DNA from: Polynucleobacter sp. AP-Jannik-300A-C4
Lineage (GTDB): Bacteria; Pseudomonadota; Gammaproteobacteria; Burkholderiales; Burkholderiaceae
Assembly (NCBI RefSeq): GCF_018688335.1
Contig: NZ_CP061316.1
Span: forward strand, 1,178,001 to 1,242,000
Length of the DNA stretch: 64,000 nucleotides
Direction: 5' to 3'
The translations under genes were made by a program, and so were the position numbers. The notes beneath the pieces were generated by a model. It did no database searches. It was not told the DNA's origin and saw only the letters and a program-made list of their open reading frames with translations. Of this stretch, positions 1-64,000 are shown piece after piece; position 1 is the first letter of the stretch; the number at the start of each line of letters is the position of its first letter.

Positions 1-1346
1 TCTTAGAGCTAGGCTACTTGGATGTTTCTGTTTTTAAAGGTGGCATTCCTGCTTGGAAAGCAGCTGGCGGTGAAGTATTTAAGGACGTCAATGTACCCAG
101 CAAATCTTTTGGTGAATTCGTGGAATCCAAAAGACATACTCCCTCTTTGTCCGCCCAAGAAGTAAAGAAGTTAATTGATGATCAAGAAGATGTAGTGGTG
201 GTAGACGTACGTCGCTTTGATGAATACAACACCATGAGCATCCCAACGGGTATTAGCGTACCGGGCGCTGAATTGGTATTGCGCGTTCCTGAAATTGCCC
301 CTAATCCAAAGACCAAGATCATCGTGAACTGCGCCGGAAGAACACGCAGCATCATCGGCACTCAATCTCTGATTAATGCAGGCATTCCCAATGAGGTGAA
401 TGCTTTGCGCAATGGCACGATTGGCTGGACCTTAGCTGGGCAAGAATTAGATAAGGGGCAAAGTCGTAAATTCAAAGAGGTTAGCGAAAGCACTGCGAGT
501 GAAGCCGCGAAACGTGCACGTAGCGTTGCGGATCAGGCTGGGGTAAAGCGAGTAAAGCTTGCAGATATTGCGCAATGGAAATCTCAAGCAGAACGCACCA
601 CCTATTTCTTTGATCCAAGAACCCCTGAAGAATATGAAGCAGGCCATCTTCCAGGATTCCGCTCCACACCAGGCGGGCAATTAGTACAAGAAACAGAAAT
701 GGTAGCGCCGGTTCGTGGCGCACGAATCGTACTATCGGACCCAGGTGGTGTTCGAGCCAATATGCCTGCCTCGTGGCTTGCCCAAATGGCTTGGGACGTC
801 TACGTGATTGATGACATCAAAGCTGCCGACCTTACTGAGAAAGGGGCATGGACTCCCGCCCTACCAAGCACGCCTCAGATTCAAACAGTAGATGTCAAGA
901 CAGCTTCCTCATGGCTAGAGAGTGATAGCACAACCATCTGTATAGATCTGAGCACTCATGCAAATTATGTGAAGGGCCATATTCCTGGAAGTTGGTTTGC
1001 ACTGCGATCACAGTTTTCAAACGCGATGAAAAATCTACCAACCTCAAATCGCCTCGTCCTCACGAGCACAACCGGTGAACTTGCCATCTTTGCTGCAAAT
1101 GAAATACAGGCGCTAACAGGATCAGCGGTTTATGTTCTTGATGGTGGTAATAAAGCCTGGATTGATGCAGGCTTAACTCTTGAAAAAGGTGCCACACACC
1201 TAGCGTCCCCTCCGCTGGACCGTTACAAACGACCGTATGAAGGCACTAGCGTCGATCCAGCAGCAATGCAGGCCTACCTAGATTGGGAGTATGGCTTGGT
1301 TGAACAGCTAGGCAAGGATGGCACTCATCACTTCTGGGTTTTGTAG
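1..1346 (+). CDS. multi-domain rhodanese-like sulfurtransferase (5' end outside window)
   Basis: The reading frame is open from base 3 and continues upstream of the window, so the N-terminus is missing; the TTG at 18 is an internal codon, not a convincing start. The visible 447 residues hold the end of one rhodanese domain (GGIPAWKAAGG) and three further rhodanese folds. Counting from the TTG codon, the second domain has a classic active-site loop with Cys105 in CAGRTRS. The third has Asp241 (VLSDPGG) and the fourth has Thr351 (LTSTTGE) where the persulfide Cys should be, so these two look catalytically dead. Rhodaneses move sulfane sulfur between thiols; multi-domain forms often sit with cysteine or sulfur catabolism genes, which would lie upstream here. 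The role is inferred from fold only. Confidence 0.88.
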   Translation, partial: LELGYLDVSVFKGGIPAWKAAGGEVFKDVNVPSKSFGEFVESKRHTPSLSAQEVKKLIDDQEDVVVVDVRRFDEYNTMSIPTGISVPGAELVLRVPEIAPNPKTKIIVNCAGRTRSIIGTQSLINAGIPNEVNALRNGTIGWTLAGQELDKGQSRKFKEVSESTASEAAKRARSVADQAGVKRVKLADIAQWKSQAERTTYFFDPRTPEEYEAGHLPGFRSTPGGQLVQETEMVAPVRGARIVLSDPGGVRANMPASWLAQMAWDVYVIDDIKAADLTEKGAWTPALPSTPQIQTVDVKTASSWLESDSTTICIDLSTHANYVKGHIPGSWFALRSQFSNAMKNLPTSNRLVLTSTTGELAIFAANEIQALTGSAVYVLDGGNKAWIDAGLTLEKGATHLASPPLDRYKRPYEGTSVDPAAMQAYLDWEYGLVEQLGKDGTHHFWVL

Positions 1347-1392
1347 TTGATATTGGTAGCGCAGTTTTGGCGTTAGCAACTTAGAATGCCTT

Positions 1393-1686
1393 ATGTATAA
1401 AACAACTGCAATGGTCATCTTATCTTTAGGTCTTTTAGCCTGCGAGAGGGAAACCTATACTACCTGGTCATGCATCGATAGCGCTGGAATCAAGTATCCG
1501 ATGGTTCTCAAAAAAGCTCAGATGCAGTTTCAGGATCGTCAGTTTGATTACTGCGGCAGCTTGGGGCCTGTGAGCTATTTTGATGTCAAGTGCCCAGCTC
1601 AAATCCAAAGCTCTAGTAAAAGCTTCATACCCAGCTCTGGTCAATTAATTAGCAATGCCAATGAATTTCAGTGCAATGCCCTCTAA
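1393..1686 (+). CDS. small putative lipoprotein, unknown function
   Basis: The 97-residue product starts with a short hydrophobic signal segment ending in a lipobox (LGLLAC, Cys at about 17), so it is probably exported and lipidated. The mature part carries four further cysteines (in SCIDS, DYCGS, VKCPA and FQCNAL), which could form two disulfides in the periplasm. I do not recognise the family. Its 3' end overlaps the start of the next gene by 11 nt, which suggests co-translation. No clear Shine-Dalgarno sequence precedes the ATG, so the start rests on the signal peptide. Confidence 0.65.
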   Translation: MYKTTAMVILSLGLLACERETYTTWSCIDSAGIKYPMVLKKAQMQFQDRQFDYCGSLGPVSYFDVKCPAQIQSSSKSFIPSSGQLISNANEFQCNAL

Positions 1687-1912
1687 GAATCAAAACTCAC
1701 TCAATCCAAAGAAGCTACTTCTGACTAAGTGGACGGCAGTTAAACCTATTAATAAACGCAAACACTTTCTCGTTAGCAAGGTCATTATTCCGGAGCCACC
1801 TGAAATGCCTATTGAGTTCATTGAGCTAGAAGCCGTCTTTGACAAGAGTGTGCAAATCATTCCTTGGCGAGACCTAAAAGTAACAGGGGTCTGGCTTCAG
1901 GGCTGGGTGTAA
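1676..1912 (+). CDS. small Trp-rich conserved protein (TIGR02450-type)
   Basis: The product is a 78-residue protein with the pattern NPKKLLLTKWTAV, then NKRKHFLVSKVI, then PWRDLKVTGVWLQGW. This matches a family of small tryptophan-rich proteins known from proteobacteria and cyanobacteria; their function is unknown. I chose ATG 1676 because family similarity begins ten residues downstream of it; an in-frame ATG at 1655 would only add residues that overlap the previous gene. The protein has no signal peptide and is probably cytoplasmic. A strong terminator follows directly after the stop codon, so it closes the transcription unit. Confidence 0.75.
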   Translation: MPSKNQNSLNPKKLLLTKWTAVKPINKRKHFLVSKVIIPEPPEMPIEFIELEAVFDKSVQIIPWRDLKVTGVWLQGWV

Positions 1913-1944
1913 AAAAGCCGTCACTGATTGACGGCTTTTTTATT
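1911..1944. terminator. bidirectional intrinsic terminator
   Basis: A 7-bp stem GCCGTCA (1917-1923) pairs with TGACGGC (1929-1935) around a 5-nt loop. An A-run precedes it and a T-run follows it, so it can stop transcripts on both strands. It lies between the Trp-rich protein gene and the convergent phasin-like gene. Confidence 0.85.
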
Positions 1945-1964
1945 GGCAACAGACTTAAAAATAC

Positions 1965-2489
1965 TTACTTCGTTTTCTTCTTGCTAGGAGATGAAGTTCT
2001 GAGATCCTCAATGTTTTTCTCAGCAGCATCAGCGACTTGGTTCACAATTTTTCGACCTTCTTTAAACATCTTTTGGCCTGCGGTCGACATGTCATGAACT
2101 ACCTTAGATAACTTATCAGCGTGACCTGGAATCTTATCTTCAACATCTTCAAGCCAACTGACTAAAGAACTGCGAACTTTTTCAAGATGTTTCTCAGTTC
2201 CATCAGCTGCATCATCGCCAATCTCTTTCAGAACTGATTTCACTTTCTTCTGATAAACAGTTGCACGCTTAGCAGCTTCTTTTGCGGCAGATTCCTGGAG
2301 CTCTTTGAGCTTAACAAGATCGTTCTTAGCAGCTGACTTGGCACTCTCCATTGCATTTTTCATGCCCCACTGAATTTCCTCGAGATGGTGCGCACTGAGG
2401 TCCTTTGCGGCATCCAATAATTTATGGGAGTAATCAAATAACTCCTTTGCCTTCTCTTGTTGCCATGCTTGAATGTCTTTCTTGTCCAT
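1965..2489 (-). CDS. phasin-like coiled-coil protein
   Basis: The 174-residue product is almost wholly helical and rich in Ala, Lys, Glu and Asp, with heptad-like spacing and no Cys or transmembrane segment. It ends in a basic tail (SPSKKKTK). This is the composition of phasin or phasin-like proteins that coat polyhydroxyalkanoate granules, and the basic tail could bind DNA as in PhaF/PhaM-type proteins. A PHB dehydrogenase gene lies elsewhere in this window (20606-21382), which fits PHB metabolism but does not prove a link. A good ribosome site (AAAGGAGAAATG) supports the start at 2489. The call is by composition, so the exact family is uncertain. Confidence 0.6.
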   Translation of the reverse strand: MDKKDIQAWQQEKAKELFDYSHKLLDAAKDLSAHHLEEIQWGMKNAMESAKSAAKNDLVKLKELQESAAKEAAKRATVYQKKVKSVLKEIGDDAADGTEKHLEKVRSSLVSWLEDVEDKIPGHADKLSKVVHDMSTAGQKMFKEGRKIVNQVADAAEKNIEDLRTSSPSKKKTK

Positions 2490-2586
2490 TACATTTCTCC
2501 TTTAGTTAAATTAGAGCAGTGAGCTATCAAAAACCCATACTTCCACTCTATACCCAAAATAAGAACTTGCCAATTCTCCCCCTTTA

Positions 2587-2608
2587 TTGACATTAAATTG
2601 ACATTAAA
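2587..2608 (+). repeat. tandem 11-bp repeat in the haemoglobin promoter region
   Basis: TTGACATTAAA occurs twice in perfect tandem (2587-2597 and 2598-2608), ending 8 bases before the ATG at 2617. The unit length equals one helical turn and each copy contains a -35-like TTGACA. This could be a direct-repeat operator or duplicated promoter element; no site of this type is known to me. Confidence 0.6.
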
Positions 2609-2616
2609 ATTAAGGT

Positions 2617-3006
2617 ATGAGCGAAAGAAAAAACCCTTACGAGATTATTGGTGGTGCGGCAAAGGTTGAGGAGCTAGTTGACCGTTTCTATGATTTGATG
2701 GCGCTAGAGGAACCTTTCGCCGAGTTGCGGGCTATGCACTCGGAGGACCTGTCGAGCTCTAGAGATAAGCTCAAACTATTTTTATCGGGCTGGCTAGGTG
2801 GTCCAGATGTTTACTCGCCGAAGTATGGTCACCCCATGCTACGTGCCAGACACCTACCCTTCAAGATTGGCCTAAAAGAGCGTAATCAATGGCTTGCCTG
2901 CATGTATCGAGCCATGGAAGACTGCGGTATTGATGGTCAGATTGGTGCCCAGCTTGAGGAATCTTTTTTCAATACCGCTGACTGGATGAGAAACCAAGCA
3001 AACTAA
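2617..3006 (+). CDS. group II truncated haemoglobin
   Basis: The 129-residue length and the sequence match the trHbII (GlbO/YjbI) family of 2-on-2 globins. Visible landmarks are the B10 Tyr in DRFYDLM (Tyr25), the proximal F8 His in RARHLPF (His79) and the G8 Trp in QWLACMYRAM (Trp92), which is the hallmark of group II. These cytoplasmic haem proteins bind O2 with high affinity and take part in NO or peroxide chemistry or O2 delivery. The gene stands alone between convergent neighbours on the right and a divergent phasin-like gene on the left. The AAGGT just before the ATG is a very short-spaced ribosome site, and the leader may be very short. Confidence 0.93.
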   Translation: MSERKNPYEIIGGAAKVEELVDRFYDLMALEEPFAELRAMHSEDLSSSRDKLKLFLSGWLGGPDVYSPKYGHPMLRARHLPFKIGLKERNQWLACMYRAMEDCGIDGQIGAQLEESFFNTADWMRNQAN

Positions 3007-3027
3007 TGCACTGCTTGGTAGCTTGAT

Positions 3028-4245
3028 CTAGATGGAATGTGCGCAGGCAAAACCACTAGCCCAAGCCCATTGAAAGTTATGGCCGCCAAGATGTCCAGTC
3101 ACATCAACGCACTCCCCTATGAAATACAAGCCTGGGTGCTTACGAGCCATTAGAGTCTGGCCATCTAACTCTTTAGTGTCTACACCACCCAACATCACTT
3201 CTGCTTTTTTCCAGCCCAGGGTTCCAGCTGGCTTTACCGACCAATTGGTAATCAATTCTTTGAGAGCTTGCCTATCCTTTTTAGAGACCTCAGCCCATTT
3301 TTTACCCAGGAGATTTTTTTGTTCTGAAAATGCCTTTGCTAAACGTAGTGGCATGACGGAGGCTAAGATATTTTCAGTCAACTTCAGTCGATTGTCTTCG
3401 TCATTAAATAATTTATCGCAACTGAAGCTCCCATCGACCTCGACTGCACCCAACCAATCAATATGAATCACCTCACCCTCAGTCCAGTAACTGCTAGCTT
3501 GCAGGACTGCTGGGCCTGAGAGGCCTTTGTGAGTCAAGAGTAAATCTTCGTTGAAGCGGCAAGCACCATAACGATTGCCTTTTGATCCTGCGGCAATTCG
3601 AACCGGCAAGCTAAGACCAGATAAGGCCGTTAGATGATCAAATTCTCCAGAGGTAAAGGAGAGTGGCACTAATGCGGGGCGTGGATGGACTACATTCAAT
3701 CCAAACTGCTTGGCGATATCTAAAGAGTATGCCGTGGCCCCAATAGCAGGGACTGCTAGGCCCCCTGTTGCCATGACCACAGAACGCGCGCGCTCAGTGC
3801 CAGCATTGGTTGTAACACTCCATATCCCTGCCTCATGAGAAATGGACTGCACTGTAACTGGATGACGAATATCAACATATCCCTTGGCGCATTCACTCAA
3901 TAGCATCTCAATAATCTGCTTAGCGGAGTCATCGCAAAATAATTGCCCCTGATGTTTCTCGTGATAAGCAATTCGGTATGACTGTACGAGCTGAATAAAT
4001 TCTTTTGCGGGATAGCGAGATAAAGCACTTTTTACAAAGTGCGGATTTAAGGAGAGAAAATTAGCTGGACTGCTGTGGAGATTGGTAAAGTTGCATCGCC
4101 CTCCGCCGCTGATACGAATTTTTTCACATAAGACATCTGCATGGTCTAGTACTAAGACTTTTTTGCCTAACTGGCCAGCAACTCCCGCGCAGAATAGTCC
4201 GGCTGCACCACCACCGATGATGATGGCATCCCAAGATTTACTCAT
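3028..4245 (-). CDS. YhiN/HI0933-family FAD-dependent oxidoreductase
   Basis: The 405-residue protein has an N-terminal dinucleotide-binding motif (IIGGGAAGLFCAGVAG), the family signature RISGGGRCNFTN near residue 45, a VVMATGGLAVPAIGATAYS segment in the middle and a C-terminal FAD-closing motif (YFIGECVDVTGHLGGHNFQWAWASG). This is the HI0933-like flavoprotein family, cytoplasmic and of unknown substrate; some databases call members aminoacetone oxidase family enzymes without direct proof. The gene lies 3 nt downstream of an ion-channel-like gene and is probably in the same operon. The length is normal for the family. Confidence 0.9.
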   Translation of the reverse strand: MSKSWDAIIIGGGAAGLFCAGVAGQLGKKVLVLDHADVLCEKIRISGGGRCNFTNLHSSPANFLSLNPHFVKSALSRYPAKEFIQLVQSYRIAYHEKHQGQLFCDDSAKQIIEMLLSECAKGYVDIRHPVTVQSISHEAGIWSVTTNAGTERARSVVMATGGLAVPAIGATAYSLDIAKQFGLNVVHPRPALVPLSFTSGEFDHLTALSGLSLPVRIAAGSKGNRYGACRFNEDLLLTHKGLSGPAVLQASSYWTEGEVIHIDWLGAVEVDGSFSCDKLFNDEDNRLKLTENILASVMPLRLAKAFSEQKNLLGKKWAEVSKKDRQALKELITNWSVKPAGTLGWKKAEVMLGGVDTKELDGQTLMARKHPGLYFIGECVDVTGHLGGHNFQWAWASGFACAHSI

Positions 4246-4248
4246 GAC

Positions 4249-4764
4249 TTACTTAAAGCGCTCAATAACATCGGCTGGCAAGTTTAGTTTTTGCATATGC
4301 AAACGGGTATAGGCTTGGCGGAAGTTCTTGGTCATCGAGATCATGACGGAAGCAGTCCAGGCAAAAGCAAACATCCCAGAGAACGCAATGATGATCGCTA
4401 GCATCTTCCAACCTTTTGGCAGGAGGTCATCCATAAAACCCATTGCGGTATAGGTGCTACCACTAAATAAAATACTCTCACCCAAATTTGGCAAGAGATT
4501 AAAAGCTTTGAGGGCAATCCCCCAGAGAATGATTTCAAAGATGTGCGTGAGAAATAAACAGAGCACGCTGATATAAAACACGATAGCTACTGAAGAGTAC
4601 TTATGCTCCGAAAGATATAAGAATGATTTCACCTCATAGCGTTTCGCAATTTGAAGTAAAGCAAGACCGTGTACCAACATCACCACTAAAAGCATGGCAA
4701 TGCCAAACAAATAGGCCGGTAGGTCTAGTTCGGAGCTAAGGGATATGGTGTTGGAAATAGTCAT
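4249..4764 (-). CDS. small two-pore-domain-type ion channel-like membrane protein
   Basis: The 171-residue protein has an N-terminal membrane helix (about 14-38), a second one (about 58-83), then a pore-loop-like segment and a final helix (about 116-143), followed by a basic cytoplasmic tail. The layout resembles the ion-channel fold (Ion_trans_2 type), but the loop reads STYTAMGF instead of the K+ filter TVGYGD. The ion specificity is therefore unclear. It is followed after 3 nt by the YhiN-type flavoprotein gene. It could alternatively be a non-conducting relative of channels. Location in the inner membrane is clear; function is inferred from fold. Confidence 0.7.
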   Translation of the reverse strand: MTISNTISLSSELDLPAYLFGIAMLLVVMLVHGLALLQIAKRYEVKSFLYLSEHKYSSVAIVFYISVLCLFLTHIFEIILWGIALKAFNLLPNLGESILFSGSTYTAMGFMDDLLPKGWKMLAIIIAFSGMFAFAWTASVMISMTKNFRQAYTRLHMQKLNLPADVIERFK

Positions 4765-4802
4765 GGTGTCTGTACGCCTATTTTACCGTTCTCATGAACC
4801 TA

Positions 4803-5660
4803 CTAGGCCAACTGATACCAGTTACGAATGACGTCCCAAGCTTCTTGAGCGGTTTCAACAAAATGGATTAAATCCACATCTGCCTGCTCAATAACTCCAT
4901 GCTCAAGCATCTGGTGGAAGTTAATCACCTCCTGCCAGAATGTCTTACCCACTAAGATGATCGGAAATCGATCCACCTTCTTCGTCTGCATTAAGGTGAG
5001 CACCTCAAAGAGTTCGTCAAAAGAACCAAAACCCCCTGGATAAGCCACAATCGCCCTCGCCCTGAGCATGAAGTGCATCTTACGAATAGCAAAATAATGA
5101 AAGCGGAAACTTAAACCAGGTGTGAGATAGGGATTGGGGTACTGCTCTCGCGGTAGGCTGATGTTAAAACCAATCGTCTCATCCCCCGCCTCAAAAGCAC
5201 CACGATTAGCAGCCTCCATAATTCCAGGCCCACCACCAGTAGCGATGTGTAGCTTATTTCGATTCTCAGATTGCGTAGCGTTATAGCCAGCAACAATTGC
5301 CCCAAACTCCCTTGCCGAATCGTAGTATTTGCAATGCAGTAATGCTCTTTTAGCTTCTGCTACAGCCTCTGGAGTTTTGGCATTCTTCTCTAGCTCTCGT
5401 GCCGCTTCACAGCTAATAAAACGAGTGGAACCAAATACAGTAATCGTGTGCTCAATACCTCGCTCATGCAATAAGATCTCCGGCTTTAACAACTCCAACT
5501 GAAAGCGCAAGCCTAAAGTTTCTCGACGAGCTAAAAAGGCTTGGTCATCAAAAGCAAATCGATAGGAGTCTTCAGAACTCTTTTCCTCCAACTGGCTTTT
5601 CTGAAGATTCAGAAAATCAGTGATAGTTTGAGAATTATTGATCGGGAGACTTGGACTCAT
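4803..5660 (-). CDS. LOG-family (TIGR00730-like) Rossmann-fold protein
   Basis: The protein carries the family motif PGGFGSFDELFEVLTLMQ and a GGGPGIMEAANRGA nucleotide-phosphate-binding segment typical of the lysine-decarboxylase-like LOG family. Family members cleave cytokinin ribotides or other nucleoside 5'-monophosphates to free base and ribose phosphate. This long form (285 residues) has a roughly 90-residue N-terminal extension compared with the shortest LOG proteins. I chose the ATG at 5660 because AGAGG lies 7 nt upstream; an upstream in-frame ATG at 5723 would add 21 residues without a better site. The gene is on the same strand as the channel gene 38 nt downstream. Confidence 0.88.
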   Translation of the reverse strand: MSPSLPINNSQTITDFLNLQKSQLEEKSSEDSYRFAFDDQAFLARRETLGLRFQLELLKPEILLHERGIEHTITVFGSTRFISCEAARELEKNAKTPEAVAEAKRALLHCKYYDSAREFGAIVAGYNATQSENRNKLHIATGGGPGIMEAANRGAFEAGDETIGFNISLPREQYPNPYLTPGLSFRFHYFAIRKMHFMLRARAIVAYPGGFGSFDELFEVLTLMQTKKVDRFPIILVGKTFWQEVINFHQMLEHGVIEQADVDLIHFVETAQEAWDVIRNWYQLA

Positions 5661-5829
5661 ATTTGGACCTCTAGATACAGCAACAGAAAGGGTAATAGTA
5701 CCTAGAATATTGCATTCATTCACTGATGGGGCTTATTCCAATTTACTAGCAGCCCTAGAAACCTTAATATGAGAGGAAATTGAGCTTGGTTTGCCACAGC
5801 TTTTTGTTTTCTTTTTATCCACTTTGCAT

Positions 5830-6567
5830 ATGAATACACTCAACCCTTCCCTACTGAGCTCTTTTGTTCCAACCGGCACCTTGCGAGTCGGTATTAATTT
5901 AGGCAACCCTCTTTTGGCTAGCTTGGATGGCAACTCAGGGGATCCCAAAGGGATTACTGTGGATATAGCAAATTACATTGCTACCAAGCTACAACTACCT
6001 ATTACGTTTACCTGCTATCCAATGGCAGGAGCTACTGTTGAGGCAGTTAAATCAAATGAGGTGGACTTGGTATTTGTAGCAATCGACCCGGTTCGTGGGG
6101 CCGATATCAGCTACACCCCTGCCTATATTCAGATTGAAGGCGCCTATATGGTGAAAGACACTTCACCACTCACTAAAAATGAAGATGTAGATGCAGTAGG
6201 TAATGAAATTGTTGTTGGTAAAGGTAGCGCATATGATCTCCACCTTACTCGAGAAATCAAACACGCTAGTCTGCTACGTTCTGCTAATTCTCAAGCTGTG
6301 GTGGACGACTTTATGAAGGGCATTGGAAACCTTGCCGCTGGAGTTAAACAACAATTAGAAAGTGATGCCCTGCGCTACGATAGTTTACGCATGCTACCCG
6401 GACGATTTATGGTGATCAATCAAGCCATTGGCATTCCTAAGGCACGTGTTGATTTTGAAAAAACCAATGCCTACCTTAGTAGCGAGATTCAAGAACTCAA
6501 GGCCTCAGGATTTATCGCAGAGGCCATGTTACGTCACCAAGTACAGGGCGCTAAGGTAGCCGAATAA
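5830..6567 (+). CDS. family 3 solute-binding-like protein without signal peptide
   Basis: The 245-residue product shows the type II periplasmic binding fold: GTLRVGINLGNPL at the start of lobe 1, DPKGITVDIANYIATKLQLP, the loop EVDLVFVAIDPVRGADISYTPAY, and VVGKGSAYDLHLTREIKHA in lobe 2. These match polar amino-acid-type ABC binding proteins. No signal peptide or lipobox is visible, whichever start is used (TTG 5791 or ATG 5830), and no permease or ATPase genes adjoin. It may act in the cytoplasm as a sensor or enzyme-like protein, as in cyclohexadienyl dehydratase relatives. The start is uncertain because neither candidate has a strong ribosome site. Confidence 0.75.
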   Translation: MNTLNPSLLSSFVPTGTLRVGINLGNPLLASLDGNSGDPKGITVDIANYIATKLQLPITFTCYPMAGATVEAVKSNEVDLVFVAIDPVRGADISYTPAYIQIEGAYMVKDTSPLTKNEDVDAVGNEIVVGKGSAYDLHLTREIKHASLLRSANSQAVVDDFMKGIGNLAAGVKQQLESDALRYDSLRMLPGRFMVINQAIGIPKARVDFEKTNAYLSSEIQELKASGFIAEAMLRHQVQGAKVAE

Positions 6568-6570
6568 GCC

Positions 6571-7986
6571 TCAACAAGAATAGGTATGTAGACGCTCCGG
6601 AATAATCACGTTTCTCCACTCCAGTTCGTCACGAATGGTCTGAGCCAAGACGGCCGACGCCTCCGGTTCACCGTGCACAACAAATACGGATTTGGGTACC
6701 GACTCAAAGCCACGCAGCCAATCCAATAAGCCAGCCTGATCAGCATGAGCGGATAAACCGCCAATCGTATGAACAGATGCACGAACTTGAACCTCTTCGC
6801 CAAAGAGTCGCACTTTAGCTGCCTTATCTACCAAGCGACGACCTAAGCTACCATACGCCTGAAAGCCGGTGATCACGATCGCATTTTGTGCCCGTGGCAA
6901 ATTATTCTGCAGATGATGAACAATACGACCTGCATCACACATGCCGCTTGCTGAAATAATGATCGCCCCACCCTTAATCTTATTGAGGGCTTTCGATTCC
7001 TCTACATCCGCAATGAATCTCAGATCAACCGCACCAGGATTTTTCTTAAACCATTCAAAGGTAGATTGAGACTCTTTATCTAATTGCGCAAAAAAGCGTT
7101 GGGTCAAATGAGTGGCCGCAGTTGCCATCGGTGAGTCCACCCAAATACTGAGATGGGGCAATAAATTGCGCCTGACTAGATCAATCAATAGAAACAGCAT
7201 CTCCTGTGTACGACCTACTGCAAAGGCAGGAATAATAATATTTCCATGGGCACTCAGAGTGCTGGTGACCACTTCAATTAATTCAGACTCTGTATCAGCT
7301 AAAGTTTTATGCAAGCGGTCGCCATAAGTTGACTCCACCACTACTACATCGGCTTGAGCAATTCTGGCAGGATCGGGCATCAATAACTTACCCTTCATCC
7401 CAATATCCCCAGAAAACACACAGCGCTTTTTCTGGGCATGATCCTCGGTAATGTCGATTACAGCAATCGCCGATCCCAGAATATGTCCCGCATTTAGAAA
7501 CTCTAAATGAATTCCCTTGCAAAGCTCGACATGTTCTCCGTAAGACAACACTTCACATTGCCCGAGCGCAAGCTCAGCCTCTTCCATTGAGTACAGCGCT
7601 ACCGGTAAGTCCCCACGCCACTTACCCGCTTTTTTCCTACGCTCTGCCCGCTCGACATCAGAGCGCTGAAGGTGAGCACTATCTGGCAACAAAATCTTGA
7701 GTAACTCATAGGTGGCATCCGTACAGTAAATGGGGCCAGTAAATCCTTGGGCACACAGTCTTGGCAATAGGCCGCTATGGTCAATATGCGCATGAGTCAG
7801 CACTACAAAATCGATTTCTTTGGGAGAAAATGGCAAAGGCTCCAGATTCTTAAAGCTGGCCTCGCGCCCACCCTGGAACATACCAAAGTCCACAATGAAC
7901 CGGACTTCACGTCCACCAACAGTAGCCTCTACAGAATGTCTTGAGCCTGTAACCTCACCAGCTGCACCGAGAAATTGTATTTTCAT
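6571..7986 (-). CDS. metallo-beta-lactamase/beta-CASP RNA-processing nuclease
   Basis: The 471-residue protein has the metal-binding motif HAHIDHSG near residue 65, FLNAGHILGSA near 165, an FSGDIGM metal-site Asp near 195, the beta-CASP domain in the middle and a C-terminal GGLSAHADQAGLLDWL motif with a further ligand His. This is the CPSF73-like branch with an RNA specificity domain (YSH1/COG1236), expected to act as a cytoplasmic endo- or exoribonuclease. Length and motifs are complete. Its stop codon lies 3 bases from that of the convergent binding-protein gene, leaving no room for a terminator between them. It shares a 62-bp divergent promoter region with nnrD. Confidence 0.92.
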   Translation of the reverse strand: MKIQFLGAAGEVTGSRHSVEATVGGREVRFIVDFGMFQGGREASFKNLEPLPFSPKEIDFVVLTHAHIDHSGLLPRLCAQGFTGPIYCTDATYELLKILLPDSAHLQRSDVERAERRKKAGKWRGDLPVALYSMEEAELALGQCEVLSYGEHVELCKGIHLEFLNAGHILGSAIAVIDITEDHAQKKRCVFSGDIGMKGKLLMPDPARIAQADVVVVESTYGDRLHKTLADTESELIEVVTSTLSAHGNIIIPAFAVGRTQEMLFLLIDLVRRNLLPHLSIWVDSPMATAATHLTQRFFAQLDKESQSTFEWFKKNPGAVDLRFIADVEESKALNKIKGGAIIISASGMCDAGRIVHHLQNNLPRAQNAIVITGFQAYGSLGRRLVDKAAKVRLFGEEVQVRASVHTIGGLSAHADQAGLLDWLRGFESVPKSVFVVHGEPEASAVLAQTIRDELEWRNVIIPERLHTYSC

Positions 7987-8048
7987 TACTTAAGCATACT
8001 CTCGATAAAATCGATTGTTAAGCCACCTTTAAGAGCGATACTATTTAA

Positions 8049-8930
8049 ATGAGCATTCCTTCCGAACTGAGATCTCTCGAGCTTGTTACTCGACTCAAGC
8101 GAGCACCCTCAGAACATAAAGGGAATGCTGGCAAAGTCCTGCTGGTTGGTGGTGCACCCGGCATGGCTGGCGCACTGTTGCTCTCCGGTAGCGCAGCGCT
8201 TCACTTAGGGGCTGGCTGGACGATATTGGAGATGCTAGATCCAACGGCTGCTCATGCAATGCCAGAGCAGGCTGAGTTAATGGTGCGCTTAGCGAGCTTT
8301 AATGCCCAAGAACAACTCGAAGCTACTGCTCCCGATGTCATTGCGATTGGCCCAGGCCTTGGTTTTTCAGCGCTGGCAAGAGATTGGTTAGTTGCCACAC
8401 TGCACTACCCAAATGCGCCTGTGGTGATTGATGCCGATGCACTCAATTTAATTGCCGATACCCCTGAGTACTTAGATCTTCTCAAGCAGCGTAATCAAGC
8501 CTACCCAGGCATGAGTGTTCTCACCCCGCACCCAGGAGAGGCTGCACACCTGCTCAATACGACAAGCGATGTCGTGCAAGCAAATCGTTTGGCCGCATTA
8601 TCAGATCTCATCACACTCACCAACTCCATTGTTGCACTCAAGGGTCAACATACACTGATAGGCTCACCCCTTAATGCAGCCATGCAGTGCCAACAAGGCA
8701 ATCCTGGTATGGCTGTCGGTGGCATGGGGGATGTATTAACGGGTAGCATTGCTGCTATTGCCGCTCAAGGCCTTCGCCATGATCTCAATTTATGGGAAGC
8801 GAGCTGTATTGGGGTTCAGCTTCATGCCTCTGCAGCAGATAGCTTGGTGGCCAAGGAAATTGGTCCTATTGGACTTACTCCAACAGAGGTTATTTTGGAG
8901 ATGCGGAGCTTGCTCAATAAACTGTTATAA
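8049..8930 (+). CDS. nnrD: ADP-dependent NAD(P)HX dehydratase (stand-alone)
   Basis: The enzyme dehydrates the S form of NAD(P)HX hydrate back to NAD(P)H using ADP or ATP. The 293-residue protein shows the ribokinase-like signatures of the YjeF C-terminal domain: GNAGKVLLVGGAPGMAGALLLS, a DVIAIGPGLG segment near residue 97, VIDADALNL, LTPHPGEAAHLL and the anion-hole motif NPGMAVGGMGDVLTG near residue 220. The NAD(P)HX epimerase half (YjeF N-domain) is absent, so the epimerase must be encoded elsewhere or this gene was split from it. An EamA-type exporter gene follows 6 nt downstream, probably co-transcribed. Confidence 0.93.
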   Translation: MSIPSELRSLELVTRLKRAPSEHKGNAGKVLLVGGAPGMAGALLLSGSAALHLGAGWTILEMLDPTAAHAMPEQAELMVRLASFNAQEQLEATAPDVIAIGPGLGFSALARDWLVATLHYPNAPVVIDADALNLIADTPEYLDLLKQRNQAYPGMSVLTPHPGEAAHLLNTTSDVVQANRLAALSDLITLTNSIVALKGQHTLIGSPLNAAMQCQQGNPGMAVGGMGDVLTGSIAAIAAQGLRHDLNLWEASCIGVQLHASAADSLVAKEIGPIGLTPTEVILEMRSLLNKLL

Positions 8931-8936
8931 AACTGC

Positions 8937-9917
8937 ATGCAATCCGCTAGCGAAACTCTTCAACACCGTCGTTACATTTACGGCCTCTTAATGGCCGGCT
9001 TAGGTTCTGTGCTTTTTTCCGGAAAAGCGATTCTCATTAAGCTCGCCTTTAGCTACGGTGCAAATGCAGAAACTTTGATTGCTTTACGCATGTTGATGGC
9101 TCTCCCTCTCTTCTGGGGGATTTTTTGGTGGCACTCACGTAAACAGTTCATGAGCCCCCTCACTTGGCGAGATCAAGTGAAGATATTTGTTCTGGGATTC
9201 ATGGGTTACTTTCTATCTAGCTATCTCGATTTTCTGGGTCTTCAATACATCTCTGTTGGCTTGGAACGCATTGTTCTGTATCTCACGCCAACCATCGTGC
9301 TCTTGATTTCTTATTTTGTTCTCAATAAATCCATTAGTCGTTTGCAGTGGTACGCGCTTGCTGTTGGATATCTTGGTGTCATTGCGGTATTTATCCAGGA
9401 TGCCAGTTCGACTGGCACCTTGGCAGTGCTCGGCATGTTACTGGTCTTTGCAAGTGCATGCTCCTATGCGATCTACATGATTGGCTCTGGAGAAATGGTG
9501 AAGCGTGTGGGTAGCGTACGCTTAGTGGTCTATGCCAGCTCTGCCTCTGCACTTCTCAGTGTGATTCAGATTCTGATTTACGAACCTTCGGCTGTATTTA
9601 CGCAAGTGCAGCAGATCTATTGGCTCAGCCTTCTCAATGCAAGCCTTTGCACAGTCATTCCAATGCTCTTGATCATGATTGCAATCAACCGTATTGGCTC
9701 ACCCTTAGTTGCTCAAGCCGGAATACTCGGCCCTGTCTCAACACTCTTTATGGGATGGCTTGTACTCTCCGAGCCGATTACCTGGATTCAGATTATTGGG
9801 ATGAGCTTGGTGATGGGGGCAATGTGGTTGCTAGTACGTAACGATGGCACTAGCAAGCAAAAAGAGTCGAGCTCAACAAAGCCTTTGGACCTTGAGGGAT
9901 CTGACCCCCTCAATTAG
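8937..9917 (+). CDS. EamA/DMT-family transporter
   Basis: The 326-residue protein has ten predicted membrane helices arranged as two EamA repeats (about 15-155 and 165-305). It shows typical features such as FLSSYLDFLGLQYISVGLERIVLYLTPTIVLL in the first repeat and LGPVSTLFMGWLVLSEPITW in the second. Members of the drug/metabolite transporter superfamily mostly export amino acids, purines or metabolites; the substrate here is unknown. It starts 6 nt after nnrD. A hairpin with stem TTGAGGG (9892-9898 with 9907-9913) lies in its last codons, without a T-run. A hydrophilic C-terminal tail of about 25 residues follows the last helix. Confidence 0.9.
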   Translation: MQSASETLQHRRYIYGLLMAGLGSVLFSGKAILIKLAFSYGANAETLIALRMLMALPLFWGIFWWHSRKQFMSPLTWRDQVKIFVLGFMGYFLSSYLDFLGLQYISVGLERIVLYLTPTIVLLISYFVLNKSISRLQWYALAVGYLGVIAVFIQDASSTGTLAVLGMLLVFASACSYAIYMIGSGEMVKRVGSVRLVVYASSASALLSVIQILIYEPSAVFTQVQQIYWLSLLNASLCTVIPMLLIMIAINRIGSPLVAQAGILGPVSTLFMGWLVLSEPITWIQIIGMSLVMGAMWLLVRNDGTSKQKESSSTKPLDLEGSDPLN

Positions 9918-9939
9918 TCCCTGAGTTAAAACCGAGAAT

Positions 9940-10221
9940 TTATTGTTGAGGAGCAGTAGGCTGAGGAGTTGCTGGTTGTTGAACTGCTTTTGCTTTTTTC
10001 TTCGATTTTTTCTTAGACTTCTTCTCTGCTTTCTTATCTTTCAGGGACTTCTTAGCACCCTTCTTGCTAGCTTTCTCTGCTTGAGCAGCAGGTGCTGCAG
10101 CAGGAGCAGCTAGTGGCGCTGGGGCTGTTACTGGGTCTGCCGCCATTACGCTCAGAGGTGATAAACCAATTGAGGCAGAAATGAGGGTAGCAAAAAACAG
10201 TTTTACAAAGCGGGCAGGCAT
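9940..10221 (-). CDS. small exported Ala/Lys/Pro-rich protein
   Basis: The 93-residue product has a cleavable signal peptide (LISASIGLSPLSVMAAD, cleavage near residue 28). The mature part is low complexity: an Ala/Pro stretch, a run of Lys-rich KKSKKKSKKKAK repeats around residues 52-78, and a Pro/Gln/Thr tail. Such very basic exported proteins occur in betaproteobacteria with no known role; it could bind envelope polyanions or nucleic acids. The ORF is on the minus strand between two plus-strand genes and stands alone. I do not recognise a named family. Confidence 0.65.
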   Translation of the reverse strand: MPARFVKLFFATLISASIGLSPLSVMAADPVTAPAPLAAPAAAPAAQAEKASKKGAKKSLKDKKAEKKSKKKSKKKAKAVQQPATPQPTAPQQ

Positions 10222-10301
10222 TAAAACTCCAAAATGTTTGTGGATAATTTGATAATACTCAATTATTTACCATTCATTCCTCATTTACCCAGGACCTGCC
10301 C

Positions 10302-10952
10302 ATGAACTCTTTTCCATCTGATATTTATACAGAACCGCAGGGATACTCAGTCAATACCCTGGAAAACTTAGGCCCCCTCACCCGCCTTGCTGGCATCTGG
10401 GAAGGCCAACGAGGATTGGATATCAAACCAAAAGCTGAGGGACCAAAGAAGCAGGTCTATACCGAACGTATTGAGATGCAGCCAATTGATCCGCAAACCA
10501 ATGGGCCGCAGCTGTTTTATGGATTGCGCTATCACCTTCACATTACCAAACCAGACCAAGTAAAAACTTATCATGATCAAGTTGGGTATTGGCTTTGGGA
10601 GCCCGCAACCGGGCTGATCGTTCACACCCTTACCATCCCACGAGGCATGGTCACTATGGCAACAGGAAAAGCTTCCGCCAATGCAACTCAGTTTGAGTGT
10701 GTAGCCAAAATTGATGATCCAACTGCTGGTATCTCATCAAGTCCTTTTCTAGACTATGCCTTCAAAACAATTGAGTACCGCATCATGGTGACCATCTTGG
10801 AAGATGGCACTTGGTCTTATGAGCAAGACACAGTGATAATGATCAAAGGCCAAACCGAAGCCTTTCATCATCTAGACACCAATGTACTGACAAAGGTAGG
10901 CGAAGCGACACCCAACCCTCTAGCTTTAGACGCAATGAAAAAGCCGTCCTAA
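10302..10952 (+). CDS. nitrobindin-like haem-binding beta-barrel protein (FABP-like)
   Basis: The 216-residue protein carries the nitrobindin/THAP4-like start LGPLTRLAGIWEGQRG (the GxWxG motif near residue 31-35), followed by strands such as YGLRYHLHI, HDQVGYWLWEPATGLIVHTLTIPRG and a long second half of the barrel. Nitrobindins bind ferric haem b through a His near the C-terminus and react with NO or peroxynitrite; here HHLDTN near residue 190 could supply it. The protein has no signal peptide and is probably cytoplasmic. The fold call is good; haem binding is family inference. The stop codon lies inside a terminator hairpin. Confidence 0.8.
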   Translation: MNSFPSDIYTEPQGYSVNTLENLGPLTRLAGIWEGQRGLDIKPKAEGPKKQVYTERIEMQPIDPQTNGPQLFYGLRYHLHITKPDQVKTYHDQVGYWLWEPATGLIVHTLTIPRGMVTMATGKASANATQFECVAKIDDPTAGISSSPFLDYAFKTIEYRIMVTILEDGTWSYEQDTVIMIKGQTEAFHHLDTNVLTKVGEATPNPLALDAMKKPS

Positions 10953-10961
10953 GACGGCCTT
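10938..10961. terminator. intrinsic terminator overlapping the nitrobindin stop codon
   Basis: Stem GCCGTC (10943-10948) pairs with GACGGC (10953-10958) across the 4-nt loop CTAA that contains the stop codon. Five A residues precede it, so on the minus strand it is a good GC-stem plus T-run terminator for the aminotransferase gene; on the plus strand the T-run is short (CTTTC). Confidence 0.75.
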
Positions 10962-10981
10962 TCGGGTTGAATCTTTATTAC

Positions 10982-12130
10982 TTAAGCTGGCTGTGCTTCA
11001 GTCTCAGTAATTTTTTCTAGAGCAGCAGCAAGATGACCAACTGTGCGATCAATATGTGCCAATTTTTCTAGGCCAAATAAACCAATTCGGAAAGTGCGGA
11101 AGTCTGGACGCTCATCACACTGCAGTGGCACGCCAGCAGCAGTTTGTAAACCCAGAGCAATAAACTTCTTACCAGACTGAATATCAGGGTCCTTGGTATA
11201 GCTCACTACTACGCCAGGAGACTGAAAGCCTTTTGCTGAAACTGAGTGGTAGCCGTTTGATACCAATAAGGCACGCACCTTCTCACCCAACTCTTGCTGC
11301 TTGGCTTTGAGTGCTGCGAAACCTAGAGACTGGGTTTCTTTCATCACATTACGCAAAATTTTGAGCGCATCAGTTGGCATGGTGGTGTGATACACGTGAC
11401 CACCCTTTTCGTAGGCTTCCATAATTTGGAGCCACTTCTTCAAGTCCATTGAGAAGCTGCTACTTTGTGTAGCGTCAATACGCTCGCGCGCCCTGTCGCC
11501 CATAGCAATCAATGCACAGCAAGGCGAGCTACTCCAGCCTTTTTGTGGCGCCGTAATGACTACGTCAACATTACAAGCCTTCATATCTACCCACATTGCA
11601 CCAGAGGCGATGCAATCGAGCACAAACAAACCATTCACTGAACGAACTGCTTCACCGACAGCCTTGAGATAGTCATCCGGCAAAATAATTCCGGCAGATG
11701 TTTCTACATGGGGAGCGAAAACCACTGCTGGCTTTTCTTTCTTAATGAAAGCAACCACCTCTTCAATAGGCGCTGGAGCAAACACACCCTGAGCGGTATC
11801 TTCTAATTGCTTACCTTTGATAACGGTAATGTCTTGGGTAATGTTGGCGAGATCAAAAATCTGCGTCCAACGATAGCTAAACCAACCATTGCGCAATACA
11901 AGGCACTTTTGATTATTGGCAAATTGGCGGGCAACTGCTTCCATACCAAAGGTACCGCTACCCGGAACAATCACTGCAGAGCTAGCGTTGTAAGCATCTT
12001 TCAAAACACTAGAGATATCCACCATGACTTTTTTGAACTCTTCAGACATGTGGTTTAGCGAACGATCGGTATAAACAACCGAAAACTCTAATAGTCCGTC
12101 TGGATCAACATTCGGGAGTAAGCCTGGCAT
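10982..12130 (-). CDS. class V aminotransferase (alanine-glyoxylate / serine-pyruvate type)
   Basis: This PLP enzyme of 382 residues shows PGSGTFGMEAVARQF (cofactor phosphate binding, near residue 57), FVLDCIASGAMWVDM with the PLP-ring Asp, and ITAPQKGWSSSPCCALIAM with the Schiff-base Lys in the order expected for fold type I class V enzymes. A C-terminal DFRTFRIGLFG closes the substrate site. The family transfers amino groups from Ala or Ser to glyoxylate or similar oxo acids. The precise substrate cannot be read from sequence. It stands alone; a divergent or upstream partner is not obvious, and a terminator lies at its 3' side. Confidence 0.88.
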   Translation of the reverse strand: MPGLLPNVDPDGLLEFSVVYTDRSLNHMSEEFKKVMVDISSVLKDAYNASSAVIVPGSGTFGMEAVARQFANNQKCLVLRNGWFSYRWTQIFDLANITQDITVIKGKQLEDTAQGVFAPAPIEEVVAFIKKEKPAVVFAPHVETSAGIILPDDYLKAVGEAVRSVNGLFVLDCIASGAMWVDMKACNVDVVITAPQKGWSSSPCCALIAMGDRARERIDATQSSSFSMDLKKWLQIMEAYEKGGHVYHTTMPTDALKILRNVMKETQSLGFAALKAKQQELGEKVRALLVSNGYHSVSAKGFQSPGVVVSYTKDPDIQSGKKFIALGLQTAAGVPLQCDERPDFRTFRIGLFGLEKLAHIDRTVGHLAAALEKITETEAQPA

Positions 12131-12234
12131 AGTAATTTCCTAGTAAATCGTATGATTAGGACTAAATGATACTGATTTAGCACTCTTTAGGTGGCGAAGC
12201 TTTGAAAATCAGCTTTTTCGGCAAATAAAGGGGG

Positions 12235-13143
12235 TTATGCACTTTTCCGTGCCGTGGAGGAAACCAATATTCCGACCACAATCAGGACAAAAGCTAGGCC
12301 ATGGAACAACTGAGGCGGATCCCCCAAAATTGCAGCCGAGAGCAGTGCTGTGAATAAGGGGATCAGGTTGGCAAAGAAAGCTGCCACCGTGGGTCCGGCA
12401 CCATTGACCCCCAAACCCCAGCAGCGATAGGCAATTAATGATGGGCCGATTGCCACAAAAACGATTAATGCCCCAGTCCAGTAGTTGAGATCAATAAAGG
12501 CATGACCCGTGGCAATCTCGACCCCCTCAAATAACATCGTCCACATAAATCCAATGAAAACCTGGGCCATTAAAAACTCAGCCCACGGCCACTGACGCTC
12601 AGTACTCTCTCCTGGACGGCTAATCATCCAGCTATAAAACGCCCAAAGAATCGTTGCCAACATGATGAACAAATCACCCATCACCACTTCCACACTTAAC
12701 AGGCTAGCAGGCTCACCACGGGTTAACACCACAGTGACGCCCACTAAAGAAACAAGCGCCCCTAGCATTTGTAATAGCGTTGGTTTCACTTGATATAAGA
12801 CAGCGCCAATCAAAAGCATCCAGATGGGCATGCTGGCCCCAATCAGGGTGACATTAATAGCCGTCGAGGTCTGCAGGGCAAGGTACAGGAGCACGTTATA
12901 GCTACCGACCCCCAATAAACCCAAGACTAGGAAACGGCTTTTGTTTTGCCAAAGCGCGCTGCTTGGCTTAAAAACTTTCCAGCCAAAGGGTAACAAGATC
13001 AAAGCTGCCAAACCCCAACGAACCGTACTTAAAGCAATTGGGGAAATGCTCCCTACCAACGCCCGCCCAGCTATTGCATTACCCGCCCAAAAAATGGTGG
13101 CAAGCGTTAAATAAAAGACGGTCGACAGGCTTAATTGAGGCAT
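12235..13143 (-). CDS. EamA/DMT-family transporter
   Basis: The 302-residue protein has ten membrane helices in two EamA repeats, with the usual first-repeat start TIFWAGNAIAGRALVG SISPIALSTVRWGLAALILLP split over helices 1-2 and a second repeat ending at GLAFVLIVVGILVSS. It belongs to the RhaT/EamA group of inner-membrane metabolite exporters; the substrate is unknown. The gene is 104 nt upstream of the aminotransferase gene on the same strand. A GGGCT/AGCCC hairpin (13169-13183) lies in its upstream region. It is not a close copy of the other EamA protein at 8937-9917. Confidence 0.9.
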   Translation of the reverse strand: MPQLSLSTVFYLTLATIFWAGNAIAGRALVGSISPIALSTVRWGLAALILLPFGWKVFKPSSALWQNKSRFLVLGLLGVGSYNVLLYLALQTSTAINVTLIGASMPIWMLLIGAVLYQVKPTLLQMLGALVSLVGVTVVLTRGEPASLLSVEVVMGDLFIMLATILWAFYSWMISRPGESTERQWPWAEFLMAQVFIGFMWTMLFEGVEIATGHAFIDLNYWTGALIVFVAIGPSLIAYRCWGLGVNGAGPTVAAFFANLIPLFTALLSAAILGDPPQLFHGLAFVLIVVGILVSSTARKSA

Positions 13144-13291
13144 TCAGAAGGATTTGACTAGGTAAGTGGGGCTTATTGAGCCCTAAGAGGGACTTTAACA
13201 AAGCATTGTAGAAACAAATGTCCGGTATTGCTAAGATAGAGCTTAGATTAGCATCGGCCATCTGGCATCAGCAACATACAAAGGGGTTTTA

Positions 13292-14437
13292 GTGGAAATC
13301 ATCACCAATATTGAAGATTTGCGGGTTTTACATCAAAAGCGCACCCCCAAGATGTTCTATGACTACGCAGATTCTGGTTCATGGACTGAATCTACCTACC
13401 GATCTAACGAATCCGATTTTCAGAAAATCAAACTGCGTCAACGTGTTGCAGTGAATATGACTAACCGCACCACCAAAACCACGATGGTGGGTCAAGAGGT
13501 GGCAATGCCAGTTGCGCTGGCTCCAACTGGCTTAACTGGCATGCAATATGCCGATGGTGAAATTCTGGCTGCGCGTGCCGCAGAAAAATTTGGTGTTCCC
13601 TTCTGCTTATCCACTATGAGCATTTGCTCTATTGAAGATGTTGCAGAACGAACCACTAAACCTTTTTGGTTCCAGCTTTATGTCATGAAAGACCGCGGTT
13701 TTATTGAGCGTCTAATTGAACGTGCCAAAGCAGCAAAATGCTCTGCTCTCGTGCTCACTTTAGATTTACAAATTCTAGGACAACGTCACAAAGATTTAAA
13801 AAATGGTTTGTCCGCACCTCCAAAGCTGACGCTCAAAAACATCATGAACATGATGACCAAGCCCCGCTGGTGTATGGGCATGGCAATGACTCCTCGCAGA
13901 ACCTTTCGCAATATTGTTGGTCATGCCACCGGTGTTGGCAATATGTCCTCCCTCTCCTCATGGACCGCTGAGCAGTTTGACCCAGGCCTTAGCTGGGATG
14001 ATGTGGAATGGATTAAAAAACTCTGGGGTGGCAAGCTCATTATTAAAGGGATTTTGGACGAAGAAGATGCCCGCTTAGCGGTTAACTCCGGCGCAGATGC
14101 CTTGATTGTCTCCAATCATGGTGGACGTCAGTTAGACGGCGCTATCTCCAGCATTAAAGCTTTACCAGGGATCGTCAATGCAGTTGGCAATGACATCGAG
14201 GTTTGGATGGATGGTGGTATTCGATCAGGTCAAGATGTGTTGAAGGCTTGGGCACTCGGTGCACGTGGCACCATGATCGGTCGCCCCTTCCTCTATGGCT
14301 TGGGTGCCATGGGTGAGGCTGGTGTAACCAAGTGTCTTGAGATCATTCATAAGGAACTGGATATCACAATGGCCTTCACTGGGCATCGCGACATTCAAAA
14401 TGTGACTAAAGATATTTTGTATCCAGGAACTTTTTAA
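13292..14437 (+). CDS. FMN-dependent alpha-hydroxyacid dehydrogenase (L-lactate type)
   Basis: The 381-residue TIM-barrel flavoprotein carries the catalytic motif SNHGGRQLDGA (His276 as base), FMN-binding APTGLTG and DGGIRSGQDVLKAWALGARGTMIGRP near the C-terminus, plus the conserved N-terminal YDYADSGS with an active-site Tyr. This family includes LldD L-lactate dehydrogenase, glycolate oxidase and mandelate dehydrogenase and passes electrons to quinone or O2. LldD is the most likely role, because the MNMMTKPRW membrane-loop region is present, but the exact acid is unproven. The start is GTG at 13292, preceded by AAAGGGG 7 nt upstream. Confidence 0.9.
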   Translation: MEIITNIEDLRVLHQKRTPKMFYDYADSGSWTESTYRSNESDFQKIKLRQRVAVNMTNRTTKTTMVGQEVAMPVALAPTGLTGMQYADGEILAARAAEKFGVPFCLSTMSICSIEDVAERTTKPFWFQLYVMKDRGFIERLIERAKAAKCSALVLTLDLQILGQRHKDLKNGLSAPPKLTLKNIMNMMTKPRWCMGMAMTPRRTFRNIVGHATGVGNMSSLSSWTAEQFDPGLSWDDVEWIKKLWGGKLIIKGILDEEDARLAVNSGADALIVSNHGGRQLDGAISSIKALPGIVNAVGNDIEVWMDGGIRSGQDVLKAWALGARGTMIGRPFLYGLGAMGEAGVTKCLEIIHKELDITMAFTGHRDIQNVTKDILYPGTF

Positions 14438-14532
14438 TATTCCACACCTCGCCAATTACCCCGAAATTTAATTGATTTGAAACGTAATCTGAATGCAGTG
14501 CATAACTCCGCACTCTCTATAGGTGGTAAAAA

Positions 14533-14724
14533 ATGAAACGTGTTGTAGACGTATATAAAGATCGAGGTCGTGAACTGGTTTGGACTTATGTCATTCACCT
14601 TGGCAATGTTGATTTTCATCCAGCCCAAATTGACTTTGAACAAGAGGCTCTGAGACTTTCTCAGCTTGATAAGCGCGGAACTCTGAACGAACTCAGCGCC
14701 AAAGCGAGACTTTCCGTTCGATAA
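14533..14724 (+). CDS. small protein of unknown function (63 aa)
   Basis: The 63-residue reading frame has a good ribosome site (AGGTGG, 7 nt before ATG) and a balanced soluble composition with a beta-like start (VVDVYKDRGRELVWTYVIHLGNVDF) split from a helical C-terminus. I do not recognise the family. It lies 95 nt after the hydroxyacid dehydrogenase gene and 21 nt before another small gene on the same strand, so the two may form a mini-operon. It has no signal peptide and no cysteine. Confidence 0.55.
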   Translation: MKRVVDVYKDRGRELVWTYVIHLGNVDFHPAQIDFEQEALRLSQLDKRGTLNELSAKARLSVR

Positions 14725-14745
14725 ATTTCACACTGACTCTGATAT

Positions 14746-14922
14746 ATGAAACCCTTAAGTAAAAAAGCCAAGATGGCAGTTGGATGGACGATTTTGATGA
14801 CTGTTATCGGCACTGCCATGCTGCATCAATGGGAATTCTTTGCCATGGGTTGCGCTTCCATTGCACTACTACTCCTTGCAAACCACTACGATCTATTGAA
14901 AGATCCTGAGGACAAAAAATAA
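14746..14922 (+). CDS. small two-helix membrane protein (58 aa)
   Basis: An ATG at 14746 opens a 58-codon frame ending in TAA at 14920-14922. The product begins with a basic stretch (MKPLSKKAKM), then has two hydrophobic helices (about 11-25 and 31-46, AVGWTILMTVIGTAML and FFAMGCASIALLLLA) and a charged tail LLKDPEDKK. It would be a hairpin in the inner membrane with both ends inside. No family is recognised. The ribosome site is weak, but the start lies 21 nt after the previous small gene, so translation may be linked to it. Confidence 0.55.
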   Translation: MKPLSKKAKMAVGWTILMTVIGTAMLHQWEFFAMGCASIALLLLANHYDLLKDPEDKK

Positions 14923-14965
14923 GGCCCCCATCTTTCGATAGAGGCCTGTATCAATCTTTTTAGTT

Positions 14966-16066
14966 TTATAGCGTTGGGTAGTCCGTATATCCCGCTTCTG
15001 CCCCGCCATAAAACGTTGCACGGTTATAGGGATTCAGGGCAGCACCCTGCTGGAAACGCTCTGCTAAGTCCGGATTAGCAATATACAAACGACCATAAGC
15101 TACAGCGTCTGCCAAGCCAGCCTCTAAAACGGCCTCACCCATAGCTTGATCATATCCACCAGCACTAATGAATTGACCCTGATATGCAGCTCGGAATATC
15201 TCTGAAGTAATTGGTGCCTCAGAGTTCACTTGATCATTACCGCCAGCAGTAGTAGATCGAGGTTCAATCATATGAACATAGGACAAGTGATAGCCATTGA
15301 GCTTTTGAATCACTGCGTTGAATAAGGCAATCGGATCGCTATCAGCAATGTCATTAAAGCTGCCGTAAGGTGATAAACGCACGCCAATACAATCATTTGA
15401 AAAGACCTTGGCAACCGATTCAATCACTTCGCCTAGTAGACGAATACGATTTTCAATTGAGCCACCATACTCGTCAGTACGTTGATTGGTTTTATCTTGT
15501 AAAAACTGATCCAATAAATAACCATTAGCAGAATGAATTTCCACACCATCAAAACCTGCCGCTTTGGCATTGGCTGCAGCCAATTCAAAATCTTTTAATA
15601 GGCAAGCAATATCTTCAGTCGTCATTGCCTTAGGAGTTTCATAATCGTGCAACTTACAGTCAGCGCCATAAGTTTGACCTGCAGGTGCAATGGCAGAAGG
15701 CGCTTCGGGAGCGCCCTGCTCAGGATGTAAGGAAGAATGAGAGATGCGACCTACATGCCAAAGTTGGGCAACCATCTTGCCACCCTTGGCATGCACTGCA
15801 TTCACAATCTCTTTCCAAGCAGCTGTTTGATCGGCAGAATAAATTCCAGGGGTTGCTGGATAGCCTTTTCCGATTGACGAAATTTGTGTTGCTTCGCTGA
15901 TGATGAGACCAGCACTTGCCCTTTGTGCATAGTATGTTTTTGCCAAAGGGTTAGGCACATCGCCTTCAATAGCGCGCATTCTGGTAAGTGGAGCCATCAC
16001 CAAGCGATTTTTTAATTCAATGGCGCCAAGTTTGACGGGGGTAAACATCATTTCTTTTCCAGACAT
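14966..16066 (-). CDS. old yellow enzyme family alkene reductase (NemA-like)
   Basis: This FMN flavoprotein of 366 residues starts with FTPVKLGAIELKNRLVMAPLTRMRA, has the substrate-anion pair in EIHSANGYLLDQFLQDKTNQRTDEYGG split as His-x-x-Asn near residue 178, and AYGRLYIANPDL near the C-terminus. NemA-type enzymes reduce activated C=C bonds such as N-ethylmaleimide and can reduce nitrate esters, using NADPH. It is a cytoplasmic detoxifying enzyme. It lies 79 nt downstream of oxyR on the same strand, which fits a role in electrophile or oxidative stress, although co-regulation is only inferred. Length is normal. Confidence 0.93.
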   Translation of the reverse strand: MSGKEMMFTPVKLGAIELKNRLVMAPLTRMRAIEGDVPNPLAKTYYAQRASAGLIISEATQISSIGKGYPATPGIYSADQTAAWKEIVNAVHAKGGKMVAQLWHVGRISHSSLHPEQGAPEAPSAIAPAGQTYGADCKLHDYETPKAMTTEDIACLLKDFELAAANAKAAGFDGVEIHSANGYLLDQFLQDKTNQRTDEYGGSIENRIRLLGEVIESVAKVFSNDCIGVRLSPYGSFNDIADSDPIALFNAVIQKLNGYHLSYVHMIEPRSTTAGGNDQVNSEAPITSEIFRAAYQGQFISAGGYDQAMGEAVLEAGLADAVAYGRLYIANPDLAERFQQGAALNPYNRATFYGGAEAGYTDYPTL

Positions 16067-16145
16067 GAACTACTTTCTTTTAAATTAGATACATTTATTA
16101 ATGGGGCAACTTTAGCAGGGATAGCATAGTCCTGCAGACACCCCG

Positions 16146-17093
16146 CTAGACTCTTTGAAAACTCTTGCGACTTCCACGACTAATTCTTGGGCTAGATTTA
16201 AATCTAGCTTCAATACTTTCGGCGAGCGCCTGGAACTCTTCAAGATGTGCAGTAGAAGCGCGAGCCACAAGCGCGATCACCCTCTTAGGAGCGGGTGGAG
16301 CTAATGGCCGAGCAAGCAATGTCGTGCCATTTAAGAGCCCTCCCTTGACCGCCATCTCAGGCAGCAGTGCAATGCCCATGCCAGACTCCACCATTTGCAA
16401 CAAAGTGAGCAGACTCGTTGCCTCCACACCATCTGCATTCCGAATATCAGAGCGCTTACAGGCTTGCATAGTGTGATCGCGAAGACAGTGCCCCTCCTCC
16501 AGCAGCAATAAGCGTTCAGCCATTTTTGCGGGTAGGTGAATGTCCTTGCCTTTAAGAGCTGGATCGTCTGCTCTGGCTACCACCCAAAATTCATCGATAA
16601 AGAGTTCTTTTACCAACAAGCCGGCCGTGTCATATGGCAAAGCAATTAATGCAAAGTCCAGCTGATGATCAACTAAGCGCGACAATAAATTAGCAGTTAA
16701 GTCTTCACGCAAGGCAACTTTTAGATTGGGGTAATACTCCCGAATATCTGGCAATACATTTGGCAATAGGAATGGTGCGATAGTCGGAATCACGCCAAGC
16801 CGAATGGTTCCAGACATCGGCTTGCCAGCTGCATCCGCATATTCCACCAAATCCTGAGATGAGGCCAAGATTGCCTTAGCTCTCTCCAGAATCTCCATAC
16901 CAATTGGAGTAATGGCCACGTTTTGGCGATCTCGCTCTACCAAGCGCACGCCTAGACCATCCTCAAGCTCCTTTAAGCCTGCACTTAAGGTCGACTGACC
17001 AACGAAACAGGCCTCTGCAGCCCTAGTAAAGTTCAGCTCTTGAGCAATGGCTACAAAATAGCGCAACTGACGTAATGAAGGTAAAGCAGTCAT
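16146..17093 (-). CDS. oxyR: OxyR, LysR-type peroxide sensor
   Basis: The protein has the N-terminal LysR helix-turn-helix (LRQLRYFVAIAQELNFTRAAE to STLSAGLKELEDGLGVRLVER) and an effector domain with the redox pair Cys203 and Cys212 in EEGHCLRDHTMQAC, spaced exactly as Cys199/Cys208 of E. coli OxyR. H2O2 oxidises this pair to a disulfide and switches DNA binding. I chose ATG 17093, which has AGGGAG 11 nt upstream; the TTG at 17102 is too close to that site. The gene is divergent from a rubrerythrin-rubredoxin operon, a likely target. A basic C-terminal tail of about 15 residues is extra relative to E. coli OxyR. Confidence 0.95.
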   Translation of the reverse strand: MTALPSLRQLRYFVAIAQELNFTRAAEACFVGQSTLSAGLKELEDGLGVRLVERDRQNVAITPIGMEILERAKAILASSQDLVEYADAAGKPMSGTIRLGVIPTIAPFLLPNVLPDIREYYPNLKVALREDLTANLLSRLVDHQLDFALIALPYDTAGLLVKELFIDEFWVVARADDPALKGKDIHLPAKMAERLLLLEEGHCLRDHTMQACKRSDIRNADGVEATSLLTLLQMVESGMGIALLPEMAVKGGLLNGTTLLARPLAPPAPKRVIALVARASTAHLEEFQALAESIEARFKSSPRISRGSRKSFQRV

Positions 17094-17110
17094 ATGTTGC
17101 AAAACTCCCT

Positions 17111-17162
17111 ATAATCGATTTATTAGATAAATAATATCATTATTATTTATTGGACTGATTAT
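17111..17162. promoter_or_regulatory. AT-rich nested palindrome between oxyR and rubrerythrin
   Basis: The divergent 140-bp region holds an inner inverted repeat AAATAAT (17129-17135) / ATTATTT (17142-17148) and outer arms ATAATC (17111-17116) / GATTAT (17157-17162), almost concentric. LysR regulators bind AT-rich dyads, and OxyR contacts four spaced short elements over about 40-50 bp next to its own gene. This is therefore a candidate OxyR operator for autorepression and for activation of rubrerythrin, but it does not match the E. coli ATAG consensus exactly. Confidence 0.5.
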
Positions 17163-17233
17163 CTTTTGAGGTTCAGAATTCATTCCATGGTGTTTAAGCA
17201 CCGTTTACAAATCAATATGAAAAGGAATGAAAA

Positions 17234-17719
17234 ATGGCACGTCCAGAAATTAAAACCATCCAAAACTTAGAGTCTGCTTTTGCAGGTGAATCCATGGCGC
17301 ATATCAAGTATCGCTATTTTGCAAAATTAGCACGCGCTGCTGGCGATATTGAAACTGCTGAAATCTTTGAGGCAACTGCAGACCAAGAAGTCATGCATGC
17401 CTTTGGTCACCTCGATTTGCTCTACCCCGCGAATACGATTACCCCAACTCGTGCCTTAGAGATCGCAATCGAGGGTGAGACATATGAATACACCGAAATG
17501 TACCCAACTTTCCGAAAAACAGCGGTAGATGAAGGTAATACAGCAGCGGTAGTGGAGATTGATGAGCAAATTGCCGAATCAAAAGAGCATGCAGAGCAGT
17601 TTCAAGCCATGTTGGCAAAAGCAGCAAAACGCTTTGCAGCCTTGGCTAATGTAGAGGAACGCCATGCTAACCACTACAAAAAGGCCTTAGAAAAAGCAAA
17701 AGAATTTGCTGCAGTCTGA
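17234..17719 (+). CDS. rubrerythrin (diiron domain only)
   Basis: The 161-residue protein is a four-helix ferritin-like diiron protein that reduces H2O2 to water. The iron-ligand pattern is visible: LESAFAGESMAHIKY in helix 1, ATADQEVMHAFGH in helix 2, AIEGETYEYTEMYPTF in helix 3 and ANVEERHANHYKKAL in helix 4. The C-terminal rubredoxin domain of classic rubrerythrin is missing; a separate rubredoxin gene follows 62 nt downstream and probably supplies electrons. A good ribosome site (AAAGGA) precedes the ATG. The gene is divergent from oxyR. Rubrerythrins are more typical of anaerobes and microaerophiles. Confidence 0.93.
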   Translation: MARPEIKTIQNLESAFAGESMAHIKYRYFAKLARAAGDIETAEIFEATADQEVMHAFGHLDLLYPANTITPTRALEIAIEGETYEYTEMYPTFRKTAVDEGNTAAVVEIDEQIAESKEHAEQFQAMLAKAAKRFAALANVEERHANHYKKALEKAKEFAAV

Positions 17720-17781
17720 ACGGCTTTAGAAATAAAACAGAATTAAATTTAAACTGATCAAATTATCTTAAAGGAAATATC

Positions 17782-17949
17782 ATGAAATCTTGGCAATGTA
17801 TCGTATGTGGCTTCATCTATGACGAAGCAAAAGGCTTACCGGATGACGGTATTCCTGCGGGCACGGCTTGGGCTGACATCCCAGAAGATTGGGAATGCCC
17901 AGACTGCGGTGTAGCAAAATCGGATTTTGAAATGGTGCAAGTTTCTTAA
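17782..17949 (+). CDS. rubredoxin
   Basis: The 55-residue protein is a complete rubredoxin, with the iron ligands in [13 protein letters not shown] (Cys6, Cys9) and [12 protein letters not shown] (Cys39, Cys42) and the usual aromatic residues Trp4, Tyr13 and Trp38. It is a one-electron carrier in the cytoplasm. It has a strong ribosome site (AAAGGAAATATC before ATG). Its place between rubrerythrin and an NAD(P)H-linked flavoprotein indicates that it carries electrons from the reductase to rubrerythrin. The gene is too short for many gene finders. Confidence 0.95.
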
Positions 17950-17997
17950 TTCAAGCCTTACATCACTCATTTAACTGTATTACTAGGGAGTCCAGCT

Positions 17998-19167
17998 TTG
18001 GATCATCAGAATCAATCATCTCCATCAGGAATTGTCATCATCGGTAGCGGCTTAGCTGGATTTACAGTTATTCGCGAATTGCGCAAGCTCGATAAAGCAG
18101 TACCGATCACTCTGGTGACTCGCGAGCCGGGCTACTTTTACTCAAAGCCGATGCTCTCTACCGCACTAGCGAGTAATAAATCTGCAGAGCAATTGGTTTC
18201 AAGCAATGCAGAAGGTATGGCAACTCAATTGGAGATTACGATTTTGGATGACCTTGATGTCACTGAAATCAACACAGCTTCACAGACAATTGAAACCTCT
18301 AAAGGATCGATTCCATATGGAAAGCTGGTGCTAGGCTTGGGCGCAGATCAAATACGCCTGCCTTTGCAAGGTAACGCTGCTAAGGAAGTGATTACAGTAA
18401 ATGATCTGGAAGAGTATGCCCAATTTCGCAAGGCAATCGCAGGCAAAAAACGCATTGTGATTTTAGGTGCTGGACTGATTGGGTGTGAATTTGCAAACGA
18501 TTTAGTTTTGGGGTCTTATGAAGTGGATGTGATAGATCTAGCGCCCCAAGCCTTAGGTCGACTCCTTCCTGAAGCAGCTGCTCAAGCACTCCAAGCGAAG
18601 TTAAGCGAGGCGGGTGTTCGTTGGCACTTTGGAACTACCGTGCAATCAGTTGATCGCAATGGTGAATCCCTCACAGTGACCCTGGCTAATGGAACGGTAA
18701 TCACCAGTGATGTATTTCTATCAGCAGTAGGATTGAAGCCTCGACTAGATTTGGCTAAAGCGAGCGGCATTGCAACAGGCACAGGAATTACAGTGAATCG
18801 CCAGTTGGAGACTAGCGCAAAGAATGTCTTTGCCATCGGTGACTGCGCTGAAGTAGATGGCCTAGTTCTACCCTATGTCATGCCAATCATGCAGGCAGCA
18901 CGTGCTTTAGCGCCAAACCTCATCGGACAGCCGGCCACCCTCACCTATCCTGCTATGCCGGTGATGGTAAAGACGCCCGCCCTTCCAACAGTTGTTTCTC
19001 CACCAGCAAAAGGTGCGGTTGGCGATTGGAGAATCAATACCGTGGATGGCGGCCTTGAGGCACGTTTTGAGTCGAGTGATGGCAAGCTCCTAGGCTTTGC
19101 TCTCTTGGGAACAGCAACAGCACAACGCGGTGCTCTGACAAAAGAGTTGCCGCCAATATTGCAATAA
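17998..19167 (+). CDS. FAD-dependent rubredoxin-NAD+ reductase-like flavoprotein
   Basis: The 389-residue protein has the FAD motif IVIIGSGLAGFTVIRELRKL, an NAD(P)H motif RIVILGAGLIGCEFANDLVLG near residue 153 and the second FAD motif NVFAIGDCAEVDG near residue 280. This is the pyridine nucleotide-disulfide oxidoreductase class I fold without a redox-active CxxC, as in rubredoxin reductases (AlkT/RubB). The start is TTG at 17998 with AGGGAG 7 nt upstream. A C-terminal domain of about 75 residues with GDWRINTVDGGLEARF resembles rubredoxin-reductase C-termini. It completes a NAD(P)H to reductase to rubredoxin to rubrerythrin chain. Confidence 0.92.
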   Translation: MDHQNQSSPSGIVIIGSGLAGFTVIRELRKLDKAVPITLVTREPGYFYSKPMLSTALASNKSAEQLVSSNAEGMATQLEITILDDLDVTEINTASQTIETSKGSIPYGKLVLGLGADQIRLPLQGNAAKEVITVNDLEEYAQFRKAIAGKKRIVILGAGLIGCEFANDLVLGSYEVDVIDLAPQALGRLLPEAAAQALQAKLSEAGVRWHFGTTVQSVDRNGESLTVTLANGTVITSDVFLSAVGLKPRLDLAKASGIATGTGITVNRQLETSAKNVFAIGDCAEVDGLVLPYVMPIMQAARALAPNLIGQPATLTYPAMPVMVKTPALPTVVSPPAKGAVGDWRINTVDGGLEARFESSDGKLLGFALLGTATAQRGALTKELPPILQ

Positions 19168-19226
19168 GCGGTAGATTTATATCACCCATTCAAATTGTTT
19201 TTTGAAATAGCTTCATGGAATAAGTA

Positions 19227-19253
19227 AAAGGCCCGCAATTGCGGGCCTTTTTA
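19227..19253. terminator. strong bidirectional terminator
   Basis: AAAGGCCCGC (19227-19236) and GCGGGCCTTT (19241-19250) form a perfect 10-bp stem with loop AATT. T-rich sequence follows on both strands. It ends the rubrerythrin operon and the convergent PuuD-like gene. Confidence 0.92.
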
Positions 19254-19272
19254 ATGAACTAATTCAGCTTAC

Positions 19273-19866
19273 TTAAGCAAGCGCAACAAACCAAGTTGCA
19301 TTGTGTGATTGAGCAACCATCAAAAACAACATAGGAATAGAAAGCATCGTATTAAAGCGTGAGACCAACATCGCAACACGCGCAGACTTGGCCTTGACAT
19401 CAGACTCAACCGCCACAATACCCAGGGCTCGTTTCTGAAGTGGCCAAATAATGAACCAAACATTAAACGCCATTACCAAAGCGATCCACATACCTAAACC
19501 AATTGCACGAAATGGCGCTTGCAAAGTAAATGCTTGATGCGCATAGCCATTCAAAACGGCCAAAATCATGCCACTAATAACGGTAAATAAAGCTGCCCAA
19601 CGAAACCAAAACAAAGCTGTTGGGGCGATGACTTTACCAATGGCTGGCTTTTGCTCATCCGGAATTTTAGGCATCGAAGGAATCTGCACAAAATTGAAGT
19701 ACCAAAGCAAACCAACCCACATCACGCCAACCATCACGTGAATCCAGCGGAATAAAAATGGCAACTCAATAGAGCTTAGATTGGCACCTAAGCCCAAAAC
19801 AATTAAAGCAAGGAGAACAAACCCAGCTAAAACTGTGCGGCCTAATGAGGTAAAGATAGATGCCAT
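19273..19866 (-). CDS. PuuD-like membrane protein (no cytochrome c domain)
   Basis: The 197-residue protein has five or so membrane helices. The segment RWIHVMVGVMWVGLLWYFNFVQIPSMP, with a conserved His and the FNFVQ signature, matches the N-terminal membrane domain of urate hydroxylase PuuD (COG3748). PuuD proteins usually carry a C-terminal cytochrome c domain that takes the electrons; none is present here, so urate oxidation cannot be assumed. It lies 33 nt downstream of sodB on the same strand. The role may be as a haem or quinone-linked membrane protein; this is inference. Confidence 0.78.
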   Translation of the reverse strand: MASIFTSLGRTVLAGFVLLALIVLGLGANLSSIELPFLFRWIHVMVGVMWVGLLWYFNFVQIPSMPKIPDEQKPAIGKVIAPTALFWFRWAALFTVISGMILAVLNGYAHQAFTLQAPFRAIGLGMWIALVMAFNVWFIIWPLQKRALGIVAVESDVKAKSARVAMLVSRFNTMLSIPMLFLMVAQSHNATWFVALA

Positions 19867-19899
19867 AGAAACCTTCTCAATAAAAATAGTTAAGCGAGA

Positions 19900-20481
19900 T
19901 TAAGCAAAATTCTTGCTAGCAAAATCCCAGTTCACTACATTCCAGAAGTTTTCCAAATACTTAGGACGCGCATTGCGTGTATCAATGTAATAAGCATGCT
20001 CCCATACATCGCAAGTCATGAGCGGCTTTGCATCAGTAGTCAGCGGTGTAGCAGCATTGCTGGTTGAGGCTAAATCCAGTGAACCGTCAGCCTTCTTCAC
20101 CAACCAAGCCCAACCAGATCCAAAAGTGCCTATTGCGCATTTTGCAAACTCTTCTTTGAATTTATCAAATGAGCCCCACTTAGCATTGATGGCATCGGCC
20201 AAAGCACCCGTTGGAGCACCGCCACCATTTGGCTTCATGCTGTTCCAGTAAAAGGTGTGGTTCCATACTTGAGCTGCATTATTAAAAACACCGCCAGCAG
20301 ATTTTTTAACAATATCTTCTAAAGATGCATTTTCAAACTCAGTCCCTTTAATTAAGTTATTGAGATTGGTGACATAAGTTTGGTGATGCTTCCCGTAGTG
20401 AAACTCTAGCGTTTCTTTAGAAATGAATGGGGAAAGCGCATCCAATGCGTAAGGTAACTGAGGTAATGTGTGTTCCATCAT
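19900..20481 (-). CDS. sodB: iron superoxide dismutase
   Basis: The enzyme converts superoxide to H2O2 and O2 in the cytoplasm. The 193-residue protein shows the metal-ligand set of the Fe/Mn family: [13 protein letters not shown] (first His), [11 protein letters not shown] (second His), and [14 protein letters not shown] (Asp and third His). The Gln-free [13 protein letters not shown] segment and [11 protein letters not shown] favour the iron type. Two adjacent ATG codons follow AAAGGAAAA, so the start may be 20481 or 20478. It lies near the OxyR/rubrerythrin block, giving superoxide and peroxide removal side by side, though on its own promoter. Confidence 0.96.
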
Positions 20482-20567
20482 TTTTTCCTTTAAAGACGTG
20501 TTAATAAATAGCTATAGGGCCATATTCGACCTAACTATAGTCGATTCTGGCGATTTTGTTTGAGCGT

Positions 20568-20597
20568 GAAAAAATGGGGCTGACTGTATCAACCCCA
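20568..20597 (-). terminator. intrinsic terminator of the 3-hydroxybutyrate dehydrogenase gene
   Basis: On the minus strand TGGGGTTGA pairs with TCAGCCCCA (one G-T pair) around a 5-nt loop (20575-20597), followed by six T residues. It starts 9 nt after the stop codon at 20606. Confidence 0.85.
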
Positions 20598-20605
20598 CCC
20601 ATGGA

Positions 20606-21382
20606 TTACTGGGCTGTCCAGCCACCATCCATATTCCAAGCCACTCCACGCACCTCGGAGGCATCGGGACCGCAAAGGAAGATTGCTAATGCAGCCAATT
20701 GCTCGGGAGCCACGAATTCGCCGGAGGGCTGCTTCTCTGAAACCAAAGCTTTTTTAGCCTCTTCATTTGAGACCCCATCACGCTCTGCACGGGCATCCAC
20801 TTGTTTTTGAACCAAAGGGGTAAGAACCCAGCCTGGGCAAATCGCATTGCAGGTAATTCCAGTTTTAGCATTCTCTAAAGCAGTGACTTTAGTTAAGCCG
20901 ACAATGCCATGCTTTGCAGCTACGTAAGCAGACTTTTGTACTGAACCCACCAAACCATGCACAGAGGCAATATTGATAATGCGACCCCAGTTACGCTTCT
21001 TCATTCCAGGCAAGGCGTGATGAGAGGTATAGAAAGCTGAACTGAGATTAATGGCAATAATGGATTCCCATTTATCTGCCGGAAAATCTTCCACATTAGC
21101 TGTGTATTGAATACCTGCATTGTTCACTAAGATATCAAGTGATCCAAAACGTGTTTCAGTTTGTTTGATCAGATCTTCAATCTCGGCAGGCTTACTCATG
21201 TCAGCACCGTGATAATCCACCTCTACTCCGCATGCTTTGATCGCAGCGATAGCGGCATCTTTTTCTCCAAAACCGTTGACCATGATATTGGCGCCCTGCT
21301 TTGCCAATCCAATAGCCATTGCCAAACCAATGCCACTTGTAGAGCCAGTGACCAGAGCTGTTTTACCTTTTAAATGAGACAT
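20606..21382 (-). CDS. bdhA: D-3-hydroxybutyrate dehydrogenase
   Basis: This short-chain dehydrogenase of 258 residues interconverts 3-hydroxybutyrate and acetoacetate with NAD(H). It shows the cofactor motif TGSTSGIGLAMA, NNAGIQY near residue 92, catalytic Ser in INIASVHGLVGS and the YVAAK motif (Tyr/Lys near 155). VHGLVGSVQKSAYVAAKHG and the C-terminal WNMDGGWTAQ are characteristic of bacterial PHB-pathway 3-hydroxybutyrate dehydrogenases. It would serve PHB breakdown, consistent with the phasin-like gene at 1965. It is the last gene before a terminator and lies 130 nt downstream of the Mo-hydroxylase genes. Confidence 0.94.
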   Translation of the reverse strand: MSHLKGKTALVTGSTSGIGLAMAIGLAKQGANIMVNGFGEKDAAIAAIKACGVEVDYHGADMSKPAEIEDLIKQTETRFGSLDILVNNAGIQYTANVEDFPADKWESIIAINLSSAFYTSHHALPGMKKRNWGRIINIASVHGLVGSVQKSAYVAAKHGIVGLTKVTALENAKTGITCNAICPGWVLTPLVQKQVDARAERDGVSNEEAKKALVSEKQPSGEFVAPEQLAALAIFLCGPDASEVRGVAWNMDGGWTAQ

Positions 21383-21408
21383 GTTCTTATTCGCTATATC
21401 AAGTTAAT

Positions 21409-21435
21409 CGCAAACCCCCTCAGAGGGGATTTGCG
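21409..21435. repeat. inverted repeat between coxL-like gene and bdhA
   Basis: CGCAAA and CCCCT (21409-21420) pair with AGGGG and TTTGCG (21424-21435) with one C-A mismatch and a 3-nt loop. There is no T-run on either strand, so it is either a weak or factor-assisted stop for the upstream four-gene operon or an mRNA-stabilising 3' end. Confidence 0.6.
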
Positions 21436-21512
21436 GATGATCAAAACTTGATGTTACAGGAAGCGACAACCCGGTCGATATCGGGAATGCACTAAGTCAG
21501 GAGAGCTCCTGA

Positions 21513-23909
21513 TTAGACCTTGCCAAGAGCCTTCAGAATCTTTTCACAAGTGATAGGCTGATCAAACACCGCAGTATTAAACGGCGCCAAAGCATCATTA
21601 ATCGCATTCTGAACGGCTCCAGGGGCTCCAGCAGTACCAGCTTCACCTGCACCTTTTGCCCCCAACTTAGATGACTGAGTTGGCGTCTCCACGTGGGCTA
21701 CTTCAATATCTGGCATTTCATTGGCCATCGGCACCAAATAATCAGCCATACTGCCATTGCGTAGCAACCCACTATCGTCATAGAGACACTCCTCAAAAAG
21801 AACGCCCCCAATTCCCTGAACAATAGCTCCACGTACCTGCTCATCCACCAGCATAGGATTTAATACGCGACCACAGTCCTCAACTGCCCAATGTTTCAAG
21901 AGCTTTACAAATCCGGTATCAGGATCCACTTCAACATAAGAAGCCTGAACGCCATTAGTAAAGATGAATGGATATTCTTTTTGGGTGTAATGACGTGTAA
22001 CCATCAAATCAGCAGAGAAGCCCACAGGCAAGGTATCCGTACGGAAATAACCAATACGACCAATCTCGCTAAATGGCAGCAATTGCTCACCAGTGGCTTT
22101 ATCTAAAACATGGCCACGTCGAACTGACAACTCTTCAGGCGATCTATTCAAGATGGCGCCAGCAAGCTTCAAGATATTTTCTTGGAGCGCCTGACATGCT
22201 AACAACACTGCCTCACCACCCACACCGGCGCCACGAGAAGCCCAAGTACCACCACCATAAGGTGTGACATCAGTATCGCCAGTAATGATGCGAACATCTT
22301 TAATAGAAAGTCCAACAGCATCAGCAGCAATTTGTGCATAGATACCTTCAGTGCCCTGACCCTGCTCACCAACGCCAATCAATATAGAAACAACTCCACT
22401 AGGATCAAGTCGCGCAGAAGCTCCATCCTGAGAGGCAATACGAGCACCACCCACACCATAGAAGGCTGGACTTGGATTAGTTAACTCAATTAATGTCGCA
22501 AAACCAATTCCGCGATAGATACCCTTTTTGCGCAACTCAGCCTGCTCCTTGCGCAAAGCAGAATAGTCCATCATTTTTTCAATCGTGCGCAAGCATTGCT
22601 CATGCGATAAGACTTCCAATTTAATCCCTGAAATCCCAGAGCATGGATAAGCATCATCAGGAATCACATTGCGTTTACGAAACTCCAATGGATCCATCTT
22701 TAACTTTTGCGCTGCCAAATCTACTAAACCTTCAGTCACAGCACAGGCAATTGGATGCCCCACTCCGCGATATTGGCATGTAGGCGTTTTATTCTGAAAC
22801 ACCACATTCAGCTTGGCTCTGTAATTTTGATGCTTATACGGGCCTCCAACCAAGTTCACCACTTGGTTACCTTCAATTGCACTCGTTCTTGGGAACATAG
22901 AATATGGACCAATCGCAGTGAGATCGTCGATCTCAAAAGCCAATATGTCACCTTCTTTATTGGCTGCAATACGCCCTTTAATGCGGTGCTCACGGGCATG
23001 AATATCACTCGTAAATGATTCGAGTCGATCCGCGACAAATTTAACTGGGCGCTCTAACATCATTGCCAAACCAACTGTTGCAAAATCATCGGGATATGCA
23101 TGAACCTTGATACCAAAAGATCCACCAACGTCCTTGCAGATGACATGTACATCAGACTCAGATAAACCAAACTGACGGCAATATAAATCTTGCATCATGT
23201 GAGGTGCTTGCTGCGAGTGATAAACCGTCAAGCGACGATCGCCTGGGTTGTAGTCAGCAATTTGACAGCGAGGCTCCAAAGTCACGCCGGTATGACGACC
23301 AAAACCAAAGGTAGCTTCCGCAACTACATCTGCGTTTGCAAATACTTCATCAACCTGGCCAACATCCAAGCTGCGGGTAAAACAGAGGTTATCGCCGAGC
23401 TCCGGATGAATTACTGGCGTATCCGCATCCAGAGCTGTTTCCATAGAAACGACAGCAGGCAACTCCTCCCACTCAACCTCAATTAACTGCAAAGCATCTT
23501 CCGCCTGGGCACGTGTTTCGGCAACTACTGCAACTACAGGCTCACCTTGCCAGCAAGCCCTATCAATTGCCAATGCATATTGAGGAGCAGACTTCATGCC
23601 AGCTAGGTGGCCCAAAGTAGCAACCCAAGGCTTGCAAAGCTCTGCCATTTTGGCGCCATCAACTATGGCTAGAACCCCTGGCATCTTGCTTGCTTGTTCA
23701 GTATGAATTTTTCCAATCTTCATATGGGCTACTGGAGAACGCCAATACACCACATGCCCCATTCTGGGCAACTGAATATCGTCCACATAAGTGCCTTGAC
23801 CCTCAATGAGTCGACGCGCCTTATGCCTAGGTTCACTATTACCAATGTAGCGTTGATCATTGGTTACCGGATCAAGCACCAATCCTTTGAGGTCTGCTGG
23901 CTTATTCAT
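21513..23909 (-). CDS. molybdenum hydroxylase large subunit (CoxL/xanthine dehydrogenase family)
   Basis: The 798-residue protein binds the Mo-cytosine dinucleotide cofactor and hydroxylates an activated carbon. Typical features include an N-terminal a/b hammerhead domain (GTYVDDIQLPRMGHVVYWRSP), TLEPRCQIADY, CKDVGGSFGIKVHAYPDD, and the catalytic Glu in GAKGAGEAGTAGAPGAV near the C-terminus. The active-site loop reads QYRGVGHP (residues 379-386). True form I CO dehydrogenase has AYxCSFR, and form II proteins have AYRGAGR, so CO is an unlikely substrate. N-heteroaromatic or related compounds are possible. The next three genes encode the FeS, FAD and CoxG-like partners. Confidence 0.92.
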   Translation of the reverse strand: MNKPADLKGLVLDPVTNDQRYIGNSEPRHKARRLIEGQGTYVDDIQLPRMGHVVYWRSPVAHMKIGKIHTEQASKMPGVLAIVDGAKMAELCKPWVATLGHLAGMKSAPQYALAIDRACWQGEPVVAVVAETRAQAEDALQLIEVEWEELPAVVSMETALDADTPVIHPELGDNLCFTRSLDVGQVDEVFANADVVAEATFGFGRHTGVTLEPRCQIADYNPGDRRLTVYHSQQAPHMMQDLYCRQFGLSESDVHVICKDVGGSFGIKVHAYPDDFATVGLAMMLERPVKFVADRLESFTSDIHAREHRIKGRIAANKEGDILAFEIDDLTAIGPYSMFPRTSAIEGNQVVNLVGGPYKHQNYRAKLNVVFQNKTPTCQYRGVGHPIACAVTEGLVDLAAQKLKMDPLEFRKRNVIPDDAYPCSGISGIKLEVLSHEQCLRTIEKMMDYSALRKEQAELRKKGIYRGIGFATLIELTNPSPAFYGVGGARIASQDGASARLDPSGVVSILIGVGEQGQGTEGIYAQIAADAVGLSIKDVRIITGDTDVTPYGGGTWASRGAGVGGEAVLLACQALQENILKLAGAILNRSPEELSVRRGHVLDKATGEQLLPFSEIGRIGYFRTDTLPVGFSADLMVTRHYTQKEYPFIFTNGVQASYVEVDPDTGFVKLLKHWAVEDCGRVLNPMLVDEQVRGAIVQGIGGVLFEECLYDDSGLLRNGSMADYLVPMANEMPDIEVAHVETPTQSSKLGAKGAGEAGTAGAPGAVQNAINDALAPFNTAVFDQPITCEKILKALGKV

Positions 23910-23929
23910 AATCAGTTTTCCCAGTCTAC

Positions 23930-24439
23930 TTAAGCGAGAGCAACAACAGGTTTAATTTTTTCACCTTTGGCGCGAGCTTCAAGAACGGCCATGATGGCAT
24001 CCACTATGGAATGGTAACCAGTGCAACGGCAATAATTGCCTGAGATCCATTCACGCACTTCTTCGCGCGTGGCTTTGGGTTGTTTTTCAACTAACTCGGC
24101 TGCGGCTAGCAACATTCCAGAAGAACAGAATCCACATTGCATTGCGTTGTGTCGCATAAAGGCTTCTTGCAAGTCTGCTAAGGCACCACTTTTCGTTAAG
24201 CCTTCAATTGTCTCTACAACACATCCATCAGCTTGAACAGCTAAGTACAAGCAACCACGGATGATTTGGCCGTTCACCTTGACGGTACAGGCACCGCAAG
24301 CACCCTGTTCACAGCCCAAGTGGGGGCCCTTCAAATGAAGATCTTCACGCAAAAAATCCACTAAATGGCGACGCGGCTCAATCTCAGCATTGACTTCAGT
24401 ACCATTGACGGTCATCGTAATTTTTTTCTTTAAGCTCAT
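23930..24439 (-). CDS. molybdenum hydroxylase [2Fe-2S] subunit (CoxS-like)
   Basis: The 169-residue small subunit carries two [2Fe-2S] clusters that pass electrons from the Mo site to FAD. The plant-type cluster is bound by Cys43, Cys48, Cys51 and Cys63 (GCEQGACGACTV, RGC) and the second, helical cluster by Cys102, Cys105, Cys137 and Cys139 (QCGFCSSG, YCRCTGYHSI). All eight ligands are present. It lies between the large and FAD subunit genes with gaps of 20 and 42 nt, so the operon order is G-M-S-L in the direction of transcription. Length is normal for the family. Confidence 0.95.
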   Translation of the reverse strand: MSLKKKITMTVNGTEVNAEIEPRRHLVDFLREDLHLKGPHLGCEQGACGACTVKVNGQIIRGCLYLAVQADGCVVETIEGLTKSGALADLQEAFMRHNAMQCGFCSSGMLLAAAELVEKQPKATREEVREWISGNYCRCTGYHSIVDAIMAVLEARAKGEKIKPVVALA

Positions 24440-24481
24440 CTCAATCTCCGAACTCGATTTATCTTTTATTAAATTTTTTTA

Positions 24482-25336
24482 TTAAGCAATTAAATGCTTT
24501 AAGCCGCGCTCTAATAAAACACCAATTAAATGTTGTTTTGTTTCTGCACTATTAGTAATGTCTGCAATCGCCTCAATCTCTGCCCTTGCAGCAGTAACTG
24601 CGCTGGCAATTAACTCATCAGTCGCCGGCTTGCCGTCAACTATGGACTGAGCCTTCTTTGCCATTACCGGCGTAGCCCCAACAGAAAAGAAAGTAAAAGC
24701 GCAATCGCTCAGAATATCTCCCGCCTTATTTGCAACCAAGGCTGCTCCTGCAACCGCATAGTCTCCGTGACGACGTGCTAGCTCATGAAAATAAAAAACT
24801 TGATTACTGTTTGCAACTGGGATTTCAGTTGCCACCAGAATTTCATTAGGCTCTAAGGAGGTGGTGTACAGATCAATGAAAAAGTCTTGCGCTGAAACGC
24901 GACGCTCACCATTAGGACCTGCAATTAACATTGTTGCATTGAGTGCCAAGCTACAGGCCGGCCATTCAGCTGCTGGATCTCCGTAAGCCAAGGATCCTCC
25001 CCAGGTGCCTAGATTGCGAATCGCTCTGTGTGCGATATGAGGAACGGCGGCTTTTAGTAATGGTGCATGTTGCGCAATCAATTTTGAGTCTTCAATCTCA
25101 GTATGAGTAACTAAGGCCCCAATACGTAATTGATCGCCAGTTACAGCAATCCCTTTAAGTTCATGTAGATCAGTTATGTCAATCAAAATGCTAGGCTCAG
25201 AGAGGCGCAGATTGAGCGTAGCCAAGAGAGTCTGGCCACCAGCAATCAAACGGGCATCCTCACCAGCTTCAGCCAGCAAAGCTAGGGCCTCGCTGAGGAC
25301 CTTCGGTTTTGCATAATCAAATGCTGCTGCTTTCAT
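24482..25336 (-). CDS. molybdenum hydroxylase FAD subunit (CoxM-like)
   Basis: The 284-residue subunit binds FAD in the VAO/PCMH-like fold and hands electrons to the final acceptor. Visible motifs are IAGGQTLLATLNLRL near residue 31 (the AGGQSLLP equivalent), IRNLGTWGGSLAYGDPAAEWPA near residue 105 (the TxGG motif and flavin contact) and an ELARRHGDYAVAGAAL segment near 187 that closes the second FAD loop. No domain is missing. It is the second gene of the operon, after the CoxG-like gene, with a 40-nt gap to it. Confidence 0.94.
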   Translation of the reverse strand: MKAAAFDYAKPKVLSEALALLAEAGEDARLIAGGQTLLATLNLRLSEPSILIDITDLHELKGIAVTGDQLRIGALVTHTEIEDSKLIAQHAPLLKAAVPHIAHRAIRNLGTWGGSLAYGDPAAEWPACSLALNATMLIAGPNGERRVSAQDFFIDLYTTSLEPNEILVATEIPVANSNQVFYFHELARRHGDYAVAGAALVANKAGDILSDCAFTFFSVGATPVMAKKAQSIVDGKPATDELIASAVTAARAEIEAIADITNSAETKQHLIGVLLERGLKHLIA

Positions 25337-25376
25337 TGCGTCTCCTCCACAACTTTTATATTTATCTTGCCAAGCC

Positions 25377-25853
25377 TTATTCGGCCTGTGCGTCCGGCTC
25401 TAGGGGTAGCACTTCACCACCCAATTCTGTTGCAAATCGCAGAAAAAAATCATCTGCAATCTTTTTAGCAGAAGCGCTAATTAAACGCCCGCCAATTTGT
25501 CCTAACTTCCCCCCAATGGAGGCTTCAGTTGTATACGTAATCAAGGTACCACCTTCAGCAGCCTTTAACTCAACCCGTGAGCGGCCTTTAGCAAAACCTG
25601 CGGCGCCTCCCGACCCCTCAAATGTCATTGAACAGGATTGATCAGGAACAACATCGCTCAACAGAAGCTTTCCCGCGAATCTAGCCCTCACGGGGCCAAT
25701 CTTGAACATCACCTTGGCATGAATCTCCTCTGGAGAGATCCGGCTAATTTCTTCACAGCCGGGAATGGACTTTGCAAGGACGTCAATATCATTCAAGCCC
25801 TTCCATACATCTGGGATTGGAGCCGCAATGAGTTGCTCGCCATTTAGTTCCAT
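25377..25853 (-). CDS. CoxG-family SRPBCC protein
   Basis: The 158-residue protein starts with MELNGEQLIAAPIPDVWKGLNDIDVLAKSIPGCEEI and continues with MTFEGSGGAAGFAKGRSRVEL and a C-terminal KIADDFFLRFATEL, all typical of carbon-monoxide-dehydrogenase subunit G (START/SRPBCC fold). CoxG helps attach Mo hydroxylases to the membrane or links them to quinone; in other operons its role is open. It is the first gene of the Mo-hydroxylase operon, divergent from a TetR gene across 105 bp. A ribosome site (CAAGGAGATGTA) lies directly before the ATG. Confidence 0.9.
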   Translation of the reverse strand: MELNGEQLIAAPIPDVWKGLNDIDVLAKSIPGCEEISRISPEEIHAKVMFKIGPVRARFAGKLLLSDVVPDQSCSMTFEGSGGAAGFAKGRSRVELKAAEGGTLITYTTEASIGGKLGQIGGRLISASAKKIADDFFLRFATELGGEVLPLEPDAQAE

Positions 25854-25895
25854 TACATCTCCTTGGGGTTTGTACGAATAGAGTCTTATCTACCA

Positions 25896-25908
25896 ATTGT
25901 TCAACAAT
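25896..25908. promoter_or_regulatory. candidate TetR operator palindrome
   Basis: ATTGTT-C-AACAAT is a perfect 13-bp dyad in the middle of the 105-bp gap between the divergent CoxG-like and TetR genes. A second dyad, TTTGG (25925-25929) with CCAAA (25939-25943), lies closer to the TetR start. Local palindromes next to a divergent TetR gene are usual operator sites; binding is not shown. Confidence 0.45.
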
Positions 25909-25958
25909 GTACCATTATTTAACTTTTGGTCAATAAGGCCAAATTCGGATAAACCCCG

Positions 25959-26669
25959 ATGACAATGAGTTTCGATCGAGACCGCAGCACAAGAAACAGC
26001 GTCGCTTCAGAAATGACTGTCTCTGAGGTTCCTGCTCGTCGCAGAATGAGCACTGCAGACCGTAAACGGCAAATACTCGATCGCGCAATTCAGTATTTTG
26101 CTAAGCATGGGATTGATGGGCAACTCAGAAACTTAACTAAAGGACTGGGCGTTACCCATACCCTGCTCTATCACTACTTTCCCACAAAAGACGCCTTAAT
26201 TAAGGCCGTCTACGAGGATGTCTTTGAATCACGCTGGAAGCCTGAATGGGAGCAGTTGCTAGACAATAAGGATCTTTCGCCAGAAGAGAAATTCAATGCT
26301 TTTTATATTGACTACTCAAATACAGTTCTCACCTACGATTTCGTGCGTATCTTGATTTTCTCTGGCTTAAGCGATCACTCGATTAGCGACCGATTCTTTG
26401 AGCTACTGCGGGATCGCCTATTGCCCCGTCTTATTCGTGAAACCCGCAAACACTGTGGCCGCACCACTCGTAGCAAGCCTTCGCAGCGGGAATTAGAATT
26501 TTTAATGGGCCTGCATGGTGGTATTTTTTACATCGGAATGCGCCGCTGGATTTATGGGCAAGCCATCTACGACTCCGGCAACCCCAATACTGAGCAAGAA
26601 ATCATTCAAGATCGGATTAGCTCTTATCTCAGTTCAGCAAAAGCTTTATTTACTACTGGTAAAAAATAA
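25959..26669 (+). CDS. TetR/AcrR-family transcriptional regulator
   Basis: The 236-residue protein has a TetR-type DNA-binding domain from about residue 33 (RKRQILDRAIQYFAKHGIDG, then LTKGLGVTHTLLYHYFPTKDALIKAVYEDVF) and a helical ligand-binding domain. The first 30 residues are polar and lack family similarity, so an internal start (for example Met30, RRMSTADRK) is possible. It is divergent from the Mo-hydroxylase operon and immediately upstream of VOC and FAD-monooxygenase genes (1-nt gap), so it likely senses the pathway substrate or intermediate and controls both sides. The ligand is unknown. Confidence 0.9.
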   Translation: MTMSFDRDRSTRNSVASEMTVSEVPARRRMSTADRKRQILDRAIQYFAKHGIDGQLRNLTKGLGVTHTLLYHYFPTKDALIKAVYEDVFESRWKPEWEQLLDNKDLSPEEKFNAFYIDYSNTVLTYDFVRILIFSGLSDHSISDRFFELLRDRLLPRLIRETRKHCGRTTRSKPSQRELEFLMGLHGGIFYIGMRRWIYGQAIYDSGNPNTEQEIIQDRISSYLSSAKALFTTGKK

Positions 26670-26670
26670 T

Positions 26671-27129
26671 ATGACAAACCTCAGCCTAAATCATTTTTCT
26701 ATCCGCAGCTTAGAGATTGAAAAGACCACTCAGTTTTATAGTGAGGTGCTTGGACTAACGGTTGGACCACGCCCAGAGTTTCCATTTCCAGGGGTCTGGC
26801 TTTACAACGGTGATGAAAACGATTGGGCCAATGCAGTACTACATTTAATTGCGATTGATAAAAATGATCCCAACGGTCTCAAGCAATACCTTGGCGAGCG
26901 TGATCCAAGCTCACTCTATGGCTCGGGAGCTGTGGATCACATTGCATTCTTTGCTAAAGGTTTGGAAGCTAAGCTTGCTCAACTAGATAAATTGGGCGTT
27001 CCTTGCAGACAACGTACTGTGCCTGTTTTACAGCTGCACCAACTTTTTTTGGACGATCCTAACGGCATCGTGATTGAATTAAATTACCCTGCTGCTGAAA
27101 AAGCAGCCTTAGATGCTAAGGCTACATAA
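26671..27129 (+). CDS. VOC-fold (glyoxalase/extradiol dioxygenase-like) protein
   Basis: The 152-residue protein starts LNHFSIRSLEIEKTTQFYSEVLGL, a VOC half-fold, and has metal-ligand candidates His8, a His in VLHLIAID, the His in GAVDHIAFFAKG and the Glu in GIVIELNYP, in the usual order. VOC proteins are metal-dependent lyases, isomerases or ring-cleaving dioxygenases. I chose ATG 26671, one base after the TetR stop codon, because the upstream extension of this frame overlaps tetR. Context (TetR, FAD monooxygenase, Mo hydroxylase) suggests a ring-modifying or ring-opening step. The reaction is not known. Confidence 0.88.
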   Translation: MTNLSLNHFSIRSLEIEKTTQFYSEVLGLTVGPRPEFPFPGVWLYNGDENDWANAVLHLIAIDKNDPNGLKQYLGERDPSSLYGSGAVDHIAFFAKGLEAKLAQLDKLGVPCRQRTVPVLQLHQLFLDDPNGIVIELNYPAAEKAALDAKAT

Positions 27130-27135
27130 GCAAAG

Positions 27136-28374
27136 ATGGCAAAAATTCTCGTCATCGGCGGATCGCTTGGAGGCTTATTTGCAGCCAATATATTGCTGCG
27201 CCAAGGTCACGATGTCACCTTATTAGAAAAAGCGATTGGCTCCTTAGATGGTCGGGGTGCGGGGATCGTGACACATGATGCACTTGCAGATGCTTTGCGT
27301 GAAGCGGGTATTGCTGTTGATGACAGTCTAGGAGTTGCCGTATCGAAGCGAGTTACCTTAGGTGTCGATGGTGAGAGCCTGGGCGAAATGCCGCTTCCAC
27401 AGATTCTGACTTCATGGAGTCGCCTGTATCACCTGCTTAAGGAGAATTTTCCGAACGAGCGTTATTTACAGGGCAAGAATGTAAAAACTGTTAGTCAAGA
27501 TTCCAATACCGTTCAAGTAGTTTGTGAGGATGGCAGTAGTTATCAGGCTGAGCTACTAATAGCATCCGATGGCATTCGTTCCGCAGTGAGGGCTCAGGTA
27601 GCACCAAGTATTCAGCCTGAATATGCGGGATATATTGCATGGCGTGGTGTATGCGATGAAAGTCATTTATCGAATTACACCCTAGACACACTCTTTAATT
27701 ATTTTGGCTTTTGCCTTCCCAACGGCGAACAGATGCTGGGCTACCCAGTCGCAGGCCCTGGAAATGACACTCGACCAGGTAAGCGCCGTTATAACTTTGT
27801 ATGGTATCGCCCTGCATCCGAAGATGATGAGCTCGTAAAACTATTGACTGATGCGGATGGTCATCACTACCCAACTGGTATTCCACCACTAAAGGTATCG
27901 TGGAAGCATATTGCTGAAATGCGCAGTATTGCTCGGAAAATCCTGGCGCCTCAATATGCAGAAATTCTAGAGAAAACTGCTTCACCATTTTTACAGGCGA
28001 TATACGATGTTCGTTCAGAGCAAATTGTCTTTGACAGAATTGCCTTAATGGGTGATGCAGCTTTTGTTGGTCGTCCTCATGTTGGGATGGGCGTTACTAA
28101 AGCAGGTGATGAGGCGATGGTGATTGCGCGTCACATCGCCCAATTGGGCGCAACCCCTGCAGCACTGGCAGCTTATAGCAGGGAACGACTTCAGTTGGGT
28201 CAACAGGTTGTTGCAAGAGCCCAATATTTAGGGCGCTATATGCAAGCACAAGGTAGTAAAGGTAGCAGGGACGGCAACAGCCTTCGCAGAAACGCAGATA
28301 CGGTGATGGCTGAGACAGCAATTGATATCAGCACCTTACTGGCACAAGGAAAAGCAGTTCCAGAGTCGTATTAA
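27136..28374 (+). CDS. FAD-dependent aromatic monooxygenase (DHPH-like)
   Basis: The 412-residue protein has the GxGxxG-type FAD motif IGGSLGGLFAANILLRQG, a DG motif ELLIASDGIRSAVRAQ near residue 140 and the GD motif LMGDAAFVGRPHVGMGVTKAGDEA near residue 306. The middle part, EYAGYIAWRGVCDES and YPVAGPGNDTRPGKRRYNFVWYRPA, resembles 2,6-dihydroxypyridine 3-monooxygenase of nicotine breakdown. It should insert one O atom ortho to a ring hydroxyl using NAD(P)H and O2. It follows the VOC gene by 6 nt. The similarity suggests a hydroxypyridine-like or hydroxyaromatic substrate, by inference only. Confidence 0.9.
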   Translation: MAKILVIGGSLGGLFAANILLRQGHDVTLLEKAIGSLDGRGAGIVTHDALADALREAGIAVDDSLGVAVSKRVTLGVDGESLGEMPLPQILTSWSRLYHLLKENFPNERYLQGKNVKTVSQDSNTVQVVCEDGSSYQAELLIASDGIRSAVRAQVAPSIQPEYAGYIAWRGVCDESHLSNYTLDTLFNYFGFCLPNGEQMLGYPVAGPGNDTRPGKRRYNFVWYRPASEDDELVKLLTDADGHHYPTGIPPLKVSWKHIAEMRSIARKILAPQYAEILEKTASPFLQAIYDVRSEQIVFDRIALMGDAAFVGRPHVGMGVTKAGDEAMVIARHIAQLGATPAALAAYSRERLQLGQQVVARAQYLGRYMQAQGSKGSRDGNSLRRNADTVMAETAIDISTLLAQGKAVPESY

Positions 28375-28476
28375 AAAACTAGATGTAGATTTTCGCATTA
28401 ACAGAAGCATTCAGTTAAGATTTACGAAGCAAAAAGTATTCTTATTAATTAACTGTTTTAAATGGAGGAGACAACC

Positions 28477-29712
28477 ATGAAACAAAAAGTAACGAATCAA
28501 ACCAGAAGAAAAATGTTAATCGGTGGAGCTGCTGCAGCAAGCACTCCACTTTGGATGAACATGGCAAGCGCCCAATCTGAAACAATTAAGATTGGCTTCC
28601 CCACCCCATTAACAGGCCCCTTCTCTGCCGAAGCACAGGATCAGGTAAGGGCTGCTGAGCTAGCTATTAAAGAATTTAATGATGCAGGTGGCTTTAACGG
28701 ACGCAAAGCAGAGTTACTAGTAAGAGATACAAAACTCAATGCAGGTGAAGCCGCTACACGTACTCTTGAGTTGATTGAGAAGGATAAAGTGGGTTTTGTT
28801 GTGGGCTCACTTTCTGCTGCAACCCAGCTATCTATCAATGCCGTCTGCAAAGAGCGTAAGGTACTTTTTAACTCTATCAGCCAATCTGATGCGATTAACG
28901 AAGCAAAAGACTGGAGTGTCTACACATTCCACGAGGCATTAAATCCAACTATGACAGCAGGTGCAGTAGCTCGCTACTCCATTCCTCGCTTTGGTAAGAA
29001 GATTGTATTTTTGACTGCCGATTATGCTTATGGCCATGAAATGGTGCGCGCATTTGAGCGTGCCGGCAAGGAGATGGGAGCAACAACATTGGCGGATATC
29101 CGCCACCCACTTGGTACATCAGATTATTCAGCTTTTTTACCGCGGATTAAAGCATTGAATCCTGATATCTTGGTCTTATGCAACTTCGGCCGAGATTTAG
29201 TAAATTCTGCGAAACAATGTACGGATTTTGGCTTGAAATCCAGCATGAAAATTGTGGCACCTGTTTTGCTATATACATCCCGCATTGCAGGTGGTGCAGA
29301 AGCATTTGAAGGTATTGCTGGCGGAACCTCCTACTACTGGGGTCTAGAAGATAGAATTCCTCAGGCCAAGATTTTTAATGATGCCTACAGAAAGGCATAT
29401 AACGGCTCGGTTCCATCCGATTACGGTGCACTTGGATATGCAGGTGTGAAAAGCGTTTTAGCCTCAATCAAGATTGCCAAGTCTACTGAGACCATGAAAG
29501 TAATCAGCGCAATGGAGAATCTCAAGTACGACTGGTATAAAGGCCCTGAGTACTACCGCAAATGCGATCATCAGGCAGTTCAATCCGTGATCATTATTGA
29601 GTCTAAATCAAAGAATATGAAGGATAAGTATGACGTCTTTAATATTCTGACAATTGAACCAACTACCGAGAAAAATATGCGTAGTTGTGCGGAGTTGGGC
29701 CACAAGGCTTAA
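28477..29712 (+). CDS. branched-chain-type ABC transporter substrate-binding protein (Tat signal)
   Basis: The protein (about 411 residues) is a type I periplasmic binding protein of the LivK group, starting after export with IKIGFPTPLTGPFSAEAQDQVRAAELAIKEFNDAGG split across strand 1 and helix 1. A twin-arginine signal (TRRKMLIGGAAAAS, then MASAQS) indicates folded export by Tat. I chose ATG 28477 because GGAGGAG lies just upstream; the ATG at 28462 is part of that leader. It is followed by two hairpins and then livHMGF. The ligand is probably an aromatic or carboxylic acid linked to this catabolic cluster, not necessarily an amino acid. Confidence 0.93.
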   Translation: MKQKVTNQTRRKMLIGGAAAASTPLWMNMASAQSETIKIGFPTPLTGPFSAEAQDQVRAAELAIKEFNDAGGFNGRKAELLVRDTKLNAGEAATRTLELIEKDKVGFVVGSLSAATQLSINAVCKERKVLFNSISQSDAINEAKDWSVYTFHEALNPTMTAGAVARYSIPRFGKKIVFLTADYAYGHEMVRAFERAGKEMGATTLADIRHPLGTSDYSAFLPRIKALNPDILVLCNFGRDLVNSAKQCTDFGLKSSMKIVAPVLLYTSRIAGGAEAFEGIAGGTSYYWGLEDRIPQAKIFNDAYRKAYNGSVPSDYGALGYAGVKSVLASIKIAKSTETMKVISAMENLKYDWYKGPEYYRKCDHQAVQSVIIIESKSKNMKDKYDVFNILTIEPTTEKNMRSCAELGHKA

Positions 29713-29720
29713 ATCTGAAA

Positions 29721-29786
29721 TTCAGGGTGAATCATCTGATTTACCCTGAACCCCTCCCCCAACGCACAGGCTGAGGGGGAGTTTTT
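29721..29786 (+). terminator. tandem hairpins between the binding-protein gene and livH
   Basis: The first hairpin has arms TTCAGGGT and ACCCTGAA (29721-29750) with an additional AAT/ATT pairing. The second has CTCCCCC (29754-29760) with GGGGGAG (29775-29781) followed by five T residues. The second is a good intrinsic terminator, so it probably lets only part of the transcripts reach livHMGF, giving more binding protein than permease. Confidence 0.82.
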
Positions 29787-29798
29787 CTGAGTATATAT

Positions 29799-30683
29799 AT
29801 GACCGGCCTTACATTTGAACTTCTATGCATGCAACTACTGACAGGAATTGCTCTGGGTAGTATTTATGCACTTCTTGCCCTGGGCTTATGCCTTATTTTT
29901 GGCATGCTCAATGTCGTTAATTTTGCCCACGGCGCCTTCTTCATGGTTGGCGCGTTTTTGGGTGTCTATTTTCTTGGCGTAACAGGTAATTTTTGGTTTA
30001 GTTTAATTCTGACGCCAATTACTACCGGAGTCCTTGGATTGCTGACCGAGCGATTCTTAGTCCGCCCACTATACGGACGTGGGATTGACTATCCACTCCT
30101 ACTGACTTTTGGATTGTCGTATGTCTTAATTGAAGCAGTTCGTGTCACTTTTGGCATTGAAGGCCTACCGTCTGTTACCCCTGATGGACTGAAAGGCTCT
30201 CTCGACGTCGGCATCGGCTTCTTTCCCAAGTATCGACTTTTCCTGATTGCCGCTACAGCTGTCATTATTTTTGCAGTTTGGTTTTTCATTCAAAAAACCC
30301 GATACGGCCTAATTATCAAAGCTGGTGCCGCTGACCAAGAGATCGTCAAAGTGCTTGGTGTAGATATCGCCAAAGTATGGCTCATGGTGTTTGGACTTGG
30401 TTGCGCAATTGCCGGCCTCTCCGGAATATTAGCCTCACCCACCCGCTCTGTTAATCCAGAAATGGGTATTCCAATTTTGGCGGAGTCGTTTGTTGTCACA
30501 GTAGTTGGCGGCATGGGCTCACCAGTGGGGGCTGTTGTTGCTGGTTTATTAGTTGGCGTGGTCTACAGCATGACTTCCCTGTTCTTCCCTGACCTATCAG
30601 AACTTTCTATCTTTGTATTGATGGCGGTAGTGCTCTTAATTCGACCACAAGGTTTATTTGGTAAAGCGGGGGCAATGGGTTAA
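29799..30683 (+). CDS. livH: branched-chain-type ABC permease LivH
   Basis: The 294-residue inner-membrane permease has about eight helices and the LivH signatures LTGIALGSIYALLALGLCLIFGMLNVVNFAHGAFFMVGAF split over helices 1-2, GLSYVLIEAVR, and GIPILAESFVVTVVGGMGSPVGAVVAGLLVG in the coupling region. It forms the translocation path with LivM. The start ATG 29799 has only a weak ribosome site and follows the terminator-like hairpin by 12 nt. It is first of four transport genes in one operon. Confidence 0.94.
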   Translation: MTGLTFELLCMQLLTGIALGSIYALLALGLCLIFGMLNVVNFAHGAFFMVGAFLGVYFLGVTGNFWFSLILTPITTGVLGLLTERFLVRPLYGRGIDYPLLLTFGLSYVLIEAVRVTFGIEGLPSVTPDGLKGSLDVGIGFFPKYRLFLIAATAVIIFAVWFFIQKTRYGLIIKAGAADQEIVKVLGVDIAKVWLMVFGLGCAIAGLSGILASPTRSVNPEMGIPILAESFVVTVVGGMGSPVGAVVAGLLVGVVYSMTSLFFPDLSELSIFVLMAVVLLIRPQGLFGKAGAMG

Positions 30684-30698
30684 TCCCCCTGAATACTT

Positions 30699-31658
30699 AT
30701 GAAATCATTCTTCCAACTCATTGCACGTCATCGCGTGCTAGCAAGCAGTCTCTTCTTGATGGTCTTTCCTTTCATCATGCCGTACGAGGCCCTTGCGATC
30801 AACATCTTGATCTTTGGCTTATTTGCCATGGGCTTCAATCTCCTATTTGGTTATATGGGCCTCCTATCATTTGGTCATGCAGCCTTCCTCGGTATTGGTA
30901 GCTACCTCACTGGCATCGGCATCGTCCACTACGGAATGTCCTGGGGGACTGCAATTCTGGTGGGTGTGATCGGTGCAGCTATCGGAGGACTCATTATGGG
31001 TTTTCTAGCAATTCGTACTAGAGGCATCTACTTCTCCATGGTTACGCTGGCATTAGGCCAAATTGTTTTTTATGGTTTTTATAAGGCTGAGAGTTTGACT
31101 GGTGGTGAGAATGGCTTAAGAGGCGTTCGTGTTGATTCCTTCAACATTTTTGGAATCCCAGTTGACTTCCTCAATCCATTAGTGAAGTACTACATCATTC
31201 TCTTTTTTGTAGTCATTGCCATCTGGCTCATCTCCCGGATCCTAAGCTCGCCTCTTGGCGCAGTAATGGAGGCGATTCGTGAGAATGAGAAGCGTGCAGC
31301 TGCATGCGGATTTGATGTAGCTCGCACAAAACTGTTGGTATTTGTATTGTCTGCTGCCATCTGTGGTTTAGCAGGATCATTGCGTGCCCTGCATCTTTCA
31401 ATTGTTCCAATAGATTCACTTCACTATCTCCAATCCGGGCAGGCTGTCATGATGAGCATCTTGGGAGGTATGGGCACTTTCTTTGGTCCATTTATTGGTG
31501 CTGCAGTCATGCTGTATCTAGAGGATGTAGTTACCACCCTTACTAAACATTGGATGGCCGTCATTGGGCTCATCTTTATGTTCTTTGTACTATTCTTCCC
31601 CAAGGGGATCTGGGGAACTATCTTGAGCAAGCTAAACCTCAATCAGGATTCGAAATAA
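30699..31658 (+). CDS. livM: branched-chain-type ABC permease LivM
   Basis: The 319-residue permease has about nine membrane helices and typical LivM motifs: GFNLLFGYMGLLSFGHAAFLGIGSYL, FLAIRTRGIYFSMVTLALGQIVFY and the coupling segment EAIRENEKRAAACGFDVARTKLLVFVLSA. It pairs with LivH to form the pore. It starts 15 nt after livH, and its TAA stop overlaps the livG ATG (TAATG), a sign of coupled translation. The substrate is defined by the binding protein at 28477-29712. Confidence 0.95.
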   Translation: MKSFFQLIARHRVLASSLFLMVFPFIMPYEALAINILIFGLFAMGFNLLFGYMGLLSFGHAAFLGIGSYLTGIGIVHYGMSWGTAILVGVIGAAIGGLIMGFLAIRTRGIYFSMVTLALGQIVFYGFYKAESLTGGENGLRGVRVDSFNIFGIPVDFLNPLVKYYIILFFVVIAIWLISRILSSPLGAVMEAIRENEKRAAACGFDVARTKLLVFVLSAAICGLAGSLRALHLSIVPIDSLHYLQSGQAVMMSILGGMGTFFGPFIGAAVMLYLEDVVTTLTKHWMAVIGLIFMFFVLFFPKGIWGTILSKLNLNQDSK

Positions 31659-32413
31659 TGAGTAGCTCAAACCAAACCCCCATCCTTGAGGCTCGTAATG
31701 TGAGTAAGAGCTTTGGGAAATTCAAAGCCTTGCAGAATGTATCGACCACCTTTATGCCTGGGTCGCTTACAGCAATCATTGGGCCAAATGGTGCTGGCAA
31801 GAGTACATTCTTTAACGTCCTAAGTGGCGCCTTCCCTCCTTCGAGCGGGCAAATCTTGTTTAATGGCAAAGATATTACCGGCATGCAGCAATACGAATTT
31901 GCCCGCATTGGTATCTCTAAGAGTTTTCAAATTACCAACGTGTTTAAGCAGTTAACGGTTCATGAAAATGTCCGCGTTGCTGCACAAATGGAAACAGCAC
32001 GCTACAACTTTTTGCGTAATGCCCAAAGTTACCCGGGGCCAATTGAACTTGCAGACCAGCTTTTGCGTCGCGTGAACTTAGAGCATCTAAGAAATAAAAA
32101 AACGGGTGACTTAGCTCACGGTCAGCAACGTGCTTTAGAGATTGCTATGGCCCTTGCCTGCAACCCGAGTCTTCTATTATTGGATGAACCAACCGCGGGC
32201 ATGTCTCCTGAAGAAACGCTCGTAATGATGGATCTCATTCGCACACTAGCAGATGAGAGAACGGTTATTTTAGTTGAGCATAAGATGAAACTCATCATGG
32301 GTTTATGTAAGCGAATCATTGTTTTACATCATGGTGAGTTTTTAGCTGAAGGCACTCCAGAAGAAATACAAAATAATGCAGAGGTACGACGCGTGTACCT
32401 AGGCCAAGGTTAA
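31658..32413 (+). CDS. livG: branched-chain-type ABC ATPase LivG
   Basis: The 251-residue ATPase has Walker A GPNGAGKST (near residue 44), Q-loop ISKSFQITNVFKQLTV, signature LAHGQQRALEIAMALA and Walker B LLLLDEPTAGMSP. It powers uptake together with LivF. I chose ATG 31658, overlapping the livM stop codon; longer in-frame versions would run into livM. Length is normal for LivG. Confidence 0.95.
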   Translation: MSSSNQTPILEARNVSKSFGKFKALQNVSTTFMPGSLTAIIGPNGAGKSTFFNVLSGAFPPSSGQILFNGKDITGMQQYEFARIGISKSFQITNVFKQLTVHENVRVAAQMETARYNFLRNAQSYPGPIELADQLLRRVNLEHLRNKKTGDLAHGQQRALEIAMALACNPSLLLLDEPTAGMSPEETLVMMDLIRTLADERTVILVEHKMKLIMGLCKRIIVLHHGEFLAEGTPEEIQNNAEVRRVYLGQG

Positions 32414-32437
32414 CGAAGGTTCTTCGAAGGTTCTTAT

Positions 32438-33142
32438 ATGTTGCGTGTAGAAAATTTAAATGCCTGGTACGACCGTAGCCATGTTCTGCAAGGCGTATCT
32501 TTGGAAGTGAACAAAGGGGAAATCGTTACCTTAATGGGTCGCAATGGTGCCGGCAAAACTACTACCCTTCGGTCTTTAATGGGTCTTCTTTCAAAAAGAG
32601 AAGGCAAAGCCTTGATTGATGGTAGCTCCTTCTTGGATCTGGCGGCGCATGAGCGCTACCACTTAGGCTTGGCTTACGTTCCAGAAGATAGACGGATTGT
32701 TCCAGGATTAACTGTTAAAGAAAATTTAGAGTTGGGCGTTATTGCCAAGAAAAGCCGAGGAGATATGAGTGCCTTGGTCGATGAGATCGCTGAAACCTTT
32801 CCACGTCTTAAGGAGAGATTGCATCAAGATGGAACATCGATGTCGGGTGGCGAGCAGCAAATGCTAGCAATCGCACGAGCGATGATTGCTAAGCCTAAAG
32901 TCATACTGCTAGATGAGCCATCAGAGGGAATCATGCCAGTCTTGGTAGAGGAAATGTTTGAGCTGTTTGCCAAACTCAAACAACAGGGTTTAACCATTCT
33001 ATTGGTTGAGCAAAATGTTCAACAAGCACTCAAGATTTCTGACCGAGCCTATATTCTTGATCAAGGTGAAATTGTTTTCCATGACACCGCTCAGAATCTC
33101 CTTAATAACGACGAGGTTCAACAAAAGTATTGCGCTGTTTAA
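32438..33142 (+). CDS. livF: branched-chain-type ABC ATPase LivF
   Basis: The 234-residue ATPase has Walker A GRNGAGKTT near residue 34, signature MSGGEQQMLAIARAM and Walker B VILLDEPSEGIMP, the LivF form with SEG after Walker B. It follows livG by 24 nt; a short direct repeat (GAAGGTTCTTC region, 32415-32434) fills the gap. It completes a full high-affinity importer (binding protein, two permeases, two ATPases). The gene ends 15 bases from a convergent YqaA-like gene, with no terminator seen between them. Confidence 0.95.
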   Translation: MLRVENLNAWYDRSHVLQGVSLEVNKGEIVTLMGRNGAGKTTTLRSLMGLLSKREGKALIDGSSFLDLAAHERYHLGLAYVPEDRRIVPGLTVKENLELGVIAKKSRGDMSALVDEIAETFPRLKERLHQDGTSMSGGEQQMLAIARAMIAKPKVILLDEPSEGIMPVLVEEMFELFAKLKQQGLTILLVEQNVQQALKISDRAYILDQGEIVFHDTAQNLLNNDEVQQKYCAV

Positions 33143-33157
33143 TGCTTTTGCAGCCTC

Positions 33158-33661
33158 TTAGATAATTCGAATCCAATGCCCCAATTGGTGCCAAAAGCTG
33201 GTAGGCACTAAAGTTAAAAGCCAGGTCATCGTGAGATAACGCAGCAGTTTGCCGATGCCCATATATATTAGACAGGGTAACCAAGGCAATCTAAGCCACC
33301 CGGCGGCTAAACAAAGGGGGTCACCAAACCCTGGCAGCCAAGACAGCAGGAGCATCTTAGGGCCCCGCTCTTCCAACCAGCGTTGCATTCGGTTATTAGA
33401 AGGGCCCTTCAAGGACTCAAAGCTATTTCGACTCAATAGCCCAAGCCACCAATCCAGCATACCCCCCAAAGTGTTACCAATTGTGGCAACAATAATGGCA
33501 GCCCAATATAAGTGCGGATTAACCGAAACATACCCAAACAAGATGGGCTCAGAACCTACAGGCAATAAAGTTGCAGAAATAAAGGCACTAATAAATACGG
33601 CTGGCAAACCAACCGATGGCATACCAAAGAAATCAAAGAACTGACCCAGCATTTGCTCCAT
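33158..33661 (-). CDS. YqaA/DedA-like (VTT fold) membrane protein
   Basis: The protein has the VTT/SNARE-like core AVFISAFISATLLPVGSEPILFGYV, TIGNTLGGMLDWWLGLLSR and LLLSWLPGFGDPLCLAAGWLRLPWL, as in YqaA proteins related to DedA lipid scramblases and flippases. I chose ATG 33661 (167 residues) because family members begin shortly before the first helix; ATG 33730 or TTG 33739 would add 23-26 residues and cannot be excluded. It sits inverted between the ABC importer and the acyl-CoA dehydrogenase gene, so it may be unrelated to the catabolic cluster. Confidence 0.8.
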   Translation of the reverse strand: MEQMLGQFFDFFGMPSVGLPAVFISAFISATLLPVGSEPILFGYVSVNPHLYWAAIIVATIGNTLGGMLDWWLGLLSRNSFESLKGPSNNRMQRWLEERGPKMLLLSWLPGFGDPLCLAAGWLRLPWLPCLIYMGIGKLLRYLTMTWLLTLVPTSFWHQLGHWIRII

Positions 33662-33849
33662 TAGGCAAGCGCTCCGAGTCGGATGGAAATCAAGGATTTG
33701 GTCATACCCCAAGTATGCCCCAAGCCCCATCACACTCAATAATCAAGTAGACAAAGGCAAAATTTTGGATCGCCCACAATCTTGAATTCTTGCTTAAACT
33801 ATGGGAATTCTCATATTTCATCAATTCTTAAATTTTTATAGATAGCTAA

Positions 33850-35019
33850 ATGAACCACCCCATTCCTAAGCCAGATCAATATCAAGACATGCGTGAAGCC
33901 TTGCGCGACCTTTGCGGCAGTTTTGACTCCGCATACTGGCAAAAAGTAGATCATGAACGCGCCTACCCCGAAGCATTTGTAGACGCCATGGCACAAGCTG
34001 GTTGGTTAGCAGCATTAATTCCGGAAGAATATGGTGGCTCCGGCTTAGGTTTGGCAGAAGCCTCCGTCATCATGGAAGAAATTAATTTATCAGGCGGTAA
34101 TGCGGGCTCATGTCATGGCCAGATGTACAACATGGGTACCTTACTACGCCATGGCTCAGATGCTCAAAAGAAGCTCTACCTCCCTAAGATTGCTACCGGA
34201 GAATTACGCCTCCAAAGCATGGCTGTAACGGAGCCGACTACAGGCACCGATACCACCAAACTCAAAACTACCGCCGTTAAAAAGGGTGACAAGTATGTAG
34301 TGAATGGTCAGAAGGTTTGGATCTCTCGGATTCAGCATTCCGATTTAATGATTCTTTTAGCGCGCACTACTCCGCTTGCAGAGGTAAAGAAAAAATCAGA
34401 AGGCATGTCAATATTTATCGTCAATCTCAAGGATGCGATTGGCAAAGGCATGGAGATTCAACCCATTGCCAATATGGTGAACCATGAAACGAATGAAGTC
34501 TTCTTTGATAACTTGGAAATTCCCGCCGAGAATTTAATTGGTGAAGAAGGCCAAGGGTTTAAATATATTCTTGACGGCCTCAATGCGGAGCGTGTCCTCA
34601 TTGCTGCCGAGTGCATTGGAGATGCTTATTGGTTTGTAGATAAGGCTCGTCGCTACGCAAATGAACGCGTAGTATTTGATCGCCCGATTGGCAAGAACCA
34701 AGGGATTCAGTTTCCGATCGCAGATTCTTATATCGAAACAGAAGCCGCAAATTTGATGCGCTTTAAAGCGTGTGAATTATTTGATGCTAAACAAGCCTGC
34801 GGTGCCGAATCCAATATGGCCAAGTACTTAGCTGCCAAAGCCTCTTGGGAAGCCGCTAACGTTTGTCTGCAAACTCATGGTGGCTTTGGATTTGCCAATG
34901 AATATGATGTCGAGCGCAAGTTTAGAGAAACCCGCCTCTACCAGGTCGCGCCAATCTCCACAAACCTGATCTACTCCTATATAGCTGAGCATGTTTTAGG
35001 ACTCCCCCGCTCTTTCTAA
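33850..35019 (+). CDS. acyl-CoA dehydrogenase family protein
   Basis: The 389-residue flavoprotein has the full fold: N-terminal helices, LQSMAVTEPTTGTDTTKLKTTAVKKG FAD and substrate region split around residue 118, VWISRIQHSDLMI, and C-terminal CLQTHGGFGFANEYDVERKFRETRLYQVAPIS. Where medium-chain enzymes have the catalytic Glu (IYEGT), this protein has LYQVAP, so the usual base is missing. A Glu in NAERVLIAAE (near residue 246) lies where isovaleryl-CoA dehydrogenase has its base and may serve instead. It is followed 45 nt later by a CoA-transferase gene, suggesting CoA-ester oxidation in the same pathway. Confidence 0.92.
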   Translation: MNHPIPKPDQYQDMREALRDLCGSFDSAYWQKVDHERAYPEAFVDAMAQAGWLAALIPEEYGGSGLGLAEASVIMEEINLSGGNAGSCHGQMYNMGTLLRHGSDAQKKLYLPKIATGELRLQSMAVTEPTTGTDTTKLKTTAVKKGDKYVVNGQKVWISRIQHSDLMILLARTTPLAEVKKKSEGMSIFIVNLKDAIGKGMEIQPIANMVNHETNEVFFDNLEIPAENLIGEEGQGFKYILDGLNAERVLIAAECIGDAYWFVDKARRYANERVVFDRPIGKNQGIQFPIADSYIETEAANLMRFKACELFDAKQACGAESNMAKYLAAKASWEAANVCLQTHGGFGFANEYDVERKFRETRLYQVAPISTNLIYSYIAEHVLGLPRSF

Positions 35020-35064
35020 TTCTGTAGACCCGTTAATTAATTTAGTGTTTGGATAAGCAATTTC

Positions 35065-36249
35065 ATGAGTATTCGCCCTCTAGACGGCATCACTGTAGTT
35101 TCTTTGGAGCATGCCATTGCTGCTCCGTTTTGTACGCGTCAATTGGCTGACTTGGGAGCTCGTGTGATTAAGGTCGAGCGACCAGGCGCCGGAGACTTTG
35201 CCCGCGCCTATGATGAGCGAGTCAATGGCATGTCATCTCATTTCACTTGGGTAAATCGCTCTAAAGAAAGTCTCACACTGGATCTCAAACAGGAGTCTGC
35301 ATTAGCAGCGCTAAAGACGCTGCTCAAGACAGCAGATGTACTGGTGCAAAACTTAGCCCCTGGTGCCGCAGCACGCATGGGATTGACCGCAGAACTATTG
35401 CAAAAAGACAATCCCGGCCTAATTTTGTGCGATATCTCAGGCTATGGAAATAATGGGCCTTATCGTGACAAGAAAGCCTATGACTTACTCATTCAGAGTG
35501 AGGCTGGATTCTTGTCGGTTACGGGTACGCCAGAGACACCCAGTAAAGCAGGTAACTCCATTGCAGACATTGCAGCAGGCATGTATGCCTACACCAATAT
35601 TTTGGCCGCACTACTTCAAAGAGGTAAGACTGGCAAGGGTTCTTGTATTGACGTTTCTATGCTGGAGTCTTTGGGTGAATGGATGAGCTACCCACTCTAT
35701 TACGCCTATGAGGGAGCTACGCCCCCTCCTCGCAATGGCGCATCCCATGCCACGATTTATCCCTACGGGCCATTTAAGGCGGGTGATGGCGGTACCGTCA
35801 TGCTTGGCCTACAGAATGATCGTGAGTGGGTTTTATTCTGTGAGGTCGTACTTGAGAATCAAGCACTGGCTAAAGATGAGCGCTTTGATAAAAACTTCAA
35901 GCGTAATGAAAAGCGAGATGAACTCCTCTCCATTATTGATGCTTGTTTTAGCAAACTGACTACCCAGCAAGTGATTGCAAAGCTAGATGAAGCGCAAATC
36001 GCTAATGCCCGCCTAAATGATATGCAGGGTTTATGGAATCACGATCAACTCAAAGCAAGAGATCGCTGGGTACAAGTGGGATCACCTGTAGGCCCTATTC
36101 CAGCAATGCTTCCCCCGGGCAGTAATGACAGTTTTGACTACCGCATGGATGCGATACCTGCAGTAGGTCAACATACAGAAGCTATTCTGACTGAGCTTGG
36201 TATTGCTGCTGATGAGATTGCAAAGATGCGGAGTCAGGGCTCTATTTAA
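35065..36249 (+). CDS. class III (CaiB/BaiF) CoA-transferase
   Basis: The 394-residue enzyme moves CoA between acids. It shows the family start LDGITVVSLEHAIAAPFCTRQLADLGARVIKVERPGAGDFAR in two segments, VLVQNLAPGAAARMGL, GYGNNGPYRDKKAYDLLIQSEAG and the catalytic Asp in NSIADIAAGMYAY (near residue 170). It probably activates the acid that the neighbouring acyl-CoA dehydrogenase oxidises. Its stop overlaps by 4 bases the stop of the convergent cardiolipin synthase gene. The acid substrate and CoA donor are unknown. Confidence 0.93.
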   Translation: MSIRPLDGITVVSLEHAIAAPFCTRQLADLGARVIKVERPGAGDFARAYDERVNGMSSHFTWVNRSKESLTLDLKQESALAALKTLLKTADVLVQNLAPGAAARMGLTAELLQKDNPGLILCDISGYGNNGPYRDKKAYDLLIQSEAGFLSVTGTPETPSKAGNSIADIAAGMYAYTNILAALLQRGKTGKGSCIDVSMLESLGEWMSYPLYYAYEGATPPPRNGASHATIYPYGPFKAGDGGTVMLGLQNDREWVLFCEVVLENQALAKDERFDKNFKRNEKRDELLSIIDACFSKLTTQQVIAKLDEAQIANARLNDMQGLWNHDQLKARDRWVQVGSPVGPIPAMLPPGSNDSFDYRMDAIPAVGQHTEAILTELGIAADEIAKMRSQGSI

Positions 36250-37721
36250 AGTAAGGGTGATGTCAGGTGAGCCGCATTCTCCAGCAGAATATGCCAATGC
36301 GGTCTCTTAGCCCAAGTTACTGGATTGACCATATCTGATTTAGCCAAGTAAGACTCGATCAAGGTTTCGAGCTTTGCGCAAAACTCGTCGTTATAGACGA
36401 TTAAGCTAATCTCAAAATTGAGACGCAAGCTTCGCTGATCAAAGTTCACTGAACCAAAAATTGCAACTCGCTTGTCTATTAACAGGCTCTTCGTATGCAA
36501 TAGGCCACCATGGAACTCAGCAATGTTCACACCAGCACTCATGAGATCAGAATAGAAGCTGCGACTGCTCCAAGCGACCAATGTGGAATCATTTAATTTA
36601 GGAACAATCAGAGTCACTTTCACACCACGACCAGCTGCTGCCATCAGCGCCTGAATCAAACCATCGTCAGGACCAAAGTAAGGTGTAGTAATAGTGAGCT
36701 CCTCACGAGCATCCATGATGGCTGAGAGCAATACCTGGTACAAGATATCGTCACGGTATACCGGTCCAGAAGAAAACTCTTGAGCCAATACCTTCCCTTC
36801 AAGTGGGCTAGCAGCTGGCACTACATTACTAAAGTGCTTAATCTTGGGATTATCAACACTCCAGTCAAACGAGAATGTCAGCTCAAACTGAGATGCTACA
36901 GGCCCTTCAATTCTGACCATCGCATCTACCCATTCGCCCACACCCGAATCTTGTTTAAAAGTACGTGGGTCGACCATATTCATACTGCCGGTCCAAACGA
37001 TGGTGTTATCGATCACAAATATCTTGCGATGCAGTCTTAAATCAGCACGCCGAAATTGAAAGCGACCAACTTGAATCGGTAAGGCCTCAGTTACTTGAAT
37101 ACCAGCATTTCTGAAGCGCTTAGGCCAAGTCGATTTAAACCAGTCTTTACTACCCAAGGAATCTAATAGCACCTTACAAGTCACACCGCGCTTAGCTGCA
37201 GCGATTAAAGCCTCGCCGACGCGATCTGCATCGCCGCCTAGAGCCCATATATAGAATTCCAAATGCAATGTTTTCTTAGCCTGATTAATCTCGTCAATAA
37301 AGTACTGCAAGATTTCTAGAGAATTCGTAAAGAGTTCAATTTGGTTGCCAGCAATCACTGGCGAACCATTTTTAGCCTCAGCCAAGAGACTCAACGCCCT
37401 GCCTTCAGTTGGTAGTAGTTGTTTATCAGCCTGATAGCGCTTACGCATCGCTTCGGTGATGGCAGCGTACTCTTTATCCATACGAATAATTTTTCGGGTG
37501 AGTTTTCGACCAACGGGACGCTCACCAATGAGGATATATAAGCTAATACCAATTAAGGGAAATAGAACCACAATCAGAAACCAGGCCAGTACAACACCAA
37601 CCGGTCTTCTCACTGAGATTAATCTAAATCCAAAAAGAATCACAATCAGGACGTGCGCGATTGGGACCCAAATAAAGGATTCGCCAAAAAGGGATCCTAG
37701 TAAAAAATTAATGATGTTCAT
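36246..37721 (-). CDS. cls: cardiolipin synthase (phospholipase D family)
   Basis: The 491-residue protein has two N-terminal membrane helices (about 16-34 and 41-65, the latter with RRPVGVVLAWFLIVVLFPLIG split over it) and two HKD motifs: HRKIFVIDNTIVWTGSMNM at His231 and HTKSLLIDKRVAIFGSVNFD at His409. It makes cardiolipin from phosphatidylglycerol in the inner membrane. It overlaps the upstream EEP gene by 4 nt (ATGA), so it is translated with it. Length and motifs are complete. Confidence 0.94.
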   Translation of the reverse strand: MNIINFLLGSLFGESFIWVPIAHVLIVILFGFRLISVRRPVGVVLAWFLIVVLFPLIGISLYILIGERPVGRKLTRKIIRMDKEYAAITEAMRKRYQADKQLLPTEGRALSLLAEAKNGSPVIAGNQIELFTNSLEILQYFIDEINQAKKTLHLEFYIWALGGDADRVGEALIAAAKRGVTCKVLLDSLGSKDWFKSTWPKRFRNAGIQVTEALPIQVGRFQFRRADLRLHRKIFVIDNTIVWTGSMNMVDPRTFKQDSGVGEWVDAMVRIEGPVASQFELTFSFDWSVDNPKIKHFSNVVPAASPLEGKVLAQEFSSGPVYRDDILYQVLLSAIMDAREELTITTPYFGPDDGLIQALMAAAGRGVKVTLIVPKLNDSTLVAWSSRSFYSDLMSAGVNIAEFHGGLLHTKSLLIDKRVAIFGSVNFDQRSLRLNFEISLIVYNDEFCAKLETLIESYLAKSDMVNPVTWAKRPHWHILLENAAHLTSPLL

Positions 37722-38473
37722 ATGATCTCAAGTTCTGCTGCAATGCCTAAGTGATCGGATAGTTTCAACCATTCATGCATCACTTCCGCAGAATGGATTT
37801 TTAAGCCCCGCACATAAATTCGATCCATTGGAAGCATAGGCTTCACACTAGGAAAGGTTTTTGCAGGGGCGCCAGTAAGCACCTCAAATACCTCATTAAA
37901 ACCGGCAGCCTGCATCGGTGCACTCACGCGGTTGCGCCAATCGTTAAAGTCACCAGCCACAATAGTTGGACCACTATTTGCTAATGAATCTATGTAACGA
38001 ATAATTTCACTTAATTGACGTTCTCGTCCGCGTTCAAATAAAGCCAGGTGTACACAGAAGCAGTGAATCGGTGTTGCTACACCCTCTAGCTGTGTGACGC
38101 TATGTAGCAAACCGCGCCGTTCAAATCGATAAGCAGAGATATCGTAATTTTCGCCCTTATGCAAAGGTCTTTTAGACAGAATTGCATTGCCATGATGCCC
38201 ATCTGGATATTCGACGTTTTTACCGTAATGCCAATCATGCCAAAAGTCTTCGGATAAAAAATGGGTGAGCTCTGTTAAAGGCCATTGACCAAATCTTCTG
38301 AGTCGACCACGATGCTCCTGCTGGAGCTCTTGCAGAAAAAGCAAATCGGGATGATGGCTCCGCATTTTTTGGCGTAGCTCGTAAATGGTGGATTTACGGT
38401 GCAAGGGTGATAGCCCCTTATGCACATTCATAGTCATCACGCTAAAACGACCCAACTGTAATTGCGTCATCAA
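37718..38473 (-). CDS. endonuclease/exonuclease/phosphatase (EEP) family protein
   Basis: The 251-residue protein has the EEP/DNase I fold: FSVMTMNVHKGLSPLHRK with the metal-site Asn, PDLLFLQELQQEHRG with the metal Glu, VAGDFNDWRNRVSAPMQ and the C-terminal LSDHLGIAAEL with catalytic Asp-His. Such small stand-alone EEP proteins beside cardiolipin synthase often act on phospholipids or other phosphoesters, although nuclease activity is possible. It overlaps the cls gene downstream and the Bfd-like gene upstream by 4 nt each. No signal peptide is seen. Confidence 0.9.
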   Translation of the reverse strand: MMTQLQLGRFSVMTMNVHKGLSPLHRKSTIYELRQKMRSHHPDLLFLQELQQEHRGRLRRFGQWPLTELTHFLSEDFWHDWHYGKNVEYPDGHHGNAILSKRPLHKGENYDISAYRFERRGLLHSVTQLEGVATPIHCFCVHLALFERGRERQLSEIIRYIDSLANSGPTIVAGDFNDWRNRVSAPMQAAGFNEVFEVLTGAPAKTFPSVKPMLPMDRIYVRGLKIHSAEVMHEWLKLSDHLGIAAELEII

Positions 38474-38670
38474 AACTGTCCTGCAGCACGCTGTCGTCGC
38501 ACGCGTGCCAAATAGATTTCACCCTCAACTAAATCTTGGCATTGCATACATTTATTGCAAATAGAAGCTTGCTCGCGCAACTCATCAATCGAGTCGATTG
38601 GATGGGTATCAAGATATTCTCGAAGATCGACATCGAGCACCTCATTGCAGAGGCAAATCACTTCAGCCAT
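38470..38670 (-). CDS. Bfd-like [2Fe-2S] protein
   Basis: The 66-residue protein has the Bfd pattern: ICLCNEVLDVDLREYL with Cys-x-Cys near residue 6, a helical middle and CNKCMQCQDLVEGEI with Cys-x-x-Cys near residue 38. Bfd-like domains bind a [2Fe-2S] cluster and reduce partners such as bacterioferritin; no bacterioferritin gene is near. It is the first gene of a three-gene overlapping set with the EEP and cardiolipin synthase genes. The functional link among these is not known. Confidence 0.82.
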   Translation of the reverse strand: MAEVICLCNEVLDVDLREYLDTHPIDSIDELREQASICNKCMQCQDLVEGEIYLARVRRQRAAGQF

Positions 38671-38736
38671 GAGTTAAAAAAGGGGGAATTGTTTGCATTT
38701 ATGCCATTTTGCCATCCCCTTGCTAGAATCAAGCCC

Positions 38737-39432
38737 ATGTTGATGACCTTTCAGGATGCCTTTAAGCTACTCGCGCATTTAGATGCCGGGGTTGTGGGCA
38801 TAGTACTGATCTCGCTACAGGTTAGCCTAACTGCATTACTGCTCGGCACTTTACTTGGTCTCCCTATCGGCGCCTTACTGGCTACCGAAGAATTCAGAGG
38901 TAAGAAGGCCATTACAGTCACCTTAAATACGCTCATGGGCGTCCCAACAGTCATTGTTGGCGTTGTGGTCTACCTTCTACTCTCGCGTTCTGGGCCTTTA
39001 GGGGTATGGGGGTGGCTATTTACACCCAAGGGCATGATTCTGGCTCAAACACTGCTCACAACGCCTCTAATTGCTGCTCTAAGCCGCCAAATTTTGGAAG
39101 ACTCCTGGAGAATCCATCGGGATTCCTTCATGGCCCTTCGCTTACCCAGAATGGCCTCCCTCAAATGGCTGATTTGGGACTGTCGCTTCTCACTGACTAT
39201 TGCCGTCCTAGCTGGACTAGCTAGAGCAATATCCGAGGTTGGAGCCGTCATGATCGTGGGCGGGAATATTGATCAATCCACTCGAACCATGACCACTGCG
39301 ATTGCCCTAGAAACGAGTAAGGGCGATCTCCCTCTTGCGCTTGCCTTAGGGATTGTCCTGCTAGGTATTGTGTTGCTGGCCAACCTTTTCACATTTGTAG
39401 TTCGCCAAATTGCGGAGCGACGCTATGGTTAA
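38737..39432 (+). CDS. tupB: tungstate-type ABC transporter permease
   Basis: The permease has about six helices. The sequence VVGIVLISLQVSLTALLLGTLLGLPIGALLA, TLMGVPTVIVGVVVYLLLSRSGPLG and LARAISEVGAVMIVGGNIDQSTRTMTTAIALE (in the coupling region) is typical of TupB/WtpB-type tungstate permeases. I chose ATG 38737 (231 residues); ATG 38743 is nearly equivalent and the long frame from 38536 would run through the divergent Bfd gene. It overlaps tupC by 8 nt. The binding protein TupA is not adjacent and must lie elsewhere. Molybdate as an alternative substrate cannot be excluded. Confidence 0.87.
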   Translation: MLMTFQDAFKLLAHLDAGVVGIVLISLQVSLTALLLGTLLGLPIGALLATEEFRGKKAITVTLNTLMGVPTVIVGVVVYLLLSRSGPLGVWGWLFTPKGMILAQTLLTTPLIAALSRQILEDSWRIHRDSFMALRLPRMASLKWLIWDCRFSLTIAVLAGLARAISEVGAVMIVGGNIDQSTRTMTTAIALETSKGDLPLALALGIVLLGIVLLANLFTFVVRQIAERRYG

Positions 39433-40135
39433 TCCCTCCGAACAATTTCAGCAATACATCGAGCTTCAGGACATCATTGTCAAAAGTGATGGTCGGACAA
39501 TATTGGACATCCCCCACGCACTCATTCCTGCAGATCGAATTAGCGCCTGTATTGGGCCCAATGGCGCCGGAAAAACTACCTTCCTTAAGTTAATTGATGG
39601 TTTGATCAAACCGAATTCAGGCACGATCACCCACTCAAGAAGATCCATCAAATCATCCTTGGTATTGCACCATACGCCAATGATTAAGGCCTCCGCTAGA
39701 ACCAATATTGCGATGGTCCAAGACTCCGATCCTTCTATTGAGTCGAGGGCTATTGATGCCGTCATAGAGCAGATCGGTTTAAGCCGTCTTGCGAATAGTC
39801 CTGCTCATAAACTCTCAGCAGGAGAAAGACAAAAGCTATGCTTAGGTCGAGTCATATTGCAAAAACCCAATTTGGTATTGCTAGATGAACCCACCGCCAA
39901 TCTAGATCCAAATACTACAGAGCAAGTAGAAGAAATCATCCGCCAATTTAAGCTTCAAGGATCAGATGTCATCTTTACCTCTCACCAGCTGGCACAAGTA
40001 CAAAGACTAGCTGAGTACATTATCTTCATTGATCAGGGCCAGATAAAAGAAAAAGGACCCGTAGGTCCTTTCTTTGCCAAACCTCAGACACAAGCAGCTA
40101 AGCGCTACTTACATCAAGAGTTGCTCTCCGACTAA
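39425..40135 (+). CDS. tupC: tungstate-type ABC transporter ATPase
   Basis: The 236-residue ATPase has Walker A GPNGAGKTT near residue 44, signature LSAGERQKLCLGRVIL and Walker B LVLLDEPTANLDP followed by the switch His in FTSHQLAQ. It starts inside tupB (8-nt overlap), so the two are co-translated. The last 30 codons contain a hairpin that looks like the terminator for the convergent formate dehydrogenase operon. Its stop codon (40133-40135) directly abuts the stop of that operon's last gene. It would energise uptake of tungstate or molybdate for the Mo/W enzymes in this window. Confidence 0.9.
   Translation: MVNPSEQFQQYIELQDIIVKSDGRTILDIPHALIPADRISACIGPNGAGKTTFLKLIDGLIKPNSGTITHSRRSIKSSLVLHHTPMIKASARTNIAMVQDSDPSIESRAIDAVIEQIGLSRLANSPAHKLSAGERQKLCLGRVILQKPNLVLLDEPTANLDPNTTEQVEEIIRQFKLQGSDVIFTSHQLAQVQRLAEYIIFIDQGQIKEKGPVGPFFAKPQTQAAKRYLHQELLSD
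40046..40075 (-). terminator. terminator of the formate dehydrogenase operon inside tupC
   Basis: AAAGGACC (40052-40059) and GGTCCTTT (40064-40071) form a perfect 8-bp stem with loop CGTA. Read on the minus strand, the stem is followed by a T-rich run (TTTTTCTTTT), which makes an intrinsic terminator for transcripts entering from 40136. On the plus strand it lies about 20 codons before the tupC stop and is followed by only CTTT. Confidence 0.75.
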
Positions 40136-40408
40136 TTACTTTGCAGCTGGCGCTGCAGCAGCAACCGGTGCAACAAATGGAGGTGGCGCTACACAGGCTG
40201 CTGGTGCTGGAGTACCGGAAACCTTGTATTGATCTGCGATCTTATTTTGCACCTGGCAAAGCTTGAAAGCCCCAACCTTACCAGCATAGTCAGTTTTAGC
40301 CTTTTTTAAATCAGCAGCAGCCTGAGCTTCTGGTGATAGTGGCGGGAAAAAAGCAAAGGCAGAGCTTGCTACCAGAGCACCGATTGTGAAGGCAATGATT
40401 TTTTTCAT
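40136..40408 (-). CDS. small exported protein at the end of the fdh operon
   Basis: The 90-residue product has a signal peptide (MKKIIAFTIGALVASSAFA), a central charged segment with Cys pair (AFKLCQVQNKI and PAACVAPP) that could form a disulfide, and an Ala/Pro-rich tail. I chose ATG 40408, which has AGGACG 5 nt upstream; longer forms would overlap the cytochrome gene. It lies 10 nt after fdhC. I do not recognise a family. Its place suggests a periplasmic helper of formate dehydrogenase, by context only. Confidence 0.7.
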   Translation of the reverse strand: MKKIIAFTIGALVASSAFAFFPPLSPEAQAAADLKKAKTDYAGKVGAFKLCQVQNKIADQYKVSGTPAPAACVAPPPFVAPVAAAAPAAK

Positions 40409-40418
40409 GGCTTCGTCC

Positions 40419-41474
40419 TTATTTAACTTTGTTGTACCAAATTTCATGATGCTCTTTAGCCCAAGCAGCATCAACATAACCCGTTTTCATACCATCGATT
40501 GAGCCTTGCATACCAATGGTGCCGATGTAGATATGACCCATTGCCATTGCTGTCATCAATAAGGCAGCTGAAGCATGAATAATATCTGCCAACTGCATAG
40601 TGCCACGCCAATATTCAATTCCAGGCACAGGAACTATCATGTCAAGCACCCATCCAGAAGCTGAGATGATGAGTCCTAAAAAGACCATACCAAACCAGAA
40701 CCAGAATTTCTCACCAAAATTAAAGAATCCTGATGGGACATGTTTGCCGGATAGGAGACCACCAAACGACTTAATCCAAGCCATGTCATCAGGTTCAAGC
40801 ATATTCTTGCGCACAAACAGGAAGAAAAATACGATGATGCTCAGAGTGAATAATGGACCCACGAAATTATGGATATTCTTGCAAATAAACAAGAAGATTC
40901 CAAACAGGGTTCCACCCATCACAGGTAAAGCAAAAAACTTACCGTACAGAATTAATAGACCAGTAAACGCTAAAGCCACAAAGCTAAATGCCATAGTCCA
41001 ATGGGTGTAACGCTCTAGATCTGTAAAACGCTTAATCTTAGTTCCAGAAAGTGGCTCGTGCAATTTGATTGGGCCACGCAAGACATACATCGCTAGGACA
41101 CCAAAGAAAGCAAATGCCAATAACCAAGCCCCGAATACGGTAATAACGCCATTACGAATAAGGCGCCATTGCTGGCCAGACTTCTGAATAAGCACTCCAC
41201 GCTCGGTGACGGGTCCATTCACAAAGTTTGGCGTATCGCTATTGACTGTTCGCCATATCGGAGCATTGTTGCCCGGCTGATTTTTTGCGGCCTCAATTTG
41301 CGCTTGCGGACTTGCATCAGCAGCACGCCCGATATCCATAATATTGGCTGATTCAACCTTAGGAAGTGCCGCAGCATTTGGTTGTTGCGCAAAACTGGCA
41401 CCACTCATCAGTGAGAGTGAAATACCTGCTGCTAACACCCAAAGGCGTATGTCGCTGGTTGTAAATGATTTCAT
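40419..41474 (-). CDS. fdhC: formate dehydrogenase gamma subunit (cytochrome b)
   Basis: The 351-residue membrane subunit takes electrons from FdhB and reduces quinone through two b haems. It begins with a signal-like segment (AAGISLSLMSGASFAQ), then about 80 periplasmic residues and a helix near 115-130, followed by the FDH-gamma core with haem-ligand His in RFTDLERYTHWTMAFSF, NIHNFVGPLFTL and LADIIHASAALLMTAMAMGHIY. The extra N-terminal region is larger than in E. coli FdnI but is usual in FdhABC systems of betaproteobacteria. It is the penultimate gene of the operon. Confidence 0.93.
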   Translation of the reverse strand: MKSFTTSDIRLWVLAAGISLSLMSGASFAQQPNAAALPKVESANIMDIGRAADASPQAQIEAAKNQPGNNAPIWRTVNSDTPNFVNGPVTERGVLIQKSGQQWRLIRNGVITVFGAWLLAFAFFGVLAMYVLRGPIKLHEPLSGTKIKRFTDLERYTHWTMAFSFVALAFTGLLILYGKFFALPVMGGTLFGIFLFICKNIHNFVGPLFTLSIIVFFFLFVRKNMLEPDDMAWIKSFGGLLSGKHVPSGFFNFGEKFWFWFGMVFLGLIISASGWVLDMIVPVPGIEYWRGTMQLADIIHASAALLMTAMAMGHIYIGTIGMQGSIDGMKTGYVDAAWAKEHHEIWYNKVK

Positions 41475-41516
41475 GCGAGTGTCCTCAAACGGCTAACTGT
41501 AGATAATCTCAACTGA

Positions 41517-41753
41517 TTACTTAATACGGGTGTATTCAGTTTGCTGTTGGTTGCGCTTATTAATCGCCTCTTTCCAGCTCAGCTCATTACCAGGAGTCCA
41601 ACCTTTTGTCATAAAGCCATCATTTGCACCCATATATGGCGCAACATCTGGGCGCTTAGCCGCGCTAATGCCTGCTTGGGGACGCTCGGAACAACCAGCC
41701 AAGATTCCGACAGCGGTAGCGCACAGAGCAAGGATCTTAAAATTGAATTTCAT
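41517..41753 (-). CDS. small lipoprotein in the fdh operon
   Basis: The 78-residue protein has a signal segment with lipobox LAGC (Cys near residue 21) and a polar mature part containing DVAPYMGANDGFMTKGWTPG and a helical C-terminus. Its ATG overlaps the fdhB stop codon (TAATG), so it is translated with fdhB, and fdhC follows 42 nt later. I do not know its function; its place between the FeS and cytochrome subunits suggests a periplasmic assembly or anchoring factor. Confidence 0.75.
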   Translation of the reverse strand: MKFNFKILALCATAVGILAGCSERPQAGISAAKRPDVAPYMGANDGFMTKGWTPGNELSWKEAINKRNQQQTEYTRIK

Positions 41754-42409
41754 TATTTAGCTCCCGGAATTTTTGCAGCAGGCGTTGGAGTCGGTGTCTT
41801 CGCTCCAGGCTGACCATAGGCTGTTGTCCAACCAAATACATCGGCACCAACATTCTTACCGTGTTTTTGGCGAGCCACAACACGAGCGCGGAAAATATCT
41901 GCAATGACATCACCGTCACCACCAATTAAGGCCTTGGTTGAACACATCTCAGCGCATAGAGGCAACTTACCTTCAGCTAAGCGATTACGTCCATATTTCT
42001 CAAATTCCGCAACGCTACCATTTGCTTCTGGACCACCGCTACAGAATGTGCACTTATCCATTTTTCCGCGCATTCCAAATGTTCCTTGACTTGGGAACTG
42101 AGGCGCACCAAATGGGCATGCATAAGAACAGTAGCCACAACCAATACAAATATCTTTATCGTGCAGAACAACACCTTCGTCCGTACGATAAAAACAATCA
42201 ACTGGGCAAACTGCCATACAAGGCGCATCAGAACAATGCATACAGGCTACTGAAATTGATTTTTCAGCACCAATAATTCCATCATTAATCGTCACAACAC
42301 GGCGACGCTGAATACCCCAAGGAACTTCATTCTCGTTCTTACATGCTGTTACACAGCCGTTACATTCAATGCAACGCTCTGCATCACAGATAAATTTCAT
42401 TCTTGCCAT
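41753..42409 (-). CDS. fdhB: formate dehydrogenase beta subunit (4x[4Fe-4S])
   Basis: The 218-residue protein holds four [4Fe-4S] motifs: CIECNGCVTAC near residue 15, CMHCSDAPCMAVCP near 57, CIGCGYCSYACP near 92 and CTFCSGG with a downstream LCAEMCSTKAL near 120-157. It links the active-site subunit to the cytochrome. It lacks the C-terminal membrane helix of E. coli FdnH and instead ends in a Pro/Ala/Thr-rich tail, as in FDH3-type beta subunits. It lies 33 nt after fdhA and overlaps the lipoprotein gene by 1 nt. Confidence 0.95.
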   Translation of the reverse strand: MARMKFICDAERCIECNGCVTACKNENEVPWGIQRRRVVTINDGIIGAEKSISVACMHCSDAPCMAVCPVDCFYRTDEGVVLHDKDICIGCGYCSYACPFGAPQFPSQGTFGMRGKMDKCTFCSGGPEANGSVAEFEKYGRNRLAEGKLPLCAEMCSTKALIGGDGDVIADIFRARVVARQKHGKNVGADVFGWTTAYGQPGAKTPTPTPAAKIPGAK

Positions 42410-42442
42410 AGCTTATTCTCCTGACTTTATCTTTAGTTAGAC

Positions 42443-45430
42443 TTAGGCAAATTTTTCGATTTGACACATCGTAGTTTTGGTCTCTTGCATCATGGTTACT
42501 TGATCGTAACCATAGGTAGTTGCAGTATTTACTGCCTCACCCTGAACAACAGGAGCCGCTCCAACTGGATAGTACTTACGAATGTCTGCGCCCTGCCACC
42601 AGCCAGCAAAGTGGAATGGGACAAATGCAGTCTTCGCATCAACACGCTCAGTCACCAAGGCTCGCACCTTAATTTTTGCGCCAGTTGGAGATTTAACCCA
42701 AACATAATCCCAGTTTTGAATGCCACGAACTGCTGCGGCTCTAGGATTAATCTCTACAAAGTTCTCTTGTTGTAACTCTGCCAACCATGGGTTGGATCGA
42801 GTCTCGTCTCCTCCACCTTCATATTCAACCAAACGGCCAGAAGTAAGAGTAATTGGGAACTTTTCATATAGCTTATCGGCAATATTCTTTTGCTGAACTG
42901 TCTTAAACAGCGTAGGCAAGCGCCAGAAATTCTTCAAGTCATCAGATGTAGGATATTTCTCCATCATTGGAAGATTGGTACTGTAAAGAGCTTCACGGTG
43001 GACTGGAATTGGATCAGGGAAGTTCCAAACTACTGCACGTGCCTTGGCGTTTCCAAAGGGATGGCAACCATTCTTCATCACAACGCGCTGAATACCACCT
43101 GACAAGTCTGTCTTCCAATTCTTTCCTTCGGCGAGTTTTTTCTCGTCGTCGGTCAATTGATCCCACCAGCCAAGTTTCTTCATAAAGACATGATCAAACT
43201 CAGGGTATCCAGTTTTGATCGCAGAGCCTTTGGAGTAAGAACCATCAGCAGCCAATAAGCTCTCGCCATCCTTCTCTACACCAAAGTTCGCACGGAAATT
43301 ACCGCCGCCCTCCATTACAGACTTGCTAGTATCGTAAAGATTTGGTGATCCTGGATGCTTGATAGCGGCCGTGCCGTAACATGGCCATGGCAAGCCAAAA
43401 TAATCGCCAGTAGTATCGTAGCCAGTCACTTTATCAACACCACCACGTGAACGCAATGTCTTCGGATCAAAGACGCTCATCATGCGCATGTGTGCCTTCA
43501 AGCGCTCTGGTGTCTGACCGGTATATCCAATAGTCCAAACGCCACGGTTGATTTCACGCAAGATAGATTCAATTTCTGGTTCTGGCCAATCTTTACCTGC
43601 ATACTTCCCAGTAACCATCTTGAAGTTTTTGGAGAGTTCCTTACCAAAACCTAAACGATCAGCAAATGCTTGCATGATGGTGTGGTCTGGAACAGATTCA
43701 AACAAAGGATCAATAACCTTCTCACGCCACTGAATCGAACGATTTGAAGCAGTTACAGATCCCTGAGTTTCAAATTGGGTACAAGCTGGCAACAAATAGA
43801 CGTTGCGATTCTTATTAACTTTTTGACCTTCTGCAGGAGGCATAGCAGCCATCGCAGCTGTTGCACTTGGATATGGATCAACCACAACCAAAAGATCTAA
43901 CTTATCCATTGCGCGCTTCATATCTAAGCCGCGTGTTTGAGAGTTAGGCGCATGACCCCAGAAGAACAAACCTTTAACGTTGGTTTTTTGGTCGATCATG
44001 TCATCATTTTCAAGCACTGCGTCGACCCAACGGGAAACGGTAGTGCCTGATTTCTCCATCATGCCAGGAGCATAACGACCTTTAATCCATTCATAATCTA
44101 CGCCCCAAACGGTCGCAAAATGCTTCCAAGAACCAGCAGCTAGGCCATAGTAACCAGGCAGTGAATTTGGATTTGGGCCAACGTCAGTTGCACCCTGAAC
44201 GTTGTCATGGCCGCGGAAAATATTTGCGCCGCCACCAGACTTACCGATGTTACCTAATGCCAACTGCAATAAACAGGAAGCGCGAACCATCGCATTACCA
44301 ATGGTGTGCTGAGTTTGTCCCATACACCAAACAATCGTGCTTGGACGATTTTTTGCCATGGTCTCGGCAACTTTATAAACCTGAGCCTCAGGAACGCCGC
44401 AAGCCTCTTCTACATTGGCTGGAGTCCATTTTTCCATCACTTCTTTGCGAACCTTGTCCATGCCATAGACGCGATCGTTGATGTATTTCTTATCTTCCCA
44501 ACCGTTATTAAAGATGTGATAGAGAACACCAAACAAGAATGGAATATCAGTACCAGAACGAATGCGAACATACTGATCAGACTTCGCTGCAGTTCTTGTA
44601 TAACGTGGATCAACCACAATTAATTTGCAACCATTTTCCTTGGCATGCAACATGCTCAGCATAGATACTGGATGCGCCTCAGCAGCATTAGAGCCAATAT
44701 ACAAAGCTGCTTTTGAATTCATCATGTCGTTGTAGCTATTTGTCATGGCGCCGTAGCCCCAAGTATTAGCTACACCAGCAACTGTAGTTGAGTGACAAAT
44801 ACGAGCTTGGTGGTCTGTGTTATTGGTTCCAAAGAAAGATACCCACTTACGTAACAAATACGCTTGCTCATTATTTTGTTTTGATGAACCAATGAAGTAC
44901 ATCGCATCAGGAGAGTATTTGGCGCGAATGTCTTTCATCTGCGCCGTGATCTCAGTTAAAGCTTGATCCCAGGAAATCTTTTGATATTTACCGTCAACCA
45001 ATTTCATTGGTGTGCGTAAGCGGAAGTCGCCATGGCCATGCTCACGAAGTGCTGCGCCTTTCGCGCAATGAGCACCTAAATTGATTGGAGAATCAAAAAC
45101 GGGGTCTTGACGAACCCAAACACCATTCTCCACAGTTGCATCAACCGCGCAACCCACTGAGCAGTGAGTACATACAGTTCGCTTCACTTCAATTTTTCCA
45201 GCTTTGCCATCTAGCATTGCTTTGCTTTGATCAGCCACTGCCTTTTGAACCATGGTCAATTGGCTTGCAGCAATTCCAGCACCAACGCCGACGCCTGAAC
45301 GTTTTAGGAACTGGCGACGATCCATTGTTGGAACAGCTGCTTTAAGCCCGCGCGAAAGACTGCCGATTAGGCGTGATGCTGGGACTGAACGACTACTTTG
45401 AGGTGTATTAGATTTGCGAGTCAGGCTCAT
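42443..45430 (-). CDS. fdhA: formate dehydrogenase alpha subunit (Mo/W-bis-MGD, Cys type)
   Basis: The 995-residue catalytic subunit oxidises formate to CO2 in the periplasm. A twin-arginine motif DRRQFLKRSG at residues 37-46 lies behind an unusually long n-region. The [4Fe-4S] ligands are Cys87, Cys90, Cys94 and Cys122 (CTHCSVGC, AHCAKG). The metal-ligand position is Cys212, followed by the catalytic His213 (ARICHSTTVAG), where E. coli FDH-N has selenocysteine. MGD-binding segments include GHDNVQGATDVGPNP. It lies between the short Tat protein gene and fdhB. Mo or W use cannot be told from sequence; nearby TupBC makes W possible. Confidence 0.96.
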   Translation of the reverse strand: MSLTRKSNTPQSSRSVPASRLIGSLSRGLKAAVPTMDRRQFLKRSGVGVGAGIAASQLTMVQKAVADQSKAMLDGKAGKIEVKRTVCTHCSVGCAVDATVENGVWVRQDPVFDSPINLGAHCAKGAALREHGHGDFRLRTPMKLVDGKYQKISWDQALTEITAQMKDIRAKYSPDAMYFIGSSKQNNEQAYLLRKWVSFFGTNNTDHQARICHSTTVAGVANTWGYGAMTNSYNDMMNSKAALYIGSNAAEAHPVSMLSMLHAKENGCKLIVVDPRYTRTAAKSDQYVRIRSGTDIPFLFGVLYHIFNNGWEDKKYINDRVYGMDKVRKEVMEKWTPANVEEACGVPEAQVYKVAETMAKNRPSTIVWCMGQTQHTIGNAMVRASCLLQLALGNIGKSGGGANIFRGHDNVQGATDVGPNPNSLPGYYGLAAGSWKHFATVWGVDYEWIKGRYAPGMMEKSGTTVSRWVDAVLENDDMIDQKTNVKGLFFWGHAPNSQTRGLDMKRAMDKLDLLVVVDPYPSATAAMAAMPPAEGQKVNKNRNVYLLPACTQFETQGSVTASNRSIQWREKVIDPLFESVPDHTIMQAFADRLGFGKELSKNFKMVTGKYAGKDWPEPEIESILREINRGVWTIGYTGQTPERLKAHMRMMSVFDPKTLRSRGGVDKVTGYDTTGDYFGLPWPCYGTAAIKHPGSPNLYDTSKSVMEGGGNFRANFGVEKDGESLLAADGSYSKGSAIKTGYPEFDHVFMKKLGWWDQLTDDEKKLAEGKNWKTDLSGGIQRVVMKNGCHPFGNAKARAVVWNFPDPIPVHREALYSTNLPMMEKYPTSDDLKNFWRLPTLFKTVQQKNIADKLYEKFPITLTSGRLVEYEGGGDETRSNPWLAELQQENFVEINPRAAAVRGIQNWDYVWVKSPTGAKIKVRALVTERVDAKTAFVPFHFAGWWQGADIRKYYPVGAAPVVQGEAVNTATTYGYDQVTMMQETKTTMCQIEKFA

Positions 45431-45489
45431 TTGTTGCCCCTGAAAAAATTTTGGTTTTATAAAAGGAGTGGCTAAAAAATTAGAACGGA

Positions 45490-45711
45490 TTACAACAAAG
45501 TGGTTTCGTAGTACTTACGAATGTGAGCGGAGAGTTGATACCCTTCTTTGTCTCCTGAAACAGTACTGCCAATTTCTTGAATAACCGCATTGCCGATCGT
45601 AGTTTGTGAAGCAACCGCGACAGCGCCTACTGTGGCACCCGCTCCGATAAAAAACTTTCTGCGTGAAGGTTTATTTTCTTCATTTACTGCAGTTGCGGAT
45701 TTGGTAGTCAT
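45490..45711 (-). CDS. short Tat-signal protein of formate dehydrogenase loci
   Basis: The 73-residue protein has a twin-arginine motif (SRRKFFIGAGATVGAVAVAS) at about residue 17 and a short mature part ending GYQLSAHIRKYYETTLL. This matches the family described as formate dehydrogenase region TAT target, of unknown function. It is the first gene downstream of the FNR-type palindrome, with AGGAG 7 nt before its ATG, and 59 nt upstream of fdhA. It may help FdhA export or binding of the cofactor enzyme. Confidence 0.88.
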   Translation of the reverse strand: MTTKSATAVNEENKPSRRKFFIGAGATVGAVAVASQTTIGNAVIQEIGSTVSGDKEGYQLSAHIRKYYETTLL

Positions 45712-45735
45712 CGCATGCTCCTAGTTAGTGCAAAT

Positions 45736-45749
45736 TTGATATGGATCAA
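45736..45749. promoter_or_regulatory. FNR/ANR-type palindrome upstream of the fdh structural genes
   Basis: TTGAT-ATGG-ATCAA is a perfect match to the TTGAT-N4-ATCAA consensus of FNR-family oxygen sensors. It lies in the 125-bp gap before the Tat-protein gene, centred about 31 bp upstream of its start codon. This is close to the start, so it may act as a repressor site or act on a start point within the leader. Sequence match is certain; function is inferred. Confidence 0.55.
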
Positions 45750-45836
45750 GTGTAATTGGTAATTGTATTTTTTGCATATATAGAAAAAGAAATATTTTTT
45801 AGCGCATTGGTCACCGAAAAATGATGCAACGCAATA

Positions 45837-46478
45837 TCAAATCATATCGAAGCCCTGGGCTTCAATCGCTAGAAATTCACGTGTTAATGCAGCTACAGAA
45901 TGGTAAAGATGCATGTCTGGGATCGCTTCTATTGCATCGCACAATTCGTCATACCAGGGACGAATGTGGTCATTGAAGAAAATGCGCTGATTCGTCAAAT
46001 TAGAAATCTCCACATCATCACCAGCTATGAGGTAGCGCATAACCTCACACAAGGCTGATATGTGATCTTCAGTTTCAGTTATGTTCTCGGCAGCTTCGAG
46101 ACCAAATGCGTCTAAGGACCGTCTAATTTCTACTAAAGGCTTTTCATTGAGATGTCCCGCCAAGTAAATAGACGCATTGAGAACAACATTTGGCTTACCA
46201 ACGCTAATGAAGTTCGCATCAAATTCGTCTCTCCATGCTTGAGCGGGATTGTTCTTGGCTAACTCCACCAAACTATCCCATAGTTGAGCAAGTGGCGCTT
46301 CATCAGTACCGCTCTGGCCTTCAGGGATAGATGCTGCTATCTGGTCAAGCAGCTCTTGATCAGGGGGTGACAAAAAGAGGCGCGCTATCAAACCATATAG
46401 GTCAGCCCTGGCCAAATCCTCAGGCAAGCCAACATCACCGACCTCTGCAATCTTCTGATCTTTTTCTAATTCACTCAT
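45837..46478 (-). CDS. TorD/DmsD-family Mo-enzyme chaperone
   Basis: The 213-residue all-helical protein has the TorD-type segments ARADLYGLIARLFLSPPDQELLDQ near residue 24, WRDEFDANFI, ETEDHISALCEVMRYLIAGDD near 136 and FFNDHIRPWYDELCDAI near 167 (the HIxPW-like signature). These chaperones bind the Tat signal of Mo/W enzymes until the cofactor and FeS clusters are in. Its start overlaps the polyferredoxin stop by 4 nt. It likely serves FdhA. Confidence 0.92.
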   Translation of the reverse strand: MSELEKDQKIAEVGDVGLPEDLARADLYGLIARLFLSPPDQELLDQIAASIPEGQSGTDEAPLAQLWDSLVELAKNNPAQAWRDEFDANFISVGKPNVVLNASIYLAGHLNEKPLVEIRRSLDAFGLEAAENITETEDHISALCEVMRYLIAGDDVEISNLTNQRIFFNDHIRPWYDELCDAIEAIPDMHLYHSVAALTREFLAIEAQGFDMI

Positions 46479-48565
46479 GTTTCATTCTTCATCATATCCA
46501 CTACGCGACAATCACTGCACATCTTTAAGCGCTCCATTGCCGGCCCAGAGAAGGCGGCATGTGCGCCAAGCTTGGTCATCATCAGGTCAACCATTTTGAG
46601 AGTCCCAAAGGGCTTCCCGCAACTAATGCAGTGAAATGGCTTGGTCTCATTTAAATTGACTCGCTGCTTTCTTTGCTCAACGCTTAATAAACGTGGCTCC
46701 AAGCTCAAAGCATGCTCAGGGCAAGCGGTTACGCAAATACCGCACTGAACACATTGCTTCTCTATAAACGACAACTTAGGCTCGTCCGGATTGTCTAATA
46801 GAGCGCCTTCAGGACAGCTGCCAACACAGGACATGCATAAAGTACATGCATCCTTGTTGATATTTAAGCCGCCTAATAATGAAGAGGCTGGTAAAGGAGC
46901 TCCAGCTGCGGGCAAGACTGTTTTTGCTTGTTTTTCTAGATGTTCTAAAACTGCTTCTATCGTCTCTCTCTTCTGATTATTTAAACCAAAAGTAGCAGGA
47001 GTGCACACTGCCGCGAGGGGACCACGTTGACGCAACTGACCCATGACCAATGAAACCGGCGCAATGTCATCGGATGCGGCCGCATGGATCAAACTAATTC
47101 GTGCTTCAAAACCATATGCTGCCAAGATTGCATTGCAGAGCTCAGCCTGTGTCTGCAAAGCAGCTTGATAAGCGGGATCTTGCTCACCAGACAATAATAA
47201 GTAAACCTCACTAAAGCCATAACTCAATGCGCCCAACCATAAGTCTATTCCTGTTGAAGCAATATGCTCAACACCATAGGGGATTAAATAGGAAGGCAAT
47301 CCTTCGTATCGACTTGGATTTAAATGGGCGGCGCGACCAACTGCATCAATTAAGTTTGTGCCGGCTTTCAGAGTATGCAAAAGAAGCGCAGGACTAACGG
47401 ATTTTTTTTCCTTAGCGCACTCCTGAGTAAAAACATTTGCCAAAGTTTTGATTTCTTTACCCTGGTGCGAAACACTTGGATAGTTATATCGCATCGCACC
47501 TGATGGGCAAACAGTGGAGCAAGCACCGCATCCCATACATAAGTTTGGATTAACTTCGACAGTACCCTGCCCATTTTTAAAAAGGGAAGTAATGGCAGCA
47601 GTTGAACAAACATCAATACAAGCGTTGCAGCCAACCTTACCGTTGCGGCCATGTGCACAAACTTTTTCGTTATAAGCAAAGTATTTGGGCTTCTCAAACT
47701 CCCCTACCAGACTCAATAATTTATTAGCAGCGAATGATTGCTCAAGCGGATCAGTGCCTGGGGAGAAATACCCCTGGGGAGTTTGACTCATACGCATATG
47801 AGTTTTTGAGCGTAGATCTAAAATTAAATCGAATTGGGCAGTGCGATTTCGCTCAACCCGATCAAAATTGATCGCGCCAATACCGGCGCAGGCCGTGATG
47901 CATTTGCGATGTGATTTGCACTTATCCAAATCAATCTGGAATGAATCATTGATTGCGCCCGACGGACAAACTTCAACACAAGCACCACAGCGAGTACACA
48001 TCTCTGGATCAATTGGGTTTTCCAACTCCCATTGGACGGTGAAATTTCCAAGATATCCTTCTATCGACTTTGTGGAGCCGGAATAGACAGGAAAGTCTCT
48101 CGATAAAGGTAGTGGACTTGGTTCAGTACAGAGAACGGAGACCTCTAATGCGTCGCTCAACTGCTCGGCCCAAGGAATTGCTTGCTCACCAGCGCCAATA
48201 ATCAATGTGCGACCTTGGCTCTCATAATTAATGACCGGAACAGGATCGGCCTCAGGCATTTCAGCCAAAGCTAGCAACGCAGCAATTTTTGGAGAAGATG
48301 ACACAGCCTCCTGCGTCCACCCAGCAACCTCACGAATATTTACGAAACGCAATGGAGCAATCAAAGGTTTTTCAGATTGCGCTGCCAATTCATTAAACAG
48401 GGCGCCTTCCTGTGTGCAGGCAATAATTAGAGAATCATCACCATTGAATGCACCCAAGACCGAATTAAGCTCTTGCCTGCACAAGGCTGTGTGTATCTTG
48501 ACACCCAATTTACTTGGATCAAGAGGCATCGTTCCATTGCAGTTACAAACTAGTTTTTGGCTCAT
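46475..48565 (-). CDS. polyferredoxin (multi-[4Fe-4S]) protein of the fdh locus
   Basis: The 696-residue protein contains at least five ferredoxin-type Cys clusters: CTRCGACVEVCPSGA near residue 185, CNACIDVCST and CMGCGACSTVCPSGA near 320-350, CTLCMSCVGSCPEGA near 575 and CVQCGICVTACPEHA near 606. A zinc-ribbon-like CISCGKPFG and CSDCR pair occurs near the C-terminus and VCNCNG at the N-terminus. The parts between clusters (residues 30-180 and 375-560) resemble neither a flavin nor a hydrogenase domain I can name. Similar proteins occur in betaproteobacterial fdh clusters. It may donate or take electrons in the cytoplasm or aid FdhA maturation. Confidence 0.85.
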   Translation of the reverse strand: MSQKLVCNCNGTMPLDPSKLGVKIHTALCRQELNSVLGAFNGDDSLIIACTQEGALFNELAAQSEKPLIAPLRFVNIREVAGWTQEAVSSSPKIAALLALAEMPEADPVPVINYESQGRTLIIGAGEQAIPWAEQLSDALEVSVLCTEPSPLPLSRDFPVYSGSTKSIEGYLGNFTVQWELENPIDPEMCTRCGACVEVCPSGAINDSFQIDLDKCKSHRKCITACAGIGAINFDRVERNRTAQFDLILDLRSKTHMRMSQTPQGYFSPGTDPLEQSFAANKLLSLVGEFEKPKYFAYNEKVCAHGRNGKVGCNACIDVCSTAAITSLFKNGQGTVEVNPNLCMGCGACSTVCPSGAMRYNYPSVSHQGKEIKTLANVFTQECAKEKKSVSPALLLHTLKAGTNLIDAVGRAAHLNPSRYEGLPSYLIPYGVEHIASTGIDLWLGALSYGFSEVYLLLSGEQDPAYQAALQTQAELCNAILAAYGFEARISLIHAAASDDIAPVSLVMGQLRQRGPLAAVCTPATFGLNNQKRETIEAVLEHLEKQAKTVLPAAGAPLPASSLLGGLNINKDACTLCMSCVGSCPEGALLDNPDEPKLSFIEKQCVQCGICVTACPEHALSLEPRLLSVEQRKQRVNLNETKPFHCISCGKPFGTLKMVDLMMTKLGAHAAFSGPAMERLKMCSDCRVVDMMKNET

Positions 48566-48576
48566 TAATAATCTTC

Positions 48577-49155
48577 TTAACTCGTTTTCTTATCCACAGG
48601 CATTGGTACGGGGCTCAATTGCACATCATTCGGAGTTGCAGTGGATGATGTTATACGATTCTCTACAGGGTTAGCTAAAGCTGCGGGATTTGAGTCTTGG
48701 TCTTTCAATTCAGCATGAGATGAATCCGCATGAGCAATTTCAGGAACAGCTTGATCTTCATTTTCACTAAAGATGCTCAGCATCTTAGATTGAGCCATAC
48801 GCTTTAGCATGGCCAATGGAATAGGATTGGGCTTTGAATAATCATCAATATATTCATCAAGGCCATCCATGATGTTGAAGTGAGGATCAGAAAACATTTT
48901 TTTTAATGCTGCCTGTTGAACCTCTGGATCAACGCCTGGCTGCATAAACGTAGAGAAATCAGGCGCCAACTGATCAATCTTCTCAACATCATCAAGGGAA
49001 GGCAGTTTGACTTCTTCAGAGGAAATGGGAGGCTGAACATCAGTTGATGTTTTTGTGTCAGCTGTCTGAGACGATGGTGCGGGCCCTTCCTCGGATTGAA
49101 CTGCTTTACCCGATTTAAGGCGGGACCATCGACTTAAAAATCGGCTCTCCATCAA
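48577..49155 (-). CDS. DUF3306 protein
   Basis: The 192-residue protein begins ESRFLSRWSRLKSGK, the typical DUF3306 start, and has the conserved block LPSLDDVEKIDQLAPDFSTFMQPGVDPEVQQAALKKMFSDPHFNIMDGLDEYIDDYS (about residues 50-106 in two parts). The rest is polar and of low complexity. The family is found only in formate dehydrogenase or Mo-enzyme loci and has no known function. It overlaps the DUF3305 gene by 4 nt, and the polyferredoxin gene starts 11 nt after it. Confidence 0.88.
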   Translation of the reverse strand: MMESRFLSRWSRLKSGKAVQSEEGPAPSSQTADTKTSTDVQPPISSEEVKLPSLDDVEKIDQLAPDFSTFMQPGVDPEVQQAALKKMFSDPHFNIMDGLDEYIDDYSKPNPIPLAMLKRMAQSKMLSIFSENEDQAVPEIAHADSSHAELKDQDSNPAALANPVENRITSSTATPNDVQLSPVPMPVDKKTS

Positions 49156-49688
49156 TCCTCCGAAGAACGATTAGCACCTTTAAAGGATGCGGGTTTGTGT
49201 CTCTTTTTTGGCTCAGGCCGGAAATGCTGGTTAACAAAATCCTGCAGCCAAGAAGCGTGCTCATCACTCATGGGAATATTGTCAACTGTTTCACCACTAT
49301 CAATTAAGTGGGCAGCTTCGTTATAGCTCACATCCACACGATGAGGAATTGGAAAGCTAGATTCCGAGCTTATGAGCGCCTTAGATTGATCGTCAATATA
49401 CTGCTCAAAATCCTCTTCCATGCGCCACATGACAAACCAGCAAGGAAAAGTTGCGGAAACATTGAGGTAGTAACCCTCAGCGTCATCGGGATACAAATCA
49501 AGTTCATATCCGGTAAACAACCAAGACTCTCCTTGATCATCCCTTCCTAAAAACTGACCCATGATTTTTTCAGGGGGATGAGAAGAAGAAAATTGGCCAT
49601 AATCTGGCAGCACCTCTTTTGCCGCCCAACGGAAATCAATCCAAGGGTTATCGATTTTTTGCTTACGCATGACGACGGCAAACTTCAT
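49152..49688 (-). CDS. DUF3305 protein
   Basis: The 178-residue protein has the DUF3305 core: FAVVMRKQKIDNPWIDFRWAAKEVLPD at the start, then GYELDLYPDDAEGYYLNVSATFPCWFVMWRMEE and RVDVSYNEAAHLIDSGETVDNIPM. It is a cytoplasmic protein of unknown function that almost always pairs with DUF3306 in fdh loci; some annotations call it a molybdopterin-guanine-dinucleotide biosynthesis protein without proof. It overlaps DUF3306 by 4 nt and starts 6 nt after the ApbC gene. Confidence 0.88.
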   Translation of the reverse strand: MKFAVVMRKQKIDNPWIDFRWAAKEVLPDYGQFSSSHPPEKIMGQFLGRDDQGESWLFTGYELDLYPDDAEGYYLNVSATFPCWFVMWRMEEDFEQYIDDQSKALISSESSFPIPHRVDVSYNEAAHLIDSGETVDNIPMSDEHASWLQDFVNQHFRPEPKKRHKPASFKGANRSSED

Positions 49689-49694
49689 AATTAA

Positions 49695-50783
49695 TTAAGT
49701 ATTTTGAACAACAATGCTGGGAAATTTACTGCTCATATCTTTAGAAAGCGCCGCTACTTTAATGGCAACTCGTCTAGCAATTGTTTTATAAATTGCACTG
49801 ATCGCACCATCCGGATCAGCCACTACAGTTGGACGACCTGCATCAGCCTGCTCACGAATAGATAAATTGAGTGGTAAGTCGCCCAAGAAATCAACTCCAT
49901 ATTCTTTACACATCTTTTGACCACCACCGGTACCAAACACATGCTCCTCATGACCACAGCTTGGGCAAACATAAGTGCTCATGTTTTCGATGATGCCTAC
50001 TATGGGAACGCCAACCTTCTCAAACATCTTCAAGCCCTTACGCGCATCCAGTAAAGCAACATCTTGAGGAGTGGTCACGATGACTGCGCCGGTGACAGGC
50101 ACCTTCTGAGCAAGCGTTAACTGAATATCACCAGTACCTGGCGGCATATCCACAATGAGGTAATCGAGATCACGCCAACGTGTCTGACGAAGTAATTGCT
50201 CAAGAGCTGAAGTCACCATTGGACCGCGCCACACCATGGGTGCATCATCATCGATTAAAAAGCCAATAGAGCTAGCTTGAAGGCCGTGGCCTTCCATAGG
50301 CTCCATGGTATTTTCTTCAATCGAAGTGGGTCTGCCAGTAATTCCTAGCATCATCGGTTGACTCGGTCCGTAGATGTCTGCATCCAACATGCCAACTTGC
50401 GCACCTTCCGCAGCCAAGGCTAAAGCTAGATTTACTGCTGTGGTGGATTTTCCTACCCCACCTTTACCGCTGGCTACAGCAATAATATTTTTTACATTAG
50501 GAAGTAACTTCACTCCACGCTGAACAGAATGTGCCACGATTTGACTGCTGACATTAACGCTGACATTCTTAACTTCAGGTAATTCGCGAAGAACAGATAT
50601 GACCGATTTACGAATCGAATCAAACTGACTTTTTGCTGGATACCCGAGAACAATGTCTAAGCTAATATCGCCGCCGTCTACTTTTAGATTTTTGACGCTC
50701 TTTGCCGACACAAAATCAATTTGCGTATTTGGGTCAACCAGACCTTTTAATGCTGCTTGCACAGCCTCTACAGTAAGCGCCAC
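49695..50783 (-). CDS. apbC: Mrp/ApbC-family iron-sulfur cluster carrier ATPase
   Basis: The 362-residue protein has an N-terminal MIP18-like domain (about 1-85), a deviant Walker A GKGGVGKSTT at residues 107-116, DADIYGPSQPMMLG, and the cluster-binding pair CPSCGHEEHVFG near residue 272. It binds and passes [4Fe-4S] clusters. As the first gene of the fdh accessory operon (followed by DUF3305, DUF3306, polyferredoxin and TorD) it could supply clusters to FdhA and the polyferredoxin, besides its general role. An inverted repeat lies 35 bp upstream of its start. Confidence 0.94.
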   Translation of the reverse strand: MALTVEAVQAALKGLVDPNTQIDFVSAKSVKNLKVDGGDISLDIVLGYPAKSQFDSIRKSVISVLRELPEVKNVSVNVSSQIVAHSVQRGVKLLPNVKNIIAVASGKGGVGKSTTAVNLALALAAEGAQVGMLDADIYGPSQPMMLGITGRPTSIEENTMEPMEGHGLQASSIGFLIDDDAPMVWRGPMVTSALEQLLRQTRWRDLDYLIVDMPPGTGDIQLTLAQKVPVTGAVIVTTPQDVALLDARKGLKMFEKVGVPIVGIIENMSTYVCPSCGHEEHVFGTGGGQKMCKEYGVDFLGDLPLNLSIREQADAGRPTVVADPDGAISAIYKTIARRVAIKVAALSKDMSSKFPSIVVQNT

Positions 50784-50817
50784 CGACTTCTCCTAAGATA
50801 AACATTCCCACAAGGCA

Positions 50818-50840
50818 ATCTCAATAGGGTTTATTGAGAT
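50818..50840. repeat. inverted repeat upstream of apbC
   Basis: ATCTCAATA (50818-50826) and TATTGAGAT (50832-50840) form a perfect 9-bp dyad with a 5-nt centre, 35 bp upstream of the apbC start. No T-run follows on the minus strand, so it is not an obvious terminator for the phosphate transporter gene. It may be an operator or a leader hairpin. Confidence 0.5.
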
Positions 50841-50926
50841 GTATTACAAATAATGGAATAGTGTGTAGATTAACCGCACATGCAAAAAATTGCTTAAAAC
50901 GAGATTAGCGTGCTCATTGAGCTAAT

Positions 50927-51937
50927 TTAAAAAATGAAGAGGCTAATGTAATAAACCGCCATAGACATCAAAGCAGTTGCTGGAATAGTAAAGATCCAGG
51001 CCCAAACGATGTTGCCAGCTACGCCCCAGCGAACCGCGCTAGCCCGTTGAGTTGAGCCGACCCCAACAATAGCCCCAGTAATCGTATGGGTAGTGGAGAC
51101 TGGAACACCAAGGGCTGTTGCCAAGAATAAAGTGATTGCCCCACCCGTCTCGGCACAAAAACCACCAACTGGTTTGAGTTTGGTGAGTTTCTGGCCCATC
51201 GTTTTAACAATGCGCCAACCACCAAACATCGTACCCATAGCAATGGCGATATAGCAAGAAACAATCGTCCAGGTGGGCGGCATGCTTGCGCCAGCCTCTG
51301 CGTAACCAGTAATAATTAGCAGCAACCAAATAATGCCGATGGTTTTCTGCGCATCATTACCGCCATGACCCAAACTGTATGCACCAGCAGAAACTAACTG
51401 TAGACGCCTAAACCAACGATCCGTTTTGGACAGATTTGCATTCCGGCAAACCCAGGCTACCAATAACATCATTAAGGAGCCTAATAAGAACCCCACCATT
51501 GGTGAAATAAGAATAAAATATACTGTCTTGATGATTCCTGACCATACCAAGCCATCCATACCCGCCTTTGGTAAGGCCGCTCCCACAAGGCCGCCAATCA
51601 AGGCATGAGAAGAACTTGAGGGGATGCCGTAATACCAAGTTACGACATTCCAAATGATGGCGCCAACCAAAGCTCCAAAGATGACATGTAAATCTACAGC
51701 GGCTGGAAGAACAATTCCCTTGCCCACCGTAGCAGCAACGCTTAGATGAAATACGAAAATAGCTACAAAGTTAAAAAATGCGGCAAAAACCACAGCTTGC
51801 TGAGGTTTCAGTACTCCGGTAGATACGACAGTGGCGATGGAATTGGCGGCATCATGAAATCCATTCATAAAATCGAATGCCAAAGCTAGCACTACTAATA
51901 GCGCCACTACCCAAAATGCGACTTCTATTGAGGCCAA
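50927..51937 (-). CDS. pit: PiT-family inorganic phosphate transporter
   Basis: The 336-residue protein has about ten membrane helices and the two inverted PiT signatures, DFMNGFHDAANSIATVVSTGVL near residue 22 and AYSLGHGGNDAQKTIGII near residue 190, plus GVPVSTTHTITGAIVGVG near 278. It imports metal-phosphate driven by protons in the inner membrane. It lies 11 nt downstream of the DUF47 gene, a common pair in which DUF47 modulates the transporter. Length and motifs are complete. Confidence 0.96.
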   Translation of the reverse strand: MASIEVAFWVVALLVVLALAFDFMNGFHDAANSIATVVSTGVLKPQQAVVFAAFFNFVAIFVFHLSVAATVGKGIVLPAAVDLHVIFGALVGAIIWNVVTWYYGIPSSSSHALIGGLVGAALPKAGMDGLVWSGIIKTVYFILISPMVGFLLGSLMMLLVAWVCRNANLSKTDRWFRRLQLVSAGAYSLGHGGNDAQKTIGIIWLLLIITGYAEAGASMPPTWTIVSCYIAIAMGTMFGGWRIVKTMGQKLTKLKPVGGFCAETGGAITLFLATALGVPVSTTHTITGAIVGVGSTQRASAVRWGVAGNIVWAWIFTIPATALMSMAVYYISLFIF

Positions 51938-51948
51938 CTTATTTAACC

Positions 51949-52596
51949 TTAAGAATTTTCAAGGACAATGCCTTCAACCAAATTGGCAACGTCTTCACAT
52001 TTATCGGTAACTTCCTCAAGCAACTCATAAATACGCTGCAATTTGATCAGCTCACGTACTTCAATATCTTCACGGAATAGCTTGGTGATCGCAGTTGAAA
52101 GCAAACGATCTGCCCCAGACTCTAAATGATCAATCTCATCGCAAGTCTTGAGAGCTGCTTTTGCAACTTCGGGATCGGATATGTCTTTGAGCATGCCCAC
52201 AGCATTTTTCATACCAATACAGCATTGATTGCAAAGCTCAGCCATATGAAGCATCTCATCGGTCATCTGCTTGACGTTGTAAAGATGCATTGCTTCAGTA
52301 CCGTTCTGTATTAGATCAGCAACATCATCCATGGTATTTATTAAATCGAAAATCTGATCACGATCAATCGGAGTAATAAAAGTCTTATGGAGGCGGCGAT
52401 GAACCTCTTTCACCACGTCATCGCAAGCATGTTCTGCGCCATCTACCTCTTGCGTATATTTGGCACGTAATGCCTCATCGTTGTAATCCTCAATGAACTT
52501 TAAAAAGGATTCCGATGCTGCAACGATATGTGCAGCATGTTCATTAAACAATTCAAAGAAATTGCCATCGTGAGGCATTAACTTGCTGAAGAACAT
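51949..52596 (-). CDS. DUF47 (PhoU-like) phosphate transport regulator
   Basis: The 215-residue protein is all helical, with PhoU-like acidic metal-binding stretches such as YTQEVDGAEHACDDVVKEVHRRLHKTFITPIDRDQIFDLINTMDDVAD in two parts near 60-105 and KTCDEIDHLESGADRLL near 150. DUF47 proteins pair with PiT transporters and are thought to regulate them at the membrane face. The gene is directly upstream of pit with an 11-nt gap, so both are on one transcript. There is no membrane segment. Confidence 0.93.
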   Translation of the reverse strand: MFFSKLMPHDGNFFELFNEHAAHIVAASESFLKFIEDYNDEALRAKYTQEVDGAEHACDDVVKEVHRRLHKTFITPIDRDQIFDLINTMDDVADLIQNGTEAMHLYNVKQMTDEMLHMAELCNQCCIGMKNAVGMLKDISDPEVAKAALKTCDEIDHLESGADRLLSTAITKLFREDIEVRELIKLQRIYELLEEVTDKCEDVANLVEGIVLENS

Positions 52597-52673
52597 GATT
52601 CGCGATCCTTTAGAAACAAAAAGCTACAAGGTTGCTAACGATTGGCTAGCGTGTATACATTCTAAACAATGCC

Positions 52674-52868
52674 CTAATTTGTTATGGGAAATCCGGCATC
52701 TGTTATAAGCTCGGCAGCCAGCTCTGGAGTGAGGGTTGTTTCCAGCGTCACTATCTGAGTCGCCAAGTCCACCTGAACTTGGGCTTGAGGATCTTGAGCC
52801 TGCACAGCTCGAGTAACAGCATTAATACAGCCTCCACAAGTCATTCCTGATACCTTCAGCGTAAACAT
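52674..52868 (-). CDS. copZ: copper chaperone (HMA domain, CopZ-like)
   Basis: The 64-residue protein is a single ferredoxin-like heavy-metal-binding domain with the Cu(I) site GMTCGGCINAV (Cys11 and Cys14). It carries Cu(I) in the cytoplasm to CopA. It is divergent from copA across 73 bp, so both may respond to the same regulator; no clear CueR-type dyad was recognised in that gap. The fold and length are complete. Confidence 0.92.
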   Translation of the reverse strand: MFTLKVSGMTCGGCINAVTRAVQAQDPQAQVQVDLATQIVTLETTLTPELAAELITDAGFPITN

Positions 52869-52941
52869 AGCTACCCCTTAAAAACTGTCAAAATACGGTT
52901 GTTGATGGCCTTTTTTCACCTTACGGTAGATTATCTTCTAC

Positions 52942-55239
52942 ATGCACTCCACAGAAACGAGTAATTCAGAGTTTTATACCCTCGACATAGGTGGGATGAC
53001 CTGCGCCTCTTGCGTCAGTCGTGTAGAGAAGGCTTTGGACAAGATTCCTGGGGTTGAGGCGGCCACCGTCAATTTAGCGACTGAGCAGGCAAGGGTTCGG
53101 GTAAAACGCGGCTCCTCCACCCTCGCAGACATCATCGCGCTCGTTAAAAAAACAGGTTACGAGGCCAAAGAAAGCTCTCCACAAGGCAATTTAGATAAGA
53201 ACGCAAGCAAGTCCTTTTGGGCCGATGATGGTTTAGGCCGGGTGATTCTGAGCTTCCTGCTTTCCGCCCCCCTCTTCTTACCCATGTTCTTCATGCCTTT
53301 TGGCATTCACTGGTCTTTATCAGGCTGGTGGCAGCTAGCTCTGGCTACACCAGTGCAGTTCATTCTAGGCTGGCGCTTCTACGTAGCAGGCTATAAATCT
53401 TTGATGGCTGGTGCTGGCAATATGGACTTACTGGTTGCCCTAGGCACCAGCGCCGCCTATGGACTTAGCCTGTACCTCTTGCTCGCCTCAAACCATACGC
53501 ATGAACTCTACTTTGAAGGATCTGCGGTCATTATTTGCATGGTCTTATTAGGCAAATGGCTAGAGTCACGTGCCAAGCAACAAACCAGCGAAGCGATTCG
53601 CGCCCTGCAAAAACTTTGGCCCGAGCATGCGAAAGTTTTGAACATGGATTGTGAGCCCCAGAACGAACTAGGTATCGGTCCAGATCAATACCGGGACTTA
53701 CCTTTGGACCAAGTACTCCCCGGCGATAGAGTCTTCATACTGCCAGGTGAACGCATTTCTGTTGATGGCACGATCATTTCTGGCGCTAGCCACGTTGATG
53801 AATCTCTACTTACGGGCGAGAGCGCGCCCGTTAAGAAATTAGTTGGATCGAAAGTCATTGGTGGAGCCTTAAATGGCGAGGGTGCACTTGTCGTCATAGC
53901 TCAAGCTGTTGGTGTTGAAAGCGTACTTTCACAAATCATTAACTTAGTAGAGGAAGCGCAAACCCAAAAGGCACCAATTCAAAAGTTGGTTGATCAGGTG
54001 AGCGCAATTTTTGTCCCCACAGTGATTGTTCTTGCGCTCATCACTGGCATCGGCAACTGGCTTTACTTAGACTCCATCTCCATCGCCATCTTACGTGCTG
54101 TCTCGGTCCTCGTTATCGCTTGCCCCTGTGCACTTGGTTTAGCTACACCTGCGGCAATCATGGCCGGCACTGGCATCGCCGCCCGCTTTGGCATTCTGAT
54201 TAAAGACCCACAAGTATTAGAGCTTGCTCATAAACTCAATATTGTTGCCTTTGATAAGACCGGCACATTAACTATTGGTAAGCCACGTATGCTTGCCCTT
54301 ATTCCATTTGATAATTCACCTGCCGATGCCAATCAAATCCTCGCTACCGCTGCGGGCTTGCAATTGGGAAGTGAGCATCCTTTAGCTAAAGCCTTGCTTG
54401 ATACTGCAAAAGTAAAAGGTGTCGCACCAATTGCTACCTCATCGAGCAAAGGCTTGCCTGGTATTGGAATTGAAGGTGTACCCAGTGCAGGTCCTTTTAT
54501 GGGTCAAACACTTCGCCTGCAAAGCGTAGCTTCTCTCGAGGGAAGCTCTCGGCACGATATTCTTTTGCAAAAAGCACAGGCTTGTTTTGAGCATGGTCAA
54601 ACTGTTTCCGTTTTAATGAATGTAAGTGGTGAAGGTAGCGAAGTGTCATCACCAATTGCTGTGATTGCCTTTGGGGATGAGCTGAAGCCAAATGCTCAAT
54701 TTGCAGTCACTGCACTTCACGCATTGCATATTCGAACAGTCATGCTATCTGGCGATAATTTGGCTGCGGCTACCCGCGTTGGAAAAACCATCGGCATTGA
54801 TGAAGTCTTTGCACAAATCATGCCGAGCAATAAAGCAGAAATCATCCATAGCTTACAGATTGGCTCTGAAGGTCAGAAACAATTTGTGGCAATGGTTGGC
54901 GATGGTGTAAACGATGCACCAGCGCTCGCGATGGCGGATGTTGGTATGGCGATGTCCACTGGGACTGATGTCGCAATGCAAGCCGCTGGTATCACCTTAA
55001 TGCGAGGTGATCCTGCTTTGGTAGCAGATGCAATTGACATCTCCAAAAAGACTTGGAATAAGATTCGTCAAAATTTATTTTGGGCATTTGCATTTAATAC
55101 GATTGGTATACCGATGGCAGCTTTGGGTTACCTATCCCCCATGCTGGCTGGTAGTGCGATGGCGCTCTCCAGTTTCTGCGTCTTGAGTAATGCCCTACTG
55201 CTCAAGCGTTGGCACCCTATGCAGTCTAAAGTTATTTAA
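52942..55239 (+). CDS. copA: copper-exporting P1B-type ATPase
   Basis: The 765-residue pump has one N-terminal HMA domain (GMTCASC, Cys21 and Cys24), eight membrane helices, the translocation site CPC (394-396), phosphorylation site DKTGTLT at Asp438, SEHPLAKAL with the P1B His-Pro pair, and the hinge MVGDGVNDAPALA. The CPC motif with NxxP-like end helices and a linked CopZ gene point to Cu(I) export. It lies in the inner membrane. Its last 8 bases overlap the convergent DUF3047 gene. All domains are intact. Confidence 0.95.
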   Translation: MHSTETSNSEFYTLDIGGMTCASCVSRVEKALDKIPGVEAATVNLATEQARVRVKRGSSTLADIIALVKKTGYEAKESSPQGNLDKNASKSFWADDGLGRVILSFLLSAPLFLPMFFMPFGIHWSLSGWWQLALATPVQFILGWRFYVAGYKSLMAGAGNMDLLVALGTSAAYGLSLYLLLASNHTHELYFEGSAVIICMVLLGKWLESRAKQQTSEAIRALQKLWPEHAKVLNMDCEPQNELGIGPDQYRDLPLDQVLPGDRVFILPGERISVDGTIISGASHVDESLLTGESAPVKKLVGSKVIGGALNGEGALVVIAQAVGVESVLSQIINLVEEAQTQKAPIQKLVDQVSAIFVPTVIVLALITGIGNWLYLDSISIAILRAVSVLVIACPCALGLATPAAIMAGTGIAARFGILIKDPQVLELAHKLNIVAFDKTGTLTIGKPRMLALIPFDNSPADANQILATAAGLQLGSEHPLAKALLDTAKVKGVAPIATSSSKGLPGIGIEGVPSAGPFMGQTLRLQSVASLEGSSRHDILLQKAQACFEHGQTVSVLMNVSGEGSEVSSPIAVIAFGDELKPNAQFAVTALHALHIRTVMLSGDNLAAATRVGKTIGIDEVFAQIMPSNKAEIIHSLQIGSEGQKQFVAMVGDGVNDAPALAMADVGMAMSTGTDVAMQAAGITLMRGDPALVADAIDISKKTWNKIRQNLFWAFAFNTIGIPMAALGYLSPMLAGSAMALSSFCVLSNALLLKRWHPMQSKVI

Positions 55240-56038
55240 GATTCTTACGCACTAATTCAATATCGCCGTAGAGGGCGCGGGTTTCTGACTTAGTGTTATC
55301 GGTATCAGTCAGAAGCGCAATCCCAATGACATTACCTGGTGCCTCACCATAGGCTAGCTTGTAGTCTGCAGCTAAATCTCGCTCGTGCTTACGCCATTCA
55401 CCCAAGTTATTCATACCTGAGTCAACCACAATCATCTTCACGCGAGAAGTGTGAGCGTTATTCAAAACCGTATTGACTGGATTCTTGCCCGACCAAACAT
55501 ACATCACTGTGGCGTATGGCATCTCTTGTCCACTAATTAAGCTAGCCATCTCAAAGGTGAGCTTTTCTTTTAAGGGAAGCTTGGATTTATTACCATCAAA
55601 GGCTACCAAAATGCGGAGTGGTGCATCATCATGTTGGCTTTCTGCATTGTCTGCTTGAGGAATTGCGCCTACCGCCTTCCACTCCCACTGCAACCATAAG
55701 TTTTGCGCTGAACGTGGCCGAAGCTTTACCGCAAGACCAGATGCTGATGTTTTAGAGTTAGCAGCGAGCACCGTGCGACCTTGATAATTCTCTAACCGGT
55801 AAATCGTGTTCTTTTTGTAAGGCGCTATGCGGTAAAAATGCCAACCATCTGGCATGCCATTTCTTGGTCTATCAGCAGAAAATTTCGGCAAGTCTTCTTG
55901 AGCTGGCAACTGATCTACGTTAAATGCTTGACCAGCCTCATTCTCAATGGAATTCCCAGTGAAGCCAGCACAGCCAAACAAAGAGATGGCTATAGCAGTC
56001 AACAGCAGCAGGGATCGAAAGCCGGTTTTTATAAACAT
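55232..56038 (-). CDS. DUF3047 lipoprotein
   Basis: The 268-residue protein starts with a signal segment and lipobox (SLFGCAG, Cys near residue 23) and has the DUF3047 core NLWLQWEWKAVGAIPQ, DDAPLRILVAFDG and VMYVWSGKNPVNTVLNNAHTSRVKMIVVDSG. It is therefore an exported, probably lipidated protein of unknown function, with a fold perhaps related to carbohydrate-binding jelly rolls. I chose ATG 56038 for the signal peptide; the upstream in-frame start at 56107 would overlap the divergent GT39 gene. It shares a 47-bp divergent region with that gene. Confidence 0.85.
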   Translation of the reverse strand: MFIKTGFRSLLLLTAIAISLFGCAGFTGNSIENEAGQAFNVDQLPAQEDLPKFSADRPRNGMPDGWHFYRIAPYKKNTIYRLENYQGRTVLAANSKTSASGLAVKLRPRSAQNLWLQWEWKAVGAIPQADNAESQHDDAPLRILVAFDGNKSKLPLKEKLTFEMASLISGQEMPYATVMYVWSGKNPVNTVLNNAHTSRVKMIVVDSGMNNLGEWRKHERDLAADYKLAYGEAPGNVIGIALLTDTDNTKSETRALYGDIELVRKNLK

Positions 56039-56085
56039 CCCTAGAATTGTCCCAAAGAATGGGGTGCTAAGTCTAAAATTGCCTG

Positions 56086-57582
56086 ATGCGCCATCAATCC
56101 CCCTCAAGCTGGGCCGCTATCAGCATCTGTATTGCTGCGGCGCTGCACTTTGCCCTTGGCTTCTCGATTGAGTTCTCTGTTGATGAAGCGCATTACGCTT
56201 TATATGCAAAACATCTTGCCTGGAGTTACTTTGATCATCCACCATTAGTTGGCTGGATCCAGTGGCCATTAGTTACCCTCACTTCATCCGAGGGAATCAT
56301 TCGCCTCATTCCGGAATTGCTGTGGGTACTTTCTGCCTTCTTGGTATATCAGGTAACTATTGAAATTCATCACCTCATGCAAGGACGTAATGCGGGTTAC
56401 CTAACCACCGCCCTACCTTCTGCCAATCTATGTGGATTGATGGCTGTGTTAGCAATCATTGCAGCCCCACTACCGCATGTTTTAGCAATCGGTCTTTTGC
56501 CTGACACCTTGCTCGCACCCTTAAGTCTGGGTTTAATGTTGATGGCTTTGCGCTGGATCCAAAATGATTACTTCACTGTTTCTGACTGGATTATTACTGG
56601 CTTGCTACTGGGCCTAGCAGGTCTGAGCAAATACACCGCCGCGTTTACTGCATTTGCCCTGCTCTTTGTTTTCTTGGCCTTACCAAAGAAACCTTGGATT
56701 ACTAAAGCAGGTTTTTGGATAGCGGCAGCAATTGCCTTAATTGTGATTAGCCCAGTTCTGTATTGGAATTGGATCAATGATTGGATCTCGTTCAAGTACC
56801 AAATTGCCCATGGTAGTGGTGGCACTTGGGCATGGCGTAGAGTTGGCGCTTTCATTGGTATTCAGATTGCCTGCTTTGGGCCGCTATTACTTTTAGGCAG
56901 CTATACATATATTAAGCATTGCCTTCACTCCCACAAGCTCCTTATCTTTGCTTTGCTGAGCTTTTTCATGATCCCTTTCATGATTTTTGCTTCACTTTCT
57001 GGAGGCGGCAGTCTCCCCCACTGGACTACCCCGGCGTGGTTTTGTCTAGCGCCATTTGCTGGTATTGGTCTAGCCAAGGCATGGGCCATGCAACATCGCA
57101 TGGCAATCCGCATCTTGTTTGTTGGGCAACTACTCATTTGCTTAATAGGCTTTGGTTACGTTCTATCGGGAGGCATGAATACGGCAGCCCTCAAGTCCAA
57201 TCCAATTGCTGACCTCTACGGATGGAAGATTGCAGGCGAAAAAGCAGCTCAATTGGCACAAGCCACTAAAGCAAACGGCATTGCAGTACAAAACTGGACG
57301 TTGGGTAGTCGGGCTGCTTGGTATGCGCAACCAGTACCAGTCTTTGTATTGGACCAGCGTCAGGATCAGTTTGACCTCTGGTTTGGGCAATTACCAGCTG
57401 GTGCGAACGTCTTAGTAATCAATTGGTCGGGCATGACTTTTAAGCCGCCTGTTGGGGCAAACCTCGCCTTTGAGCTCTGCGAACCCCTGGACAGCCTAGA
57501 AATCATCCGGTTTGGGCAGGTTTTATCTAAATTTGACTACAGTCTTTGCCGCAACTGGCAGGACGCCGGTACAGCACGTTAA
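56086..57582 (+). CDS. GT39-family membrane glycosyltransferase (ArnT-like)
   Basis: The 498-residue protein has about twelve membrane helices and the GT39/ArnT first-loop signature DEAHYALYAKHLAWSYFDHPPLVGW with the Asp-Glu pair near residue 31. Then ALLLGLAGLSKYTAAF and a C-terminal periplasmic domain (about residues 375-498) follow. These enzymes move sugars from polyprenyl-phosphate donors to lipid A or other acceptors in the periplasm. ArnT adds aminoarabinose, but the acceptor here is unknown. It heads a cluster with a flippase-like, a GT9 and a PAP2 gene on the same strand. Confidence 0.88.
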   Translation: MRHQSPSSWAAISICIAAALHFALGFSIEFSVDEAHYALYAKHLAWSYFDHPPLVGWIQWPLVTLTSSEGIIRLIPELLWVLSAFLVYQVTIEIHHLMQGRNAGYLTTALPSANLCGLMAVLAIIAAPLPHVLAIGLLPDTLLAPLSLGLMLMALRWIQNDYFTVSDWIITGLLLGLAGLSKYTAAFTAFALLFVFLALPKKPWITKAGFWIAAAIALIVISPVLYWNWINDWISFKYQIAHGSGGTWAWRRVGAFIGIQIACFGPLLLLGSYTYIKHCLHSHKLLIFALLSFFMIPFMIFASLSGGGSLPHWTTPAWFCLAPFAGIGLAKAWAMQHRMAIRILFVGQLLICLIGFGYVLSGGMNTAALKSNPIADLYGWKIAGEKAAQLAQATKANGIAVQNWTLGSRAAWYAQPVPVFVLDQRQDQFDLWFGQLPAGANVLVINWSGMTFKPPVGANLAFELCEPLDSLEIIRFGQVLSKFDYSLCRNWQDAGTAR

Positions 57583-57624
57583 TTCCCCAAATTCAAGACC
57601 TTAGGAGCCATAGGCATTATCCTT

Positions 57625-58674
57625 ATGCCTATGAGTTCACAACCCCAAGCCACCCCAAAAGCCACATCTGGGTGGAAAGCAATTCTCAAACGGGCTTGGC
57701 CCACCATTCGCATTGTTTTATCAGTCGCACTCCTCTGGAAGGCCACGAGCGGAATTGATTGGCACGCCCTATTCAATTCTGAAATTCGGATGCAGCCTTG
57801 GTGGTTTTTAGCTGCGGTATTCACGATGCTCTCGGCATTTATTTGTGGTGGACTGCGCTGGGGATTTTTAATGCGCAAAGTTGGATTTCAAGGAAGTCTC
57901 CTTAACTTTGTAGCACTCTATTTTGCTGGCGGACTCATCAATCAGGGACTACCAAGTACTCTTGGTGGGGATAGTTATCGCGCTATTACAGCCACCCATT
58001 TAAGTAGCAGCGGTAAATTGACTGAAGAAAAAGGCTTAGATGAGGAGCTTCATCACTCGGTTGACTTAGAGCACGCAACACCTAAATTGCGTCTGAGTTT
58101 TTCTATGGTGCTAGTAGATCGCCTACTTGGCTTGGCAGGAAACAATTTACTGGGTGGACTGGGCCTCATTTTGGGTGGCGCTACTTTGGCCGCCTGGGGA
58201 ACAGACTTGGGTTACGCCGTCACAGGCATCATGGTTTTTGCTGGTTTATTTATTGCTGCCGTTTTAGCCTGGGGTCCGAGCTGCAACTTGCTACAAAAAT
58301 TATTAGACCGTCTAAAAATGAGCCATGCCCTCCCAGGAATTAAGTTTGCTTTTTCTTGGCCCATGAATATTGCTCAAGCCGTATTTGCAATTGGCATTCA
58401 TGCTCTCACAATTTTGACGCTGCTCTTCTGTCTTAAAGCCTATGGAGTGGATGCGCCTATTGAAGCCCTTATGATTGGCTTGCCTGCACTCAGCCTTCTC
58501 TTGATGCTGCCAATCAGCATCTCTGGCTGGGGCTTACGTGAAGCCACACTCTCTTCAGTATTGGCATTGTGGGGTGTAAGCCCCTCTATGACCGTATTAG
58601 CATCCATTAGCTACGGCGCTATTACCGTGTTATCGGTATTACCCGGCGCTTACTTTTTATTAAAACGGAAGTAA
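57625..58674 (+). CDS. LPG-synthase-TM-like flippase (UPF0104 family)
   Basis: The 349-residue protein has about eight membrane helices and the family segments GGLRWGFLMRKVGFQGSLLNFVALYFAGGLINQGLPSTLGGDSYRA (near 75-120 in parts), MVLVDRLLGLAGN and LLMLPISISGWGLREATL near the C-terminus. It corresponds to the N-terminal transmembrane part of lysylphosphatidylglycerol synthase (MprF flippase). No aminoacyl transferase domain is present. It may move a lipid-linked sugar or lipid across the inner membrane, which fits the neighbouring GT39 gene 42 nt upstream. Confidence 0.88.
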   Translation: MPMSSQPQATPKATSGWKAILKRAWPTIRIVLSVALLWKATSGIDWHALFNSEIRMQPWWFLAAVFTMLSAFICGGLRWGFLMRKVGFQGSLLNFVALYFAGGLINQGLPSTLGGDSYRAITATHLSSSGKLTEEKGLDEELHHSVDLEHATPKLRLSFSMVLVDRLLGLAGNNLLGGLGLILGGATLAAWGTDLGYAVTGIMVFAGLFIAAVLAWGPSCNLLQKLLDRLKMSHALPGIKFAFSWPMNIAQAVFAIGIHALTILTLLFCLKAYGVDAPIEALMIGLPALSLLLMLPISISGWGLREATLSSVLALWGVSPSMTVLASISYGAITVLSVLPGAYFLLKRK

Positions 58675-58691
58675 TTTTTTAGAGCCCTACT

Positions 58692-59951
58692 ATGAGTATT
58701 AGTGTCAATACTATGCGCGCCATTGACCATTGGGTTGGCGTGCCACTTTGTGCAGTAGCAAGCCCAGTAGTCGCTCTGATGGATAGCATCAAGAATATAT
58801 TTGGTCGGGGACCAGATGAGCCACGCAAACTGCTCTTTATTGAGTTATCAGAAATGGGTAGCGCTATCTTAGTAGACCCGGCTATGCGTAATGCACAGTC
58901 TCGTGGCGCTGAATTATTTTTCCTGATCTTCAAAAGCAATCGCGCTAGTCTCACTTTATTAAATACTGTTAAGCCTGAGAATATTTTTACGATTGATTCT
59001 TCAAGCTTGGGCGGCTTAATTAAAGACACACTCAAATTCTTACTACTAGCTCGCAAGCATCGTATCGACACCGTCATTGATTTGGAGCTGTTCTCTCGCT
59101 TTACCGCTCTACTCACCGGCCTCTGTGGTGCACGTCGTCGCGTGGGTTATCACATCTTTCATGGTGAAGGTTTATGGCGTGGCTTTATGCTGACTCGCAA
59201 AGTCCATTACAACCCGCACATCCACATTACCAAGAATTTTCTATCTCTAATTCATGCGGCATTTGCTAAAAAGATTGAAGTCCCGTTTAGCAAAATACAT
59301 ATTGCAGATTCTGAAGTGCGTTTAGAGCAAGCGGTAATTAATCCAACTGTATTGAATCAAATTCGCGAGCGTATTGAGAAACTGAGCGGGTCTTTTGGTA
59401 TTCAATTTAAGCAAGGTGGCCAACGTCTGATTTTGGTCAATCCCAATGCCAGTGATTTATTGCCGCAACGACGTTGGGCGCAACAGCGCTTCTCAGAACT
59501 GATTCAAGGATTAAATCAACGTTATCCCAATGACCTTATTTTGATCACTGGCTCCCCCGCTGAATTTCAGTATGTTGAAAAAGTACGCTCAGTTGCTAAT
59601 GTTAAAAATGCTCTGAACTTTGCCGGTCAAGTGAGCTTCGCAGAACTACCGGCGCTGTACACACTATCTGATGTTATGGTGACTAACGACTCTGGGCCCG
59701 GGCATTTTTCTGCGGTGACTCCGTTGCGCACAGTCGTCTTATTTGGACCAGAAACTCCAGCGCTCTATGGCTCGGTTGGCAAGTCAATTGCGATCACAGC
59801 CAATCTCGCATGCTCACCTTGTGTCAGTGCCGCCAATCATCGCAAGACACCGTGCCATGACAATGTCTGTATGCAGGCCATCACTGTCACTCAGGTGCTG
59901 GAGAAGATGGTGCATCAACTCAATGAAGCCGATCAAGAGCGAGCACGTTAA
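58692..59951 (+). CDS. GT9-family glycosyltransferase (heptosyltransferase-like)
   Basis: The 419-residue protein has two Rossmann halves: ELSEMGSAILVDPAMRNAQSRGAELFFLIFKSN near the start and VNPNASDLLPQRRWAQQRF plus the sugar-nucleotide region VMVTNDSGPGHFSAVTPLRTVVLFGPETPALYG near residue 340. A Cys-rich end (CSPCVSAANHRKTPCHDNVC) is usual for this group. GT9 enzymes transfer heptose or similar sugars to the LPS core from the cytoplasm. The first 45 residues include a hydrophobic stretch that may touch the membrane. It follows the flippase gene by 17 nt. Confidence 0.88.
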   Translation: MSISVNTMRAIDHWVGVPLCAVASPVVALMDSIKNIFGRGPDEPRKLLFIELSEMGSAILVDPAMRNAQSRGAELFFLIFKSNRASLTLLNTVKPENIFTIDSSSLGGLIKDTLKFLLLARKHRIDTVIDLELFSRFTALLTGLCGARRRVGYHIFHGEGLWRGFMLTRKVHYNPHIHITKNFLSLIHAAFAKKIEVPFSKIHIADSEVRLEQAVINPTVLNQIRERIEKLSGSFGIQFKQGGQRLILVNPNASDLLPQRRWAQQRFSELIQGLNQRYPNDLILITGSPAEFQYVEKVRSVANVKNALNFAGQVSFAELPALYTLSDVMVTNDSGPGHFSAVTPLRTVVLFGPETPALYGSVGKSIAITANLACSPCVSAANHRKTPCHDNVCMQAITVTQVLEKMVHQLNEADQERAR

Positions 59952-59956
59952 TTCGC

Positions 59957-60754
59957 ATGACTGAGCAGCGCAAGTCGATTTTTGCAATTGCCTCGATCTG
60001 GGTTTGGTGCATCCCATTTCTGCCGCTTGGCCTAGCAATTGCTATTTACTTTGGTGAACTTCAAACTCCAACGTTTTTATTCATTAATCGCTATACCCAG
60101 ATTCTGCCCGATACCTTGTGGGCCTGGCTTACTTTTATTGGCAATGGTTGGGGCATCTTTGCTTTGTGCTTTCCACTCTTAGTACTGGCGCCTCGATTAC
60201 TCTGCGCTGGACTATTGGCCTCTCTGATTGGTGGCGCTTTTAGTCAAATCATCAAACCTTTTTTAGCCCTTCCTCGCCCTGCTGGCGTCTTAGCTTTAGA
60301 AGATTTTTATCGCATAGGTGAGCCTTTACTGCATAGGGCAATGCCATCAGGCCATACGATTACTGCTTTTGCAGTGGTTTCTGGAATCTATTTTGCCAGC
60401 GATCGAAATAACAGAACTTCTTTGTGGTGGATTTTTATCATTGCTGGCTTTGCTGGTATCTCTCGTAACGCGCTGGGCGCTCACTGGCTTACCGATGTGT
60501 TGGCGGGTTGCGCTATTGGACTATGGTCTGGAATGCTTGGGGCCGGACTGGCTGGATTAATTCCAGAGGCGAAACTGGCCGCCAATCAGATCGGGCCGCG
60601 CTTACTTGCCCTAGGTGGGCTTGCTACGATCTATGTACTTCTCACTCAAACTCTAGACTCAGAGCTCAATCAATCTTTGCAATATGCTTGCGTGGCATTA
60701 ATCAGCATTACTTTGGCTTTATTTATTAAAGCGCAAAAACCTAGGGCCATATAA
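59957..60754 (+). CDS. PAP2-family membrane phosphatase
   Basis: The 265-residue membrane protein has about six helices and the three PAP2 motifs: KPFLALPRPAG near residue 98, PSGHT near 131 and SRNALGAHWLTDVLAG near 172. Such enzymes remove phosphate from lipids such as undecaprenyl diphosphate, phosphatidic acid or lipid A on the periplasmic side. It starts 5 nt after the GT9 gene and 2 nt before rlmJ, so it is in the same operon. In this cluster, recycling of a polyprenyl carrier or lipid A dephosphorylation is plausible. Confidence 0.9.
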   Translation: MTEQRKSIFAIASIWVWCIPFLPLGLAIAIYFGELQTPTFLFINRYTQILPDTLWAWLTFIGNGWGIFALCFPLLVLAPRLLCAGLLASLIGGAFSQIIKPFLALPRPAGVLALEDFYRIGEPLLHRAMPSGHTITAFAVVSGIYFASDRNNRTSLWWIFIIAGFAGISRNALGAHWLTDVLAGCAIGLWSGMLGAGLAGLIPEAKLAANQIGPRLLALGGLATIYVLLTQTLDSELNQSLQYACVALISITLALFIKAQKPRAI

Positions 60755-60756
60755 AG

Positions 60757-61623
60757 ATGTTTAGTTATCGCCATGCTTTTCATGCGGGTAGCCATGCCGA
60801 TATTCTGAAACATCTTGTGATGATTCAGCTGATGGAATATCTCCAAGAAAAACCAGGTGCCCTTACTATTGTTGACACCCATGCTGGTGCTGGTATCTAT
60901 AGTCTGATTGACGGTTTTGCGGCAGTCAGTAAAGAAGCAGATCAAGGCATTTATCGCTTAGCCAAATTTGCAGAGACCAATCCCGTAAGTCCAGGCATTG
61001 CCAATTATCTCGAGTACATTCGGGCTGAGAATGCTGCTGATGAGATCACGATCTATCCCGGTTCCCCATTTATTTTGGCGCGATTACTGAGAACGCAAGA
61101 CCGCTTGAAGCTCTTTGAATTACACCCAAAAGAGATTGATATCTTGCGCCACAATATCAGCGAGCTCAAACAATCAAGGCAAATTGATATCTATGCAGAG
61201 GATAGCTTTGCAAGATTAAAGGGATTGATGCCGCCACCGAGCAGGCGCGGACTTGTTTTAATTGACCCTTCTTACGAAGATAAGCAAGACTACCGTTATC
61301 TCGAAACAGCGATGGAAGAAGCACTACAACGCTTCGCCACTGGGTGTTATGCCATCTGGTATCCATGCCTCTCTAGACGAGAATCAGCAGCCCTACCCGA
61401 TCATATGAAAAAGATTGCGGCAGCCCATAAACGCTCTTGGTTGCATGTTGAGTTGCGGGTTGAGAATGCGCCTAAAGAGCGTCGACTTCAGGCAAGTGGC
61501 ATGTTCATCATCAACCCACCCTGGACCCTAGAAAAGCAATTGGCTGAAAGTCTGCCTATTCTGATTAAAGCGCTGGGGCAAGATGGTGGCGCTGGATTTG
61601 TATTAAAGAGTTTTGAGGCTTAA
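60757..61623 (+). CDS. rlmJ: 23S rRNA (adenine(2030)-N6)-methyltransferase
   Basis: The 288-residue protein has the RlmJ start MFSYRHAFHAGSHADILKHLVMIQL (first 25 residues in two parts), DTHAGAGIYSL for S-adenosylmethionine and the catalytic DPSYEDKQDY near residue 170, in the DPPY family. It methylates A2030 of 23S rRNA. Length is normal. It begins 2 nt after the PAP2 gene, an arrangement that probably reflects only shared transcription. Confidence 0.94.
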   Translation: MFSYRHAFHAGSHADILKHLVMIQLMEYLQEKPGALTIVDTHAGAGIYSLIDGFAAVSKEADQGIYRLAKFAETNPVSPGIANYLEYIRAENAADEITIYPGSPFILARLLRTQDRLKLFELHPKEIDILRHNISELKQSRQIDIYAEDSFARLKGLMPPPSRRGLVLIDPSYEDKQDYRYLETAMEEALQRFATGCYAIWYPCLSRRESAALPDHMKKIAAAHKRSWLHVELRVENAPKERRLQASGMFIINPPWTLEKQLAESLPILIKALGQDGGAGFVLKSFEA

Positions 61624-61641
61624 GCTTTAAACCTAAGGACC

Positions 61642-62277
61642 TTAATCCTGGACCTGAATCATCACTTCATTGCGACGCATGAAGGGTAAAGTCCAAGGCG
61701 GGTTGTAGCGGGCAAACTGAGGTTCACCGCTTGGCTTTAAATTCTTCAACTTGATCCACTCTCGTAATGCGTGGGTTTTTTCTTCTACCTTTTCTTGATT
61801 ATAAAAACCAGAGAAGATAATTACTGCCCTTTTTTCTGCGGGTACTTCTCTGATTTTGACTTGCGGATCCAATGGCTTTGGCAAGCTCGCTAAGGTGTAC
61901 TCTGCAGGCATCACAAACGATACCGACCATTGATTGCCTGCATTTTCAGAAGACTTGCTGCTCTCAATTCCTACAGGAGCAGTCATGGCAATCTTGGCGC
62001 TCTTATTTTGATCGCTGGATTCAATACCAACAGGCGCAGTCATGGCAATTTTTTCAGATACCTGATTTTTTCCAAAGATATAGGCGGCAATTAAACGAAA
62101 TCCTTGATTAGAGGCAGCATCTAAATCACCATCTACTTTGACCTCAGCCACAATCTGAGGTGCATAGGCGCGCAATTCAAATGGCTCAGATTTCTCGAGA
62201 AGAGTGTATTTTGGTTCTTCGGTTGCCATTGCAGCGCTCGCAATCAATATGCTGGTGAGAAATGCTAAAACTCGCAA
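61642..62277 (-). CDS. SOUL-family haem-binding protein with duplicated segment
   Basis: The 211-residue protein has a signal peptide (AFLTSILIASAAMATEE) and the SOUL/HBP fold: YTLLEKSEPFELRAYAPQIVAEV, NQGFRLIAAYIFGKNQ, SVSFVMPAEYTLASLPKPLDPQVKIREVPAEKRAVIIFSG in parts, and RYNPPWTLPFMRRNEVMI at the end. KIAMTAPVGIESS occurs twice in tandem (residues about 75-87 and 92-104), where family members have it once. SOUL proteins bind haem or tetrapyrroles; here in the periplasm. The duplication adds about 17 residues. Confidence 0.88.
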   Translation of the reverse strand: MRVLAFLTSILIASAAMATEEPKYTLLEKSEPFELRAYAPQIVAEVKVDGDLDAASNQGFRLIAAYIFGKNQVSEKIAMTAPVGIESSDQNKSAKIAMTAPVGIESSKSSENAGNQWSVSFVMPAEYTLASLPKPLDPQVKIREVPAEKRAVIIFSGFYNQEKVEEKTHALREWIKLKNLKPSGEPQFARYNPPWTLPFMRRNEVMIQVQD

Positions 62278-62301
62278 GGAGATGTCCTTAATTTGAAATT
62301 A

Positions 62302-64000
<1,699 letters not shown>

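Follow-up and report, generated by a model that had tools for sequence, protein, structure and literature searches.

In the window, a 64,000-nucleotide stretch of the Polynucleobacter sp. AP-Jannik-300A-C4 genome, genes for a molybdenum hydroxylase, a VOC protein, a flavin monooxygenase, an importer, and two CoA-ester enzymes lie close together, raising the question of which of them form one unit and what that unit would degrade. The earlier note, made from the sequence alone, treated everything from 21513 to 36249 as one catabolic island. Gene-by-gene family searches bore out its gene content and positions (Table 1), and the cluster is real, but its right end lies at about 33142, because sites that lack the cluster keep the acyl-CoA dehydrogenase (ACAD) and CaiB/BaiF genes. 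What remains is a self-contained, regulator-switched set of 12 genes at 21513-33142, arranged in two arms and comprising a CoxG/M/S/L Mo-hydroxylase operon, a TetR regulator, a VOC protein, a DHPH-type monooxygenase, and a Liv-type importer. In Polynucleobacter this cassette is flanked by an SDR gene on one side and a VTT gene on the other.

Table 1. Features of the cassette and its right-hand neighbours in the window.
Feature	Position	Strand	Remarks
Mo-hydroxylase large (MoCo) subunit L, xanthine-oxidase family	21513-23909	-	Pfam MoCoBD_1/2, Ald_Xan_dh_C
2Fe-2S subunit S	23930-24439	-	Fer2_2, Fer2
FAD subunit M	24482-25336	-	FAD_binding_5, CO_deh_flav_C
CoxG-like accessory protein	25377-25853	-	PF06240, 90 bits
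Operator site 1, divergent promoter	25887-25909	+	TATYKACCAANNGTTMAAYAATG, 0 mismatches
Operator site 2, divergent promoter	25913-25935	-	0 mismatches
TetR-family regulator	25959-26669	+	PF00440
Single-domain VOC protein	26671-27129	+	directly upstream of monooxygenase; AF2 pLDDT 90, VOC-fold matches
DHPH-type FAD monooxygenase	27136-28374	+	NF005566/PRK07236
Periplasmic binding protein	28462-29712	+	Peripla_BP_6, 263 bits
LivH-like permease	29799-30683	+	PF02653
LivM-like permease	30699-31658	+	PF02653
LivG-like ATPase	31658-32413	+	ABC_tran, BCA_ABC_TP_C
LivF-like ATPase	32438-33142	+	ABC_tran; right cassette end, 3' end kept in L149 scar
VTT membrane gene	33158-33739	opposite to importer and CoA genes	separates importer from ACAD and CaiB
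Acyl-CoA dehydrogenase (ACAD)	33850-35019	+	right-hand neighbour, outside cassette
CaiB/BaiF CoA-transferase	35065-36249	+	right-hand neighbour, outside cassette

The cassette is patchily distributed, with the monooxygenase found in 52 of 101 genomes of the genus. L (at ≥75% identity) and the monooxygenase (at ≥58%) occur together in 50 of these genomes, one occurs alone in 3, and neither occurs in 48; therefore, clustering of the cassette genes exceeds chance. This co-inheritance agrees with the earlier proposal that the Mo hydroxylase, the DHPH-type monooxygenase, and their own importer make up a dedicated unit. At all ten monooxygenase-negative Polynucleobacter loci examined, drawn from the 36 monooxygenase-negative genomes with CaiB, the site is empty and the gene order is SDR-VTT-ACAD-CaiB-Cls, with a scar carrying both cassette ends at one of them (L149). 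Parsimony on a tree of the flanks (24 loci, some weak nodes) gives eight changes between presence and absence. The cassette is gained and lost as one block in Polynucleobacter and, with conserved flanks and an empty site in relatives, it is a flexible (replacement-type) genomic island. Across Burkholderiales loci (80 in the set, with genes counted by tblastn since gene calling in high-GC loci was poor) the core is kept: VOC beside the monooxygenase in 77/78, L in 61/68, the binding protein in 65/78, and LivF in 59/67. The position of L falls beyond the contig end in 12 loci. It is missing from seven that reach its place (L053, L069, L100, L117, L122, L125, and L130), so the VOC-monooxygenase pair can also function with different enzymes upstream. 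One genome scan listed at least 578 monooxygenase relatives, and in a large protein set 7979 of 8000 scored candidates for the monooxygenase and 7111 of 8000 for the VOC protein, distant family members included, reached E ≤ 0.001.

The same comparisons bear on the proposal that the island runs to 36249 and that ACAD and CaiB finish its products as CoA esters. Adjacency in most close Polynucleobacter loci (ACAD 21/23, CaiB 18/20) speaks for this proposal, and monooxygenase-positive genomes usually encode both proteins (CaiB 49/52, ACAD 48/52). However, monooxygenase-negative genomes also have ACAD (34/49) and CaiB (36/49), both genes stay in place at sites without the cassette, and at L032, a cassette-positive locus, ACAD is missing from the site. 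In loci beyond the close Polynucleobacter set, among them two from Polynucleobacter (L078 and L085), ACAD adjoins the copies in 0 of 37 and CaiB in 0 of 36. The earlier note also did not mention the opposite-strand VTT gene that lies between the importer and the CoA genes, and no operator was found at ACAD or CaiB in either the window or the genome scan described below. ACAD and CaiB are independent of the cassette. Checking co-occurrence across Polynucleobacter genomes, as the earlier note had suggested, thus upheld the link between L and the monooxygenase and removed the CoA-ester ending, which we regard as very improbable: both genes scatter independently of the monooxygenase, an outcome that the earlier note had itself named as refuting its reading.

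The left arm encodes MoCo, 2Fe-2S, and FAD subunits, and L has a GxGExG glutamate loop, as in the xanthine-oxidase family. The sequence TCQYRGVGHP is present in 80/80 covered L copies and GAKGAGEAG in 76/76, some copies being the same genome taken twice. Among PDB structures, L scores best against quinoline 2-oxidoreductase (461 bits), with CoxL of CO dehydrogenase second (444 bits) and 6-hydroxypseudooxynicotine dehydrogenase at 333 bits, a ranking that is not decisive. The best NCBIfam model, glyceraldehyde dehydrogenase, gives 526 bits and falls under its cut-off of 790. The CoxG-M-S-L gene set, the CoxG Pfam match, and the rank of CoxL could indicate a form II aerobic CO dehydrogenase operon that happens to stand beside unrelated genes. 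However, L reaches only 452 bits against a cut-off of 991 and 477 against 950 in the CoxL equivalog and exception models, and it is closely bound to a monooxygenase and an importer, neither of which CO oxidation needs. We rejected the CO dehydrogenase identity on these cut-offs, despite CoxL being the second PDB match, and consider it the least credible of the alternatives. CoxG is found in 50 of the 73 loci that extend to its position; its absence from the other 23 makes it a less likely ring opener, and its match to Polyketide_cyc2 (23.5 bits) is under the cut-off of 27.4. An XdhC-type maturation factor occurs in 77/101 genus genomes whether or not the cassette is present, and is uninformative as a cassette marker.

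In the right arm, the monooxygenase exceeds the cut-off of the subfamily-level model NF005566/PRK07236 (461.1 versus 333 bits), and its profile finds DHPH in the PDB at 226 bits, with the next structure at 104. Aligned with DHPH, it has an RPH motif after GDA in which R313, P314, and H315 are invariant (39 sequences). Judged by sequence, the enzyme is specifically DHPH-like. In the VOC protein, H8, H58, H90, and E136 are invariant (40 sequences), and H8, H90, and E136 align with the metal-ligand positions of E. coli GlxI, giving a 2-His-1-Glu set that is also common to non-dioxygenase VOC enzymes. Two sequence alignments place H58 differently, either three residues past the epimerase glutamate or at the GlxI glutamate position. 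Fold searches scored dioxygenases and other VOC enzymes alike; as they did not single out dioxygenases, assigning the reaction by fold was dropped.

The importer that follows has the parts of a complete Liv-type ABC system, as first described, and these are Liv-like, but they miss the NCBIfam cut-offs for leucine and urea transporters. The binding protein scores 86 bits as UrtA (cut-off 493) and 60 as LivK (477), and other parts score 195 as UrtB (250), 240 as UrtD (304), and 238 as UrtE (286); leucine and urea transporter names were therefore rejected. Orthologues of the LivG-like ATPase are 251-252 amino acids long, so its listed open reading frame, starting at 31550, begins too early.

Two operator sites lie between the arms. 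The motif, built from many loci, has a chance expectation of 0.02 sites per window, and a scan of the 2.0-Mb genome returned only the two cassette sites and one site with three mismatches; a wider regulon was rejected on this result. The additional site is near genes read as sugar-phosphate enzymes and was taken as a chance match. The TetR protein is the presumed binder of the paired operator.

We consider it fairly probable that these genes form a switched, two-armed catabolic cassette for a pyridine-type N-heteroaromatic compound. The Liv-type importer would take up the N-heteroaromatic, and the CoxG-associated Mo hydroxylase would add a hydroxyl, probably on the carbon adjoining the ring nitrogen. 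The DHPH-type monooxygenase could then convert the resulting di-oxo or dihydroxy ring to a trihydroxy-type product, on which the VOC protein may act by ring opening or isomerisation. TetR would sit on the two operators until released by the substrate or an intermediate. Enzymes elsewhere in the genome would carry out later steps. Against this reading, the cassette genes include no amide or imide hydrolase; the window's genome has three matches to the amidase family and one to the isochorismatase family, none of them within the window.

The same cassette might instead act on a purine, pyrimidine, hydantoin, or other cyclic ureide or imide, with the ring opened by a hydrolase that some relatives encode. 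This PuuE-allantoinase-like protein occurs in 10 loci (some from the same genome), adjoining the importer wherever the contig extends that far, and 12 of the 101 genus genomes, each of them monooxygenase-positive, have homologues of it (E ≤ 1e-20). The urate hydroxylase HpxO is also a relative of the monooxygenase, albeit a weaker one (94 bits, cut-off 500). However, DHPH is by far the nearest solved relative of the monooxygenase, the hydrolase scores 116 bits against a PuuE cut-off of 425, and no hydrolase match at that E-value is present in the window's genome or in 40 of the 52 monooxygenase-positive genomes. We rejected the hydrolase as a required partner and think a purine or ureide substrate unlikely. 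A module that removes a toxic aromatic by modification, rather than supporting growth, would fit the patchy presence and a cassette that lacks a complete downstream route, but the retention of a same-type importer, seen in the binding-protein count above, argues for feeding, making detoxification quite improbable.

For the N-heteroaromatic reading, a bolder and rather doubtful extension is that the VOC protein opens a trihydroxypyridine-type ring made by its DHPH-family partner, using a 3-His-1-Glu metal site (H8, H58, H90, and E136), and that the pair is a portable hydroxylate-and-open module placed behind different Mo hydroxylases across Burkholderiales. The neighbours of such pairs also speak for the N-heteroaromatic reading as a whole: downstream of the pair, three Burkholderia/Paraburkholderia plasmids carry a cytochrome c/2Fe-2S/MoCo hydroxylase, presumably NicAB-like by its make-up; two of the three have a second DHPH-type monooxygenase nearby and two an alkene reductase. 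Other pairs adjoin different Mo hydroxylases or the PuuE-like hydrolase. On an Agrobacterium plasmid, a monooxygenase relative (48%) adjoins a 135-residue protein for which neither Pfam nor NCBIfam gave a match, and on a Vibrio plasmid a VOC relative has no monooxygenase within the stretch shown, so the tie weakens at distance, which counts against that reading. If the extension holds, the VOC protein would provide a second route for opening such rings, through an unusual site, besides the 'polyketide cyclase' that PMC9304392 mentions for C-N opening of 2,3,6-trihydroxypyridine in Rhodococcus and Arthrobacter.

Freshwater bacteria frequently carry the cassette, whose substrate should be common in lakes; the cassette probably enables common lake bacteria to take up and degrade a nitrogen-containing ring compound. 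Because the operator is defined, close relatives offer an empty site, and the VOC partner is constant, a single pair of strains and two purified enzymes would be enough to test the question. We found no description of the cassette in the literature, including the portions consulted of PMC9304392, PMC6122326, PMC3308952, and PMC5644125, although an earlier mention is possible, for example in the 2017 AEM paper on P. asymbioticus genomic islands.

The earlier observation that no gene-for-gene match exists to nicotine, nicotinate, or CO clusters held up. Like KdhLMS and DHPH in nicotine breakdown (Arthrobacter pAO1), the cassette pairs a Mo hydroxylase with a subsequent DHPH-family FAD monooxygenase. 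In contrast to the nicotine cluster, it lacks both 2,6-dihydroxypseudooxynicotine hydrolase and amine oxidase, has its own Liv-type importer and VOC partner, and contains an L nearer to quinoline 2-oxidoreductase than to 6-hydroxypseudooxynicotine dehydrogenase. DHPH converts 2,6-dihydroxypyridine to 2,3,6-trihydroxypyridine, whose further catabolism is called unclear in the section consulted, with maleamate, maleate, and fumarate proposed (PMC6122326); the cassette may bear on the fate of this compound. The NicAB/NicC nicotinate pathway also uses a Mo hydroxylase and an FAD monooxygenase on an N-heterocycle. However, the cassette L is of the three-subunit CoxLMS type, its monooxygenase profile gives 93 bits to 6-hydroxynicotinate 3-monooxygenase against 226 to DHPH, and no deformylase or amidase family is represented among its genes. 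The fungal nicotinate pathway HxnS/X/V/T/W/M/N, as far as the available text of PMC9304392 describes it, uses a Mo hydroxylase, FAD monooxygenases that form 2,3,6-trihydroxypyridine, an alkene reductase of the OYE type, and a cyclic imidase, and that text mentions no VOC enzyme. Some bacterial VOC-monooxygenase pairs recall this pathway in having an alkene reductase or a hydrolase of the polysaccharide-deacetylase type next to them, but the organisms and enzyme subfamilies differ and the window's cassette has neither reductase nor imidase. Finally, the words dehydrogenase, monooxygenase, aromatic, and carbon monoxide are absent from the accessible text on replacement genomic islands of Polynucleobacter asymbioticus (PMC5644125), which describes whole blocks swapped between conserved flanks that are recombination hotspots; like those islands, the cassette is a whole block between conserved flanks.

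Family searches of the window genes recovered every gene of the island that the earlier note had drawn at 21513–36249, each in the family claimed for it. The genes for the Mo hydroxylase subunits L (MoCo), S (2Fe-2S), and M (FAD) and for CoxG lie on the minus strand, while those for TetR, VOC, the DHPH-type FAD monooxygenase, the binding protein, and four Liv-type importer components follow one another closely on the plus strand (separated by 1 base between TetR and VOC, 6 between VOC and the monooxygenase, and 87 between the monooxygenase and the binding protein). The genome consists of a single contig of 1,998,164 bases. Other genes in the window include a membrane protein gene that also occurs near the SDR gene in loci lacking the cassette and, identified by reading, the components of a putative Tup-type importer adjoined by formate dehydrogenase-like genes.

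Coordinates of features in the window and in related loci
Feature	Position	Strand or orientation	Remark
Motif copy 1	25887–25909	opposite to copy 2	perfect match
Motif copy 2	25913–25935	opposite to copy 1	perfect match
VTT membrane gene	33158–33739	minus	between cassette and ACAD/CaiB
Membrane protein	19273–19866		partial match to urate oxidase N-terminal domain, 59 bits
Permease and ATPase genes	38536–40135		resemble tungstate/molybdate (Tup-type) importer
Formate dehydrogenase-like genes	from 40419
Cassette scar in locus L149	about 9931–10200	reverse complement	between SDR and VTT
Second CaiB-family gene, locus L040	14474–15679
Second CaiB-family gene, locus L043	14543–15736
Second CaiB-family gene, loci L044, L111, L118

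Among 101 same-genus genomes, at cut-offs of at least 58% identity for the monooxygenase and at least 75% for L, the monooxygenase was found in 52 and L in 51, leaving uncounted the genomes with distant matches only (six for the monooxygenase, one for L). Both genes were present in 50 genomes and neither in 48, with the monooxygenase occurring without L in two (G052 and G086) and L without the monooxygenase in one (G092). The co-occurrence that the earlier note proposed to look for holds for L and the monooxygenase, but it does not extend to the acyl-CoA dehydrogenase (ACAD) and the CaiB/BaiF CoA-transferase (CaiB), which the note had placed in the same island. CaiB is encoded in 85 of the 101 genomes (49/52 monooxygenase-positive and 36/49 monooxygenase-negative) and ACAD in 82 (48/52 and 34/49, respectively). 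The cassette, at 21513–33142, is almost certainly a discrete, co-inherited unit.

We fetched ten loci among the 36 monooxygenase-negative genomes that carry CaiB, and all ten have the order SDR-VTT-ACAD-CaiB-Cls with no cassette gene. In eight of these empty sites the gap between the aligned ends of SDR and VTT is 49–66 bases; it is 247 bases in L149 and 255 bases in L148, where the VTT alignment is incomplete. The gap in L149 contains matches to both ends of the cassette, with the LivF end in frame. Because it carries these remnants, the sequence indicates that this genome lost the cassette through deletion. When a 24-locus tree was built from SDR, CaiB, and Cls, parsimony called for eight changes in presence; several nodes of this tree are weakly supported, and recombination may distort it. 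In P. asymbioticus, island flanks have been described as hotspots of recombination (PMC5644125).

In one empty site (L147, genome G023) the ACAD match is split into two overlapping pieces, possibly by a frameshift, and a cassette-positive locus (L032, genome G076) has no ACAD between VTT and CaiB, with a 96% identical ACAD elsewhere in the genome. Some Polynucleobacter have a second CaiB-family gene (30–32% identity) between VTT and ACAD. In a draft locus, L053, only VOC and the monooxygenase are kept between SDR and VTT, which may reflect either genuine gene loss or an artifact of assembly.

A scan of a species-level genome collection returned at least 597 stretches, at least 578 of them encoding monooxygenase relatives, and we studied the best 80, some of which come from the same genomes as the genus set. 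The nearest named loci among these 80 are from Polynucleobacter, with monooxygenases up to 94% identical. Counting only loci whose contig reaches the expected gene place, VOC is kept in 77/78, L in 61/68, S in 61/68, M in 63/71, TetR in 57/73, CoxG in 50/73, the binding protein in 65/78, and LivF in 59/67. Other named carriers among the 80 are isolates of Roseateles, Lacisediminimonas, and Ramlibacter, and drafts of Polaromonas, Rhodoferax, Hylemonella, and Rubrivivax. None of the flank genes was found at its place (SDR 0/37, VTT 0/40, ACAD 0/37, CaiB 0/36, Cls 0/36) in a subset of 51 loci with monooxygenases no more than 65% identical to that of the window; this subset includes L078 and L085, both named Polynucleobacter.

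Comparison of the divergent promoter across loci yielded a 23-base motif from 34 unique sites. The window contains two copies, compared with 0.02 expected by chance, and no further site with up to three mismatches; across the whole genome, the search returned only the promoter pair and one three-mismatch site. From the place of its gene, TetR is the putative binder of this motif.

VOC and the monooxygenase also occur together in other surroundings. At ten loci, some sharing a genome, a polysaccharide-deacetylase-family hydrolase of the 293-aa type follows the monooxygenase on the opposite strand, and a different Liv set is present wherever the contig continues. The nearest solved structures to this hydrolase are 1z7a and PuuE, and it scores 116 bits against the PuuE allantoinase model, below the cut-off of 425. 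Other genes adjoin the pair in L100, L122, and L125, those in L122 encoding a split Mo hydroxylase, an amidohydrolase, a luciferase-like monooxygenase, and a flavin reductase. In L072, an Alcaligenaceae draft, a gene read as isocitrate-lyase/PEP-mutase-like immediately precedes VOC. Three Burkholderia/Paraburkholderia plasmids carry VOC and the monooxygenase (47–51% identity); next come genes for a symporter and an amidohydrolase, and beyond these lie a second DHPH-type monooxygenase and an alkene reductase (each in two of the three plasmids) and a cytochrome c/2Fe-2S/MoCo hydroxylase (in all three). A Cupriavidus plasmid has the pair and a Liv-type importer, with no Mo hydroxylase within the stretch viewed. 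The tie is looser at greater distance: in an Agrobacterium plasmid the monooxygenase (48%) adjoins a 135-aa protein without a family match, and on a Vibrio plasmid the stretch viewed holds a VOC relative (42%) but no monooxygenase.

The combination of a Mo hydroxylase, a DHPH-type monooxygenase, and recurring neighbor enzymes of N-heterocycle type indicates that the substrate is probably N-heteroaromatic. In such a pathway the Mo hydroxylase would act first and the monooxygenase second, and VOC, as the constant partner, would be the natural candidate for acting on the monooxygenase product. That VOC opens the ring, as the earlier note had envisaged as one option, is a tentative suggestion, and its stronger form, with trihydroxypyridine as the compound opened, is unlikely. 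In nicotine breakdown, 2,3,6-trihydroxypyridine is the product of DHPH, and one account proposes maleamate later and describes the fate as unclear (PMC6122326). Another describes a fungal nicotinate route in which an alkene reductase, along with a cyclic imidase, processes trihydroxypyridine; for Rhodococcus and Arthrobacter it mentions a polyketide cyclase as the enzyme of C–N opening (PMC9304392).
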